From Chaetoderma sp. LZ-2023a (Eukaryota > Mollusca > Caudofoveata > Chaetodermatida > Chaetodermatidae): a stretch of DNA of 64,000 nt. A program made the translations under genes and the position numbers. This document shows, piece after piece, positions 1-64,000 of this stretch (positions within the stretch are counted from its first letter, which is position 1; every line of letters starts with the position of its first letter). Below the pieces are notes generated by a model that was not told where the DNA came from, did not search any database, and saw only the letters and a program-made list of their open reading frames with translations. The DNA lies in the NCBI GenBank assembly GCA_034401795.1, contig CM067367.1, positions 82,507,426-82,571,425 of the forward strand. Direction: 5' to 3'.

Positions 1-1736
1 GATTCCTTCGATGCAGAACTGAGCTCCGCCATTACAATCTCAGCGAGATGGCAACTATTCATGTGTAGAGATTTCAACTCCAAGCTGGGTAAACTCAGAA
101 TTGCGGACAGAAGTTCAGGACTTGGCTTATGCATGGAATCCTATACAGAGGGCACACGCAACAGCAATGGAGATGCACTGGTGGCATTCCTTAGTTCCAA
201 TCGCCTAATTGTCACAAATACGGCTTTCAAACACCCATGCCATCACCGGACAACATGGACTGGACACATTACTGATCGCAAAGCCCCAAAAGGTTCTAAG
301 GCTACAACAGCTGTCTTTCAACCAAATAGACTTCATACCATGTAAGACAGAAGCAAAACCCTTACTCTGGAACGCTCGTTCGTATGGAGGCACAGACCTC
401 AATTCTAACCATAAGCTAGTCACTACACGCCTTCAGATGAAGGATCTCTACCTAATATATAAACACCATACCAGGCAAGAGGGTAGAGTCACCTACAACC
501 TTCCCAAGCTCATCAGTGACACTGACACTCAAATGTCATACAAAAAAGCCCTCGGGTAGCAGATAGCTAACATCGATGTCAGCTCCGATCCAAATGAAGC
601 CCTAGCCAAAATACTGAAATCTATGGAATCACCCACTACCAGTACCATAGGTGTTCTTAAAAACAACCAAACTAGGTATACTGATGACCCTCTAGTAGTA
701 AAACTGTCAGCGGAGCAGAAAGCGTTATGGCTGCACATCTATCAAAGTGGCCAAAGTGAAGACCGCACCAAACTACACCGGGAGCGCAATATTATTCTGT
801 GCCACATTAGTGAACGCTTAAAAGATCTTGCTATCCAACAGGCAGACTCCCTAGCAGATGAAATCACTGCCACGGATGACTGTCACAAAATGTTTTGGGC
901 AGCCCGAGCCCTGAGAGTTACTCACTACACACCACCACTCACTGTACACAACTCTGAAGGCCATTTTATCGGGACTGACCAGGGAAAAGCCGATACGATC
1001 CGAGAATGGTTCATGGAACAGTTCACTGACAATGATGAGGAGCACTTGCACCCGTTCTCAGGAGACCCCAGGCAATTACTAACACCAATTAAAACAGCAG
1101 AAGTTGAGAAGGCACTTAAAGCCCTGAAAAATGGACGTGCACCTGGACCAGATGGCATGAGCAATGAACTATTCAAATATGCAAGTGACATTATCTCAAA
1201 ACCGATCATACACCTAATCAATTCGGCTTTTATGCACCACCTTCCCATTGACGCTGTAGGCCAAGGCACCCTTACCACACTACCCAAGCCCAAGAAGCCA
1301 CCTGGCCCCCAGCCAATATGTGACCCATTGTGCTCCTCAGCAGCATACAGAAAATCCTATCCAATGTTACTTTATGCCACATCCGGGATAAGATCGATTA
1401 TTTCACTGGATCATGTCAAAGTGGCTGCAAACATGGACGCAGCTGTGCAGACATTGTATGGGCTCAACGCATGCTTGTGTCGGTAGTCATGTCGAAAGAC
1501 TGGGACTTCCACAAAATGGGCATTGACATGTCACACGCCTTCGACACAATTAAACGCTCAAAGATCCTAAATGTACTATGCCAGGCCAGTTGCAATGAAG
1601 ATTAGCTATGACTAGTGAGACTACTGCTTGAAGACACCAAGCTGAGAGCACGAGTCAAGTCAGTGAAGTCTGTAGAGATTGAGACATCAATCGGCTCCCC
1701 ACAGGGAGATGGTCTATCTCTGGTGCTTTTCACCTG
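1..1736 (+). mobile_element. Non-LTR retrotransposon (LINE), 5' part: endonuclease and RT, decayed
   Basis: This is the APE-type endonuclease and the first half of the reverse transcriptase of a LINE, spread over at least four frames. The endonuclease shows RDFNSKLGK at 67-93, the TTWTGH stretch near 250-270 and SNHKLV near 400-420. The RT shows KNGRAPGPDG near 1127-1156, DIVWAQRMLVS near 1450-1485 and SPQGDGLSLVLFT at about 1693-1733. Premature stops at 557, 1484 and 1603 and the frame changes make it a pseudogene. The coding sequence stops at 1736 and resumes in frame at 31813, where the YADD-type catalytic box lies. P1 is the insertion that separates the halves. The clade is not assigned. 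Confidence 0.88.
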
Positions 1737-1927
1737 AGTAGTAGTGTCGGAATTAAAATGATACTGCCTCCCTCAACTGGCCGCCGTTCAGCGATCCGTG
1801 GCCATGGAAGGCCGTGGCAAATATAAAACTCCCGTGTGGCCCCCACTGTCTGGGAGAACCTCCTCAGGATACCAGCCAGTGGCCGGCCTCTCTCTCTCTC
1901 TATTCTGACGGGTATCCTGAGGAGGTG
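1737..1927 (+). repeat. P1 left terminal inverted repeat with internal hairpin
   Basis: The outer 68 bp match the complement of the right end. Further in, from about 1806, the sequence matches P2's left end (47930-47985; ATATAAAACTCC then CCCACTGTC). A 16-bp perfect inverted repeat, ACCTCCTCAGGATACC at 1858-1875 and its complement near 1912-1927, forms a hairpin around a short CT tract. Confidence 0.85.
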
Positions 1928-2006
1928 TTTCTATCTGTGAGACACTTTTCTACCTATCCTACCTATCCTACCCCACCTATCTCCTACCCCGTTGCTATTC
2001 CAGCCG

Positions 2007-2007
<1 letters not shown>

Positions 2008-2054
<47 letters not shown>
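2008..2054 (+). repeat. (TG)n microsatellite
   Basis: About 23 uninterrupted TG units inside the left subterminal region of P1. The 115-codon frame across 1814-2164 is only TIR plus this repeat and is not a gene. Confidence 0.97.
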
Positions 2055-2055
<1 letters not shown>

Positions 2056-2164
2056 GTGCTTTGACCCCACACTGGGGAGTGTTGCGTTGGGTCTTTATCT
2101 AACCTGGTCATATTACCCCTCCCCTAGTGTCTTACCTAGTTTCGAAATTTCAGGTAAGTTCTAG

Positions 2165-2258
2165 CGAGGTCTTTTGAGCGGATTTGAACCCCAGTCTGCA
2201 GCCTGAGAATCCTATGCATTTCAATACTCTATTGATTGACCCACCGCAACACCACTAT
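2165..2258 (-). repeat. tRNA-like (SINE-type) sequence
   Basis: On the minus strand, GGTGGGTCAATCAATAGAG resembles a degenerate A box and GGGTTCAAATCC matches the pol III B box, at tRNA-like spacing. No clean cloverleaf is evident. It is probably the head of a decayed tRNA-derived SINE inside P1. Confidence 0.5.
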
Positions 2259-2413
2259 AATCGTGCCTCTTAGTAATCTTATCTCTGAGCGTGAGTTGTA
2301 AAATTGCTGTTACTGCGTTATCTCGAAGTGACGTCAAGATCTAGAGGGACTGATAAGCGCAGCAATACAGCAATGAGAACACAAACTTATCAGCTATAAT
2401 TACTAATGTATAC

Positions 2414-2518
2414 ATGGCCGAGGTAGTTAATGCAGGGGTTCCTTGTTTTGTGTTTATTAGCAAACTTAAAATCACAGGTTCAAATCTCACTATTAGCATT
2501 TGTGGCTAACTCGGCCAT
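2414..2518 (+). repeat. tRNA-like element bounded by ATGGCCGAG / CTCGGCCAT
   Basis: GGCCGAGGTAGTTAATGC resembles the 5' half of tRNA-Ser/Leu, and GGTTCAAATCTC (2478-2489) is a B-box match. The outer 9 bp are perfect inverted repeats, like an acceptor-type stem. The middle is too AT-rich and irregular for a working tRNA. The rest of 2259-2754 shows no gene. Confidence 0.45.
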
Positions 2519-2754
2519 TTCTGGTCCGATTTTAAAATGGTAAACAGTTTTGAAATTCTCGCTTCATTCCGGTCCTAATCGGTGCCAAGAACGACGAGAA
2601 TGAAGTGATTTCTCGGTACAATATAAGCATACACTCTCTCACAATACTGACACGTGGATCTGACGCATGCGCATGCGTGCTTTGCGTTCTTACGGACTTA
2701 GCCATACCTTTCTCATAGGGCTTTATACATGCGCATGTACTATCCTATCCAGGG

Positions 2755-3265
2755 GGCATGCATGCACATCGCCCATTTAGAGACGGGCACCCACAGGGAT
2801 ATACACCCCCAGTACTGATCGCCAGCACCAAACATAATAGGGTCTGAATGCCCATTTAGAGACAGGCATCCACAGGGATATACACCACCTACAGGTACTG
2901 ATCGCCACACATAATAGGGTCTGAACACCCAGACAGGCATCCACAGGGTTATACACCACTCACAGTACTGATCACCACACATAATAGGGTCTGAACACCC
3001 ATTTAGAGACAGGCATCCACAGGGATATACACCACCCATAATAGGGTCTGAACGCCCAGACAGGCATCCACCCACAGGTACTGATCGCCACACATAATAG
3101 GGTCCGAACACCCATTTAGAGACAGGCATCCACCCACAGGTACTGATCGCCAGCACCACACATACTAGGTCTGAACGCCCAGACAGGCATCCACAGGTAC
3201 TGATCGCCACACATAATAGGGTCTAAACGCCCATTTAGAGACAGGCATCCACAGGGATATACACC
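2755..3265 (+). repeat. P1 subterminal minisatellite (about 77-bp unit, variable)
   Basis: Repeated units contain GGCATCCACAGGGATATACACC, then GTACTGATCGCCACACATAA and GGGTCTGAACGCCC. Some units are shortened. The array lies between the TIR and the POLB start. A regular 77-bp array of the complementary unit sits at the POLB end of P2 (62486-62840), and single units occur at the opposite end of both elements (31385-31445 and 48055-48112). Long frames here are translated repeats, not genes. Confidence 0.9.
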
Positions 3266-3559
3266 ATGAGTACTGTTGCACAGATTCGCGCTATTGCAAA
3301 GCAATTCAGCCGTAGAGGCTACTCTAAGGTCAAGAAAGCCGACCTGCTCCAGATGATCGACCAGATCTGTGCCGAGGAGTGGCAGAAGCGACTCTCACGA
3401 GCAATGAATATGGGAAGGTTTCGAGCGCTTACCAAGGATCCTTGGAATCCCCACAAGAAAGCGCAGTGGATACGTGAGTTTAGTCAGTTGGACGAGGAGG
3501 TGACTGCTAGCTTGCGAGCCAAGGCTGTAGCGAGGCCGATGGAGGCCCATTCACTGTAG
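3266..3559 (+). pseudogene. Duplicated POLB N-terminal module (first copy)
   Basis: A 97-codon frame beginning MSTVAQIRAIAKQF and ending in a stop after MEAHSL. It is nearly the same as the POLB start 357 bp downstream (3623), and the duplication includes the upstream GGGATATACACC leader. Residues 1-35 (LR-x-IAKQF-x2-R-x-YSK-x-KKADLLQMI) look like a SAP or helix-extension-helix DNA-binding fold; that is inference from pattern. The second copy continues into POLB, so this one is probably a dead tandem duplicate, though it could still make a 97-residue protein. Confidence 0.7.
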
Positions 3560-3622
3560 CACTTAACTCTCCAACGCAGGGGGCCACCGCACCCTATGCA
3601 GACATCCACAGGGATATACACC

Positions 3623-6600
3623 ATGAGTACTGTTGCACAGCTTCGCACTATTGCAAAGCAATTCGGCCTTAGAGTCTACTCTAAGGCCAAGAAAGCCGAC
3701 CTGCGCCAGATGATCGGACAGGTCCGTGCCGAGGAGTGGCAGAAGCAACTCTCCCAAGCAATGAATACGGGAAGGTTTCCAGCGCTTACGAAAGAGGATC
3801 CTTGGAATCCCCACAAGAAAGTGCAGCGGATACATGAGCGTCATCAGTTGGACGAGGAGGTGACTGCTAGCTTGCGAGCCAAGACTGTAGTGAGGCAGAT
3901 GGAGGCCCATCCACTGGAGTGCTTAACTCTCAAATGCAGGATCGTTTAGCAATGCCGAGGTCTGAGCCCAACCCGGAGCATAAGGGGGCCGAGGTCTGAA
4001 CCCTTAGCCTGGAGCATGAGGCGAGAAGGCGAACACATTCTCGACCAGCGTCTCGGCGAAAGGGAGACAGAGGATAGAGGACGCCAGTCAGTATGCTGGA
4101 CATTCTTCAGAGGTCTAGAAGGAGACCTCACAGGCCAGACCATGCAAAAGATCCAGCAGACTGTCCAGAACGCCTTCTACCTCCGCTACACCCATACCTG
4201 TCGCATCCGTTACATCGAAGATGGTAGGGTGATGCTCTTCCACAAGAATGCTCCAGGGAGCCCGTGGCTGAACACGATATGAGCAGCTCAGGACTGGGTG
4301 GCAGCAAGAGAGCAAGCGCGCCTCGACACAGACAATATCGATCGACCCAACACCAAGTGGGCTTTCGTTTGATCAATCAACATTGAGGTCAGGGCTGTCA
4401 TCAACCGCCAACCTCTGCTTGGGACAGGCCCCCTCCCAGACTGGCTATGAGAGAAGAAGAGTATGACTGCCCTCGACACCTACAGGGACAACATGTGTCT
4501 CTGGAGATGTCTAGCAATCCACTGAGGAGCGAGAGTGAGAGCTGATAGAAGTACAGCTCCTGCACGAGAGCTTGCCACACAGTTCTACAGCAAGACAGTA
4601 CCTGATGTCTGCAAGACCTCGCTGGATCAACTGGACAAGGTAGAGTTCTTCGCCAAGATCGGGATACGCGTGTATGAACCAGCTGAAGAGGGCAACTGGC
4701 ACATGATCAGGCAAGGGCTCACTACCATGACACCATGACCATCAGAGTGTGGGACCACCATGCCTTCTACATCAAGAACACGCCAAGCTGGCACATACAC
4801 TAGTCTGCAGTCACTGTCAGCAGAGGTTTGCACAGGCATGCAATCTTCAATGCCATGCTGATCACTATACAGGCAGCAAAACAAAAATCGTGTGTCATGG
4901 CAAGAAGGTTGAGGCGTCACAGTCTGTGTATGAGAAAGCCTTCTATCCGCCCCAACCATCCAGTTCAGTGGCTACTCGTTGGATCGAGTATGAGTTGAGA
5001 AACAGAGGCGTACACATACACCATGTACAGCGTGGGCACGGCGGTGAGCGTTGGATCGAGGGCGCTCCCGTAGATGGTCATGATCCGACCACCAACACCG
5101 TTTACCAGTTCCATGGCTGTCACTGGCACAGGTGTCCACAACATCAGCGAGGTGAGGATGCTGAACAAAGATACCGCAAGACAATCCTGAGAGAGGAGAA
5201 GCTGAGAGCCTCTGGATGCATGCTTGTGGTACAGTGGGAGTGCTGAATAAAACGCTGCCCAAGCGTCCCTAAACGAGTTCGGACTGTCCCATACCCACAC
5301 TTCATAGTTTACGACTTTGAAGCACTCCAAGATGGTATCAAGACTCATCCTACAGAGACTCTCACGATCCAGAGTGTGTCAGTTGGCTGCTCCTTAGAAG
5401 GCACCACGAGTGAGCCCACTCACCTCTGCAATCCTGACCCCAAAGAACTGATCAGAGAATTCATGCTGGAGATCCAACGGCGAGCATCTCTAATCCTGAC
5501 AAGGGTTAAGGCACAGTACATACGGACAGACCTGGACAAGCTCCCAAAGCGACAGATCAACGAGTGGTGTGACTAAGTACAGGTACAGTGAAAGTCGCCA
5601 AGAAGGCTAGTCAGACCATGTTCTTCATAACACCTGAGCTACGGTTTCTCGATGTGCTGAACTACCTCGACCCAGGAGTCTCGTACGAGATATGGGTCAA
5701 AGCTTACGGGTGTACACAGCAGAAGAGCTGGCTCCCATATGAATGGTTTGACACACATGAGAAGCTCAACTATCCAGGGTTTCCTGACTACTCAGCATGG
5801 TCATCTAAGCTCAAGGGTGGCTACCTCTTGACGCAAACAGAGTGGGAACAGTGTAACCAGACATGCAGCGAGCATGGAATGGAGACATTCGCAGACTGGC
5901 TGCGATCCTACAACAACCTGGACGTCAGTCCATTCACCGAAGCCCTAGAGCGGATGCGGGAGTTCTACACAGAATGAGAAATAGACATCCTCAAAGATGC
6001 GGTGTCTCTCCCATGTGTGTAGCTGCAGTACCTCCTACGTGGAACTGCTCAGCACATGCTGGATGTTAGCCTCTATTCACCGGACAAGGAAGCCTACGAG
6101 ATGCCGAAGGGTGCTGTTGTTGACGGTACCAGCATCATGTTCACCAGATACCACAAGGCCGGTGTGACTCGAATCTGCCAGAGTGAGTGTGTCTGCCAAC
6201 GTCTACTCGGCTATGACACAAATGCTCTGTACCTGTCAACAATGGCCAAAGAGATGCCATGTGGTAAGGAGAAAATGTGCCATTGGTCCGCTGCCAGTGG
6301 GGTAGCTAGCTTTAAGGAGGGTCTCCTAGCAGACAGTTGGTTTGGGTTTGCTGAGGTGGATATAGAGGTCCCCAAGGCTCTGTGGGCAAAGTTCGAAAGT
6401 TCGAGGAAATGCCTCCTCTCTTCTATACCCGCGAGATCCCGGTAGAGGCAATCTCCTCTGAGATGCTGGCATATCTAGGGCGAACAGGGAGAAAGTGGCG
6501 CACCACCCAGAAGCTGGTCGGTGCCCTCTCTGGCAAGCAGCGGCTGCTGTACGCCCCAACCCTCAAGTTGTATATAACCCATGGCCTGGAGATCACTGCT

Positions 6601-7136
6601 CTATACAGCACCATAGACTATGAGGCCAAGCTCCCATTCGAGTGGTTCATGGAGAATGTTACGGAGGCCCGCCGCTCTTGGCAGATCTCTTCAAACTCCT
6701 CGGCAACAGTGTCTATGGGAAGCTAATCGTGGCCCTAGAACATCATAGCAACACCAGCTTCACAAAGGATGAATGCATAGTAGACAAGGCCCTGCGTAGT
6801 GCATGGTTCGAAGATCTTGAGGAGATCGGTGAGCCATACGAGCTCCAGAGTCGCAAGCCGAGAATCACAATTCGAAGGCCCCTCCAGGTGGGGATAGCCG
6901 TTTATGAGCTTGTGAAGCTGCGAATGCTGGAGTTCTACTATGACTTCCTCGATCGCTATGTAGCTCATGACAGCTTTGAGTACCTGCAGATGGAGACTGA
7001 CTCTGCGTATATCACTATAGCAGGCTCCAACCTCGACGACGTCATTCGCCCTGAGATGCGAGCAGAGTACCAGGCTCATAAGCGGGACTGGCTAGCTTGG
7101 GACAAATGGTCTGGATGGAATCTGGGACTGTTCAAG
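3623..7136 (+). pseudogene. Polinton protein-primed DNA polymerase B, main part (broken)
   Basis: Replicative polymerase of P1, decayed into about eight frame segments. In order: SAP-like start (3623); a conserved N-terminal region with FHKNAPGSPW near 4235-4265 and a CLWRCLA-type segment near 4500; a C2H2 finger (CSHCQQRF...H, about 4812-4865); a nuclease-like VDGHDPTTNTVYQFHGC segment near 5070-5125; ExoI VYDFEAL near 5308; motif A GYDTNALYL near 6208; motif B LLGNSVYGK near 6693-6722; motif C METDSAYI near 6989-7010. Stops and frameshifts occur throughout. The coding sequence is cut at 7136 by the TG...CA insertion, continues at 10639, is cut again at 10823 by hAT1, and ends from 21867. 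The start follows the ATATACACC leader also seen in P2. Confidence 0.88.
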
Positions 7137-7688
7137 TGTAGTTCAGATTGACCGGTCGGGTACCGGCCATACCAGCTAGGCTGGGTACACGCCGCCCGTC
7201 TAGGATTCGTTTCCTGAACACACCCCTCTGGGTAGAGCTATAAGCGTATATAGGCCTATGGGAGAGAGAACGTGTCGAAAAACGACTAAGTTCGTTAAAA
7301 CGCATTATGCGTATGTGCGCGGCAGGACACTGTTTCTATGGAGCGCGTAGCTGTGACCTAGATAGGGTGGCGCTTATAGTGTACCGAGCTGGTACTCTGT
7401 AATTCTTATTGATTGTCTGTTCCCGTTAAATCCGGCATTAATCAAGACCAGAATTCGACGGGCTTTCTAAATCTGTCAACCATTTCAAAATCGGTTGAGA
7501 GAAGGCTGAGTTATCCAGGAAAACTCTTCTTGATTATCTTCAAACTATTGCCTTGACGTCATAATCACGTGGGCATAAAGCTTCTAGAATGCTCTAGAAC
7601 GCTCGACGACGCTATTATTAGGTTGTGCTGATTGGATGTTGCTCGAACGATGATCGGATGAAACCTGCGCCTGTGACGTTATGGAGAG

Positions 7689-7696
7689 TATAAAAG
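7689..7696 (+). promoter_or_regulatory. TATA box in the TG...CA element
   Basis: TATAAAAG preceded by GGAGAG and followed by a GC-richer stretch, about 550 bp inside the element. This fits a retroelement LTR promoter, with the start expected about 30 bp downstream. It is a sequence match only. Confidence 0.45.
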
Positions 7697-10445
7697 GAGA
7701 AGCGATCCAGTGATCGAGAGCATCCTTGGCCAGGGGCCAAACAGGTTGGATCTGTACCAGCTACTACAAGCATGACAGACATTACGTGTGTTCCTTCGCT
7801 ATGCGTCGAGTTTTTATCCCATAGTGTACAGTTCTCCAACCCACCACACTAAAACAGTTTTGTAACTCCCCATCTGCGGGAGTAATTTGGAACTTTCGAT
7901 AACCATTCACGAATACTACATCTACATTCGGAACACAAACTTGCGGTGAGGCCTTTGCGGCCTGAATATGTGAGTCTATAGATTAGAGGCAGGATGTTCT
8001 TTGATGGATGATGCCTAAAAGTGGTATTTCAAATGACGATGCACCAATCGTGTAGGTTCTTTCGACTTTCGACTGCAGCAAGTAAACTCTGCCCGTTGCG
8101 TCTTCAGAGCTGGTTGACGTACCCAGCACCGTGAAGCTGTGTTTTGTATCTTCATTTGCCTCTGACAACCGCCGCTTGTGACGGGTTGTTTACACCTTCC
8201 ATCCGTGCCATCGGTGTTTGGGAACTTTCTTCACTACATAGTACTATCGTATCTTTTACTGACTGCTCGTTAGACATTCTATTAGGCCTACAGCACTAAG
8301 CAATGTACTCCCACCATGAGTGTTCTTTCGCCTCACGTCGACTAGAGATCTACGTGTCAATTTCAGTGACATGGTAGCCTAACTTGGGAATGACTACCAA
8401 GTATTCAAGTAACTATACTTCATCATTTAATTATTTCTCTATATAGGTTTTGTTAATTATCTCGTATCTGTACTAATGGTTCCGATGACTAAAAGGAACC
8501 ATAACGGTCTTAGGACCAATAGTTATAATTTTTGTATTTGTTAAATAGTTATTTCATTTTCCTCAATGTGTTGCTAACCACACTATAGTAGGTTCGTCAA
8601 CCTGTATTACTATATATATATATATCTTAATCAGTGCCACCGTATTGTTTGTCCTGGTTAGATTACGTATGTATATGGCCAGTGGCCATCCGTTAAATTG
8701 TTTTGCTTAAGTATAGAAAATATAGGAATGCAGTGCACGTAGGAAACACTATACAGCAACATTTATATATGCAGCATTTGCTCCCGCCACCAACAATTTT
8801 TCACTGTGGTCACTGTCCGTGCTATAACTCTGTTTAGCCCAGCATGCTACCGACTAAACCTTTTCTATTCAGCTCGATAGGATAGGTTCAAAATGATTAG
8901 AGACACTTTCTTCATTACACACTGTAATATATTCTTCTCTTCCGGCAGTGCGATAATCTAGCCCCGCACTCCGCTAAGACTCATAACTTCAAGATTTTGT
9001 CTCTCTTCATATTCCACTTAGCCTTGTGGCTTCTTAATTGTTTGGACGTTCCTATCCGCCCCATGGGCTGATCCGACTCTGGGAAACTATTGGGGTTTCC
9101 GAGCGGTGATGGCCATGGTGCGGTATCACATACACATTCCCGTGTATCTTCGGATACTTAGTAGATAGTACTTTAAGCCAATGTAGGAAAGCACTGCGAA
9201 AACTTATGTATTAATTATTATTATATTTACTAACAATCCTCCCGCACCGCAGTGCAAAACTGGCAACTTGTGTATAAACCTAATGACAGGTTAAATGGTT
9301 AGTTCCATAGGACCCGGTGACGGGCGAGAGACGTATGCTCACCGAATTCCGTTTAAATGTCTGGGCATGATATTTAGATCTGCCACGCCCTTACGGGAAG
9401 GACATTCACGGTGTGCATCCGTCTCTCTTACCCCCCAACATAACGATAGTAGATATGGCCTAACAATGCTTCCGTGAAATGTAAACCATGTCCTGTAATG
9501 TTTCATCTGGTTGCAAGGTGGAATGTCCGGATTCTCACCCAGTTCGGAGATCCCGCTAAGTAACATGTATGAGCGCTATCTACAGTATTGATGTCCTCGG
9601 GCATCTGTTCTCCATGACAGCCATGTCTAATAGCTAGGTAGTTATCTGCCAGTTGCGGCCTAAACTAATTCTTGTTCTGAAAACAACTAAACAAGTGATT
9701 AAGCAAAGCAGAATGCCCACAGAATTAAAGCGGCAACTACTAACTCAGCATATTAGGAATCACATAAGACGGTGACGAAGGAATCCATCGGGAATCTTCC
9801 GTCCCGTCTTCACGTAAAACAGTACGCACCTCTATAGTCATAATCTCACTAGGTATAGTCTTTTCTTACTACAGCATTTTTGTTTGGAATATTAGAGTGG
9901 GCCCATTTTTGCCTGCTACTCTTCTCCCGCTTTAAGCCGTGGCAGCACCTTCCCGAGACAGAGGCCCGTGTGAGGCACTTGCCTCTCGCAAGGATTCAGC
10001 AACGACGGTCCATACCAGAATAATACTCCTCACCCTAACTTGCACTAGGAGTAGTGCCCGCGTGAAGCACATCACTTTTCGTCTGAGATATTCTTCTTCC
10101 TTTCAGCTCAGAGGTATAATAACTTATATTAAGTTAAATAGCTATGTCTCATGTACGGGAGCCTCCCTTGTGGGGATACCTCTGCGGACCTACGAGTCTG
10201 TGTGGTACCTCTGGGAGCCCCATGTTTAAAAGTTCATCTACCTGCCTCTATGTCTTGTATTTTCGTATGCTCTTAGTGTAGTTTTATCTAGCATATTTTA
10301 GGTAAACACATTGTATAGACTTATATTTTTAGGTCACCAAATCAAATCTTGTAAGTCCATAGATCACGAAATTGCTATGGACAGGCATACTGGTGACACA
10401 AATTCTTGGGATGAGACAGTTGTGTTTAATGTTCGCGGCAATGGT

Positions 10446-10469
10446 CCCCCCCCCCCCCCCCCCCCCCCC
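10446..10469 (+). repeat. Poly-C tract (24 nt)
   Basis: Uninterrupted run of 24 C near the right end of the TG...CA element. Confidence 0.95.
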
Positions 10470-10638
10470 GGAACGATTGAGTTCCACCGGCCTTAGGAGC
10501 TGGTTTTGTTTCCCGCAGGGCAGTCTCGTTCAGGGTCTGTCACCCCGAGACCGGATGCTAACCAGCGTCACACTTACGGCGCGGCAAGTCGACATGAGAC
10601 ATCGGAATGGCCCGACACCGCCCGGCGAGCTACACAAG

Positions 10639-10823
10639 CTCGAGTTTGAAGGTTCTCATGGCATCGCTCTCTGCTCCAAATGCTACTACGTGGAGAGTGC
10701 AGCTGCAAGTAAGTGCTCGGCTAAGGGAATGTCAAAGTGGTTGAATGAGGTCTCTTGGCAGAGGCTCTACAGCGTCCTACATGGCGGGGTGGACAGAGGT
10801 AAAAAAAAAAGAGGCCTACGCAT
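10639..10823 (+). pseudogene. POLB, second segment (C-terminal region)
   Basis: Open frame starting LEFEG and containing IALCSKCYYVES and KCSAKGMSK, the conserved C-terminal block of Polinton polymerases (LCSKTY and SKGxSK types). It lies between the TG...CA insertion and hAT1. The last 8 bp, CTACGCAT (10816-10823), are the hAT1 target duplication. This segment has no internal stop. Confidence 0.85.
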
Positions 10824-10970
10824 TAGGCTTGCACGATTATTCAGTTTGTATAATCGCGATCATTTTGAAAAAATAATCGCGATCATACAATTAATCGTGA
10901 AGTCAATTGTGGACTATTCACTCTATTGGGCATACTGATCAAAATATTGATTGACGATGTTATTTTGTTA

Positions 10971-10999
10971 CCGGGACCGGGACCGGGACCGGGACCGGG
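10971..10999 (+). repeat. (GGGACC)n hexamer array
   Basis: Nearly five tandem GGGACC units in the 3' noncoding part of hAT1. The rest of 11000-11640 is AT-rich with no gene that I can support. Confidence 0.9.
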
Positions 11000-11648
11000 T
11001 TGGGTATTCATGCAGGACATTGTATTCATTAGTTGCTGATTAAAATTAGACTCAATTCATAGGAGTGTTGTTGTTGGGAAGGGTAAATTATAAATTATAA
11101 ACAGCAAACAAGATATGAAGATGATGACTTCGAAGATTCTGACAGCCGGAAGGCTGACGATGGCGACAGGTGGGTACAGAGCATGCGCAATCTATAGTTG
11201 CTTTCAGAACAAACGAACACAGTTTGAATAAATGATCTTCATAACTTTAATAATCATCAAATCATGTGCCGTCACTCATACCAATATCACAATATAATAC
11301 ATAATATGATACAAACAATACAATACATTGGAGACAGCACTAAAAACAAAGGGAAAAAACAAAATTTTATACATCTCTTAACACCCCCGTTCGCGTCGCA
11401 TCGAAACGAAGGGAGACAACTCTTAATGTATTAAGCGATGCGATAAAATACAGAGTTACTTCCCTTAGTTTGACTACAGCGCGAAATGAGGATGTGTAAA
11501 AGGTGATTAAAATTCTTGTTTTTATTGTTCATACTAGTTCAGCCGTGTGCATGGCAATCAATGTGTTTTATCTTGCATAATTTAAGATGGTATTCTATCA
11601 GGCGTATCAGCCAAAAACGGCTTCTTAGTGGTCTTGCAAAATGTCCCA

Positions 11649-11760
11649 TTACAGACAAAGAGAAGACTATTTGAAAATGTATCATTGGAGTGACTGGATT
11701 GACAGCCAAGCCAGTCATTTCAATGAACAATTTTCAAAAATAGTCATCTCTTGGTCTGCA
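11649..11760. repeat. Palindromic MITE-like element 1 in hAT1
   Basis: Imperfect hairpin with outer arms AGACAAAGAGAAGACTATTT and ATAGTCATCTCTTGGTCTGC and an inner GTGACTGG...CCAGTCA stem. A close relative follows at 11828-11945. The 63-codon minus frame across it is a by-product. Confidence 0.65.
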
Positions 11761-11827
11761 AATAGACATTTTTATGAGAAACTGATTAGAAATCCTTAAT
11801 TTACTGCCATGAATAGAAAATATTCAT

Positions 11828-11945
11828 TTGCAGACCAAGAGAAGACTATTTTTGAAAATTTATCATTGGAGTGACTGGCGTGACAGCCGAGCCAGTCATT
11901 TCAGTGATAAATTTTCAAAAATAGTCATCGTTTAGTTTGAAATTG
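11828..11945. repeat. Palindromic MITE-like element 2 in hAT1
   Basis: Second copy of the same hairpin family, sharing GCAGACCAAGAGAAGACTAT and the inner GAGTGACTGGC...GCCAGTCATTTC stem. Shorter relatives with TGACTGGAA cores lie in the hAT1 intron (19950-20000 and 20165-20215). Confidence 0.65.
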
Positions 11946-11984
11946 CACATTTTCTATGAGAATCTAGGAGAAACTGATTAACAT

Positions 11985-12268
11985 TTATAAATTTGCTGCA
12001 ATGAATGTGAGCATGTTCACCATCTCTGGTTTTAATAGAGTGCGTTTGGATGTCACTATATTACCGGCAAGGCTAAATAACCTCTCTGAAGGAACACTTG
12101 TCGCACATATACACAGGTATTTTCTGGCATAATTCGAAATTGTTGGAAAGTTAGTGTCGATCAATGGCTTCACGACAGAAATAGTGACATATTTCTCGGC
12201 CGAAAGAATGTCGGTGAACTCGGCTACGGGATCAAGCGCATCTTTAAGGGCCTCCAATACTTGGAGAT
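11985..12268 (-). pseudogene. hAT1 transposase, C-terminal part
   Basis: Carries the hAT dimerisation region: [19 protein letters not shown] then [10 protein letters not shown] near the C-terminus, with the Glu of SERLFS expected to be the third catalytic residue. The segment [11 protein letters not shown] to [10 protein letters not shown] comes first. Between VKPLIDTN and [12 protein letters not shown] the spacer usual in hAT proteins is missing, suggesting an internal deletion of about 100 codons or more. Its 5' edge (12268) is the DIRS1 insertion point; upstream coding sequence resumes at 19340. Confidence 0.88.
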
Positions 12269-12480
12269 TGCAGGAAATTTCAATTTCCCTTTCTCCGAGA
12301 TCTAACAATACTCACCATTCTGTTACTTTCTGATACACAGCTGGCCCTGACAGCTGGCTCTAGGACTATAGACTTAGAAAGCTTTACCGACTCCTTGGAA
12401 CCGGGTACTCGGCTCCAAACTGCCGAGTACCCGTCTACCATAGAGCTCATATTGTTTGCATAGCCACCAAACAAGAGAAA
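12269..12480 (-). repeat. DIRS1 3' inverted terminal repeat
   Basis: Complementary to 19150-19339, sharing the hairpin-rich core GGGTACTCGGC...GCCGAGTACCC and GGTGAGTATTG. Outer end is TGCAGGAAATTTCAATTTCC on the plus strand. Minus-strand frames here are shared by every DIRS repeat and are not genes. Confidence 0.9.
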
Positions 12481-12518
12481 TCAATGGCTTGCCTCCGTGG
12501 GGCTGGGAGGCTGGGTCC

Positions 12519-12609
12519 GTAACAGAATGGTGAGTATTGTTAGATCTTGGAGAAAGGGAAATTGAAATTTCCTGCATTCTCCTTCGATCAATACTCACCA
12601 TTCTGTTAC
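12519..12609. repeat. DIRS1 internal complementary region
   Basis: 91 bp bounded by GTAACAGAATGGTGAGTATT and its complement. Its left half matches one outer terminus and its right half the other, so it holds the predicted circle junction (CCTGCA next to TTCTCC). This is the hallmark of DIRS replication through a circle. DIRS2 has the equivalent 91 bp at 58033-58123. Confidence 0.92.
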
Positions 12610-13113
12610 TTTCTGATATACACCAGATTTGTTCAGTAACCTGGTGGGAAGGGGCAAGCCATAAATGCTACTTTTGCTCCTTGGAGAAAGATTTAGACTT
12701 AACAACTTGACTAACGGAGACCTAAAAGGACCGTCAAGTTATCGGAACCGAATCACATTCGCATCACTGCCCCCCCCCCTTTTTCTCCTAAGAAAAGGGA
12801 GAGAACTCACGAACATGTATCTCGCCTGAAACACAAACATGCCAAGAGGGTTAACTGCTCTTTGCATATATTAGCCTGGGAATGAGCATGAATATATAAG
12901 ATGAATGATCATGATATATAGACATAATACAAAACACTCTCAATCGTGAATTACCTCATGATATTTGGAATTCAGACCTGGAGCCTCCAACCAATCACTT
13001 GTCCGGCCTCAGTGACACAACTGGTTGATATCCTCTCGCTCGACCAAGCCTGCTTCTAAATTCTCTCTTACAAATGCCAAAAAAGGAAGAAGAGCAGTGC
13101 GGTCATATAGCTA

Positions 13114-14105
13114 TCATCTCAAAACAGCTAAAGCGAGTGGAATGGCGAAGTCTGACAGATTCCGCATATAGTAATCCGTGACAGTGGACTCACAGTGCCC
13201 TTGTGCGACAGCCCTGATGTCCGTAAATGGAACACCATTGTCAAGGGCGGAAGAGGCGGCTATTCCTCTAACAACGTGCCCTTGCGCCTTGCACTTGGTG
13301 CCCAGTCGTAATCTCACGGGTAATCTGAATGCACTCGAATACACAACGAGAGATAGAATACATGGATGCGGCGCCATATGGCTCCATATGGCAGATCCAC
13401 AGATGTCTACCATTCGACCGTAACGAGTCTGTCCGTTTTGTACTTAGTCAAAGCACGGACTGGGCACCAGACACTGGCATCACGATCTAACCTACTCAGT
13501 TTCGGTATAACGATCGGTTTGCCGGGATATCTCAAAGACCGAGATCTTTGACATAAACTCTGCTCTTGGCAGTAGATGCAGACCCTCTCTGGAGACAATA
13601 ATCGGTCCCTCTCTGCTGAAAGTGCATGTATCACACTGCGCCTTCTAGCTGAGGAAGCTGCCAATAGAAAGACCACCTTTAGAGTCAAATGCTTTAGACT
13701 AGCCGAACGCAACGGTTCGAAAGGGTGCTTGGCCAGTACATTAAGCACTAAAGATAGACTCCAGGCTGGAATGACTACCGGTTGTCTCGGTCAGAGATTG
13801 CGCATTCCCTTCACCATCACACTCAACTGGGCCACCTCTGGACTATCCCTGTTGGCTAGACAAGGGATAAATGATGCCAACGCTGACTTGTATCCAGCAA
13901 TTGTGATAGGAGCTAGTCCTGAAAAGAACAGCTCACAGAGAAAGTCTGCTATTTGCTGAATAGTGGAATGAAAGGTACAATCCCCTTTCCTCACACCAGT
14001 CTGCAAATATGTTAACCTTGTCGTTATATGACTTGAAGGTTGGCCTCCTTCTCGCAACCGCGATGAAATCAGCAGCCTGTCTAGAAAAGCCTCCCGACGT
14101 GGAAC
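13114..14105 (-). pseudogene. DIRS1 tyrosine recombinase (YR), broken
   Basis: The integrase of DIRS1, homologous to the intact frame in DIRS2 (about 56535-57518). Reading on the minus strand, the core-binding part starts with AADFIAVARRRPTFKSY (about 14095-14045) and the catalytic part shows a GHVVRGIAAS box (HxxR) and TDYYMRN with the presumed nucleophilic Tyr near the C-terminus. The Trp before HCES in DIRS2 is Gly here (AQGHCES). At least three frames are needed and the linking segments carry stops. It lies directly after the RT region, as usual in DIRS elements. Confidence 0.85.
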
Positions 14106-16100
14106 ATTGTTTGACAACAACCACGCAGTCAATAACATTTCGGGACACTCGTGTAGGAAGCGTCCCTTGGCCTGGGAGATTATGTTCGGAATCTCGGGCA
14201 ACTGCACTGGATTTACCACCAGCAGATCTAGCAGATCCGTGAACCACGCCCTGCTTGGCCAATACGGCGCTATTAGCAGGACCAGACATGGTTCCTCCCT
14301 GATCTTCACCAATACCTTCGGCAGAAGGATGGTGGGTGGGTACGCCTAAGCGTGCATCCCTCTCCAGCTTATCGCCAGAGCGTCTGTATCGACGGCATTT
14401 GGATCTAGAATCGGCGAGACATAAGTCATGACTTGAGCATTTCCCCTTGTGGCGAACAAGTCCACGTTGGGTTTTCCCCAATGCTCGAAGATCCTTCGTA
14501 GAACTGGAGGGTTGAGGGACCATTCTGTTGGCCGAATTCTCTGTCTGCGAGACAAAGCATCCGCCAGAATGTTCAATCGGCCAGGAATGTGAGCTGCTTT
14601 CAAAACAACCGAATAATTCCTGCACCATTGAATCAAGTGCCACACTTTGATACACAGTGCGGGTGACCTGGTCCCTCTTGGCGATTTATGTATGATACTA
14701 CCGTCGAATCAATATCACCTTGCCCCTGATCATCGGAAGAAAACTCTTCCAACGCCAGTTCCACTGCCATCATTTCCAACAGACTGATATGCAGCTGACT
14801 CTCCAGGAGAGTCCATGTGCCCGAGACCTGGTGTTCTCCCAGGCAGGCCCCCACCCCTCCAGCTATACATCCGTGTACACGGACAGCCGGGGGTGGGGTA
14901 GGTGCAGCGAAACCCCTGCTAGGAGATTCTGACGCTGTTTCCACCCTACAAGATGCGATATTATCGGCTCCAAAACTGGCACCAGTTTTGACAGGGGTTC
15001 TGTTCTCTGTTTCCACAGAAACATCAGATACAACTGGATTGGTCTTCGCATTAGAGCAGCGTACGGGATCACTTGCTCCATGGAGACCATCATGCCCAGC
15101 ATCTGAAGAAACCGCCTCGCCTGAATGTGGTTTCCCACTCGAAAACTCTTGAGGATGGCTAATAGAGACACCACTCTGGGCTCTGAGGGGTAAACCCTGC
15201 CCTCCTCGAGATCGAATCGTATCCCCAAATAAACGAAATGTTGAGTGGGTGTCAACTCGGATTTCTCCTTGTTGACTATCCAGCCTAGATCTGAAAGTAA
15301 CTTCAGAGTCAGAGCAGTATCCACGTTCAACCTGGCTGCAGAGTCTGCTTTGAGCAGCCAGTCGTCTATGTAGGTGTGTAGCGCCACGTTCTCTTCTCTG
15401 AGAAACACTGTCACCGCAAGGACCACTCTTGTGAAAACCCACGGAGCTGTCGACAGGCCAAACGGGAGAACAGTAACCTCCCATACTAGATTCTGAAACG
15501 CAAATCTCATAAACCTGTGCCAACTCCGGTTCATAGGAATGTGGAAATATGCATCTTTCAGATCGATCGACACACACCACATTCCCTTCCTCAATCCTTC
15601 CATTACCGACCTCGGTTTTTCCATCTGGAACCGAGGCGTATGGATAAACCAATTCAATGGCCTGAGATTGAGTATGGGTCTCCATCCCCCGTGCTCTTAG
15701 GGACAAGGAACATATTTGAATAGAAGCCTGGCGTGTTCTGGTTCGCTGGGTTTATTGCTCCCTTCAGAAGCAAACCCGACACTTCGTTTTGAACGGCTTC
15801 TAACTTGACTGGGTCCCATGGTACGGGTGCCCAGACAGGTGCCAACGACAGATTCTGTGGTGGAAAGTCCCACCACTCTGGCATGTACCCCTGGGATAAC
15901 CATCCCGGGACCAGACTATCTGACGTCACACCTCGCCAGGCCTCGACGAAACGCATGAGCATTCCACCCACCATAGACGCCTCGACGTCTAACGGGGTTG
16001 TCCGGCTCGCGGTCTGCTCAACCCCCCCGCCCCACCCCTTTCTTAACGAGAGAGAGAGAACCATTTCCATCTTGGCTCTGCAGGTGCAACCGGCACCGCT
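14106..16100 (-). pseudogene. DIRS1 RT / RNase H / methyltransferase-like ORF, broken
   Basis: The polymerase ORF of DIRS1. The RT part shows LVPKSTGD near 15725, DLKDAYFHIPMN near 15545-15570 and catalytic YIDDWLLKAD near 15345-15375. RNase H motifs (LLEMMAVELALEEF; then STVVSYINRQ) lie near 14680-14790 in a different frame. The methyltransferase-like part (NVDLFATRGNAQ, then APYWPSRAWFTDL) lies near 14440 and 14250. Several frameshifts break it; DIRS2 carries the better copy. Plus-strand frames at 14720-15152 are antisense shadows. Confidence 0.87.
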
Positions 16101-16153
16101 GTTCCTGTTGCACAGGTGCGGTCCAGGCGGATATGAAGGGAGCCCTCGTACCC

Positions 16154-18234
16154 TCAGGTACGAACCGCTCCCTTCTTTCCGCCCTTGGAGGACTTACCCT
16201 TACCCCTCCCCCTGCCCTTCCCGCCTCTAGGGCGATCATGAGCAACAGTGGGGAGGGTAGGGGCCTTCACAACCTTCCTGGCTTTCTTAGCTGGCGGCGG
16301 CTGAGAAAATCCAGATGAAGCAGAAGTCGCAGTAGGCTTAGCTTTCGCCTTGCCTTTCTGCGTCTTCGAAAGTTGGACAGCTAACGGTTTCCCTACAGCC
16401 CCTAGTGCGTGCACTTGCCGCACTCACTCCAGCTGTAGGCCTACCGCCAACCGATTCTGCGCAATGCTGGCAGTGTCCTCTAGGATGGCCCGCGCCTGGC
16501 CACCGAAGATGCTAGGCCCTGTCAGGGCTGTCCCAAGAAGACGCTCCCTGACTGCCGTAGCCGGATGCATATGGTCAAGAACCATTTGCCTCCTGGACTT
16601 TGTCACACGCACCTGCACCCTTGCCAGTGCGTCCATAGACAGCACCAAGCCGTCATTGACGCACGAAAGCACCACAGGTGGCACAGGGTGGCCTGCCCCC
16701 GCTTCAGCCCACACCGACTGAAGAACGCGATACGATAGGTTGACAGCATTCATAGCTGCCCTCACACCCACATCGCATAGAGACAGGACTTCATCCTGGT
16801 GTGCCTGGGACTTGTCCACAAGTGCCGGACCGGGGCCACCCGCTCCAGCACTCTGAACACCCAGTACCCAGCGGTCATTCTCGGTGACTGACGGGACAAC
16901 ACCATACCTGTCGTATTCCCCCCGTGGAATATGACCCCTCGCCCGCACCTCCACGGAGGCCGCAAGAAGCTGGCCCTTGTTCATGCATTGTTTGCTATAC
17001 ATAGTATCAAGCAACACCATAAACCATGGATCCAGTCCAACAGACTGGATCAGGGCTGCGGGCAAGATCCCCGTCCTATCGATGCACCGATGGATTGGGT
17101 ACATCCTCCTCGGCCGTGGTCGAAACCACAGATGGGTCCACCCTGGCTAGCCAAGCCAGAGCCTCAGACCAATCCGTCTCCGAGGAGGACACTCCCGTGA
17201 ACACGTCACCCGTTGACATGTTCACGGCCCTACCAGCAACGGCCTCCCGGCTAGGAGCCATTGCTGATATGCCAGGAACTCCGGTACCGTACGGTTCCGC
17301 TGCCACCCCATGGAACACACCAGTCCATGGAGTAGGCCTGCACGGAAACCGTGCAGACCCGTAGCGGTTAAGGAACCGTGGCCAAACACGGGCGCCAATG
17401 GCACCCCATGTCTGACCGCCGGACCAGGCGAGATAGGTGAGTACCATGCCTGGCCGGCCACACCCGTCACCGTGGCAGTTGCCAGCAAACCAACCATCAC
17501 GGGACCGGTGCCCGGTACCGGAGTGGCCTCAACCACGAGCTTGCGCCAGGCCAGACAGATGGAGGTCGGGTTCAATCGGGACGGAATCGACCTCCCTGCT
17601 CTCCACCCGCGGCCTCACAGGCCGCAGCACACTCTCCTCCTCGGCCTACTCATCTTCAGACCCCTAAGAGTCGTCACTAGACAAGGAAAACTGTGGAGCC
17701 GTCCTGGTGGACGGCTCCCATGCCTGACGGACCGGTCACCGCTACTGGACCACCCGGAGGTGGCCGCCGAGACAGAACCCATCAGGCCGAAGCCCGACGG
17801 GACTGCCAGGGGGCCATACGAAATGGCTCCCTCGGTGTCCAGTCCAGAACCCTGTCCAAGGACAGGGTCCGAATCAAACATGGTGAGAGACTGCCCTACA
17901 ACTTTTGGCAGCAGGAACCACACCAGCGTGGGCAGAACGCTATGCAAGACACCTTGTCTAGCCGGACCAAACCACGCCGGCGGTGCCATCTCCGCCACCT
18001 CCGGTTGCAGACGTGGAATGCCCCCACAGGCCGAAACGGACGCTCCACGATTTACTTTCGGACCGCCTGACCCCGCGTCAGACCCTGCCAAGTCCTTCTG
18101 GCAAGGAACTTAAGCATCATATCGACCGACCACACCGCGCAAACGTTACACCTACTGTCAAGACTACACTTAGTACAGTGGAAACAGACATGGTCCTCGT
18201 ATAGAACCCGTATGATATGTGGCAATCGACACAT
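16154..18234 (-). pseudogene. DIRS1 Gag, broken
   Basis: Structural protein of DIRS1. It starts near 18196 with a Cys/His cluster (HVCFHCTKCSLDSRCNVC), continues with a Gly/Pro/Ser-rich acidic middle, and then an open 226-codon segment (17104-16424) containing HIPRGEYDRYGVVP and LEDTASIAQNRLAV. It ends in a basic Lys/Arg/Gly tail (16423-16154; RPRGGKGRGRGKGKSSKGGK), probably nucleic-acid binding. Frames change at about 17600 and 17100. DIRS2 has the same layout, with part of it duplicated. Confidence 0.8.
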
Positions 18235-19149
18235 GATGGCGGGGATGGCATGGCCTATAAACCAAACCTACAATAAGCCAGCGGAACGAAACAAAAGTGG
18301 AAGGCAGACAATTAATTTTCAAATAATTTGACCATAAATTAACTGCAAACCCTCCCGCACCCCACCCCGCAACGTTACAGCAAAGATTGCATTGATTATG
18401 ACGACAAGAACGAAGCGGACATAAATACACCCATAAATTGATCCTCCAGGATGTATAACGGAACCAGGAATCATATCGCATAGCATTCGGGGTATATTTA
18501 CCAATCAATATAAATTATACTCCTAACGAAAGCCGACACGATATGTGAAGAAACACCAAAATGTAAACAAACTGCTGTAGCACATGGTAAAACCGCAGAC
18601 CACGCATCACTCAAGAATTTTGACACCACCGATCATTGCAAACCGATCGTGATCACACGTAAACTTGACCATTCCAAAGTTTTCTGGTACCATTTTTTGT
18701 ACGCAGCACCCAGAACAAGATGCGGGAATTAATGAAAAAATTTTCTTCACATAAACATCCGAGCATCACGGGTGTGATGTCACTCGCTCGGACCCTACGG
18801 AGAACGACGTCAGCCGATATTCGTGTTAGAAATACCGTAGCAAACACCTAATTTCATATCTGCCGATCGCCTGTTGGGATTTAAAGAAGGCGATCGTCTG
18901 GCATATCACGTTGTTAGCACACGTTCCAGATTCTTTGGGGTCAGAAATTGGGACATGCGACACAACGAAATTTAGAGACCTAAGTCTTTTAACTATGGAT
19001 AATAAGGAATAATACAACCTGGTCATCATTGGCGGTATTCTCCATTTTATCCAGTTAGATCCTTTCAAGAACGCACAAACTATCAAATCACAGTATAAAA
19101 GACTTAGATTTCTTTTAAAAAAACTTTAATCTTTCTCCTGCAAAAAAAA
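18235..19149 (-). other. DIRS1 5' leader (noncoding)
   Basis: Region between the 5' inverted repeat and gag, homologous to DIRS2 49921-50875 and DIRS3 63310-64000. A hairpin CCGAGCGAGTGACATCACAC...GTGATGCTCGG (minus strand, 18757-18792) is kept in all three copies. Short frames are conserved only because the nucleotide sequence is. Confidence 0.7.
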
Positions 19150-19339
19150 TTGTGGACAGCTCTTGTCGTTATGCAAACAAGAATGAGCTCTATGGTAAAC
19201 GGGTACTCGGCAGTTGGGAGCCGAGTACCCGGTTCCAAGGAGTCGGTAAAGCTTTCTAAGTCTATAGTCCTAGAGCCAGCTGTCAGGGCCAGCTGTGTAT
19301 CAGAAAGTAACAGAATGGTGAGTATTGATCGAAGGAGAA
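19150..19339 (-). repeat. DIRS1 5' inverted terminal repeat
   Basis: Complement of 12269-12480. On the element's strand it begins TTCTCCTTCGATCAATACTC and continues into the GGGTACTCGGC hairpin core. Confidence 0.9.
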
Positions 19340-19463
19340 CATTGTATCGCGGTATTAAATGCGAACACTTCCTGTCATCGCCGAGAACTTTCCGGATAGC
19401 CGTCTCCTGTTCTAGGAATCGGTTTATCATGTTGTGGGCAGAACCCCATCTAGTACAACAGTC
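19340..19463 (-). pseudogene. hAT1 transposase, exon 2 start
   Basis: On the minus strand this opens with DCCTRWGSAHNMINRFLEQE, the conserved hAT block just before the VLE..K segment. A splice acceptor (TTCTGCAG) precedes it at 19464-19471. The frame runs to RYN at 19340, where DIRS1 enters, and resumes at 12268 in the same frame. Confidence 0.86.
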
Positions 19464-19469
19464 CTGCAG

Positions 19470-19470
19470 A

Positions 19471-19505
<35 letters not shown>

Positions 19506-19521
19506 TCAAAATAATAAAAAC

Positions 19522-19571
<50 letters not shown>

Positions 19572-19572
19572 G
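19470..19572 (+). repeat. (AAT)n microsatellite, interrupted
   Basis: Two blocks of AAT units separated by an A-rich stretch, in the hAT1 intron. The poly-Asn frame is an artefact. Confidence 0.97.
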
Positions 19573-19627
19573 AAAGAATGAAAGAAAAAAAGAAAAGAAA
19601 GAAAGAATTGAATTATTAAATTTAATT

Positions 19628-19630
<3 letters not shown>

Positions 19631-19681
<51 letters not shown>
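19631..19681 (+). repeat. (TC)n microsatellite
   Basis: About 25 TC units in the hAT1 intron. Confidence 0.97.
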
Positions 19682-19686
<5 letters not shown>

Positions 19687-20261
19687 AGATGCATATTCAC
19701 ACTAAATGCTTGAAAATACAATTATTTAAATCGTATACTTTTATACTTTCGTACACTACGTGAAAAATTTAATTAATTTAATTAATTTATATGGAATTAA
19801 ATTATCATATGTTAAAATTTATTTCGTTTCATAAGATATAGGACAACAGCTTTAAGACTCTAAAAGTATACAATTTAGATAATTTTATTTTGAAGCATTT
19901 TGGTGTGAATATGCACCTTTAAATTAAATTTAATTCAATCTTTTAAAATTAATGACTGGAAAGACTTACTCGATTAGTAAGCCAGTCATTCCAGTGGTAC
20001 ATGTAAATTTTAAATAAATCTGTAAATGTCGGATAATTTTAATAGTATATATACCGCTCAATAAATAGAAGAAAGAAGGAAAGAAAGAAAGAATTAAATT
20101 ATTAAATTAAACTAAATCTTTCTGTTTATTTTTAAATTAAATGAAATGAAATTAAATATTTAAAAATTTATCACTGGAATGACTTGCTCATAAGCCTGTG
20201 ATTCAAGTGCTAAATTTTAAATAACTTTGTTTAGGTCAGAAAATTTTACTAGTATACTTAC

Positions 20262-21272
20262 CGCTATCAGTTGGTGACTAGGCAGCTCAAGCTCTGCTTG
20301 GATCCTGGTCAACTCACGCTTCCTCTTCCAACTATAGCTAAATGACGACACTATAGTCCTACATACGGATAATGCACGAGTAACACGAGTATCGTTCTTG
20401 TAAGAATTCGTTACTGCTAAATTGAGGTTATGGCCGAAACAGGAAATACGTGGCCACTCTAGGACATCTACCAGAGCTTTAATCACATTTGAGCCATTAT
20501 CAGTAGTAACACATGACAGATTGTCTCTAGATAAATTCCACGATTCCAGTGTTTCTAAAAGCCCATCGGCCAAGTTCTTACCTGTGTGGTCACTCGGAAA
20601 GAAAAGGGTTTCCAGACTACGGCTAATCAACTCCCATTTCTTATTAACAAAGTGAACTGTAACTCCCATGTACGGTATCATGCCTGTACTTGACCACATG
20701 TCCGTGGTGAGCGCAAAATATTCGGCCTCATGGATCTCTCGCGCTACTGTCTCCCTCACTTCGTTATACAATTTAGGAATTGCTATCTTAGAAAAGTGAT
20801 TCCTACTTGGAAGCTCGTAGCGACAATCGATTGTCTTCAACATTTGACGGAAATGTTCCTTCTGAACTGTATAAATAGGCAACGATTCGCCAGCTATGAA
20901 TTTTGTCACAGATTTTGTTATCTCCTTCCATCTGACTGAGGAATGGTCATATGACTGCGATTTCATCATTGCACTAGTGATTTTTGGCTGTTTGTTAGGC
21001 GTTAGATCATTGTCTGTGTCATCACGTTTTCGTTTTTGAACACGATCTTTTAGCAGGTTGAATATTGATATATGATGAATCTTCAAATGATTCATCAAGT
21101 TTGTCATATTACCACTTGGCACACGCACTACCATCGAACAAGTACGGCATACTGCCTTACTATCGTCCTTAGAAACGGTTCCAGTTTCATCAGGATGGAA
21201 GCCAAAATGTGACCACACTTGTGATATGCAATTCGCCTTCGTTACTAATACTACATCAACCGACATAATCAC
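20262..21272 (-). CDS. hAT1 transposase exon 1 (BED finger plus catalytic core)
   Basis: N-terminal part of a ZBED-like hAT transposase. A BED-type zinc finger lies early (VWSHFGFHPDE; C-x2-C in AVCRTC; then H-x3-H in NHLKIHH). A basic stretch QKRKRDD follows. The RNase-H-like core holds two probable catalytic Asp: FALTTDMWSS and CVTTDNGSNV. The 337 codons are open, then run into a canonical splice donor. Start Met at 21272 or 21266. The full protein would be about 470 residues, short for the family, because the C-terminal part has a deletion. DIRS1 inserted downstream breaks the gene. Confidence 0.86.
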
Positions 21273-21866
21273 AACCTAACACCACAACACGACGAACACG
21301 TAAACGGTTTTACTTTTCTAATAACTATGGTAAATACTTCTGAAGATCTGATAAAATTTTGATGAAAAATCACAGTTTTCTACTCTATATAATATTAATA
21401 ATTTATTCGGGATCCAATCAAAAGCATTTGCTACATGCATAGCAATAGTGAAGCATGCCTCCAAATACCCGCCTGCGTATACTTATAATTATTTATTCAA
21501 GAATTATGCGTATCTGACCTATTATTCTGAAATGGATTATAATAGACAATAGAGCGAATGAGGAAAGCGTGATGGTGGGAGCATGTGTTATTACAACTAT
21601 AATAACAAACAATGACCGGGTGAACATTCTTTAGTTTATTCAGTTTATTTAATCATTTAATCGTACCACACAACCGGCCGATCACCGGATGTTTGTTTCT
21701 TTGATTGAAAATACAATCAGAATTGTGCACGCGAAAATTGTTTTGACGAAAATTTCAAAATGGCGATTATACGATTATTTCATTTTATAATCGTCCACGA
21801 TCATTTTAAATCCTATAATCGCGATTAATCGAATAATCGAAAAATCGTGCAACCCTACTACGCATG

Positions 21867-22043
21867 CGCAACCAGGGTATGGTGACGTATGCGCAGGAAA
21901 AACTCGGACTCTCCGCTTACTATGATAAGCGCCATGTGCTGCCAGATGGGGTCCATACCGAGTATCATGTTAGCACCCTAGGGGTGGTAGCTGTGTGTCT
22001 TCAGGAACTAGCTGAAGCTCTTTTACGACAAATGGTCGCCTAG
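21867..22043 (+). pseudogene. POLB, third segment (C-terminus)
   Basis: Directly after the hAT1 right target duplication the frame continues MRNQGMVTYAQEKLGL then YYDKRHVLPDGVHTEYH, which is the usual end of Polinton polymerases (TY-x-Q...G(L/I)...K(R)..L.DG..T). It then runs on to a stop at 22041-22043, probably past the original end. It converges with INT on the minus strand and overlaps it by about 70 bp. Confidence 0.82.
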
Positions 22044-22618
22044 GCACTTCGTGCTGGCGTGCCAGGTAGTACAGTGCAGGCCGCCCCTCCGCCTCCACAT
22101 ACCTGTCAATCCTGTGAACATTTTTATCAACCAGTTAGGATCTGATGCACGCCATCGACCACCTTCCAGCTCACGAGGCTCATACAGGTACCGAACCAGA
22201 GCATCAGGTGGTAGACAATCCTCTCCCTTGTTCGCTCCACTAGAGCTGTGACCAGCAGAGTGTCTGATAGCCTCTACCGGCTTCTTCCCGATTAGCCTAG
22301 TAACCTCGCCATTGGATCTCTCCACCACAGCAGGCAGCCCTCTCACCCATACTCTAGAATGTTCACTCGGCGCGGCCATTTCATGAGCATATTGGTGTGG
22401 GAACAGTCTCTCTGCCAGTGTCCGATTCCACTGCTCAACGATAGCCTGGGCACGGTGATGCCCTACCTCGCCTCGCCTAACTGCCACACCGTGTTTTCGC
22501 ATGAGGGCTGCAGTCTCTCCTCTGAACTCCTTACCCTCATCCACCTGCAACAATTCCGGCCACCAGAGGGGATTTTCCGAAGCCTCGTAGACACCCTGGA
22601 ATGCCAGAGCTTATAGTA
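21973..22618 (-). pseudogene. Polinton integrase (rve family), N-terminally truncated and frameshifted
   Basis: Retrovirus-type DDE integrase that would join P1 to the host genome. Visible: YEASENPLWWPELLQVDEGK carrying the second catalytic Asp, then AIVEQWNRTLAERLFPHQYA carrying the Glu. The part with the first Asp is absent: homology stops near 22618, only 40 bp from the end of the neighbouring capsid-type gene, so a deletion probably removed the N-terminal half. Near 22120 a frameshift separates DPNWLIK from the C-terminal RPALYYLARQHEVPRRPFV segment; that frame ends at 21973. The C-terminal end overlaps convergent POLB. The enzyme cannot be active. Confidence 0.85.
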
Positions 22619-22656
22619 GTGGTGGCCGCTGCAGCGGTGACGACAGGAGTCGTGCT

Positions 22657-23731
22657 CTACGCACGCACAAGCTGAATACCTGATGAGTTCGACACGCATA
22701 CCTTAGCATAGCCAAAGTAAAGTACCATCACACCTAATGAGCGAGTCCCAGATATGAGGTTTCCGATGTTGAAGGTGAGCCGGTTGCCCTGATTAGGTGG
22801 GATGTCCCTGCCCCCTATGTGGTGACGGCCCTCAAGTGCCGACTCGAGGTCGTCGCTTCCACTGGTTAGGCGCAGAAGTGCATATGACTTAGTTTTCTGT
22901 CTGTAGAGTTGGCAATCAGCCAGCTCGCGTACCTCACCAAGAACATTGGTCCCAGCAACCACAAGCTTGAAGTCGTCTAGCTTATCCACCTGGTGGATGG
23001 CTCCTCCCTTCTGAACCAGGAAAGCAACAGCGACACAGTCCGATGCACCACGATGCAATGTCAGCTCTACCCGTTGGTTAGCTGTGGCTTGGACCTGCTG
23101 GTGTTCTCGCTCCACATGCACGATCCACTGTTTGTAACCCGTTTGCTTCAGCTCCTGGTCATTCTCGTCATGCCAGACATGTCTTGGAGCATTCATCGTC
23201 GCATCTGCAAGCTGCTCAGCGTACACCCGGAGGAACAGCCTATCCTGCATAGCAGCCGGATTCACGTGTGTGTTCTCGAGGAAGGTCAAGTGTGGAACTG
23301 CCACGGGCTTCTCGACACCTGCCCGTAGTTCGAATTCTGCGAACCCCTCATTGCACCCCACAGCGTAGTACCCCTTTCCCTTCACATAGAAGGTTGGGCC
23401 ACGAGCCAGCGGACCTAGGACTCAGTACTCATTGTTCACATATGTGATGCCCACGGTGCTGTTGCCCTGCATGATCTCCCACCTGTTCAGAATGTGCGGG
23501 AGCTCTACCGTCTGTTCTATTGTGCTCTGAAGCTTGAACTCGAGTGTCATGCTCTTGATCTCGTGGATCTGTGACTAGATTGCAAAGTCAATGTACTTCC
23601 CAGCAGCGGACAACGTGTTCTCATCGTATATACTGGGTCGAATGACTGTCAGGCAGTCCTTCCGAGGATCTGTGCGATGCGATGTTGCGCGTTCAATGGG
23701 CCCATCTGGATGTTGCACATACTGCAGCATG
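22657..23731 (-). pseudogene. Polinton capsid-type structural gene (candidate)
   Basis: About 358 codons beginning MLQYVQHPDGPIER and ending SSGIQLVRA, with two in-frame stops (near 23575 and 23420); the last 242 codons are open. The start follows a GTTTAACCCCTCTTTATACC motif like other Polinton gene starts. The predicted protein has no membrane segment and alternates short hydrophobic and charged stretches, in keeping with a beta-rich virion protein. Size and position next to INT and the ATPase-like gene suggest one of the two Polinton jelly-roll capsid proteins. I do not recognise a defining motif, so the call rests on context. Confidence 0.45.
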
Positions 23732-23744
23732 TTTAAGTTCTGGG

Positions 23745-24356
23745 TATAAAGAGGGGTTAAACGGCTGCCATGTTTGGTAAAGTTCTCCCGCAGATTGTCT
23801 ATAGGCAGCAGGACAAGTCAGCATGACAGCCACGGCATGCACTGTCCTACTGTGACAGGGTCCGAGGACTGCTTAGTGACATCAACATTATCCATGAGTG
23901 AGCCAAGGTCACACCTCCGTCTGATGCGGAGATACTGGCCGCCATAGAGGAAGGAGCACGAGCTTATAGAACAAAAGAACTCCTGACTTGGATACTCTAC
24001 CGGAAGTTTGACAGCATCTAGGGCAGGGCACTCAACCTACCTCCTGTGGCCCAAACCAACAGTCCTGTTATTCTAGCTCTCCAAAGGGCGAGGGTCGAAC
24101 CCAAAGATCTACTAACGGTTGGGGAGTGGCTGCCGTATTTAGCCTCCATAGCTAGGAAGAGCGAGATATACTGGATAGCGTCCAGTCTGGAGAAAATAAC
24201 TACTTCAGGGAGGAGGTCAGTGCCACTGTAGTGGACAGCCATGACACCAATCATGCAGAAGGTCCTCAGGAGGGTCTCACTGTTGACTGCAAGGAGGCTG
24301 TTGAGCACATCTTTAACGAAAGATGGGCAGGAAATTGGACAGTAATCTGCCAGCAT
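23745..24356 (-). pseudogene. Polinton gene of unknown function upstream of the capsid-type gene
   Basis: Two minus-strand frames joined by a shift near 24020. The first (MLADYCPISCPSFVKDV...) is 113 codons; the second carries PSQEFFCSISSCSFLYGGQY then LRIRRRCDLGSLMDNVDV and stops after QCMPWLSC. A later stretch reaches the capsid-type gene start without a gap. It may be the N-terminal part of one larger structural gene continuing into 22657-23731, or a separate gene ending in the GTTTAA motif. There is no reliable family match from sequence alone. Confidence 0.4.
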
Positions 24357-24643
24357 TTCTGAAATTCCCAGATAACTACCAGGACTACCTCATCAAATCC
24401 ACTCGCAAGTCAGATGCTAGTCGCACATGGAAAAAGTGGATCTTCCATGAGTAGTTCAAGAAGAAGAGAGCCCTAGACTCTGACCCTCAGTGGGTAGAGT
24501 TTATGCGACAGGCTTCTGACGAAACTGACGAAGTTCATCAAGCTTCTGACGAAGTTCCTCAAGCTTCTGACGAAGGTCCTCAAGCATCTGACAAACTAGC
24601 ATAGACTGCAGACGAAGTTCCTAAGCCCTCTGATGAATGAAAA
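24323..24643 (+). pseudogene. Small P1 gene with (DEVPQAS)n repeats
   Basis: Starts MGRKLDSNLPAFLKFPDNYQ and continues to WKKWIFHE before a TAG at 24451. After the stop the same frame continues with Q-A-S-D-E-x2 heptads, about five units, a second TAG, and a final stop near 24643. About 105 codons. The N-terminal half is basic, the repeat half acidic. It overlaps the start of the minus-strand gene at 24356. I do not recognise the family; the repeat region may be a recent expansion. Confidence 0.42.
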
Positions 24644-24718
24644 AAAAGTTGCGCCAGCTGCGACAGTCTGTCAGCAATGACACGTAGAGCAGGCTAGTTT
24701 CCTGGCTGGATTCAGCTT

Positions 24719-25576
24719 CTAGGTGACGGTCTGCACCTTTTCCAGAGATGGCTTGAAGTGTGATAGCTCACCTGTCTCCTTGTTGCTGAAGATGAAGCGG
24801 TACAGCTGAGCTGCCCTCTGTACACCAGCGATAAGGTCATTGAGGGTTAGACTGCCGTATATTTCACGAGCAGGGCACGTCCACACTTGGAGCTGAAGTA
24901 TAGCAACCGGGCATTGTGGCGGATGTCCGGTGAGATCTCGTGGGTGTACTTCTGAAAGAGGATGAAGACAGTTATCTTTGTGTGCCGGATGCACCTGGTG
25001 ATGTTGCTGAGGTAGGTGACTGTCTTCTGGTCCATTGCAGGGTCATCGATAACTAGAACAAGTGGTTCTGTCAGTCGGGCTGCTAGCAGCTTCTCAACCA
25101 GTGCTTGCAGGTTCTGCGTCTTGGTGATTGGGCCATTGTACCATTGATCATTACTGTCAACTGCCTCAGCGGCGGAGTCAGACACCAGAAGGATGTATTG
25201 CGAGTGTAGATGTTCAGCCAGGAGAGTCCGCAGCAAGATGTTATTCCCATGTCGTGGCAGGGCAATGATCAGCACCACCTGGCAAGCATCGGCGGGCCTA
25301 CTGTCGAATGGTACACACATGCGTGCGGAGGATGGTTAGCACTCGGTCGGCGGTAACCTCGTCTATATCTGGGAGACTAAACAGCAGTACTTCATGCACC
25401 AGCTCTTTAACCTGCAGAGCGGGGAATCCTGCATCTCCGGCGGATACGAAGGATGCGATGGAGGCGTCAAGCATGAAATCCCAGGAGCAGCTGAGAAGAT
25501 AACGTAGAGGGACTGTGTCAGCACCCACAGTGTCTAGTACATCCAGCATCTGTATGATACATGCACCGGAAGCCAT
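24719..25576 (-). pseudogene. P-loop ATPase-like Polinton gene (packaging ATPase candidate)
   Basis: Three overlapping frames of about 285 codons: MASGACIIQMLDVLDTVGAD, then CVPFDSRPADACQVVLIIAL and PRHGNNILLRTLL, then GSLTLNDLIAGVQRAAQLYR. The middle frame has a hydrophobic strand followed by a P-loop-like position, a Walker-B-like LVLVIDDPA, and a later ITVFILFQ strand resembling the sensor of A32/FtsK-type packaging ATPases. The Walker A is not canonical (RHGNN instead of GxGKS), so either the residues decayed or the assignment is wrong. Two frameshifts break the gene. Position among capsid-type genes supports a packaging role. Confidence 0.5.
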
Positions 25577-25589
25577 GACTATCCTGTGG

Positions 25590-26081
25590 TCTTAAACGGC
25601 AAACCAAAGAACCCTGACTTCATCACCTCTGGTTGCCGGAAACTGGCGGTAGCACCTGTTTGGCCATTAACAGTGATATGGCTCAGGCCAAGGTTGCCTA
25701 TCTTGAGATTCTCTCCATCCTGTTGGAATGAGCTCCATGTTTCAGGAGATCCTTAACCAGGTCCTGTGTAAAGATTCAGCCATAACCTTGATGGCTCCTG
25801 CCTCATCGACTCCAAGCATACCTCGCATCGTCGCCCTCTCCTTTATGCCCAACCCCTTGTATACAGTCTTGGCCTTGTTAATGGCCGATTGTCCTACCGT
25901 ATCAGTGTTCCCGATGAGATCTTGGGCTGGGATGGTACCTTGGATCTCCCACGGGTCTCCCTTCTCATCATCTAGGAAGGAGATAGGGGCAACAGTGTCC
26001 TCTGAACCGAGGTGTGCCTCGCCCAAGTGAGCAAGATCGCCTAGCTCTTTGCTTTCTAGGTCTGTGAGTGGCCTGAGAGTC

Positions 26082-26145
<64 letters not shown>

Positions 26146-26163
26146 TGGCTTAAACCTACTAGT
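25590..26163 (-). pseudogene. Conserved Polinton protein, about 190 aa, interrupted by (TA)n
   Basis: Begins MTSRFKPSVY at 26163, is invaded by a TA microsatellite, and continues LTDLESKELGDLAHLG, then DDEKGDPWEIQGTIPAQDLI and GIKERATMRGMLGVDEAGAI. After a frameshift near 25750 the likely C-terminus is NLKIGNLGLSHITVNGQTGA and a final FFGLPFKTTG. P2 keeps the first 30 codons without the TA expansion (61230-61320), where the deletion breakpoint lies. Function unknown. The start overlaps the stop of the upstream small gene by a few bases in P2, showing compact virus-like packing. Confidence 0.6.
26083..26141 (+). repeat. (TA)n microsatellite inside a P1 gene
   Basis: About 29 TA units. P2 has GTATATGACTATGACTC at the same place, so P1 has an expansion of a short ATAT seed. 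Confidence 0.97.
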
Positions 26164-26372
26164 CATACCCCCAGTGAAATAGTTGGGCTTAGGAGGACCA
26201 CGCAGTCGGCCAAGGGAATAGGTAGCAGTGCTCTCTGCAGGGGCACACCTTGTGGGCGGTCCACCATTCCCGGGCATTGGCGATCATCAGTCCACGTGCT
26301 CAACTATGGGCTAGACACCGCCCTCCGGCACGCCATGCCTCATATGCTGCCGCGGTCTCATGATCAATCTTT
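26156..26372 (-). pseudogene. Small Cys/Trp-rich Polinton protein, P1 copy
   Basis: Counterpart of the open 74-codon P2 gene at 61013-61237. Here the start ATG is TTG or ATG out of frame, a stop occurs after the first 15 codons, and about 15 bp are missing around the CREGQYPEHC region. Remaining recognisable text includes AREWWTAHKVCPC-like and CYLFPWPTAWSS-like segments in shifted frames. Confidence 0.6.
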
Positions 26373-26387
26373 CACTATTCCGAGGGG

Positions 26388-26651
26388 TTAAACGTAGGCG
26401 ACGATGATCTCAGCCATTGCAATCATTGCTAGCCCTAGAACCATGGCCACCATTAGTGTAACACGTTCACCCATGATCTTGGCGGCAACAGTGTAGGAGG
26501 CACCACTGAGGGTGATATTTGGGATTGGGTGACTTATTCCAAGACAGTTCCTGGCCACCCCACTCACCACTGTAGTGAGGACAGCCGCAGTGGCAGCAGG
26601 AAGAACCTCATTTCCCCCTGTCATCTTAACCATGGCCACATTCGCCACCAC
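26388..26651 (-). CDS. Small two-segment membrane protein of P1
   Basis: 87 codons, MVANVAMVKMTGGNEVLPAA and so on, ending IAMAEIIVAYV. Two hydrophobic stretches (about residues 17-40 and 55-80) are separated by a short loop HPIPNITLSGAS, predicting a two-pass membrane protein. P2 has the same gene at 60730-60993 with the same length and no disablement; differences are scattered substitutions. It follows directly on the acidic small gene (26653-26907) with a 1-bp gap, so the two look co-transcribed. Function unknown. Confidence 0.7.
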   Translation of the reverse strand: MVANVAMVKMTGGNEVLPAATAAVLTTVVSGVARNCLGISHPIPNITLSGASYTVAAKIMGERVTLMVAMVLGLAMIAMAEIIVAYV

Positions 26652-26652
26652 G

Positions 26653-26907
26653 TTACTGGTGACATGGACTGCCAGAGGTTTTGCTCTGGTCAGTAACTTC
26701 TGTGCCTTGGTTCACAGCTGGTTCTTCACCTTCTGAAGACTCGCCTGGCTCTCGGGCAGTTGCTTCACGATATGTACCATTGACGTCATTGTTTAAGCAT
26801 GGAGTATACAATGCGCTTAAACATCTGCCTCCCCTGTCGAGAGAGCTAATAAGATCTTCCCAGTCTGTGTCTGCCAGGTGGCCGAGTTGGTACACAGGAA
26901 TATTCAT
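26653..26907 (-). CDS. Small acidic Polinton protein
   Basis: 84 codons starting MNIPVYQLGHLADTDWEDLI and ending with a Glu/Ser/Thr-rich tail (EPGESSEGEEPAVNQGTEVT). No membrane segment; probably disordered in its second half. The start lies 23 bp from the divergent start at 26931, with TTGAGACATCTTAGAC between them. The P2 copy (60505-60727) is frameshifted and has stops. I do not recognise a family. Confidence 0.6.
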   Translation of the reverse strand: MNIPVYQLGHLADTDWEDLISSLDRGGRCLSALYTPCLNNDVNGTYREATAREPGESSEGEEPAVNQGTEVTDQSKTSGSPCHQ

Positions 26908-26930
26908 CTCTCTATTGAGACATCTTAGAC

Positions 26931-27428
26931 ATGTCCGGGCTCACGCTATGCGAGAAGTACTATGATGTCTTCCGGAGGGAGTTGAAGGACTACAAGAAGA
27001 AGGCACCAGATGAGCTCGCTCAGCTCTCCGGTGCTGAGCTGACAGAAGAGCTGACAGCTGTGAAGCTCTATCTGGGCTTTGGTAAGAGACAGATCGGCTT
27101 CCTCGAATACCTTATCATGGGCGGGAGTATCGTCGAGCAGCTCCTGTGAGCTAAAGGTTTCTACAAGGATCGGGAGTATCTGTCAGATGTGTTCCAGCAT
27201 TTGCAGACCGCCATGGCCTCACCGGACTCAGAGCTGAACAAGGCTCTGCGATACTACAAGCTGGAAAAAGGATGTGCTGCCGAACCTTCCAGCCCTTGGA
27301 TGTGCATGTTGGCAGTAGGTATAGGGGCTGTAGGGCATGCCAAGCTGGTTCAGTGTCTCACCGTGGTCCCCACCGCTACTGTAGAGAGTCAGGATAGTCT
27401 TATAACTGATTTGCTAGTGGCGGAGTAG
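26931..27428 (+). pseudogene. Conserved helical Polinton protein, one stop
   Basis: Starts MSGLTLCEKYYDVFRRELKD, Lys/Glu-rich and strongly helical, with one TGA at 27148-27150 (after IVEQLL) and then continuation FYKDREYLSDVFQHLQTAM to a stop at 27426-27428. About 165 codons. P2 carries the first 85 codons on the minus strand (60143-60481) and lacks the second half. It is divergently paired with the acidic gene at 26907. Unknown function; a core or DNA-packing protein would fit the charge pattern, but that is a guess. Confidence 0.6.
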
Positions 27429-27451
27429 GCTGATCCCGAGCGCCATGATAG

Positions 27452-28106
27452 CTAGGCCTGACACCACACGTAGAGCTGCCACGGGAGCGGTGTTGTTTCA
27501 ACTGGCTGCAGTGTCGGGGCGCCTGGAGCTGCAGTATCGACTGGCTGCAGTGTCAGGGTCGGAATGACTGTATGGCTCGTACTATGCATAGGTGCGTTGA
27601 TGGCAGTGTTAAAGCCGAAGTGGACACCGGGGGAACTCCGCTCGACTATCATGTTGTTATAGCCCATGACTTGGAGGTCCTCGATGTTCACGATCATGTT
27701 GCTCGGAACCAACCGTAGGTTTGGTGAAATAGCAAAGTCAAGTTTGCGATGGGCCTTCTGCAACCCCTACTGGAACTTAGCCGCAGCTGGGTCTGTGCCA
27801 TAAGGAGGCGGTAGCACAGTGCTTCTAGTGACTGGTTGATCCGAATGATCCCTGCTTCTGTGAGGCCTGAGGTGGTGTGTGGGACAAAGTACTTCCACAC
27901 ATCTGGATTGTTCTGCCGGAAGCCAGTGATGTGCATATTTTGGACCAGCGCTCCAGGGTCAGAGTCTGGATCGAACGAGAATGTCGCTGTCTTCCGTCGG
28001 GGGGTTCGATAGGGGAAATTCTGAGTAGTCACATCTCGGGTCACCGTACATAACCCCTAGACCGCTGTTGTCACCACCATGCCACCGATAGTCTGGCTGA
28101 GCGCTG

Positions 28107-28161
<55 letters not shown>

Positions 28162-28639
28162 GTCTGCTGGCCACTGAGACGCTATGACTGTTGAGCTGTG
28201 GGTCGAAGGCGTTTGTATCAGGGAGGCTTTCACCCAGCTCATGGAGGATTCGTCACACCGTGAAGTACACGTGGAATCTGAGACAGCTGGCAATGAGCAC
28301 AACTTCAGGAGTACCAGAATAGGAGTGAAGCATGGTGGAACTTACTCCACATCCTGCCGTGGCACACCACACGGCAAAGTTCAGCTGCTGATTCCAGTAT
28401 GAGAGGCTTGGAGCAGCCATCCAAGTATGAGCTTGCTTCGCATCCTTGATGGTGATGGGGTGGTTGGTCAGAGGTCGTGGGTTGACGGAGAAGCTGGTCC
28501 GGGATCGTCCATCCACTGTGATGGAGAATGGTGTTGGCTCTGGTATATCATCCAGTAGACCTCTCAGGCCAGTCAAGGGTGTACGCAGGAGGGGCGTTTG
28601 GCTCTGGATGACTGTCGTGAGGTTCAGTGGGAAGGCCAT
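27452..28639 (-). pseudogene. Large conserved Polinton protein (about 440 aa), P1 copy
   Basis: Starts MAFPLNLTTVIQSQTPLLRT; contains SFSVNPRPLTNHPITIKDAK and APSLSYWNQQLNFAVWCATA, then RFHVYFTVRRIL. Near 28160 a (CT)n expansion replaces a short GAGAG seed seen in P2 and shifts the frame. Later segments lie in two more frames and include RLVPSNMIVNIEDLQVMGYN and a repeated P-V-D/E-T-A-A-P-G-A-P-T-L-Q motif. The P2 copy at 58845-60162 has a hydrophobic C-terminal helix. The family is common in metazoan Polintons as I recall; I cannot assign its role. Confidence 0.75.
28109..28158 (+). repeat. (CT)n microsatellite inside a P1 gene
   Basis: About 25 CT units. The P2 gene has only TACAGAGAGAGTTC at this position, so this is an expansion in P1 that breaks the large conserved gene. 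Confidence 0.96.
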
Positions 28640-28678
28640 CGATACTGGTGTTCTTAAAGCTACCGTACAGGCAGCACA

Positions 28679-29302
28679 CTATTTGTAGTCGTCTCGACTC
28701 CAGAGACCAGCGAGGCAACCTCGCCGTAACATCTCGTTTTTTAACTCCTCCATATCAACCCGCCCGCTGGAGCCTTTGAGGTATTGCTGTCGCACTTTAG
28801 GTTTCTCCGTGCAGCACAGGGCTTGGACCTTCAATATGTGGTGGTACTCTTCATTGGTGACCTGGCCATCCTCGAGAGCTTTGCTGACAGACTCGTCGAT
28901 AGTCTGTAGAATACTCTGTGCCAGTGCCACGTACTTAGCATGCTTCTCCAGCCTCCTTGTGATCTGCAGCTGCCCCGCCCAAAGCCCGTGGTCAAGACAG
29001 TGGCGGCTAGTGTCACACCAGCCAGTGGGATGGCGACGATGGCCCCCCACCCCTGTAACGACAGTGGCCACAGCTGCCACCCCAGCACTGGCTCCAATCA
29101 CACCCACAACAGTGGCTGTACGTGTGAGGAAATTGTAGGCTTCTATTGCCTCTGCGTTCTGCTGTACTTTTCTGCCTCATGGGCGAGATTCTGTCTGATG
29201 GTATCTATCTGCTGGAGTTGCCAGCCATGGATGGTACTGCCCTTGTCAGCCATCAGGGCGGGGTATATTTCTGGTTTCATCCGCCACTCTGATTTTGCCA
29301 TA
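28679..29302 (-). pseudogene. Conserved Polinton protein with central hydrophobic region
   Basis: Starts MAKSEWRMKPEIYPALMADK near 29302, continues GSTIHGWQLQQIDTIRQNLA, then after stops and a frameshift near 29100 a hydrophobic Ala/Val/Gly-rich segment (GASAGVAAVATVVTGVGG) and a charged helical C-terminal part (ESVSKALEDGQVTNEEYHHI) ending LAGLWSRDDYK at 28679. About 205 codons. P2 keeps only the last 40 codons (58640-58803). The layout (helix, membrane-like hairpin, helix) recurs in Polintons; function unknown. Confidence 0.65.
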
Positions 29303-29315
29303 GTATACTTGGAGA

Positions 29316-29844
29316 TTAAACCTGCATCACCTGCATAATCTGCTCATGAGTCCTAGAAGGGTACATTTTGGAGAGCCTGGCGAACCGTGCCAGCTTGCTG
29401 GTGTCGAGACAGACGTCTCTTAGACAGAGGTCATCCAGCACTATGTCAGGTGCCAGTAGCTTCCTGAGACGTAACATCTGGAAATTCACCTTATGACCAA
29501 GATAGTAGGTCAGCCGCTGGATGGCTTTCTTGGTCTTACACTTCTGCGCCATCTCCTCTTCCCACTGTTTGACCTCTGGCTCATCCTCATCTGTGAAGAC
29601 ACCTGGCTCGTCGTCGCATGTGAAGACATCTGGCTCATCGTCGGATGTGAAGACATCGTCCCCACTGACTCTCTGGCTCATCCTCGTCTGCCGTCTCCGC
29701 TGCATTGTCCGTGGTCTCTGCTACATCTAGCTCATCATCGTATGTGAATACATCATCCCGCTTACTCTCTGGCTCATCCTCGTCCGCGGTCTCCACTGCA
29801 TCGTCTGCTAGGACTGATAGCTTTCCATAGGTTGATGTTGGCAC
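29316..29844 (-). pseudogene. Acidic-repeat Polinton gene
   Basis: Two frames. The upstream part repeats A-E-T-A-D-E-D-E-P-E-S, the downstream part repeats (D)DVFT-x-DDEP (about four units) and then turns helical and basic (KKAIQRLTYYLGHKVNFQML) to a stop at 29316. A frameshift lies near 29690. In P1 this gene appears fused, by a deletion, to the truncated gene that starts at 30064. P2 lacks it. The repeats are likely a disordered acidic arm; function unknown. Confidence 0.55.
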
Positions 29845-30064
29845 CTGCGAGATACTCTATCACGTCCCGGCCGACTTCTACCAGTGAGCGGCTGTGTGCA
29901 CTGCCTGGGGGTTGATGTAGCATATCGGCGTGTATGTATGTTGTGCCCCACAGGGGCACCTCAAAGAGGACCCATTCTACATGGTACTGTACAACCCGTC
30001 TCCCCTCTAGAGAGGGTGAGATTACGTTCTCACCACCGGAGAGCAGCAGTCGGACAATCGGCAT
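29811..30064 (-). pseudogene. Small Polinton gene (MPIVRLLLSGGE family), 3'-truncated
   Basis: Starts MPIVRLLLSGGENVISPSLE, then VEWVLFEVPLWGTTYIHADM and VGRDVIEYLAGANINLWKAI. In P2 the gene continues about 35 codons past SPS to a stop (with DIRS2 inserted in the middle); in P1 the homology stops at SPS and runs into the acidic-repeat gene. Length in P2 without DIRS2 is about 125 codons. The start lies 38 bp from a divergent gene at 30103. Predicted beta-rich and soluble; unknown function. Confidence 0.65.
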
Positions 30065-30102
30065 GGTTATATGTCTTGTTTAAACCCCTCCTATAGCATG
30101 CT
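30065..30102. promoter_or_regulatory. Compact divergent promoter region in P1
   Basis: The 38 bp between two divergent starts contain TTGTTTAAACCCCTCCTATA. P2 has the same sequence inverted at 49503-49540. TTTAAMCCCTC also precedes starts at 23731 and 61013, so it may be a Polinton promoter or late-type motif. Confidence 0.4.
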
Positions 30103-30987
30103 ATGGAACCCATATTTGCTCACTTGGCTGGTCTTGCTGACCTGGCAGATGTGTACGCAGTTGATGCTGCCAAGGTAGAAGAGAGTGATTGCATGTCATT
30201 CGCCCTACAGTACAAAGCAAGCTCAAAGGCATTCTACCTCCACCCCATTGGTGGTGATGGGGTGGAGCTGCTCACAGACCTCGAGGATGTGTCGAAGGAG
30301 CGCCTGGGTCGCAACATAGATGGCCACAAGATCGTGTTTCGGTATGATTTCCCGAAGAGGAAGTACATCCTCGAGCCGTTGATTGAGCTCTCGGACACAG
30401 AGGTGGCAGACATCAACACCCTAAATAACGACCTCAGCTTTCATCTGGCCAAACCCTATTCAAGCGGTGCCCCGCCGATGGCCCATGATGGCCTGCTGTT
30501 GACCCAGGCAAAAAACCTGCAGTTCATATTTGAGAAGAATGAAGTGTGGTACCGCGCTGGACCTGGAGGTGACTGGCAAACATGGTTGCCCCTATATAGG
30601 CCTCCCGCAGTCATTGACATAGGGGTTACTTCCCTCTCCACTGTTGTGAAAAAGGATGGGACAGTTCGATAGCTCTACAATCAGGGATCATCCTTCCTCA
30701 CCTACATAGGTGAAGATGTTTCCCTGACGAGGGTGGGTCACCAGATTGGGGTTGCAGGTGGAAAGCTCCTGCTGCATCGTCCATTCGATGGACCAGAAGA
30801 AGCTGTTAACATCCAGGAGGGCACCCTATGGGTAGATGGTGTGTCACATGTCTCCAAAGTCAAGGGTGCTGTTAAACTGCTTCAGCGAGTCGGACTCACT
30901 AGCCTGCAAACGACTCATATAGTCCTAGAGCTACATTTCTTAGCCGGCGGCAGAGTGAAGCAGCTAGCCCCTGCCCCGAGGGGATGA
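30103..30987 (+). pseudogene. Conserved Polinton protein (about 290-320 aa), one stop
   Basis: Starts MEPIFAHLAGLADLADVYAV and includes DFPKRKYILEPLIELSDTEV and TKNLQFIFEKNEVWYRAGPG-like text; a TAG at 30670-30672 interrupts after KDGTVR, and the frame resumes to 30987 with YIGEDVSLTRVGHQIGVAGG and VKGAVKLLQRVGL. P2 carries the same gene on the minus strand (48560-49502), also broken but at other positions. No membrane segment; mixed alpha/beta. The shared ancestor was evidently intact. I do not recognise a family beyond Polinton. Confidence 0.65.
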
Positions 30988-31081
30988 AGATCACTATCGA
31001 TCCGGATGGAACAGGGCTCGATCTGGCACAGATATTTCTCGAGGGGTTCACTCTGTTAAGTTTAACTCTTCATATATAGCC

Positions 31082-31224
31082 ATGATTCTCATCATACTGC
31101 TCGTGCTGTCGTCTACATCAGTGGCGCAGGGCGCTGAGACTGCCATGATATTGGATGCCAAGTGGGCCCACTTCCGGAATGACCCCAAGTACAATCCGGG
31201 CTTTAGCCTCCTCCCAGGTTAGCA
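31082..31224 (+). pseudogene. Secreted-protein gene at the P1 right end, internally deleted
   Basis: MILIILLVLSSTSVAQGAET is a classic signal peptide with an Ala-Gln-Gly cleavage area, followed by MILDAKWAHFRNDPKYNPG and an early stop. P2's copy (47896-48552) has an open 218 codons; relative to it, P1 lost about 240 bp between the YNP codons and the later sequence SLVPGERC. It lies 95 bp downstream of the preceding gene and is preceded by GTTTAACTCTTCATATATAG. Confidence 0.7.
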
Positions 31225-31314
31225 TTGTCAAGGTAGATGGAAGCCTCTATGGATGGTTCCATCATGCCGATGTGACTCTGGCAGAGACTACGTGTTTGTC
31301 TGAGCCTACACAGA

Positions 31315-31315
<1 letters not shown>

Positions 31316-31369
<54 letters not shown>
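31316..31369 (+). repeat. (AG)n microsatellite
   Basis: About 27 AG units; P2 has AAATAGAGAGGC at the same place, so this is an expansion of a short seed. The frame over 31155-31451 is repeat-derived. Confidence 0.96.
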
Positions 31370-31371
<2 letters not shown>

Positions 31372-31446
31372 CCAGCCCTGTGGTTGATGGCGATCAGTGG
31401 TGTATATCACTGTGGAGGCTTGCCCCTAAAAGGGCATTCAGACCCT

Positions 31447-31812
31447 GGTAGTAGTAGTGTGATACTACCTCCCTGGCAGCCATTCGCTGATCCGTGGTGG
31501 CCCCGCAATCTATGCCCCAGGGATTGAGAGGGCAGTGGTATCATTTGCCTAGTAGTAGTGTCCGAATTAAAATGATACAACCTCCCTCAACTGGCTGCCG
31601 TGGCCCCCACCGTCCTCTCAATCCCTGAGGCCTCCATCTAGAGGCATACCAACCACCTGTCTCAACAACCCTGGCCTTCATCTAGAGGCATACACTAACC
31701 ACATGTCTCACCAACCTATGCCCCAGGGATTGAGAGGGCAGTGGGGGCCATGGATCGCTGAACGGTGGCCAGTTGAGGGAGGTGGTATCATTTTAATTCG
31801 GACACTACTCCT
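31447..31812. repeat. P1 right terminus: stacked foldback units ending in the TIR
   Basis: 31447-31550 begins AGTAGTAGTGTGATACTACC and ends GGTATCATTTGCCT; 31551-31812 begins AGTAGTAGTGTCCGAATTAA and ends with its complement, so it is a 262-bp unit carrying both Polinton ends. An inner inverted repeat (CCTATGCCCCAGGGATTGAG with CTCAATCCCTGAGG) strengthens the foldback. The outermost 68 bp pair with the P1 left end. Confidence 0.82.
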
Positions 31813-32745
31813 ACCTGCTACCTATCTACCGCATTGAAATCTGTGCAGGAAAGTTCCACAAGACCAAACACGCACCACCACACACACCCCCCCCCCCCCC
31901 CCCCCCCCAGTGTCAATACTGGGAATGCCGCTAGAGATGGAATAGGCCGACGATGTGGACTTCATAGATGTGGAAAGAAACCCCTTGACGAACTTCTCCC
32001 AATAGCTACAAGCATCCTAAAAATTGAGAATCTCTTTATGAATGAATCCAAAACAGTGTTCACCCACATATACATGTCGACAAAGCACGAAACTATAGAA
32101 AATGACGACCCACTTCATGGTGGCGAATCATGGAGGAAAAGTAAAATCCTGGGCTCACTGCTTTGCAGTACTGCTGACATTTCTGCACGCTGCATCATGG
32201 GGAACATAGCTTTCCAGTCCTTCTGGAAGCCCATGGATTCGTAGATCAATGATGCCCTTGATAAAGAGGCTACGTTTATACAATGCAACCTGCGTATCCT
32301 TGATGCTGTATAACTGTAACAGCTGGGCAGCTCCAAAGGCAACTCTAGACAAATTCGATGCCTGCCACAGCAAACACCTACGCACCATCACTGGACACCG
32401 ATGATCCAGACAGCATAATTTACAACGATGTACTATACAAAATGTGCAATACGTCGCTGTTGTCTGTAAATGTCACCCAGCAAAGATGGTCCATGTTTGG
32501 CCATGTGCTAAGGATGCCAGAAGAGACACCAGCACAGAGAGCCTTGGAATTCGCCCTACTCGGAGCCAGCAAATACAAAGCAAGGAGAAGACTTCATTGC
32601 ATAAATCTGCTAAGCGTGTTATGAAGTGATCTCAAGAAAGCAGGACTCGGTACACTCAAGTCAAGAATGGACCTGAGGAAGCTAAGGATTTCGGCTGAGG
32701 TCAAGACACAGTGGGCAAAAGTGAAGAAGGACTGATTGCAGCTGT
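31813..32745 (+). mobile_element. LINE, 3' part (RT catalytic box onward)
   Basis: Continuation of the element at 1-1736. After the target duplication the frame reads CYLSTALKSVQE, then an insertion-like poly-C run (31887-31909), then the catalytic box as (A)DDVDFID near 31948-31965, followed by IENLFMNESKTVFTHIYMST. Further downstream there are scattered fragments such as NCNSWAA-like and RITGHRW-like text in shifted frames to about 32745. Heavily frameshifted. The tail at 32700-32790 (ACACAGTGGGCAAAAGTGAA...) recurs at 38765-38860, so a related LINE 3' end lies there too. Confidence 0.82.
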
Positions 32746-32789
32746 AGGATGTTTCTACTACTACAGCCGCAGAATACAGTAATCATACT

Positions 32790-33245
32790 TACCCATCTAC
32801 ATTCACACTCTTGTACAAGTCTCTAGTGAGACCCATCCTACAATATTGCAACTCAGCTTGATCACCAAGATTGAAAAAGCAATCACAGCTATTAGAAAGA
32901 GTTCAACATCGAGCAACAAAATTTGTCCCGCAAATCAGAGAGCATAGCTACATGGAAAGACTTGAAGCCCTAAATCTAATGTCACTGAAACATAGACAGT
33001 TTCGAGGAGATTTAATTTAAATATTCAAACTCATCAGAGATCTACATAATGTTTATAAGACATACTTTTTCGAACCATCCAATATTACACAGACCAGAGG
33101 TCATAGGGTCAGGCTCAACATAAAATGCAGCAACTAAGTAATTCGCAAGCAGTTTTTCACCAATAGTGATACCACAGTTGAATTCACTGTCAGCTATGAT
33201 AGCCGAAGCAACAACAGTCAAATCATTCAAGAACAAACTAGATAT
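32790..33245 (+). pseudogene. Second LINE, C-terminal RT fragment (jockey/CR1 type)
   Basis: Frame fragments FTLLYKSLVRPILQYCNSA, then LERVQHRATKFVPQIREHSY and RLEALNLMSLKHRQFRGDLI are the usual thumb and C-terminal region of jockey/CR1-like reverse transcriptases. Internal stops are present (after CNSA and LI). No 5' part is next to it. From 33246 to 33690 I see no gene. Confidence 0.75.
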
Positions 33246-33689
33246 CTACTTCAAAGAAAGAACATTTAAATTTGGCTGAACAGGCCATACGTATACCAGC
33301 CCATCACAAAGTCATACTGCAATTCCACAAATACAGTGAACTGATCTAGGAGTAGCCTGTGTATAGACAGGAACAAGCTCAGTAGCAATTCCAATAACCA
33401 GTAGAGTCATCTCAGCTTCCACGTCTGCACTTTTGTGGTTGCATGAACAGACACTAGCGTAGAGGAGACTATGATAGCGATGAACACAGAAAATGAAAAC
33501 AACAGCAATAAGATAAACCATGGCTTCCACAAGACAGCATGCAAGCAAATGCTAGGCGCAGCAGGGTGTAACCATGTGTGTAGGCAGCACACCGCAGCTA
33601 ACGTGGGGGAACATCCATCTGCACCACAGTATTTCCACTAATCAATGTCAACCCTTGCCAATCTGATGTCAGAATTTTAAACTTCAAGT

Positions 33690-33812
33690 TAAATTACGAG
33701 ATGAACTGTGTTCATTTTTCGGCAAATTTGGTGGATGATGTTGTTGTCATAGACAGCAACATCAACCGAATTGTTGGAAAGTGTACACCAGTCTCTTTGT
33801 TATGGACACAGG
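33690..33812. repeat. Palindromic MITE related to the one in hAT2
   Basis: GGCAAATTTGGTGGATGATG with GACAGCAACATCAACCGAAT and outer GTTCATTTTTC / GGAAAGTGTACACCAG arms. The same family (GGTGTACATTTTTCAACAA and a G-G-A-C-G-A-T-G-T-T-G-C-T-G loop) occurs at 45195-45450. Confidence 0.6.
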
Positions 33813-34024
33813 AAAAGATAGAATATTGACATCAAAGTGGTAATGGTCAAAGTCTAAAATCTAATGGTTTCGATGAGACTTAATTAAGCAACGCCAGTCA
33901 AACCATTCAAGAACAAACTAGAAATCGAGTTCAAGGAAAGAACTTTTGAATTAGACTGAACAAGCCATACTACAACAAAAAAACTCTTGAGACAATAACA
34001 AGCCAATGGCTTATGCCTCGTGAA

Positions 34025-34088
34025 ATGATCGATGATGAAGATGAAGATGATGATGATGATGATGTTGTTGTTGTTGTTGTTGTTGTTT
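34025..34088 (+). repeat. (GAT)n(GTT)n compound microsatellite
   Basis: GATGAAGATGATGATGAT followed by about eight GTT units. Confidence 0.93.
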
Positions 34089-34293
34089 GGATCATCCTCC
34101 TCTTGATACGAGAACCCACGTACAATGGTCCATATAAGTCTATTGACACAAAAGTCTAATTAATTATTTTAGGAAGCTTGTGGAGCTTAAGAAACAACTA
34201 CTTTACTTTGTACATTAGCGACTGTTGTGGTCAAGTAGATTGCAAATTATTGTTGGCGTAAAACAATTGCTAAGAGAATTGTAGTGTTTTAAG

Positions 34294-36278
34294 ATGAAAG
34301 AAAGTAAAAAATATAAGCGTAACCCAACTAAACCTTGCCTTACAAGTGGATTAATAGCTGCCTGTCATACAAAACATCAGCTCTACATAACATTTATCAA
34401 GTGTAAAACTAACCACAATGAAATTCAATTAAAAAAATATAGAAGTAAATTAGACCAAATAAATAATAAAAACAGCTAAGAAAACATATTATCACAAGAA
34501 ATTTGAACAGTCTAAAAAAGACATAAAAGAGACATGGAAAACCATTATCTCACTTTTAAACAAGACCAATACGGCACAACAGACACAATTTCTTCACAAG
34601 AATAAGGTCATTACCGATAAATTCGAAATTGCCAATGGATTCAATGATTATTTCGTAAATATAGGACCAGAACTTTCGAACAAAATCCAATCAACATCCA
34701 AGGAAAAATTTTCTGATTACCTTACAGGCAGCTATCAATCATCATTCTTCGTTAACCCTACTAACACTGAAGAGATCTTTAACGTTCTAAACAATCTCTA
34801 CCAGCCAAAAGTGCCGGAATCGATGGTTTTAAGTGGCGCATTTATAAAACCTGTGTTATGGATATCCTTATCCCACTTAGTCACCTTTGCAACTTATCCC
34901 TAGCACAAGCCATTTTCCCATCAAAACTAAAAATAGCATGTGTTACACCAATTTATAAAGCCAAGGATTCTACTAACTTCTCAAACTACAGACCAGTCTC
35001 CATACATCCACTTTTCTCCAAGTTACTAGAGCGCCTTATGTACAATCGACTGACAAATTACCTGGACAAAAAGTCCATTTTATACAAATCACAATATGGA
35101 TTTCGTGAGAAACATTCAACAATGCATGCAATGGGCGAAATGACAGAAAAAATTATTGAATCACTGGAAAAAACCCAAAGTATAATAGGCATCTTCTTGG
35201 ACCTTTCAAAAGCTTTCGACACTCAACCACCAGATCTTACTAGAAAAACTTGCCTATTATGGTATAAGAGGCAGTGCACTCACCTGGTTTCAGAACTACC
35301 TAAGTAAAAGAACACAATGCGTACAATATAATGAGATATGCTCTGAAAACAGGCAATTAACTTGTGGTGTTCCTCAGGGATCTATTCTTGGCCCTCTGCT
35401 GTTCCTTCTTTACATGAATGATCTACCTAACATATGCAAGCACATGTCATAAATACTGTTCGCTGATGACACAAATGCTTTTTGCTGCGATGACAACATA
35501 GACACCTTATACAGAAAAACAAATAAGGAAATGGAAGAAATTACTGACTGGTTTTCAATAAACAAATTATCATTGAATGTTGACAAAACAAATTATATGT
35601 TATTTACAAATCTCAAACAAAAAAAAGATGAAATTCCAAAAATCTACATAAACAAAAAAGAAATTGAGTAGGCCCTGTTTGCCAACTTCGAGGGAGTATA
35701 TTTGGATAAACATTTGACCTGGGCCAAAGAAATCGAGATGGTAACAGCAAAGGTGGCAAGAGGCATAGGTGTCATACAAAGACTAAAACCTTACATGACA
35801 CCAGCTACAATTAAAACTATACTGCACCCTTGTTCTTCCGCATCTCGCCTACTGTAACGCTATCTGGACGAATACACACAAAAGCAACCTAACAAAACTA
35901 CAAAGTCTACAGAAAAAGGCACTAAAACTCTTTTCTAAACGAGCAAAGAGCCAGAATATATTCAAGTCAGAAAAGCTGTTAAAACTGAAGGACATAGGCA
36001 AACTATAGATGTACACCATTGTAAAGGAGTTTCACCACAATACATTACCACAATCCATAGCCTCCAATTTCACACTAAGCACCGACATCCACAAACACAA
36101 CACTAGGACAAAACACAATCTACACACTCAATTTACACGAACAGAAATAGGAAAACGACGAATTATAATAGCAGCCACAAAACTATGGAACAGCACCAGT
36201 ACAAAAATATGCGATAGTATATTAAACCTGAACTCCTTTAAGAAGATTGCCAGGGGATCTATGATCGACAAATACTAA
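34294..36278 (+). pseudogene. Jockey-like LINE reverse transcriptase, copy A
   Basis: RT of a LINE, broken into several frames. Visible: the pre-RT region MKESKKYKRNPTKPCLTSGL; RT fingers VTPIYKAKDSTNFSNYRPVS at about 34940-35000; QYGFREKHSTMHAM; LDLSKAFDT near 35201-35226; GVPQGSILGPLLF near 35370-35405 in another frame; LFADDTNAF near 35459-35485; then the C-terminal thumb to MIDKY at 36278. Stops at 34478, 35305, 35451 and 35670 are shared with copy B. No endonuclease part is present, so the insertion is 5'-truncated. Confidence 0.87.
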
Positions 36279-36879
36279 ATTAATTTATTTATACCTGATG
36301 GTCACAGATTCTCTGCTAATTAATAATAATACAAATCTAAGACATTCCACCACCACCACCACTATAGATAAACTAACCTAACCTAATAATTGAAGTAATA
36401 AGTCTAAACACAAACATACTTCACAGTTTACTTTCACTAATACTACACTTAAATAGCCCACATACGATCAACGCATCTATCGATTCTTAACAACTCCAAC
36501 TATCTCAACTTTATGTGACAATGATGAGCTCTTCCCTGCCCCCCACCCCACCCTCAGTAGCATACAAAAGTCCTATATAATAATACGTGTGTTTTATGTT
36601 TGTGCACATAGTGGCATATATCTATGTAAACATCAAAGAAGGGACAGCCCTACCCACCCACCGCTTAATGGAAGACATATATATTAAATACATGTATATA
36701 TGACATATATATCAAAGTTTATGTCTGGACTCCACAAAACAGTCCTGGACTTCCTATTATTGGCCCTGATATCTCTAAAAACAATGATTTTAACCAAATT
36801 ATATGTATTTGAACCATTTTAGACATTCATGTTTCTAGCTTAGACTCTCCTGTATTTAGAAGTTTGTTGAAACCCTGGT

Positions 36880-36916
36880 ATGTGTGTATGTATATGTATG
36901 TATGTATGTATGTTTG

Positions 36917-36946
<30 letters not shown>
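36880..36946 (+). repeat. (TATG)n microsatellite
   Basis: About 15 TATG/TGTA units. In copy B the equivalent tract was split by the SINE (41877) and continues near 42215-42252. Confidence 0.93.
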
Positions 36947-36947
<1 letters not shown>

Positions 36948-37156
36948 GTCTGAGGCGAGACTCATATCCTTTCTAACCGAAAATCTGTATGGCTAATAAA
37001 ATCCCCAAATAGGTTAATTTACTGGCTAATAATCCCAGAAAGGGAGTCACGTCCATGTATAAGTTTTCATATCAAGGTAGCTTTTTAGCATTCTGTCACT
37101 GTGCCACTGTCTTGTGTGTCATATATATGTTAATGTATAAATGTTTCTTTTATATA

Positions 37157-37455
37157 TGAATGACATACCCAAAGTCTGTAACCATCTCTCTTTAATCATC
37201 TTTGCAGATGATACTAATGCTTTCTGCAGCCATAAGGACATAGAAATTCTTTACAAACATGTTAATAATGAAATGGCAAAGTTAATAGATTGGTTTAAAG
37301 TTACAAAGTGTCCTTAAATGTAAATGAAACCAACTATATATTATTTACAAAATCTAATAAAGTAGAGGAAACATCTCTCCCAAAACTTTACATCGACAAC
37401 CAGATAATACATGAAGCCCAATATGCCAAGTTTCTAGAAGTCTATTTTGATTGTA
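37157..37455 (+). pseudogene. Another LINE RT fragment, copy A
   Basis: MNDIPKVCNHLSLIIFADDT, then NAFCSHKDIEILYKHVNNEM and (after a shift) NYILFTKSNK and LYIDNQIIHEAQYAKFLEVY: the catalytic FADD box and following region of a jockey-like RT. Identical fragment in copy B at 46432-46730. 36280-37150 otherwise holds no gene. Confidence 0.78.
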
Positions 37456-37799
37456 ATGCAACTCCTCTGACACTGCTGGACTAAATTCAACCAAATTTGG
37501 TATGTGAGTTACCCATATGATTGTGGAGTGCAAAAGGACATTTACATTTGGCTCCACCCCTGGGTGTGGGTTGTAGGGTGGCGTCAAAAGTTCAAAGCAG
37601 TGAATGTGGGGATTTGTGATAATGCGTCATCAACCGATCAATCTAGTATTATTATGTTTATGTATATATGGCATTTACTATTCAAATATCATTATTAATG
37701 ATGATTACATAATTTATATGTAATTGAATAACGAAGACTTTTTACATGCGAAAATACATAAGTTTATAATTAAGTAGTTGCCTCCCTTAGTAAATTATG

Positions 37800-38310
37800 T
37801 CACCCATGGTCAAATAATTTTTATCAAATCTTGATTGACCATGGTCAACACATTTTGACAAAGGTCATATACAGTTTTCATAAATTTGTTTGATCATAAG
37901 TCAGAGATTTTACTTTTTTATTTTATTTGACCATGGTCGATGCGTATTATCGCAGTCAGTACCATGGTCAAAATAGTGTCAACCATGATCAACGCTCACC
38001 ACAGTCAGATTTTAATAATTTTCAAGATTGACAACGGTCAAACCATGGTTGACCATGATACCATGGTCAATATTTAACAGCGACAGTGCCCTGTTCATCA
38101 ATGGCATCAACTACACTTATCCCATTGGTCAATTGTGTCAGGGATTCTTGATTCATTGGTCAATAACGTAAGGCCAAGTTCCATTGGTCAATGACATCAG
38201 TTTCGCTTGCCCCATTGACAAATTGTGCTTACTCTGTTGGGTAATTACAAGTGTCAGTGTGAGTTGCGTTGTTAGTCATTAACGTCAAGGATCATTGCCT
38301 CATTGGTAGT
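37800..38310 (+). repeat. ACCATGGTCAA / CATTGGTCAAT short-motif cluster, copy A
   Basis: 37800-38070 contains about ten copies of the palindrome TTGACCATGGTCAA or half of it; 38095-38310 contains about five copies of C-C-C-A-T-T-G-G-T-C-A-A-T. Present in copy B at 47075-47585. No gene is seen in it. Confidence 0.85.
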
Positions 38311-38764
38311 GTTGGGAATTGGTACTATTTTTGTGATCGATGATTGGTTTTATATACTAACCAAAGATCAATTAATGATTGATCATAATAGGTTCTCATT
38401 TTTTATCCATTTTGAATGCAGTAATTATAGCAAGTTCAAGGATATTACCCCTTTCAAACCAAGTCGCAGGTATGACCGATTCTTAAAATTGTTTTAAATA
38501 ATCGGTTGAATATTTTAAAACTAATTTGAATGGAAGCCGGTAATGGCAATTTGGCAGGACGTCTGTAGTGGTCAGAGCAGTACAGTCGATGATGAGTTAT
38601 AGTAGGAGGTTGTCGTCTCCACAGAGGTGTATCCATACCACAGGACCCAATGCATCTATAAGCAGTGCCTTCAGTTCTGACAGATAATGTCGTCTATGTG
38701 AATGTAAAGCTCCGCAGTGCATCAGAAAATGTGAGTAGCCCTCTTCTGCTGATTGGCAAAGGCG

Positions 38765-39200
38765 ACATATGGCGGTGAAGACACAGTGGGCAAAAGCGAA
38801 GAAGGGCTGATTGCAGCTGTAGGGTGTTTCTACTACTACAGCCACAGAATACAGTAATTTTACATACTTGTGCTTCAGTATATACCTACAAAATGACATA
38901 GATGTACTGGAGCGGGTACAACACAGGATGACACACATGATCCCAGGTTTAGCAAGTATACCTTATGAAACACGTCTCCAGAAACTAAATCTTACAACAT
39001 TGAAAACCAGGAGAATCCGAGCTGACATGATAGAAGTCTATACAAAATTTTCTAACCAGGACCACATTAAGCCAAATCAATTCTTCACAATGGCATCTAT
39101 ACACACTAGGGGACATGCACTTAAACTTTACAAACAACCCTGTCGACTTGATACTCATTCTTCAAGTCACGGGGTTTTATATAGACCTAAGGTCGTCTAA
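38765..39200 (+). pseudogene. LINE 3' debris in the spacer between copies A and B
   Basis: Starts with the tail shared with 32700-32790 (AAGACACAGTGGGCAAAAGC), then an open 110-codon frame (38868-39200) with DVLERVQHRMTHMIPGLASI and LNLTTLKTRRIRADMIEVYT, a jockey/CR1-type RT C-terminus. 38541-38764 and 39201-39357 hold nothing I can name. Confidence 0.72.
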
Positions 39201-39480
39201 CTCCCAAAAATTGCAGTCACTTCTTCTACACTGAAGTATTTGACTGCAATCACTGGTAAATCACTGGTAAATATCCTCCTGCCGTCCACCAGAGTACGAA
39301 AACCGGTGATTTTAAAACCATTACACAATTTGAATTTATCAGAAAGGTTAGACATCTAGGAAGCTTGTGGAGCTTAAGAAACAACTACTTTACTTTGTAC
39401 ATTAGCGACTGTTGTGGTCAAGTAGATTGCAAATTATTGTTGGCGTAAAACAATTGCTAAGAGAATTGTAGTGTTTTAAG

Positions 39481-41400
39481 ATGAAAGAAAGTAAAAAATA
39501 TAAGCGTAACCCAACTAAACCTTGCCTTACAAGTGGATTAATAGCTGCCTGTCATACAAAACATCAGCTCTACATAACATTTATCAAGTGTAAAACTAAC
39601 TACAATGAAATTCAATTAGAAAAATATAGAAGTAAATTAGACCAAATAAATAATAAAAACAGCTAAGAAAACATATTATCACAAGAAATTTGAACAGTCT
39701 AAAAATGACATAAAAGAGACATGGAAAACCATTATCTCACTTTTAAACAAGACCAATACGGCACAACAGACACAATTTCTTCACAAGAATAAGGTCATTA
39801 CCGATAAATTCGAAATTGCCAATGGATTCAATGATTATTTCGTAAATATAGGACCAGAACTTTCGAACAAAATCCAATCAACATCCAAGGAAAAATTTTC
39901 TGATTACCTTACAGGCAGCTATCAATCATCATTCTTCGTTAACCCTACTAACACTGAAGAGATCATTAACGTTCTAAACAATCTCTACCAGCCAAAAGTG
40001 CCGGAATCGATGGTTTTAAGTGGCGCATTTATAAAACCTGTGTTATGGATATCCTTATCCCACTTAGTCACATTTGCAACTTATCCCTAGCACAAGGCAT
40101 TTTCCCATCAAAACTAAAAATAGCACGTGTTACACCAATTTATAAAGCCAAGGATTCTACTAACTTCTCAAACTACAGACCAGTCTCCATACGTCCACTT
40201 TTCTCCAAGTTACTAGAGCGCCTTATGTACAATCGACTGACAAATTACCTGGACAAAAAGTCCATTTTATATAAATCACAATATGGATTTCGTGAGAAAC
40301 ATTCAACAATGCATGCAATGGGCGAAATGACAGAAAAAATTATTGAATCACTGGAAAAAACCCAAAGTATAATAGGCATCTTGTTGGACCTTTCAAAAGC
40401 TTTCGACACTCAACCACCAGATCTTACTAGAAAAACTTGCCTATTATGGTATAAGAGGCAGTGCACTCACCTGGTTTCAGAACTACCTAAGTAAAAGAAC
40501 ACAATGCGTACAATATAATGAGATATGCTCTGAAAACAGGCAATTAACTTATGGTGTTCCTCAGGGATCTATTCTTGGCCCTCTGCTGTTCCTTCTTTAC
40601 ATGAATGATCTACCTAACATATGCAAGCACATGTCATAAATACTGTTCGCTGATGACACAAATGCTTTTTGCTGTGATGACAACATAGACACCTTATACA
40701 GAAAAACAAATAAGGAAATGGAAGAAATTACTGACTGGTTTTCAATAAACAAATTATCATTGAATGTTGACAAAACAAATTATATGTTATTTACAAATCT
40801 CAAACTAAAAAAAGATGAAATTCCAAAAATCTACATAAGCAAAAAAGAAATTGAGTAGGCCCTGTTTGCCAAATTCTTGGGAGTATATTTGGATAAACAT
40901 TTGACCTGGGCCAAAGAAATCGAGATGGTAACAGCAAAGGTGGCAAGAGGCATAGGTGTCATACAAAGACTAAAACCTTACATGACACCAGCTACAATTA
41001 AAACTATACTGCACCCTTGTTCTTCCGCATCTCACCTACTGTAACGCTATCTGGACGAATACACACAAAAGCAACCTAACAAAACTACAAAGTCTACAGA
41101 AAAAGGCACTAAAACTCTTTTCTAAACGAGCAAAGGGCCAGAATATATTCAAGTCAGAAAAGCTGTTAAAACTAAAGGACATAGGCAAACTACAGATGTA
41201 CACCATTGTAAAGGAGTTTCACCACAATACATTACCACAATCCATAGCCTCCAATTTCACACTAAGCACCGACATCCACAAACACAACACTAGGACAAAA
41301 CACAATCTACACACTCAATTTACACGAACAGAAATAGGAAAACGACGAATTACAATAGCAATGATGAGCTCTTCCCTGCCCCCCACCCCACCCTCAGTAG
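39481..41400 (+). pseudogene. Jockey-like LINE reverse transcriptase, copy B
   Basis: Near-identical to copy A with the same stops (after NNKNS, after ELPK, before FADD, and at E-I-E-stop). Differences include Arg for Cys in KIARVTPIYK and a few silent changes. The C-terminal part is cut by a deletion joining ITIA to MMSSSLPPTP near 41358, removing about 345 bp kept in A. Confidence 0.87.
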
Positions 41401-41876
41401 CATACAAAAGTCCTATATAATAATAAACCACTCCAAACTAAATTTAAATAAAATAAGATAATGATGTAATTAGGGAGTATATGTATAATATATGTTTATT
41501 TAAGTCAGTAAATATGTATGAGTGTATGTAAATATTAATGCCATAAATATGTGTTTGAATGTCGTGTGTTTTATGTTTGTGCACATAGTGGCATATATCT
41601 ATGTAAACATCAAAGAAGGGACAGCCCTACCCACCCACCGCTTAATGGAAGACATATATATTAAATACAAGTATATATGACATATATATCAAAGTTTATG
41701 TCTGGACTCCACAAAACAGTCCTACACTTCCTATTATTGGCCCTGATATCTCTAAAAACAATGATTTTATCCAAATTATATTTATTTGAACCATTTTAGA
41801 CATTCATGTTTCTAGCTTAGACTCTCCTGTATTTAGAAGTTTGTTGAAACCCTGGTATGTGTGTATGTATATGTAT

Positions 41877-42062
41877 TTTTATTTTATTGACGCACTGGCA
41901 ACGTGCGACTTCAATTTCCATGTGCTAACTTAGCCGACAGTGATACACCCGTTAGTTTAATTTGTTGATCACCATCTCCCGGTCGGGGGATCGAACCGCC
42001 ATTCTGCAACTCCGCATAGCATCAGCAACCAGGCATCTTTCCACTGGACCACCGCACCAAGA
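41877..42062 (-). mobile_element. tRNA-derived SINE in copy B
   Basis: On the minus strand: head GGTGCGGTGGTCCAGTGGAA with A box TGGTCCAGTGG (about 42041-42051), B box GGTTCGATCCC (41987-41997), then a conserved-type body and an AT-rich tail AATAAAATAAAAA at 41877. Absent from copy A, where the TATG tract is continuous. The sequence at 42063-42211 is also absent from A and may belong to the insertion. Confidence 0.8.
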
Positions 42063-42699
42063 CTAAAAAGTCAAGGATTGGCCGACCAGCTTTCACATGT
42101 CTGATATACTGACACACTGACGATTCATATGGGACTATCTGTGGATGCATCTGTCACAATCAATCCTAGGCTTTTACGCCTATTGTACTCTGACTCCAGC
42201 ACGGCTCTGGCAGTATATGTATGTATGTGTGTATGTATGTATGTATGTATTGTACATTATTATAAGTCTGAGGCGAGACTCATATCCTTTCTAACCGAAA
42301 ATCTGTATGGCTAATAAAATCCCCAAATAGGTTAATTTACTGGCTAATAATCCCCAGGGTTGGAAAAAAATCGATTTTTTTCAAAAAAAATCAAATCAAT
42401 CGATTTTTTTGATTTAAATCGATTTCAATGATTTAAATCGATTTTTATTCGCGACATCCCAGGAAATTACGTAAAACTTATACAGTGAAACCTGTATTAA
42501 GACACTGGCTGTCGGAGTCGCAGAAGGTGGTCTCTTAAGACAGGTGGTCTCTCAATACAGGTCCAGATGCATTGCTAAACTGTATTTTGGAACTGAATAA
42601 AGTGGTATTTTTATGACTTATTTTTAACTGAATTTTAAGCTTGCTGGTTTCTTAATACAAAAAAACTTTGTTCGCTTAAGCAGTTTTAACAGTATTATT

Positions 42700-42800
42700 A
42701 TTGCATCATTTTTTATTGCATCATTTTTTTATTGCATCATTTTTCTATTGCATCATTTTTTTATTGCATCATTTTTTTTAAATGATGCAATAGAAAAGCA
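42700..42800 (+). repeat. ATTGCATCATTTTTT tandem repeats in the hAT2 leader
   Basis: Five units of about 18 bp followed by the complement AAATGATGCAAT, so the tract can fold back. Upstream 42482-42560 resembles a pogo/Tc1-type MITE edge (CAGTGAAACCTGTATTAAG). Confidence 0.7.
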
Positions 42801-42881
42801 TTTTTTCATTCTTGAAAAATACAGTCAAAACTGCTTAAGTGACAAAGGCTATGAAATATTTTCAATTCCATAATTAGCAAA

Positions 42882-44732
42882 ATGTCTAACTCCGGCCGAA
42901 AACAAGATCCAATATGGATTCATTATGAGAAAGTGAAGACCCCAGATAAGGCCGGTGTCCGGGCTGTCTGCAAGGTCTGCCGACACGAACTCCAAGGTAT
43001 CCCAGAGCGGTTAAAAAAACATGCAGCCAATTGCACAGGTCCACCAACACCAGCACTTCAAGGTCTAGCTGTAGCCGCAACAGAAACGGGGACTTCATCT
43101 CAATCTGAGCAGCAGCAGCGCGTTGAAACTGTTGTTGATCAAAACGATGTGGTGGTGATGGAAGTTGAACCTCTGTCAACTTCAAGTTCTGCTTCAGCGG
43201 CAGTGAAGCGCCCAGTGCACGGTCAATTAGCTGCTGGTACATTGGCCGCTAAGATACCCAAGCTGAATTATGGTCTACAGAATTATGTCATCAGAACTTC
43301 AGCAGAAAAACGTGGTGAATTAGATCGTGATGTAGCTAGGATGGTGTATGCTACGAACTCCCCATTTCGCTTAGTAGAAAATAGACATTTTATAAACCTT
43401 GTAAAAGATTTACGACCAGGCTATCAACCACCATCCAGAAAGGACATAGGGGGGAAATATTTGGATGTTATCTACACAGAAGAGCGGGAGAAGGCGAGAA
43501 AAAATTTGGAAGGTGAACTTGTCTGTCTAGCATTAGACGGTTGGAGCAATATTCATAACGAGCCTATCGTATGTGCTACAGTGACGACCTGCTTAGGTGA
43601 TATTTACTTAGTGGATACTACGGACACCTCTGGACATCCTCACACAGCGGAATATCTTTATGACATTGCGAAGCAGACAATTGAAAACACGCACAATGAT
43701 TTTGGGTGCATTATATGTAGTATCGTCACAGACAATGCTGCTAATGTAGCAAAGATGCGAGAGTTCTTGAAAGAACGACTGGGTTTCAACATGATTGCGT
43801 ATGGATGCACGCCTCATCTTCTAAATCTGACTTCAAAGGACTTAGAAATGGGTAATGTTAAGGAGCATGTCACACAAGTTGTGAAGTATTTCCGAAATAA
43901 CCACTTTGCTAGTGCCCAAATACGCCAATCATCGTGCAGAAAGTTAGTGATGCCAGCAGATACAAGGTGGAACACAATGTACGATTGTTTAAACTCGTAT
44001 TGTGAGGCATGGCCGACACTTGTGACAATCTGTGATGGACATACTGACCGCATAGATGTTGCCATTGCCAATAAAGTTCGTAATGTAGTAATCAAACGTT
44101 CTGCAGATGAATACCGACTTTGTTTGAAACCAGTAGCTTGCGCTCTCGATAAAGCTCAATCGGACAATTGCACAATAGCAGAAGCAGTTGAATTATGGAA
44201 AGATGTAAAAACGGCCCTGCATAATGACACTAATAATTCAACAAAGCGTGCGGCCGATAAGCGTTATCAACAAGCTGTGACACCTCACCACATGCTGGCC
44301 AATCTACTCCACCCTAAATACCGTGGTCGAAACTTGACTCAGCAAGAACGTGAAACTGCACTCACCGTAGCATCCGAAATCCCTGGTTTGATGACTTTGG
44401 TAATCAAATTCGAGGCCATGGCACCACCATTTCACATTCTTAAATTTAACGACGAAGTTGTTAATGGAGTAACCTCTCTTCATTGGTGGAAGTCGCACAG
44501 ACGTGACTTCGAGGATGATCTGCTGGAAGCATTTGAATTCACTCAGCGTCTGATGTCAGCTGTGGCGGCGTCAGCTGGTGTCGAGCGCGTGTTCTCCAGC
44601 TATGGGCTCGTGCAGAGTAAGTTGAGAAACAAACTTGGAACTTTAAAAGCGGCTAAACTAGTATTTCTTTTTCGGTCCCTAAACTGTGACAAAGAAAATG
44701 ACTTCCGGTTTCAGTTGAATGATGATTGTTGA
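42882..44732 (+). CDS. hAT2 transposase, 616 aa, intact
   Basis: Cut-and-paste hAT transposase acting on the hAT2 ends. Residues 12-51 form a BED zinc finger (C30, C33, H47, C51). A Ser/Thr-rich linker (about 60-120) follows. The RNase-H-like core has D219 in LALDGWSN, D284 in VTDNAANV and E568 in AGVERVFSS, the expected DDE set; the dimerisation block ends KLRNKLGTLKAAKLVFLFRS. Start ATG in AAAATGT at 42882; no stop or frameshift. Length is typical. All three catalytic residues, both ends and the target duplication are intact, so it may be recently active. Overlapping minus-strand frames are shadows. Confidence 0.95.
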   Translation: MSNSGRKQDPIWIHYEKVKTPDKAGVRAVCKVCRHELQGIPERLKKHAANCTGPPTPALQGLAVAATETGTSSQSEQQQRVETVVDQNDVVVMEVEPLSTSSSASAAVKRPVHGQLAAGTLAAKIPKLNYGLQNYVIRTSAEKRGELDRDVARMVYATNSPFRLVENRHFINLVKDLRPGYQPPSRKDIGGKYLDVIYTEEREKARKNLEGELVCLALDGWSNIHNEPIVCATVTTCLGDIYLVDTTDTSGHPHTAEYLYDIAKQTIENTHNDFGCIICSIVTDNAANVAKMREFLKERLGFNMIAYGCTPHLLNLTSKDLEMGNVKEHVTQVVKYFRNNHFASAQIRQSSCRKLVMPADTRWNTMYDCLNSYCEAWPTLVTICDGHTDRIDVAIANKVRNVVIKRSADEYRLCLKPVACALDKAQSDNCTIAEAVELWKDVKTALHNDTNNSTKRAADKRYQQAVTPHHMLANLLHPKYRGRNLTQQERETALTVASEIPGLMTLVIKFEAMAPPFHILKFNDEVVNGVTSLHWWKSHRRDFEDDLLEAFEFTQRLMSAVAASAGVERVFSSYGLVQSKLRNKLGTLKAAKLVFLFRSLNCDKENDFRFQLNDDC

Positions 44733-44782
44733 CTAGACTAGTGAAGTACAATTGCAGCATTATTGAAAACTGAAAGAATATG

Positions 44783-44920
44783 CATCCCATCATTCATAAC
44801 ATATTGAATATTTTGAAAGCAATTTCACTGGAAGCCGTTGCTGCCTAAGTCAGCAACGGTTTTCAGTGAAATTGCTTTCAAAATATTCAATATGTTTATT
44901 ATGTTACGAATGATGGGATG
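44783..44920. repeat. Long hairpin in hAT2 3' region
   Basis: 138 bp, nearly perfect inverted repeat: CATCCCATCATTC...CATATTGAATATTTTGAAAG and its complement around AAGTCAGC. Probably a foldback MITE. The same TTTTGAAAGC...ACTGGAAGCC style occurs at the end of copies A and B. Confidence 0.88.
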
Positions 44921-45194
44921 TCTATTCTTTAATTATCACTGTTTGAACTAATAATATATAGAGTTCAAAATTTATATATTACGTCATATTAGCAACGATT
45001 TTTCAATTTTGTTCACAATTGCATCACAGATACAGTGAGTAGCAATAGGACAGAAATGATGCAATGCATAAATCTAACGAATTAGCCCTAATTAGATGCA
45101 CAAAATCTATGAAGGTATGCAAAAGTCATCATTGTCTAAGTCTATCAACCTTGTTAACTTCTGTCTTTAAAAATATGCTCAAATTAAAATTGAA

Positions 45195-45460
45195 TAACTG
45201 GTGTACATTTTTCAACAATTTTGGTGGACGATGTTGCTGTCTGCGACAGCTCTATCATCCACCAAATTTGTTGAAAAATGTACACCAGTTTATCTTTAAC
45301 CCTTAGCACACTGATGTCGAAATTTTTAAATTTCAAATTAAATTTAAAGATAAACTGGTGTACGTTTTTCAACAAATTTTGTGGAAGATGGTGCTGTCAC
45401 AGACAGCAGCATCGTCCACAAAAATTGTTGCAAATTGTACACCAGTTTATCTTTAAATTT
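45195..45460. repeat. Repeated palindrome family (GGTGTACATTTTTCAACAA)
   Basis: Two nested hairpins; arms CTGGTGTACATTTTTCAACA and complement, loops with GACGATG...CATCGTC. The second lies inside the TTAA-flanked MITE. Confidence 0.8.
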
Positions 45461-45553
45461 AATTTGAAAATTTAAATTATCATGCTCCAGAGTGCTAGGG
45501 GTTATGTTTATTTTGAAAAATTAAAACTCCTACATCAGTGTGCTAAGGGTTAA
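45296..45553. mobile_element. TTAA-flanked MITE (piggyBac-like) inside hAT2
   Basis: Left TTAACCCTTAGCACACTGAT and right ATCAGTGTGCTAAGGGTTAA are perfect 20-bp inverted repeats including TTAA on each side. TTAA duplication with CCC(T)T ends is the piggyBac pattern. 258 bp, no coding capacity. 45554-46300 holds no gene. Confidence 0.75.
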
Positions 45554-46431
45554 TGTAATGTAATGATGTGTTTACGTGTTACAATGTATATAGTTTCTTG
45601 CCAGTTTCAGCAATTACTGATTTTGATTTTTGAAGTTGTAGTAAACTACTTAATTTAATAACATTTCAATCTTTATTGTTTTAGTGTTAAATAAAATGGA
45701 GCCCAAAAGTCCAACTTGATAAGCACTAGCCAATAGTAATCGAGACACTCAATGACACTCCAGAGTGACTCCAGACGCATGTCATAGCTGAAAAAAGAGA
45801 CAGTGTCTTGCTTTAAAAGAGTGTGCTTTTGGAATTAGACTAATAGTAATAGCCATACTGGCCCATACATGACTTTTCATGTACACTATTGCTTTAATGG
45901 TCATGTAGTGACATGTACGCACATGGAATTCTCCTCTTCTTTACAGCTTACACATACTTAATGATCATACTTTGTACACATGTGTGATGTACTGTGTACA
46001 TGAACCTCAAGTATGTAGATTGTAGATGTGGACTCGTGCACTGGGTCTAGTCTTGCTGATGACAAATATGAGCAATTAAGTGTATAATTCTATTTTGTGT
46101 TGATGTTCAAGTGCCATGGAAGCAGTAAAATAATTATGTTACTTTAATTTAACAAAATTACTGTTAATTGTATTAATTACTTGAAAATTCCTCTATTTTT
46201 GCAAAACTGATTTAAATCACGATTTTTTCGATAAAAATCGAGTGATTTAAATCATGATTTAAATCATGATATAAATCAATTGATTTAAATCAAGCCAACC
46301 CTGATAATCCCTGAAAGGGAGTCAAGTCCCTGTATAAGTTTTCATATCAAGGTAGCTTTTTAGCATTCTGTCACTGTGCCACTGTCTTGTGTGTCATATA
46401 TATGTTAATGTATAAATGTTTCTCTTGTATA

Positions 46432-46730
46432 TGAATGACATACCCAAAGTCTGTAACCATCTCTCTTTAATCATCTTTGCAGATGATACTAATGCTTTCT
46501 GCAGCCATAAGGACATAGAAATTCTTTACAAACATGTTAATAATGAAATGGCAAAGTTAATAGATTGGTTTAAAGTTACAAAGTGTCCTTAAATGTAAAT
46601 GAAACCAACTATATATTATTTACAAAATCTAATAAAGTAGAGGAAACATCTCTCCCAAAACTTTACATCGACAACCAGATAATACATGAAGCCCAATATG
46701 CCAAGTTTCTAGAAGTCTATTTTGATTGTA
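46432..46730 (+). pseudogene. LINE RT fragment, copy B
   Basis: Same FADD-box fragment as 37157-37455 with the same frameshift before the NYILF segment. Confidence 0.78.
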
Positions 46731-47074
46731 ATGCAACTCCTCTGACACTGCTGGACTAAATTCAACCAAATTTGGTATGTGAGTTACCCATATGATTGTG
46801 GAGTGCAAAAGGACATTTACATTTGGCTCCACCCCTGGGTGTGGGTTGTAGGGTGGCGTCAAAAGTTCAAAGCAGTGAATGTGGGGATTTGCGATAACGC
46901 GTCATCAACCGATCAATCTAGTATTATTATGTTTATGTATATATGGCATTTACTATTCAAATATCATTATTAATGATGATTACATAATTTATGTGTAATT
47001 GAATAACGAAGACTTTTTACATGCGAAAATACATAAGTTTATAATTAAGTAGTTGCCTCCCTTAGTAAATTATG

Positions 47075-47585
47075 TCACCCATGGTCAAATAATTTTTATC
47101 AAATCTTGATTGACCATGGTCAAAACATTTTGACAAAGGTCATATACAGTTTTCATAAATTTGTTTGATCATAAGTCAGAGATTTTACTTTTTTATTTTA
47201 TTTGACCATGGTCGATGCGTATTATCGCAGTCAGTACCATGGTCAAAATAGAGTCAACCATGATCAACGTTCACCACAGTCAGATTTTAATAATTTTCAA
47301 GATTGACAACGGTCAAACCATGGTTGACCATGATACCATGGTCAATATTTAACAGCGACAGTGCCCTGTTCATCAATGGCATCAACTACACTTATCCCAT
47401 TGGTCAATTGTGTCAGGGATTCTTGATTCATTGGTCAATAACGTAAGGCCAAGTTCCATTGGTCAATGACATCAGTTTCGCTTGCCCCATTGACAAATTG
47501 TGCTTACTCTGTTGGGTAATTACAAGTGTCAGTGTGAGTTGCGTTGTTAGTCATTAACGTCAAGGATCATTGCCTCATTGGTAGT
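47075..47585 (+). repeat. ACCATGGTCAA / CATTGGTCAAT cluster, copy B
   Basis: Counterpart of 37800-38310, differing at only a few positions. Confidence 0.85.
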
Positions 47586-47831
47586 GTTGGGAATTGGTAC
47601 TATTTTTGTGATCGATGATTGGTTTTATATACTAACCAAAGATCAATTAATGATTGATCATAATAGGTTCTCATTTTTTATCCATTTTGAATGCAGTAAT
47701 TATAGCAAGTTCAAGGATATTACCCCTTTCAAACCAAGTCGCAGGTATGACCGATTCTTAAAATTCTTTTAAATAATCGTTTGAATATTTTAAAACTAAT
47801 TTGACTGGAAGCTGTTCCAGTCAAATAAGTT

Positions 47832-48050
47832 AGTAGTATAGCCGGTAGTAGAAAAATTCCACCTGCCTGATAACCTCTCTCAACTGGAAATCCATTTAGA
47901 CAACTGGATTTCCATTTAGACAAATGGCCATGGCCAAGTATATAAAACTCCTGTGTAGACCCCACTGTCCAGGAGAACCACAAATACATACAAGATACCC
48001 AGGCCCTACACCCATCTGCCAGCGAGGTAGGATCATCCTGAGACTACTAC
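47832..48050 (-). repeat. P2 terminal inverted repeat region
   Basis: Terminus AGTAGTATAGCCGGTAGTAG is diverged from P1 beyond the first 7 bases, but CTCAACTGG and ATATAAAACTCCTGTGTAGA onward match P1 1800-1855. A small foldback (TTTGACTGGAA / TTCCAGTCAAA, 47800-47826) borders it on the host side. Confidence 0.75.
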
Positions 48051-48552
48051 TACCAGGGGCTGAACGCCAATTTAGAGGCAAGCCTCCACAGTGATATACA
48101 CCACTGATCGCCCACAGGGTCAGCCTCTCTATTTTCTGTAGGCTCAGACAAACATGTAGTCTCTGCCAGAGTCGCATCGGGGGTGATGGGACCACACATA
48201 GGGGCTTCCATCTACCTGGACAACGCTCACCTGGGACGAGGCTAAAGTGATTACCATTTGAACCACGGCAGACTCTGGCATGTTCACATGTTATGCAGAG
48301 AATCTGGTGCTGAGCAGGGGTCTCCAGCAGACAACCACGGCCTACCCTCTCCACCCCATAGAAGTGGCAGACAGACTTGATCTCTTCAGGTGGGTGAAAG
48401 CGGTCGTAAATGTTTCTCCGCAAGGGGTCGACCCAAGGATTGTACTGGGGGTCATCCCGGAAGTGCTCCCACTTGACATCCAATATCATGGCAGTCTCAG
48501 CGCCCTGTGCCACTACTGTAGACGCCAGCATGAGCAGTATGATGGGAATCAT
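47896..48552 (-). CDS. Predicted secreted Cys-rich Polinton protein (218 aa)
   Basis: MIPIILLMLASTVVAQGAET is a strong signal peptide (cleavage near residue 17). The mature part has about a dozen Cys, including LCITCEHARVCRG and GERCPGRWKPLC, and no later membrane anchor is evident. The last third reads through the subterminal repeat and TIR, so the original stop may have been earlier, perhaps near the point where the CHVCLSLQK-like segment ends. P1 carries the same start with an internal deletion. It lies outermost in the element. Function unknown; a virion surface or extracellular protein is a guess. Confidence 0.6.
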   Translation of the reverse strand: MIPIILLMLASTVVAQGAETAMILDVKWEHFRDDPQYNPWVDPLRRNIYDRFHPPEEIKSVCHFYGVERVGRGCLLETPAQHQILCITCEHARVCRGSNGNHFSLVPGERCPGRWKPLCVVPSPPMRLWQRLHVCLSLQKIERLTLWAISGVYHCGGLPLNWRSAPGSSSLRMILPRWQMGVGPGYLVCICGSPGQWGLHRSFIYLAMAICLNGNPVV

Positions 48553-48559
48553 GGCTATA

Positions 48560-49502
48560 TATGAAGAGTTAAACTGAACAGAGTGAACCCCTCAAGAAAT
48601 ATCTGTGCCAGATCGAGCCCTGTTCCATCCAGATCGATAGTGATCTTCGTCCCCTCAGGGGCAGGGGCTAGCTGCTTCACTCTGCCGCCAGCTAAGAAAT
48701 GTAGCTCTAGGACTATATGAGTCGTTTGCGGGCTAATGAGGCCGACTCGCTGAAGCAGTTTAACAGCACCCTTGACTTTGGAGACACACCATCTACCCGT
48801 AGGGTGCCCTTATGGAGGTTAACAGCTTCTTCTGGACGACGCAGCAGGAGCTTTCCACCTGTAACCCCGATCCAGTGACCCACCCTCGTCAGGGAGACAT
48901 TTTCACCTATGTAGGTGAGGAAGAAGGCTCCCCGATTGTAGAGCTTTCGAACTGTCCCATCCTTTTTCACAACAGTGGAGAGGGGAGTAACCGCTATGTC
49001 AATGCCTGCGGGAGGCCTATATAGGGCAACCATGTTTGCCAGTCACCCCCAGGTCCAGCGCAGTACCACACTTCATTCTTCTCAAATATGAACTGCAGGT
49101 TTTTTGCCAGGGTCAATAGCAGGCCATCGGCGGGGCACCACTCGAATACGGTTTGACCAGATGAAAGCTGAGGTTGTTATTTAGGGTGTTGATGTCTGCC
49201 ACCTCTGTATCCGAGAGCTCAATCAACGGCTCGAGGATGTACTTCCTCTTCGGGAAATCGTACCAAAACACGATCTTGTGGCCATCTATGTTACGACCCA
49301 GGCGCTCCTTCGTCACATCCTTGAGGTCTGTGAGCAGCTCCACCCCATCACCACCAATGGGGTGGAGGGAGAATGCCTTTGAGCTTGCTTCGTACTGTAG
49401 GGCGAATAACTTGCCATCGCTCTCTTCTACCTTGGCAGCACCAACTGCGTACACATCTGCCAGGTCAGCAAGACCAATCGAGTGAGCAAATATGGGTCCC
49501 AT
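48560..49502 (-). pseudogene. Conserved 290-320-aa Polinton protein, P2 copy
   Basis: Counterpart of P1 30103-30987. Starts MGPIFAHSIGLADLADVYAV at 49502 and is open for 129 codons to SGAPPMACY; a frameshift near 49120 and further breaks follow, with the frame at 49033-48713 carrying DIAVTPLSTVVKKDGTVRKL and YIGENVSLTRVGHWIGVTGG. The P1 stop after DGTVR is a Lys-containing open frame here (TVRKLYN), so the two copies decayed independently. Confidence 0.65.
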
Positions 49503-49540
49503 AGCATGCTATAGGAGGGGTTTAAACAAGACATATAACC

Positions 49541-49751
49541 ATGCCGATTGTCCGACTGCTGCTCTCCGCTGGTGAGAGCGTAATCTCACCCTCTCTAGAG
49601 GGGAGACGGGTGGTACAGTACCGTGTAGAATGGGTCCTCTTCGAGGTGCCCCAGTGGGGCACAACATACATACACGCTGATGTGCTACATCCACCTCCGG
49701 GCAGTGCACACAGCAGCTCACTAGTAGAAGTCGGCCGGGACATGATAGAGT
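49541..49751 (+). pseudogene. MPIV-family Polinton gene, 5' part, cut by DIRS2
   Basis: Starts MPIVRLLLSAGESVISPSLE and is open to GRDMIEF, where DIRS2 begins at 49752. The remainder is at 58372-58525. Divergent from the 290-aa gene with the same 38-bp spacer as in P1. Confidence 0.72.
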
Positions 49752-49930
49752 TTCTCCTTCGATCAATACTCACCATTCTGTTACTTCTGATATACAGCTG
49801 GCCTTGACAGCGGCTCTAGGATTATAGACTTAGAAAGCTTTACCGACTCCTGGGAACCGGGTACTCGGCTCCCAACTGCCGAGTACCCGTTTACCATAGA
49901 GCTCATTCTTGTTTGCATAGCAACAAGAGC
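49752..49930 (+). repeat. DIRS2 5' inverted terminal repeat
   Basis: Begins TTCTCCTTCGATCAATACTC, contains the GGGTACTCGGC...GCCGAGTACCC hairpin, and is complementary to 58190-58371. Confidence 0.92.
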
Positions 49931-50875
49931 AATACATGCTTTCTGCATTGAGGATTTTAGTGTTTTTTGTGAAAGAAAATCTAAGTCTTTAATCTGTGAT
50001 AGTTTGTGTGTTCGTGAAAGGATTAACTAAAGGATACTATGGAGAATACCGCCGAAGATAACCAGGTTGTATCGTTCTTTATTATCCATAGTTAAAAGAC
50101 TTAGGTCTCTAAATTTCGCTGTGTCGCATGTTCCAATTTCTGACCCCATAGAATCTGGGACGTGTGCTAACAACAATATATGCCAGACGATCGCCTTCTT
50201 TAACCCCCAACAGGCAATTGGCAGATATGAAAATAGGTGTTATGCTACAGTATTTCTAACACGAATATCGGCTGACGTCGTTCTCCGTAGGATCCGAGCG
50301 GGTGACGTCACACCCGGTCGCTCGGATGTTTATGTGAAGAAAAATTTTTCATTAATTCGCGCATCTTGTTCTGGGTGCTGCGTACTAAAAATGGTACCGG
50401 AAACTTTAGAATGATCAAGTTTACGTGCGATCACGATCGGTTTGCAATGATCGGTGGTTTCAAAATTCTTGAGTAGATGCGTGGTCTGCGGTTTTACCGT
50501 GTGATACAGCAGTTTGTTATACATTTTGTTGTTTTCTTCACATATCGTGCTGCTTTCGTTAGGAGTATAATTTATATTGATTAGTAAATATACCCCGAAT
50601 GCTATGCGATATGATTCCTGGAGCCGTTACACATCCTGGAGGATCTATTATGGGTGTGTTTAATGCCCGCCTCGTTCTTGTCGTCATAATCAATGCGATC
50701 GTTGTTGTAACGTGGCGGGAGGGTTACAGTTAATCTATGAGTCAAATTATTTGAAAATTAATTGTCTGCCTTCCATCCGGGTCTCGTTCCGCTTGTTTAT
50801 TGTAGGTTTGTGCTTATGTTATAGGCCAAGCCAGCCCCGCCATCATGTGACGAATGCCATAAGTTTGTCCATGTC
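49931..50875 (+). other. DIRS2 5' leader
   Basis: Noncoding or weakly coding. Shared with DIRS1 and DIRS3. Contains the hairpin ATCCGAGCGGGTGACGTCAC...GTCGCTCGGAT (50292-50327) with a consensus CRE (TGACGTCA). A 115-codon frame (50067-50414) is partly kept in DIRS1 but broken in DIRS3, so I do not call it a gene. Confidence 0.65.
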
Positions 50876-51050
50876 GTGTTCAAGGACCATGTCTGTTTTA
50901 GGTGTTCCCTGTGTAATATTGATCATAGGTGTAATGTTTGTGCAGTGTGGTCCGTTGAGATGATGGTTACGTTCCTTGCCCAGAAGGACTTGGCTGGGTC
51001 TGACGCGGGGTCAGGCGGTCCGAGAGTAAATCGTGGAGCGCCCGGTTCGG

Positions 51051-52583
51051 CCGGTGGGGGTGCTCCACGTCCCCAGCTGGAGGTGGCGGAGATGGCACCG
51101 CCGGCGTGGTTTGGTCCGGCGATGCAGGGTTTTCTGCATAGCGTTCTGCCCACGCTGGTGTTGTCCCTGCTACCAAAGGTTAGGGGCAGTTTCTCCCCAT
51201 GCCTGGTACGGATCCTGTCCTCGGACAGGATTCTGGACTGGTTACCGAGGGGGCCGTCTCGTACGGCCCCCTGGCAGTCCCGTCTGGCTTCGGCCAGACG
51301 GGTTTTGTTTCTCTGCGGCCACCTCCGGGTGGTCCAGTAGCGGTGGCCGGTCCGTCAGGTGTGGGAGCCGTCCGCCAGGACGGTTCCACGGTTGACTCGT
51401 CTAGTGACGACTCTTCGGAGTCTGAAGACGAGGAGGAGAGGTTGCTGCGGCCCGTGAAGCCGCAGGTGGAGAATATGGAGGTTGATTCCGTCCTGGACGG
51501 AACCGGCCTCCATTTGTCTGGTTTGGCGCAAGCCAGGTCCGCGGCTCCGCCTGTGGCTGAGGCCAATCTGTTACCGTGCACCGGTTCCGTGCAGCTTGGT
51601 TTGGCACCAGCCGTCACGGGAACGGGTGTGCCGGGCCGGGCGTGGTACTCACCTATCTCGCCTGGTCCGGCAGTCGGACGTGGGGTGCCGTTGGCGCCCG
51701 TGTCCGGCTATGGTTCCGCGACTACTACGGGTCCGTACGGTTTTCCGTGCGGACCTACCCCATGGACCGGAGTGTTTCATGGGGTGGCGGCGGAACCGTA
51801 TGGTTCTGGAGTGCCTGGCGTGTCAGCCGTGGCTCCTTGCCGGGAGGCCGTGGCTGGCAGACCCGTGAGCACGTCAACGTGTGACGTGTTTGCGGGGGTG
51901 TCTTCATCGGAGGTAGATTGGTCAAATGCTCTGGCGTGGCTAGCCAGGGTTGACCCGTCTGTGGTTTCGGCCGATGAAGATGCGCCCCGTCCGTCGGTTA
52001 CGTCGATCAGGACGGGGATTTTGCCCGCGGCCCGGATCCAGTCAGTGGGACTGGATCCACGGTTCATAGATTTGTTGGATGCTATTTATAGCAAACAACT
52101 GATGACCAAGGGTCAGCTCCCTGCGGCCTCCCGGGAGGTGCTGGCAAGATGTCATATTCCGCGTGGTGGAATACGACAGGTATGGTGTAGTCCCGGCGGT
52201 CACGGAGGATGACCGATGGGTACTGGGCGTCCAGAGTGCCGTGGCGGGTGGCCCCGGTCCGGCACTTATGGACAAGTATCAGGTACACCAGGAAGAAGTC
52301 CTGTCCCTATGCGATGAGGGTGTGAGGGCAGCGATGAGCGCTGTCAACCACTCTTATCGTCTCCTTCAGTCGGTGTGGGCTGAAGCGGGGGCAGGCCACC
52401 CTGTGGCGCTTTCATGTGTCAATGACGGCCTGGTGCTGTCGATGGACGCATTGGCAAGGGTGCAAGCGCGAGTGACGAAATCCAGGAGGCAAATGGTCAT
52501 TGACCATATGCGTCCGGCTACGGCAGTCAGGGAGTCTTCTTGGGACACCCCTGACAGGGCCTAGCATCTTCGGTGGCCAAGCG
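51051..52583 (+). repeat. DIRS2 gag tandem duplication, unit 1 (1533 bp)
   Basis: Begins CCGGTGGGGGTGCTCCACGT and ends GGTGGCCAAGCG. Near-identical to unit 2; differences include a 6-bp gap (ACGGCC), an 8-bp insertion (near 52320) and a 2-bp gap (near 52533), which cancel in length. Confidence 0.95.
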
Positions 52584-54116
52584 CCGGTGGGGGTGCTCCA
52601 CGTCCCCAGCTGGAGGTGGCGGAGATGGCACCGCCGGCGTGGTTTGGTCCGGCGATGCAGGGTTTTCTGCATAGCGTTCTGCCCACGCTGGTGTCGTCCC
52701 TGCTACCAAAGGTTGGGGGCAGTTTCTCCCCATGCCTGGTACGGATCCTGTCCTCGGACAGGATTCTGGACTGGTTACCGAGGGGGCCGTCTCGTACGGC
52801 CCCCTGGCAGTCCCGTCTGGCTTCGGCCAGACGGGTTTTGTTTCTCTGCGGCCACCTCCGGGTGGTCCAGTAGCGGTGGCCGGTCCGTCAGGTGTGGGAG
52901 CCGTCCGCCAGGACGGTTCCACGGTTGACTCGTCTAGTGACGACTCTTCGGAGTCTGAAGACGAGGAGGAGAGGTTGCTGCGGCCCGTGAAGCCGCAGGT
53001 GGAGAATATGGAGGTTGATTCCGTCCTGGACGGAACCGGCCTCCATTTGTCTGGTTTGGCGCAAGCCAGGTCCGCGGCTCCGCCTGTGGCTGAGGCCAAT
53101 CTGTTACCGTGCACCGGTTCCGTGCGGCTTGGTTTGGCACCAGCCGTCACGGGAACGGGTGTGCCGGGCCGGGCGTGGTACTCACCTATCTCGCCTGGTC
53201 CGGCAGTCGGACGTGGGGTGCCGTTGGCGCCCGTGTCCGGCTATGGTTCCGCGACTGCTACGGGTCCGTACGGTTTTCCGTGCGGACCTACCCCATGGAC
53301 CGGAGTGTTTCATGGGGTGGCGGCGGAACCGTGTGGTTCTGGAGTGCCTGGCGTGTCAGCCGTGGCTCCTTGCCGGGAGGCCGTGGCTGGCAGACCTGTG
53401 AGCACGTCAACGTGTGACGTGTTTGCGGGGGTGTCTTCATCGGAGGTAGATTGGTCAAATGCTCTGGCGTGGCTAGCCAGGGTTGACCCGTCTGTGGTTT
53501 CGGCCACGGCCGATGAAGATGCGCCCCGTCCGTCGGTTACGTCGATCAGGACGGGGATTTTGCCCGCGGCCCGGATCCAGTCAGTGGGACTGGATCCACG
53601 GTTCATAGATTTGTTGGATGCTATTTATAGCAAACAACTGATGACCAAGGGTCAGCTCCCTGCGGCCTCCAGGGAGGTGCTGGCAAGATGTCATATTCCG
53701 CGTGGTGGAATACGACAGGTATGGTGTAGTCCCGGCGGTCACGGAGGATGACCGATGGGTACTGGGCGTCCAGAGTGCCGTGGCGGGTGGCCCCGGTCCG
53801 GCACTTATGGACAAGTATCAGGTACACCAGGAAGAAGTCCTGTCCCTATGCGATGAGGGCAGCGATGAGCGCTGTCAACCACTCTTATCGTCTCCTTCAG
53901 TCGGTGTGGGCTGAAGCGGGGGCAGGCCACCCTGTGGCGCTTTCATGTGTCAATGACGGCCTGGTGCTGTCGATGGACGCATTGGCAAGGGTGCAAGCGC
54001 GAGTGACGAAATCCAGGAGGCAAATGGTCATTGACCATATGCATCCGGCTACGGCAGTCAGGGAGCGTCTTCTTGGGACACCCCTGACAGGGCCTAGCAT
54101 CTTCGGTGGCCAAGCG
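52584..54116 (+). repeat. DIRS2 gag tandem duplication, unit 2 (1533 bp)
   Basis: Same start and end as unit 1. Only this unit continues into the rest of gag (GTGGGCCATCTTAGAGG). No clear microhomology at the joint beyond a base or two. Confidence 0.95.
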
Positions 54117-54369
54117 TGGGCCATCTTAGAGGATACCGCCAGTATCGCGCAGAATCGGTTAGCGGTAAACCTACAGCTAGAGCTAGTGCGGCAAGCGCAC
54201 GCACTAGGGGCTGTGGGGAAACCGCTAACGGGACAACCTTCAAAGAAGCAGAAGAAGCATAAGGGCAAGGCGAAAGCTGGGCCGGTTGCGACTTCTGCTT
54301 CAGCTGGGTTTTCGGAGCCGCCGCCGGCGAAGAAGCCCAGGAAGGTTGTAGAGGCGCCTACCCTCCCCA

Positions 54370-56676
54370 ATGTTGCTCCTGACCGCCCTAGAGGCGGGAA
54401 GGGGAAGGGTAGGGGTAAGGCCTCAAAGGGCGGACAGAAGGGGCCGAAGCGTACCTGAGGGTACGAAAGCTCCCTTCATATCCGGCTGGACCGCGCCTGT
54501 ACGACAGGAACAGCGGTGCCAGTTATACCCGTCGTGCCTAGAACGAAATGGTTCTCTCTCTCTCGTTAAGAAAGAGGGGGGGGGGGGGGGGCGGACTGCG
54601 AGCCGGACAACCCCGTTAGACGTCGAGGCGTCTATGGTGGGTGGAAGGCTCATGCGTTTCGTCGAGGCCTGGCGAGGTGTGACGTCAGACAGTCTGGTCC
54701 TGGGATGGTTATCCCAGGGTTACATGCCGGAGTGGTGGGACTTTCCACCACAAAATCTGTCTTTGGCACCTGTCTGGACACCCGTACCAAAGGAGCCAGA
54801 CAAGTTAGAAGCCGTTCAAAAGGAAGTGTCGGGTTTGCTTCTGAAGGGAGCAATAAAACCAGCAAACCGAAACACTCCAGGCTTCTATTCAAATATGTTC
54901 CTTGTCCCCAAGAGCACAGGGGGATGGAGACCCGTACTCAATCTCAGGCCATTAAATTGGTTTATCCATACGCCTCGGTTCCAGATGGAAACGCCGAGGC
55001 CGGTAATGGCAGGATTGAGGAAGGGAATGTGGTGTGTATTGATCGATCTGAACGATGCATATTTCCACATTCCTATGAATCGGAGTTGGCACAGGTTTCT
55101 GAGATTTGCGTTTCAGAATCAAGTATGGGAGTTTACAGTTCTCCCGTTTGGCCTGTCGACAGCTCCGAGGGTTTTCACAAGAGTGGTCCTTGCGGTGACA
55201 GCGTTTCTCAGAAAAGAGAACGTGGCGCTACACACCTACATAGACGACTGGCTGCTCAAGGCAGACTCGGCAGCCAGGTTGAACGTGGATACTGCTCTGA
55301 TTCTGAAGTTACTTTCAGATCTAGGCTGGATAGTCAACGAGGAGAAGTCCAAGTTGACGCCCACTCAACATTTCGTTTATTTGGGGATGCGATTCGACCT
55401 CGAGGAGGGCTGGCTTTACCCGTCAGAGCCCAGAGTGGTGTCTGTTAGCCATCCTCAAGAGTTTTCGAGTGGGAAACCACATTCAGGCGAGGCGGTTCCT
55501 TCAGATGCTGGGCATGATGGTCTCCATGGAGCAGGTTATCACGTACGCTGCTCTAATGCGAAGGCCTATCCAGTTGTATCTGATGTCTCTGGGAAACAGA
55601 GAACAGAACCCCTGTCAAAACTGGTGCCAGTTTTGGAGCCGATAATATCGCATCTTCTATGGTGGAAACAGCGTCAGAATCTCCTATTAGGGGTTTCGCT
55701 GCACATACCCCGCCCCCAGCTGTCCGTCTACACGGATGCATCGCTGGAAGGGTGGGGAGCCTGCCTGGGAGAACACCAGGTCTCGGGCACATGGACTCTC
55801 CCGGAGAGTCAGCTGCATATCAATCTGTTGGAAATGATGGCAGTGGAACTGGCGTTGGAAGAGTTCCTTCCGATGATCAGGGGCAAGGTGATATTGATAT
55901 GGTCGGACAATTCGACAGTAGTATCATATATAAATCGCCAAGGCGGGACCAGGTCGCCCACTCTGTGTATCAGGGTGTGGCACTTGATTCAATGGTGCAG
56001 GAATTACTCGGTTGTTTTGAAAGCTGCTCATATTCCTGGCCGATTGAACATTCTGACGGATGCTTTGTCTCGCAGACAGAGAATCCTGCCAACAGAATGG
56101 TCCCTCAACCCTCCGGTTCTGCGACGGATCTTCGACCATTGGGGCAAACCCAACGTGGACTTGTTCGCCACAAAGGAAAATGCTCAAATCATGACATATG
56201 TCTCGCCGATTCCAGATCCAAATGCTGTCGATACAGACGCTCTGGCGATAAGCTGGAGAGGGATGCACGCTTACGCGTACCCACCCACCATTCTTCTACC
56301 GAACGTATTGGTGAAGGTCAGGGAAGAACCGTGTCTGGTCCTGCTAATAGCGCCGTATTGGCCGAGCAGGGCGTGGTTCACGGATCTTGTAGATCTGCTG
56401 GTGGAAAATCCTGTGCAGTTGCCCGAGATTCCGAACATAATCTCCCAGGCCAAGGGACGCTTCCTACACGAGCGTCCCGAAATGTTCAAATTGACTGCGT
56501 GGATGTTATCAAACAATGTTCCACGTCGGGAGGCTTTTCTCGACAAGCTGCTGATTTCATCACGGCTGCGAGAAGGAGGTCAACCTTCAAGTCATATAAC
56601 AACAAGGTTAACAGATTTGCAGACTGGTGTGAAGAAAAGGGTATTGATACCTTTCAATCCACTATTCAGCAAATAG
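54370..56676 (+). CDS. DIRS2 reverse transcriptase / RNase H / methyltransferase-like ORF (768 aa)
   Basis: Copies DIRS RNA into DNA. RT: LVPKSTGGWRPVLNLRPLN near 54905-54960, LIDLNDAYFHIPMNRS near 55040, catalytic YIDDWLLKAD at about 55238-55267. RNase H: VYTDASLEGWGACLG near 55725-55765, LLEMMAVELALEEF, WSDNSTVVSYINRQ near 55900. Methyltransferase-like: GKPNVDLFATKENAQ near 56144 and APYWPSRAWFTDL near 56350. A segment of about 50 codons (roughly 55443-55588) reads out of frame relative to DIRS1 between a 2-bp and a 1-bp loss, so the frame is open but the connection domain is scrambled. It overlaps gag at the start and YR at the end. The first Met is uncertain. Confidence 0.88.
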   Translation: MLLLTALEAGRGRVGVRPQRADRRGRSVPEGTKAPFISGWTAPVRQEQRCQLYPSCLERNGSLSLVKKEGGGGGRTASRTTPLDVEASMVGGRLMRFVEAWRGVTSDSLVLGWLSQGYMPEWWDFPPQNLSLAPVWTPVPKEPDKLEAVQKEVSGLLLKGAIKPANRNTPGFYSNMFLVPKSTGGWRPVLNLRPLNWFIHTPRFQMETPRPVMAGLRKGMWCVLIDLNDAYFHIPMNRSWHRFLRFAFQNQVWEFTVLPFGLSTAPRVFTRVVLAVTAFLRKENVALHTYIDDWLLKADSAARLNVDTALILKLLSDLGWIVNEEKSKLTPTQHFVYLGMRFDLEEGWLYPSEPRVVSVSHPQEFSSGKPHSGEAVPSDAGHDGLHGAGYHVRCSNAKAYPVVSDVSGKQRTEPLSKLVPVLEPIISHLLWWKQRQNLLLGVSLHIPRPQLSVYTDASLEGWGACLGEHQVSGTWTLPESQLHINLLEMMAVELALEEFLPMIRGKVILIWSDNSTVVSYINRQGGTRSPTLCIRVWHLIQWCRNYSVVLKAAHIPGRLNILTDALSRRQRILPTEWSLNPPVLRRIFDHWGKPNVDLFATKENAQIMTYVSPIPDPNAVDTDALAISWRGMHAYAYPPTILLPNVLVKVREEPCLVLLIAPYWPSRAWFTDLVDLLVENPVQLPEIPNIISQAKGRFLHERPEMFKLTAWMLSNNVPRREAFLDKLLISSRLREGGQPSSHITTRLTDLQTGVKKRVLIPFNPLFSK

Positions 56677-57518
56677 CAGACTTTCTCTGTGAGCTGTTCT
56701 TTTCAGGACTAGCTCCCGTCACAGTTGCTGGATACAAGTCAGCTTTGGCATCAGTTATCCCTTGTCTAGCCAACAGGGATAGTCCAGAGGTAGCCCAGTT
56801 AAATGTGATGTTGAAGGGAATGAGCAATCTCCGCCCGAGACAACCGGTAGTCATTCCAGCCTGGAGTCTATCTTTAGTGCTTAATGTACTGGCCAAGCAC
56901 CCTTTTGAACCGTTGCGTTCGGCTAGTCTAAAGCATTTGACTCTAAAGGCGGTCTTTCTATTGGCAGCTTCCTCAGCTAGAAGGCGCAGTGAGATCCATG
57001 CGCTTTCGGCAGAGAGGAACCGATTTATTGTTTCTGGAGAAGGTCTGCGTCTTTTGCCAAGAGCAGAGTTTATGTCAAAGAACCAATCTTTGAGATATCC
57101 CGGTAAACCGATCATTATACCGAAGTTAACTAGGTTTGATCGTGATGCCAGTGTCTGGTGCCCGGGCCATGCTTTGACTAAGTACAAGAAACGGACAGAC
57201 TCGTTACGGTCGAACGATAGACATCTGTGGATCTGCCATAAAAAGCCTTATGGCGCCGCATCCATGGATACTATCTCTCGTTGGGTGGTCGAATGCATGC
57301 AGACTACTCACGAGATGGCGACTGGGCACCAGGTGCAAGGCATAAGGGCACACGATGTCAGAGGAATAGCCGCCTCGACCGCCCTTTACAATGGTGTTCC
57401 GTTAGAGGACATCATGGCCGTTGCACAATGGCACTGTGAGTCCTCATTCACGGATTACTATATGAGGGATGTGTCAGACTCAGCCAATCCACTCGCTTTA
57501 GCTGTTTTGAAACGATAG
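56535..57518 (+). CDS. DIRS2 tyrosine recombinase (YR)
   Basis: Integrates the circular DIRS DNA. Open from well upstream in this frame; the homologous part starts near AADFITAARRRSTFKSYNNK. The core-binding domain includes FADWCEEKGIDTFQ and ADFLCELFFSGLAP; the catalytic domain has ASSARRRSEIHAL (first Arg), AHDVRGIAAS (His-x2-Arg), AQWHCESSFTDYYM with the conserved Trp/His and the presumed nucleophilic Tyr. It overlaps the RT ORF by about 140 bp in the +2 frame. All catalytic positions are present, unlike in DIRS1. Ends LALAVLKR. Confidence 0.9.
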   Translation, partial: FSRQAADFITAARRRSTFKSYNNKVNRFADWCEEKGIDTFQSTIQQIADFLCELFFSGLAPVTVAGYKSALASVIPCLANRDSPEVAQLNVMLKGMSNLRPRQPVVIPAWSLSLVLNVLAKHPFEPLRSASLKHLTLKAVFLLAASSARRRSEIHALSAERNRFIVSGEGLRLLPRAEFMSKNQSLRYPGKPIIIPKLTRFDRDASVWCPGHALTKYKKRTDSLRSNDRHLWICHKKPYGAASMDTISRWVVECMQTTHEMATGHQVQGIRAHDVRGIAASTALYNGVPLEDIMAVAQWHCESSFTDYYMRDVSDSANPLALAVLKR

Positions 57519-58032
57519 TTAGTGACCACACTGCTCTTCACCCTTTTTTCACTTCGGTAAGAAAAGAACCTAAAGCAGGCATGGTCAGGCGAGAGGATGT
57601 CAACCAGATTGTGTCACTGATGGCCGAACCGGTGAATGGTTGGAGGCGGTACGTCTGAAGTCCAATTATCATAAGGTAATTCAATAGTGAGTTTTTTGTA
57701 TTATGTATATGTATCATGTTCATTCATCTTATATATTCTGCTCATTCCCAGGCTAATACATGAAATATGCAGGGAGTAGTTAACCCTCTTGGCATATTTG
57801 TGTTTTCAGGCGAGATACATGTTCGTTAGTTCTCTCCCTTTTCTTAGGAGGAAGAAGGGGGGGGGGGGGGGAACTGTGACGCGAATGTGATTCGGTTCCG
57901 TGAACTTGACGGTCCTTTTAGGTCTCCGTTAGTCAAGTTTGAAGTCTAAAATCTTTCTCCAAGGGGCAAAATTAGCATTTATGGCTTGCCCCTTCCCACC
58001 AGGTTACTGATCAAATCTGGTGTATATCAGAA
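57519..58032 (+). other. DIRS2 3' noncoding region
   Basis: Between YR and the internal complementary region. Contains a G-run (57858-57870) and TTCTCTCCCTTTTCTTAGGA; homologous to DIRS1 12615-13110. No gene seen. Confidence 0.75.
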
Positions 58033-58123
58033 GTAACAGAATGGTGAGTATTGATCGAAGGAGAATGCAGGAAATGTCAATTTCCCTTTCTCCGAGATCT
58101 AACAATACTCACCATTCTGTTAC
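58033..58123. repeat. DIRS2 internal complementary region
   Basis: 91 bp from GTAACAGAATGGTGAGTATT to its complement. Contains GATCGAAGGAGAATGCAGGA, the two element termini joined head to head. Confidence 0.93.
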
Positions 58124-58189
58124 GGACCCAGCCTCCCAGCCCCACGGAGGCAAGCCATAGTTTTCTCTTGGTTGGTGGCTATGCAAACA

Positions 58190-58371
58190 ATATGAGCTCT
58201 ATGGTAAACGGGTACTCGGCAGTTGGGAGCCGAGTACCCGGTTCCCAGGAGTCGGTAAAGCTTTCTAAGTCTATAATCCTAGAGCCGCTGTCAAGGCCAG
58301 CTGTATATCAGAAGTAACAGAATGGTGAGTATTGTTAGATCTCGGAGAAAGGGAAATTGACATATCCTGCA
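58190..58371 (+). repeat. DIRS2 3' inverted terminal repeat
   Basis: Complement of 49752-49930 through GAGTATT, then the 3'-specific end GTTAGATCTCGGAGAAAGGG and CCTGCA. Confidence 0.92.
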
Positions 58372-58525
58372 ATCTCCCAGGTGCCAACAGCAACCTATGG
58401 AAAGCTATCAGTCCTAGCCTGTTCACACCTGTAAATCACCTGTTTGACAGCCCCTCCATTAACATATATGTCAGCACAGATGGGATATCGGACGCCCATT
58501 TAGAGTTAACACTTATTACTCATTG
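58372..58525 (+). pseudogene. MPIV-family Polinton gene, 3' part
   Basis: Resumes after DIRS2 with GANSNLWKAISPSLFTPVNH and ends NIYVSTDGISDAHLELTLIT then H and a stop near 58525. P1's copy lacks everything after SPS, so P2 is the only complete source of this C-terminus. Confidence 0.7.
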
Positions 58526-58639
58526 ACCTGACATGATATATCATACCAGCATTATCTGACCTTGGCCGAGATGATGAAGAAAGAGGTTCGCCCCTTCATG
58601 ACCCCTGCATAGATAAAGGCCTCAAACGAACAGAGGCTC

Positions 58640-58803
58640 GCACTGCAACAAGAAGGTCCAAGCCCTGTACCGCATGGAGAAACCTAAAGTGTGACAGCAA
58701 TACCTCAAAGGCTCCAGCGGGTGGGTTGATATGGAGGAGTTAAAAAGCGAGATGTTATGGCGAGGTCGCCTCGCTGGTCTCTGGAGTCGAGACGACTACA
58801 AAT
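58640..58803 (+). pseudogene. Remnant of the hydrophobic-centre Polinton gene
   Basis: Last 40-50 codons matching P1 28679-28830: QYLKGSSG-like text then VDMEELKSEMLWRGRLAGLW and SRDDYK. Preceded by 58526-58639, where I see no gene; the bulk was deleted. Confidence 0.65.
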
Positions 58804-58844
58804 AGTGTGCTGCCTGTACGGTAGCTTTAAGAACACCAGTATAG

Positions 58845-60162
58845 ATGGCCTTCCCGCTGAACCTCACGACAGTCATCCGGAGCCAACCGCCCCTCCTGGG
58901 TACACCCTTGACTGGCCTGAGAGGTCTGCTGGATGATATACCAGAGCTAACACCGTTCTCCATCACAGTGGATGGATGGTCCCGAACCAGCTTCTCCGTC
59001 AACCCACGACCGCTGACCAACCGCCCCATCACCATCAAGGATGCGAAGCAAGCTCATACGTGGATGGCTGCTCCAAGCCTCTCATACTGGAATCAGCAGC
59101 TGAACTTTGCCGTGTGGTGTGCCACGGCAGGATGTGGTGTAAGTTCCACCCTGCTTCACTACTATTCTGGTACTCCTGAAGTTGTGCTCATTGCCAGCTG
59201 TCTCAGATTCCACGTGTACTTCACGGTGCGACGAATCCTCCATGAGCTGGGTGCAAGCCTCCCTGATACAAACGCCTTCGACCCACAGCTCAACAGTCAT
59301 AGCGTTTCAGCGGTCAGCAGACTACAGAGAGAGTTCAGCGCTCACCCAGACTATTGGTGGCATGGTGGTGACAACAGCGGTCTAGGGGTTATGTACGGTG
59401 ACCCAAGACGTGACTACTCAGGATTTCCCCCCCCCCCGATGAGTAGGCCGTCGGAAGACAGCGACATTCTTGTTCGATCCAGACTCCGACCCTGGAGCGC
59501 TGGTGCAAAATATAAATTTCAGTGGCTTGCTGCAAGACTATCCAGATGTGTGGAAGTACTTTGTCCCACACACCACCTCAGGCCTCACAGAAGCAGGGAT
59601 CGTTCGGATCAACCAGTCCCTGGAAGCACTGCTACTGCCTCCTAATGGCACAGACCCAGCTGCGGCATTCCATAGATGGTGTCAGCTGAGCAGATGTCCA
59701 GGCCATGTTCATCAGTCTCGTTGAGAATATGATCATCGTGGCAGACCCCAGTAGTCTTATTGCTAAGTTCCAGCAGGGGTTGCAGAAGGCCCGTCGCAAA
59801 CTTGACCTATTTCGCCACACCTACGGTTGATTCCGAGCAACATGATCGTGACCATCGAGGACCTCCAAGTCAGGGGCTATAACAACATGATAGTTGAGGG
59901 GAGTTCCCCCGGTGTCCACTTCAGCTTCAACACTGCCATCAACGCACCTACGCGTAGTACGAGCCATACAGGTGTTCCGACCCTGACACTGCAGCCAGTC
60001 GACGCGGCAGCTCCAGGCGCCCCGACACTGCAGCCAGTCGAGACGACACTGCTTCCCGTGGTAGCTCTACGTGTGGTGTCAGGCCTAGCTATCGTGGCGC
60101 TCGGGATCAGCCTACTCCGCCGCTGGCACATCAGCTATAAGACTATCCTGACTCTACAGTAG
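58845..60162 (+). pseudogene. Large conserved Polinton protein (about 440 aa), P2 copy
   Basis: Open for about 220 codons from MAFPLNLTTVIRSQPPLLGT, including SFSVNPRPLTNRPITIKDAK, APSLSYWNQQLNFAVWCATA and RFHVYFTVRRILHELG, then a frameshift near 59435 at a run of C. Downstream frames give YFVPHTTSGLTEAGIVRINQ and, from 59827, MIPSNMIVTIEDLQVRGYNN with a final hydrophobic helix VVALRVVSGLAIVALGISLL and a basic tail RRW. The C-terminal membrane helix suggests membrane anchoring. Two TLQPV-D/E repeats lie before it. Better preserved than P1's copy, but not intact. Confidence 0.75.
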
Positions 60163-60481
60163 CAGTGGGGACCACGGTGAGACACTGAACCAGCTTGGCA
60201 TGCCCTACAGCCCCTATACACACATCTGACAGATACTCCCAATCCTTGTAGAAACCTTTAGCTTGCAGGAGCTGCTCAACGATACTCCTGCCCATGATAT
60301 GGTATTCGAGGAAGCAGATCTGTCCCTTGCCAAATCCTAGATAGAGCTTCACAGCTGTCAGCTCCTCTGTCAGCTCAGCACCGGAGAGCTGAGCGAGCTC
60401 ATCTGGTGTCTTCTTCTTGTAGTCCTTCAACTCCCTCCGGAAGACATCATAGTACTTCTCGCATAGCGTGAGCCCGGACAT
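60143..60481 (-). pseudogene. Helical Polinton protein, P2 copy (3'-truncated)
   Basis: MSGLTLCEKYYDVFRRELKD to IVEQLLQAKGFYKDWEYLSD; the TGA in P1 is CAG here. The P1 segment VFQHLQTAMASPDSELNKAL is deleted and the frame runs into CIGAVGHAKLVQCLTVVPTA. Its end converges with and overlaps the large conserved gene. Confidence 0.65.
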
Positions 60482-60504
60482 GTTTAAGATGTCTCAATAG
60501 AGAG

Positions 60505-60727
60505 ATGACAGTACCAACCCGGCCACCTGGCAGATGCAGACTGGGAAGATCTTATTAGCTCTCTGGACAGGGAACGCAGACGTTTAGCCGCGTTGTATAC
60601 TCAGTGCTTAAACAATGACGTCAACGGTAAGCAGCCAGGCAAGTCTTCAGAAGGTGGAGAACCTGCTGCGAACCAAGACAGAAGTTACTGACCAAAGCAA
60701 AACCTCTGGCAATCCATGTCGCCAGTA
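60505..60727 (+). pseudogene. Small acidic Polinton gene, P2 copy, broken
   Basis: Nucleotide match to P1 26653-26900 (CCGGCCACCTGGCAGATGCA, then GGAAGATCTTATTAGCTCTC), but with frameshifts and stops. Confidence 0.6.
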
Positions 60728-60729
60728 AC

Positions 60730-60993
60730 GTGGCGGCGAATGTGGCCATGGTGAAGATGACAGGGGGAAATGAGGTTCGTCCTGCCACCACTGCGGCTGT
60801 CCTCGCTACAGTGGTGAGTGGGGTGGCCGGGCATTGTCTCGGAATAACTCACCCAATCCCAAAGATCGCTCCCAGTGGTGCCTCCTACACTGTTGCCGCC
60901 AAGATCATGGGTGAATGTGTTACACTAATGGAGGCCGCGGTTCTAGGGCTAGGAACGAGTGCAATGCCTGAGATCATCGTCACCTACGTTTAA
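60730..60993 (+). CDS. Small two-segment membrane protein of P2
   Basis: 87 codons, MAANVAMVKMTGGNEVRPAT to MPEIIVTYV, same length as the P1 gene at 26388-26651 and open in both. Two hydrophobic stretches flank HPIPKIAPSGAS. The stop lies in GTTTAACCCCTCTGAATAG, the same motif seen before other Polinton starts, and the next gene starts 20 bp later. Being open in two otherwise ruined elements is notable, though the gene is short enough for that to be chance. Confidence 0.7.
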   Translation: MAANVAMVKMTGGNEVRPATTAAVLATVVSGVAGHCLGITHPIPKIAPSGASYTVAAKIMGECVTLMEAAVLGLGTSAMPEIIVTYV

Positions 60994-61012
60994 CCCCTCT
61001 GAATAGTGAGAG

Positions 61013-61237
61013 ATGGCTCACGAGACCCCTGCAGCATATGAGGCATGGCGTGCCGGAGGGTGGTGTGTAGCCCATAGTCGAGCATGCGGGATGAGGACCG
61101 CCAGTGCCCGAGAATGGTGGCCTGCCCACAAGGCGTGCCCCTGCAGAGAGGGCCAGTACCCTGAGCACTGCTACCTATTCCCTTGGCCGACTGCGTGGTC
61201 CTCCTATGCCCAACTATTTCACTTTGGCTATGACTAG
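61013..61237 (+). CDS. Small Cys/Trp-rich Polinton protein (74 aa)
   Basis: MAHETPAAYEAWRAGGWCVA, then ACPCREGQYPEHCYLFPWPT and a C-terminal FHFGYD. The Cys and His pattern (C-x4-C, C-x-C, H-C) suggests metal binding or disulfides. Its stop overlaps the start of the next gene (ATG at 61230) in the arrangement TATGACTAG. P1's copy is dead. I do not recognise the family. Confidence 0.6.
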   Translation: MAHETPAAYEAWRAGGWCVAHSRACGMRTASAREWWPAHKACPCREGQYPEHCYLFPWPTAWSSYAQLFHFGYD

Positions 61238-61320
61238 TAGGTTTAAGCCGTCTGTATATGACTATGACTCTGTCACTCACAGACCTAGAAAGCAAAGAGC
61301 TAGGCGATCTTGCTCACTTG
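61230..61320 (+). pseudogene. MTSRFKPS gene, 5' stub at the P2 deletion breakpoint
   Basis: MTSRFKPSVYDYDSV then, after a 1-base shift, LTDLESKELGDLAHLG as in P1. Homology to P1 26027-26163 ends at the CCAAG joint. Confidence 0.7.
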
Positions 61321-62350
61321 GGGATGTCCTTAATGAAGAAAGCGTGGTGGTCGTACACGCCTATTGTCATGATGGTCTGATAGTGTGCAGGTTTCCTGGT
61401 CAGATGCCAGCTACCCTCTTCAGTGGGCTCATAAACACGAATACCTGGCTTCGCAAATAACTCTACCTTGTCCAAGCTGGTCTAGGGACGTCTTTGGTAC
61501 ATCAGCCACAGGCCTGTTCAGGCCATAGAACTGTTTAACAAGCTCTCGTGCAGGAGCTGTACTTCTATCAGCTCTTGCACCCTGCTGGACTGCTAGACAT
61601 CTCCAGAGGCACATGTTCTCTTTGTTGGGCCAATTGATAATGTCTGGGTCGAGGCGGGCTTGCTCTCTGCCCTCCACCCAAGTCTGGGTCTCTCCTAGTG
61701 TATTCATCCAGGGACTTCCTGGAGCATTCTTGTGGAAGAGCATTATCCTACCATCCTTGATGTGGCGGATTCGATAGGCGTGGGTATACCTAAGGTAGAA
61801 GGCGTTCTGAACAGTCCGCAGCTTGTCCATGATCCGACCTGTAATCTCTCCTTCTAGCCCTCTGAAGAATGTCCAGCATATTGTTCGCCGTCCTCTCCTC
61901 TGTCTCCCTCTCACCGAGACCCTCGTTGAGAATCTGCTGACCTCGCCTTATACTCCGGGCTAGGGTTTCAGATCTCGGTCCCCTCATTAATCGTCTTCTG
62001 ATTCGGTCTAGAAGAGGTAGGGATTCTTGTGGATGGCTTGCCATCCGAGTTGCTACAGCTTTGGCCCGTAAGCTGACATTCGTCTCGTACAACTGACAAC
62101 TCTCGCGGAGCAGCTGTGCTTTCTTGTGAGGGTTCCATGGATCCTCAGAGGTGAGCACTGGAAACCTCCCTGTCTGTTTTGCTCAAGAGAGTGGCTTTAG
62201 CCACTCCTTGGCAAGGGTGGGGAGTCGCTTTCACCACTCCTCGTCATTGGCATGTGCAATCATCTGGAGCAGGTCGGCTTTGCGGGCCTTAGAATAACCT
62301 CTAAGACCGAATTGCTTTGCCATCACTCGAAGCTGTGTTACAGTAGCCAT
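61321..62350 (-). pseudogene. POLB N-terminal remnant of P2
   Basis: Starts MATVTQLRVMAKQFGLRGYS at 62350 (SAP-like region), has stops near 62210-62180, then is open through EDPWNPHKKAQLLRESCQLY, LNEGLGERETEERTA and FHKNAPGSPWMNTLG, CLWRCLAVQQGARADRST and on to the breakpoint. The zinc finger, nuclease-like, exonuclease and polymerase parts are gone. Only one N-terminal module is present, against the duplicated module in P1. Confidence 0.82.
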
Positions 62351-62485
62351 GATGCAAGGTCTATATTTAGATCTTAAACATTTCTGACTTACAGTAACCC
62401 TAATGCAAGGTCTATATATTAGATCTTAAACGTTTCTGACCCTCTTCGAGGGTGTTACAGTAAGTGGCGAGCAGTACCTGTGGCT

Positions 62486-62862
62486 GGTGTATATCCCTGT
62501 GGATGCCTGTCTCTAAATGGATGTTCAGACCCTATTGTGTGTGTCGATCAGTACCTGTGGGTGGTGTATATCCCTGTGGATGTCTGTCTCTAAATTAGTG
62601 TTCAGACCCTATTATGTGTGGCGATCAGTACCTGTGGGTGGTGTATATCCCTGTGGATGCCTGTCTCTAAATGGATGTTCAGACCCTATTATGTGTGGTG
62701 ATCAGTACCTGTGGGTGGTGTATATCCCTGTGGATGTCTGTCTCTAAATGGGCGTTCAGACCCTATTATGTGTGGCGATCAGTACCTGTGGGTGGTGTAT
62801 ATCCCTGTGGAGGCCTGTCTCTAAATGCGTGGCATGACGCGTTTAAGTTCTTCCATAACTAA
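62486..62862 (+). repeat. P2 subterminal 77-bp tandem array
   Basis: Five units starting GGTGTATATCCCTGTGGA at 62486, 62563, 62640, 62717 and 62794, exactly 77 bp apart. Each ends in CGATCAGTACCTGTGGGT. The plus-strand frames 62517-62862 are translated repeats. Confidence 0.96.
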
Positions 62863-62897
62863 ACTGAACTTTCTCCTGGCACAGACCTTCTTGTAGT

Positions 62898-63086
62898 TCA
62901 TTCTGTTGGAATGTTTACGCTCCCCCCCCCCCCGCATGCTTTACATAGTCCACAGTCTGTATAAATACCTGCCCCGCATCCTCTGCACGGCTTCGGCTCA
63001 ACAGCAGCCTGCTGAATCTGAGCATTGTGTGTCGCACAATATTCTCCAACACAGTTCCTTAAGCATTGAAAAGGCTTACCTCGCAT
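62898..63086 (-). CDS. Small zinc-ribbon-like Polinton protein (62 aa)
   Basis: MRGKPFQCLRNCVGEYCATH, then PCRGCGAGIYTDCGLCKACG: eight or more Cys in C-x3-C, C-x2-C and C-x2-C-x2-C spacing, typical of small zinc-binding proteins. I recall similar small ORFs next to Polinton ends. It lies outside the 77-bp array, which P1 does not match, so P2 probably extends at least this far. A C-run (62922-62934) sits inside the 3' part and may have shifted the end. 62863-62897 and 63087-63119 hold nothing else. Confidence 0.55.
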   Translation of the reverse strand: MRGKPFQCLRNCVGEYCATHNAQIQQAAVEPKPCRGCGAGIYTDCGLCKACGGGGSVNIPTE

Positions 63087-63119
63087 AAGCTATTTGCATG
63101 TATTATAATGCAAGTCTAA

Positions 63120-64000
63120 TTCTCCTTCGATGAATACTCACCATTCTGTTACTTCTGATATACAGCTGGCCCTGACAGCTGGCTCTAGGTCTATAGACGT
63201 AGAAAGCTTTACCGACTCCTTGGAACCGGGTACTCGGCTCCCAACTGCCGAGTACCCGTCTACCATAGAGCTCATTCTTGTTTGCATAGCAACAAGAGCA
63301 ATACATGCTTTTTAGCAGTTGGAAAGATTGAGAAATAAAAGTCTACGTCTTTGTGTAAACTGTGAGTGTGATAGCTAGTGCTCTTTTGCAAGGATATTTG
63401 GATAATATGCATACCGCCGATGATAACCAGGTCGTATATTTCCTTATTATTCCATAGTTAAAAGACTTAGGTCTCTAAATTTCGTTTGTGTCGCATGTTC
63501 CAATTTCTAACCCCAAAGAATCTGGGACGTGTGTTAACAACGAGATATGCCGGATGGTCGCCTTCTTTAACCCCAACAGGCGATCGGCAGATATGAAAAT
63601 AGGTGTTTGCTACGGTATTTGTAACACGAATATCGGCTGACGTCGTTCTCCGTAAGATCCGAGCGGGTGACGTTACACCCGTGGTGCTCGGATGTTTATG
63701 TGAAGAAAATTTTTCATTAATTTGCGCATCTTGTTCTGGGTGCTGCGTACTAAAAAATGGTACCAGAAAACTTTGGAATGTTCAAGTTTTGCGTGTTATC
63801 ACGATCTGTTTGCAATGATCGGTGGTTTCAAAATTCTTGATTTAGATGTGTGGTCTGCGGTTTTACCGTGTGCTACAGCAGTTTGTTTACATTTTGTTGT
63901 TTCTTCACATATCGTTTTGGCTTTCGTTAGGAGTATAATTTATATTAATTGGTAAATATACCCCGAATGCTATGCGATATGATTCTTGGTTCCGTTATAC
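63120..64000 (+). mobile_element. DIRS3, 5' end only (continues beyond window)
   Basis: Begins TTCTCCTTCGATGAATACTC directly after GTCTAA, followed by the inverted repeat with the GGGTACTCGGC hairpin (63228-63260) and the leader homologous to DIRS2 49990-50600. The CRE-hairpin counterpart is at 63657-63694 (GTGACGTTACACCC). The same orientation as DIRS2. Coding regions would lie outside the window. Confidence 0.9.

What the first reader, a model, noticed from the sequence alone, without database searches (positions are those of the whole stretch)
1..32745. Four-layer nest with an exact empty site at every layer
LINE > Polinton P1 > hAT1 (and a TG...CA element) > DIRS1. At each boundary, removing the insertion (plus one target duplication where present) restores a reading frame: LFT-CYL in the LINE, GLFK-EFEG and GLRM in POLB, RYN-DLQ in the hAT transposase. 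This gives a strict order of events and independently proves all element ends.
Basis: seen in the sequence. Interest (0 to 1): 0.8.

Follow-up and report, generated by a model that had tools for sequence, protein, structure and literature searches.

The report
Nested jumping genes, four layers deep
A mobile element is buried inside another, inside another, inside a fourth, and undisturbed relatives elsewhere in the same animal-like genome show each insertion point to the base; it is a clean record of the order of events but an ordinary kind of structure.

Summary
The window lies in a 2.44-Gb assembly whose related copies show the uninterrupted state at every layer. LINE site: 7 of 7 fetched copies run on without the Polinton. 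POLB: 19 of 19 fetched copies lack the TG..CA element, 16 with flanks overlapping by exactly 4 nt (CAAG); at the hAT site 14 of 19 overlap by exactly 8 nt (CTACGCAT). hAT transposase: 6 of 6 copies run through the DIRS site. Protein pieces searched apart land side by side on homologues.

Corrections: hAT1 ends at 21857, not 21858. The TG..CA element is most likely a solo LTR: elsewhere a primer-binding-like flank follows one LTR and a purine tract precedes another. Nesting does not order hAT1 against the LTR. The LINE runs to about 32792. The Polinton duplication is 5 bp in 4 of 4 copies with both ends found (of 16 examined), within the published 5-6 bp. DIRS sites carry RGAN and no duplication.

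Order: LINE, Polinton, then {LTR element; hAT}, then DIRS in hAT. Nested transposons are a common kind; interest is low. No reads across the junctions were available.

The parts
1..1736 (+). LINE (non-LTR retrotransposon), left part; continues upstream of the window
   Evidence: 88.9-93.1% identical to 7 fetched genomic copies; copies carry RVT_1 and match LINE-1 ORF2 and R2 chains by sequence
31813..32792 (+). LINE, right part, to its 3' end
   Evidence: 88.5-92.2% matches ending at window 32782-32792; a second tail at 38774-38867 ends at the base matching 32792
1732..1736 (+). 5-bp target duplication ACCTG, left copy
   Evidence: uninterrupted sites
31813..31817 (+). 5-bp target duplication ACCTG, right copy
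1737..31812 (+). Polinton P1 with its inserts; terminal repeats 1737-1803 and 31746-31812 (91%); about 15.5 kb without the inserts and their duplications (arithmetic from these coordinates)
   Evidence: sister copies carry DNA_pol_B_2 (PF03175) and rve (PF00665)
6624..7136 (+). POLB piece A, ends ..GLFK
   Evidence: its residues 18-171 align to residues 413-566 of an open frame in sister copy L021; no Pfam hit of its own
7137..10634 (+). probable solo LTR (TGTAG...CTACA) of an LTR retrotransposon, 3498 bp, flanked by CAAG
10635..10823 (+). POLB piece B (KLEFEG...RGLR)
   Evidence: aligns to L021 residues 566-626
10824..21857 (-). hAT1 DNA transposon with its insert; ends TAGGCTTGCACGATT / AATCGTGCAACCCTA; CTACGCAT duplication at 10816-10823 and 21858-21865
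20262..21272 (-). hAT transposase exon 1 with BED zinc finger (exon end read by eye)
   Evidence: zf-BED 1.2e-7; homologues
19340..19475 (-). hAT transposase piece X as searched, ends ..PRYN (its first residues lie before the acceptor site, about 19463)
11988..12268 (-). hAT transposase piece Y, (D)LQVLEAL.., with the dimerisation domain and an internal in-frame loss of 462 bp relative to two sister copies
   Evidence: Dimer_Tnp_hAT 3.3e-12
12269..19339 (-). DIRS1-like retrotransposon: inverted terminal repeats, internal complementary region at 12519-12622, main frames on the minus strand
21858..22001 (+). POLB piece C (LRMRNQG...)
   Evidence: aligns to residues 379-426 of sister L023 and 625-640 of L021
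22026..22610 (-). Polinton frame in the place of the integrase; degraded, no rve hit in the window copy
   Evidence: no rve; rve 1.2e-9 in a frame of sister L017 opposite to its POLB

Best explanation
This is a stack of successive transposon insertions. A Polinton integrated into the reverse-transcriptase region of an existing LINE copy with a 5-bp duplication (ACCTG). Into its POLB gene went an LTR retrotransposon (4-bp duplication CAAG), later reduced to one 3.5-kb solo LTR by LTR-LTR recombination, and, in unresolved order, a hAT transposon (8-bp duplication CTACGCAT). Last, a DIRS1-like retrotransposon recombined into the hAT transposase gene at a site ending GGAGAT, without duplication. 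Shown: ends, duplications, uninterrupted paralogous sites, protein continuity, LTR flank signals at other copies. Inferred: the enzymes (Polinton integrase, retroviral-type integrase, hAT transposase, tyrosine recombinase) from family membership, and the LTR recombination step.
For: LINE site uninterrupted in 7 of 7 fetched copies, of 39 other matches. LTR site uninterrupted in 19 of 19 fetched Polinton copies, of 39 other matches: 16 with exactly 4 nt of flank overlap; in L014, L026 and L027 the alignment ran 1-11 bases past the edge. hAT site: exactly 8 nt overlap in 14 of 19; in 4 an alignment stops short of the join but the flanks lie within about 55 bp; in 1 (L025) the far flank was not seen. 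DIRS site: 6 of 6 hAT copies read TTGGAGAT|CG[TC]TGT. DIRS ends are fixed independently by DIRS-2 at 49752-58371 in a second Polinton copy, whose empty site in P1 is exactly 29853|29854. Proteins apart: POLB pieces A and B meet on the same residue in L021, L023 and L016; hAT pieces X and Y leave room for exactly Asn and the split Asp codon in 11 of 14 homologues. LTR: right flanks of two unlinked copies are alike in 46 of 51 bases and start AGTGG; left flanks of two others are alike in 45 of 51 and end in a purine tract. Nearest-copy identity is higher for the inner elements: LINE 88.9-93.1% and Polinton flank A 85.6-94.4%, hAT 93.8-99.1%, DIRS 99-100%.
Against: No reads across the junctions. 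The Polinton's right terminal triplet is CCT where sister copies have ACT. LINE and Polinton identities overlap, so they do not by themselves date one before the other, and the comparison uses best-scoring copies over different lengths. In three homologues the hAT pieces do not show the exact spacing: P0186 is one residue longer (its X alignment stops early), P0162 and P0180 align only X and the far part of Y. Solo-LTR reading: no pol gene was seen beside an LTR copy, and of nine left flanks first compared only one pair, probably one event, was alike.
Confidence: 0.96

Rival explanations
1. Assembly artefact: unrelated repeats were joined wrongly.
For: All parts are high-copy (2906, 6749, 4938 and 881 first-look candidates), the usual setting for misjoins; no reads were available.
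Against: A misjoin would not give, at each of four sites, both flanks at adjacent bases of paralogues with duplications of 5, 4, 8 and 0 bp as each class predicts.
Confidence: 0.02
2. The 7137-10634 element is a non-autonomous Ginger-like DNA transposon (TGTNR ends, 4-bp duplication), not a solo LTR.
For: Ends TGTAG..CTACA and 4-bp duplications fit the Ginger pattern in PMC2836005 (passages); shortened copies with the same ends exist.
Against: The inverted match of its ends fades after about 8 bp, where Ginger groups have about 40-270 or 50-180 bp. Shared flanks just outside the ends of other copies look like a primer-binding site and a polypurine tract, which a DNA transposon would not have.
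Confidence: 0.07
3. The LTR element or the hAT was already in the Polinton when it moved into the LINE, rather than inserting at this locus.
For: Nesting alone does not exclude it; a Polinton copy carrying one of them could have moved.
Against: None of 19 fetched sister copies carries the LTR at this site, and none of the 18 in which both flanks were seen carries the hAT; they are 19 of 39 scored matches, a small part of the family.
Confidence: 0.05

Closest known systems
Polinton/Maverick DNA transposons
   Same: Terminal inverted repeats with AGT-type ends, POLB, rve integrase on the opposite strand, about 15.5 kb without inserts, short duplications. PMC8097293 (passages): (AGT)2//(ACT)2 ends and 6-bp duplications; PMC4046053 (passages): 15-20 kb; PMC8547959 (passages): 5-6 bp for mavirus and Mavericks.
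   Different: 5 bp in 4 of 4 copies with both ends found, of 16 examined: the low end of the published range.
DIRS1-like tyrosine-recombinase retrotransposons
   Same: Inverted terminal repeats, internal complementary region near the 3' end, RT and recombinase frames, no duplication; PMC3266345 (passages).
   Different: Sites carry RGAN (NTCY on the element's strand), where 23 of 28 elements in that overview begin and end with NTT.
hAT transposons (ZBED type)
   Same: 8-bp duplication, TAGGSTTGCACGATT ends, BED finger and dimerisation domain.
   Different: The window copy has an apparent intron and a 462-bp in-frame loss relative to sisters L067 and L068.
Solo LTRs of LTR retrotransposons
   Same: TG..CA ends, 4-bp duplication, flank signals at other copies.
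   Different: Long LTR (3.5 kb; forms of 1.6-2.0 kb exist); clade not determined.
Published analyses of nested insertions (REANNOTATE, PMC2672092; nested plant LTR elements, PMC6911290)
   Same: Same logic: interruption gives relative order. Seen as search listings with the start of the abstract only.
   Different: Here one locus with five element classes in an animal-like genome.

Membership tests
Polinton/Maverick | Family B DNA polymerase | tested here: met
   PF03175 at 2.4e-9, above cut-off, in sister L016; sister frames L021 and L023 and the window's piece A gave no Pfam hit, and L021 no PDB match
Polinton/Maverick | rve integrase | tested here: met
   PF00665 at 1.2e-9 in sister L017; the window copy is degraded, no rve hit
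Polinton/Maverick | Terminal inverted repeats with AG(T).. ends | tested here: met
Polinton/Maverick | 6-bp target duplication | tested here: not met
   5 bp in 4 of 4 copies with both ends (window, one each on C16, C17, C15); since 5-6 bp is published I do not take exactly 6 bp as defining
Polinton/Maverick | Capsid genes and packaging ATPase | tested here: inconclusive
   Pox_A32 at 0.0013, below cut-off, at 24850-25335; capsid genes not tested
hAT | 8-bp duplication and terminal inverted repeats | tested here: met
hAT | hAT transposase with dimerisation domain | tested here: met
   zf-BED, Dimer_Tnp_hAT, homologues
DIRS1-like | RT plus tyrosine recombinase | tested here: met
   DIRS-2 frames: RVT_1 8.9e-22, Phage_int_SAM_1 4.5e-4 just below cut-off; DIRS-1 pieces match them at 39-91% identity; DIRS-1's own pieces gave no Pfam hit
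DIRS1-like | Inverted terminal repeats and internal complementary region | tested here: met
DIRS1-like | No target duplication | tested here: met
LTR retrotransposon (solo LTR) | TG..CA ends and 4-6 bp duplication | tested here: met
   CAAG in the window; CTAG at L058 and L061, which share a flank and may be one event; none across L065
LTR retrotransposon (solo LTR) | Primer-binding site and polypurine tract beside LTRs of other copies | tested here: met
   two copies each; a tRNA-Lys-like match of the site is recalled, not tested
LTR retrotransposon (solo LTR) | gag-pol between two LTRs | not tested
LINE | Non-LTR reverse transcriptase | tested here: met
   RVT_1 1.8e-11 and 7.3e-11 in copies L006 and L007, 1.1e-6 just below cut-off in L003; the window frame itself no hit

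The most novel reading that the evidence does not exclude
The Polinton family here is a distinct lineage: it duplicates 5 bp rather than 6, and at 5 of the 16 ends located the terminal repeat is followed back to back by its own reverse complement (palindromes of 262-277 bp), which could mean a hairpin-based step in its replication or integration.
Probability: 0.15. Interest if true: 0.35.

Novelty: new member of a known kind. Interest (0 to 1): 0.2.

Why it matters
It is a clean worked example: five classes of mobile element in one stack, each insertion resolved to the base by paralogues, so ends, duplication lengths and relative order can be used to annotate these families in this genome. It also points to a recently active DIRS family: 33 of 39 other scored copies print as 100% identical over 205 nt at 366 bits against 370 for the window's own, about one base apart. 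It answers no open question.

Tried and rejected
Pfam on the window's own Polinton, DIRS-1 and LINE frames: mostly no hits because they are broken; sister copies were used instead.

Ginger-like reading of the TG..CA element: taken up from its ends, dropped after the flank test. An early comparison of nine left flanks found only one shared pair; it lacked the C11 copy that later matched L063.

GAGAT as a strict DIRS target: 16 of 16 in a set of 14 fetched sites plus two in the window, the 14 chosen with a query that included the flank. A copy upstream of the window ended TAGAA, and 20 sites chosen with a query inside the element (20 of 39 other matches) gave only R-G-A-N (A 20 of 20, G 18 of 20, R 19 of 20; L103 and L095 are preceded by DIRS-like sequence and are kept in the count). 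Rejected as selection bias.

Polinton 6-bp duplication with one mutation: rejected because three other copies also show 5 in the same register; 12 of the 16 copies examined did not show both ends.

Organism: not identified. A protein search with the DIRS-2 RT gave 188 hits, 120 shown; the named ones include Patiria miniata, Xenopus laevis, fishes and Mytilus.

Published 5-bp Polinton duplications: searches, then passages; 5-6 bp is in print.
Full report
Setting. The window is G000:C9:82507426-82571425 of a 2.44-Gb assembly in 2753 contigs. All elements are high-copy there, so each claimed junction can be tested against sister copies that lack the insertion. Each search scores only its best 40 candidates. 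Because a Polinton is virus-like, its POLB pieces were searched apart, never joined.

Layer 1, Polinton in LINE. With window 1500-1760 as query, 39 other matches end at query base 233-238, 34 of them at 237, which is window 1736. All 7 fetched copies (L002-L008, of 39) run on without the Polinton: 6 read TTTTCACCTG at the site (L004 CACCTC), then CTACC in three, CTGCC in two, CTATC and ATACC in one each; the window's right flank after its ACCTG reads CTACC. Three copies' frames match RVT_1 and one matches LINE-1 ORF2 and R2 structures by sequence. The LINE's 3' end is at about 32792.

Polinton ends. P1 has (AGT)3 at 1737 and ACTACTCCT ending at 31812; sister right ends read ACTACTACT. In copies with both ends found the duplications are ACCTG (window), AATGA, GTTGT and GTATT: 5 bp in 4 of 4. 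Sixteen copies were examined (the window, 10, 2, 3); 12 did not show both ends. Published values are 6 bp (PMC8097293 and PMC10045372, passages) and 5-6 bp (PMC8547959 and PMC12220804, passages).

Layer 2a, the TG..CA element. Of 39 other Polinton matches, 36 end exactly at 7136. In 19 of 19 fetched copies the element is absent; in 16 the two flanks overlap by exactly 4 nt (CAAG), in L014, L026 and L027 the local alignment ran on by 1-11 bases. Piece A ends and piece B starts on the same residue of sister frames in L021, L023 and L016. The element itself is a repeat with fixed ends: 36 of 39 others start exactly at 7137 (a 40th, partial and inverted, left out) and 36 of 39 end exactly at 10634. 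L058 and L061, which share 132 nt of left flank, are flanked by CTAG on both sides; L065 is not flanked by a duplication, as expected of one LTR of a longer element. Outside the right end, L065 and a C11 copy share 46 of 51 bases beginning AGTGG; outside the left end, L063 and another C11 copy share 45 of 51 bases ending in a purine tract. These are the places of a primer-binding site and a polypurine tract, so I read the element as an LTR, and at 7137-10634 as a solo LTR. No pol gene was inspected.

Layer 2b, hAT1. Flank B ends at 10823 and flank C starts at 21858 with exactly 8 nt overlap in 14 of 19 sister copies; in L018, L022, L026 and L028 an alignment stops short of the join but the flanks lie within about 55 bp; in L025 the far flank was not seen. 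Pieces B and C overlap by two residues in L021 and L023, as an 8-bp duplication allows.

Layer 3, DIRS in hAT. Six other hAT copies match up to window 12268 (five exactly, one three bases further), and all six read TTGGAGAT|CG[TC]TGT, the window's right flank at 19340 being CATTGT. Transposase pieces X (..PRYN) and Y (LQVLEAL..) were aligned apart to 14 homologues: in 11 the spacing leaves exactly Asn and the split Asp codon (for example X44 on 317 and Y1 on 320 of P0157); P0186 is one residue longer with its X alignment ending early; P0162 and P0180 align only X and the far part of Y. DIRS-2, inserted in a second Polinton copy in the same window, has the same ends, and P1 is its empty site, the flanks meeting at 29853|29854.

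DIRS target. In 20 low-end flanks chosen without regard to the flank the last four bases are R-G-A-N, which fits recombination at a short shared motif as in the published 3-bp circular-junction model (PMC3266345, passages). The element's other end is GGAGAA.

Order and age. Nesting gives LINE before Polinton before hAT before DIRS, and Polinton before LTR. Nearest-copy identity is similar for LINE (88.9-93.1%) and Polinton flank A (85.6-94.4%) and higher for hAT (93.8-99.1% over 113 nt) and DIRS (99-100% over 205 nt). These are best-scoring copies over different lengths, so this is only rough agreement. The LTR copies (87.4-90.6% over the first 1.2 kb) do not order it against the hAT.

Verdict. 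Nested transposons resolved by empty sites are an established kind of evidence; nothing here needs a new mechanism.

Noticed in passing
about 48016-62827 (inverted), with 49752-58371: A second, inverted Polinton copy (P2) carrying its own DIRS element; it lacks the part matching about P1 4788-26136, which includes POLB.
   Followed up: partly
12156/12157: The window's hAT lacks 462 bp present in sisters L067 and L068, in frame.
   Followed up: yes
31551-31812; L039:1706-1982; L051:2942-3209; L053:2071-2347; L092:2412-2684: At 5 of 16 Polinton ends located, the terminal repeat and its reverse complement stand back to back (262-277 bp); L087 has a shorter pair and L032 a partial one.
   Followed up: partly
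63120-64000 and G000:C9:82492099-82500291: Ends of two further DIRS copies of the same family at the window's right edge and upstream of it.
   Followed up: partly
42882-44732 (+): A second hAT-type transposase with an open 616-aa frame (DUF659; Dimer_Tnp_hAT just below cut-off).
   Followed up: no
2739-3266 and 3242-3940: Tandem repeats of about 70 nt and a duplicated stretch of about 340 nt inside P1; related sequence lies in P2.
   Followed up: no
about 20261-19464 (-): The hAT transposase has an apparent intron (GTAAGT..CAG by eye) rich in simple repeats; homologues are continuous across it.
   Followed up: partly
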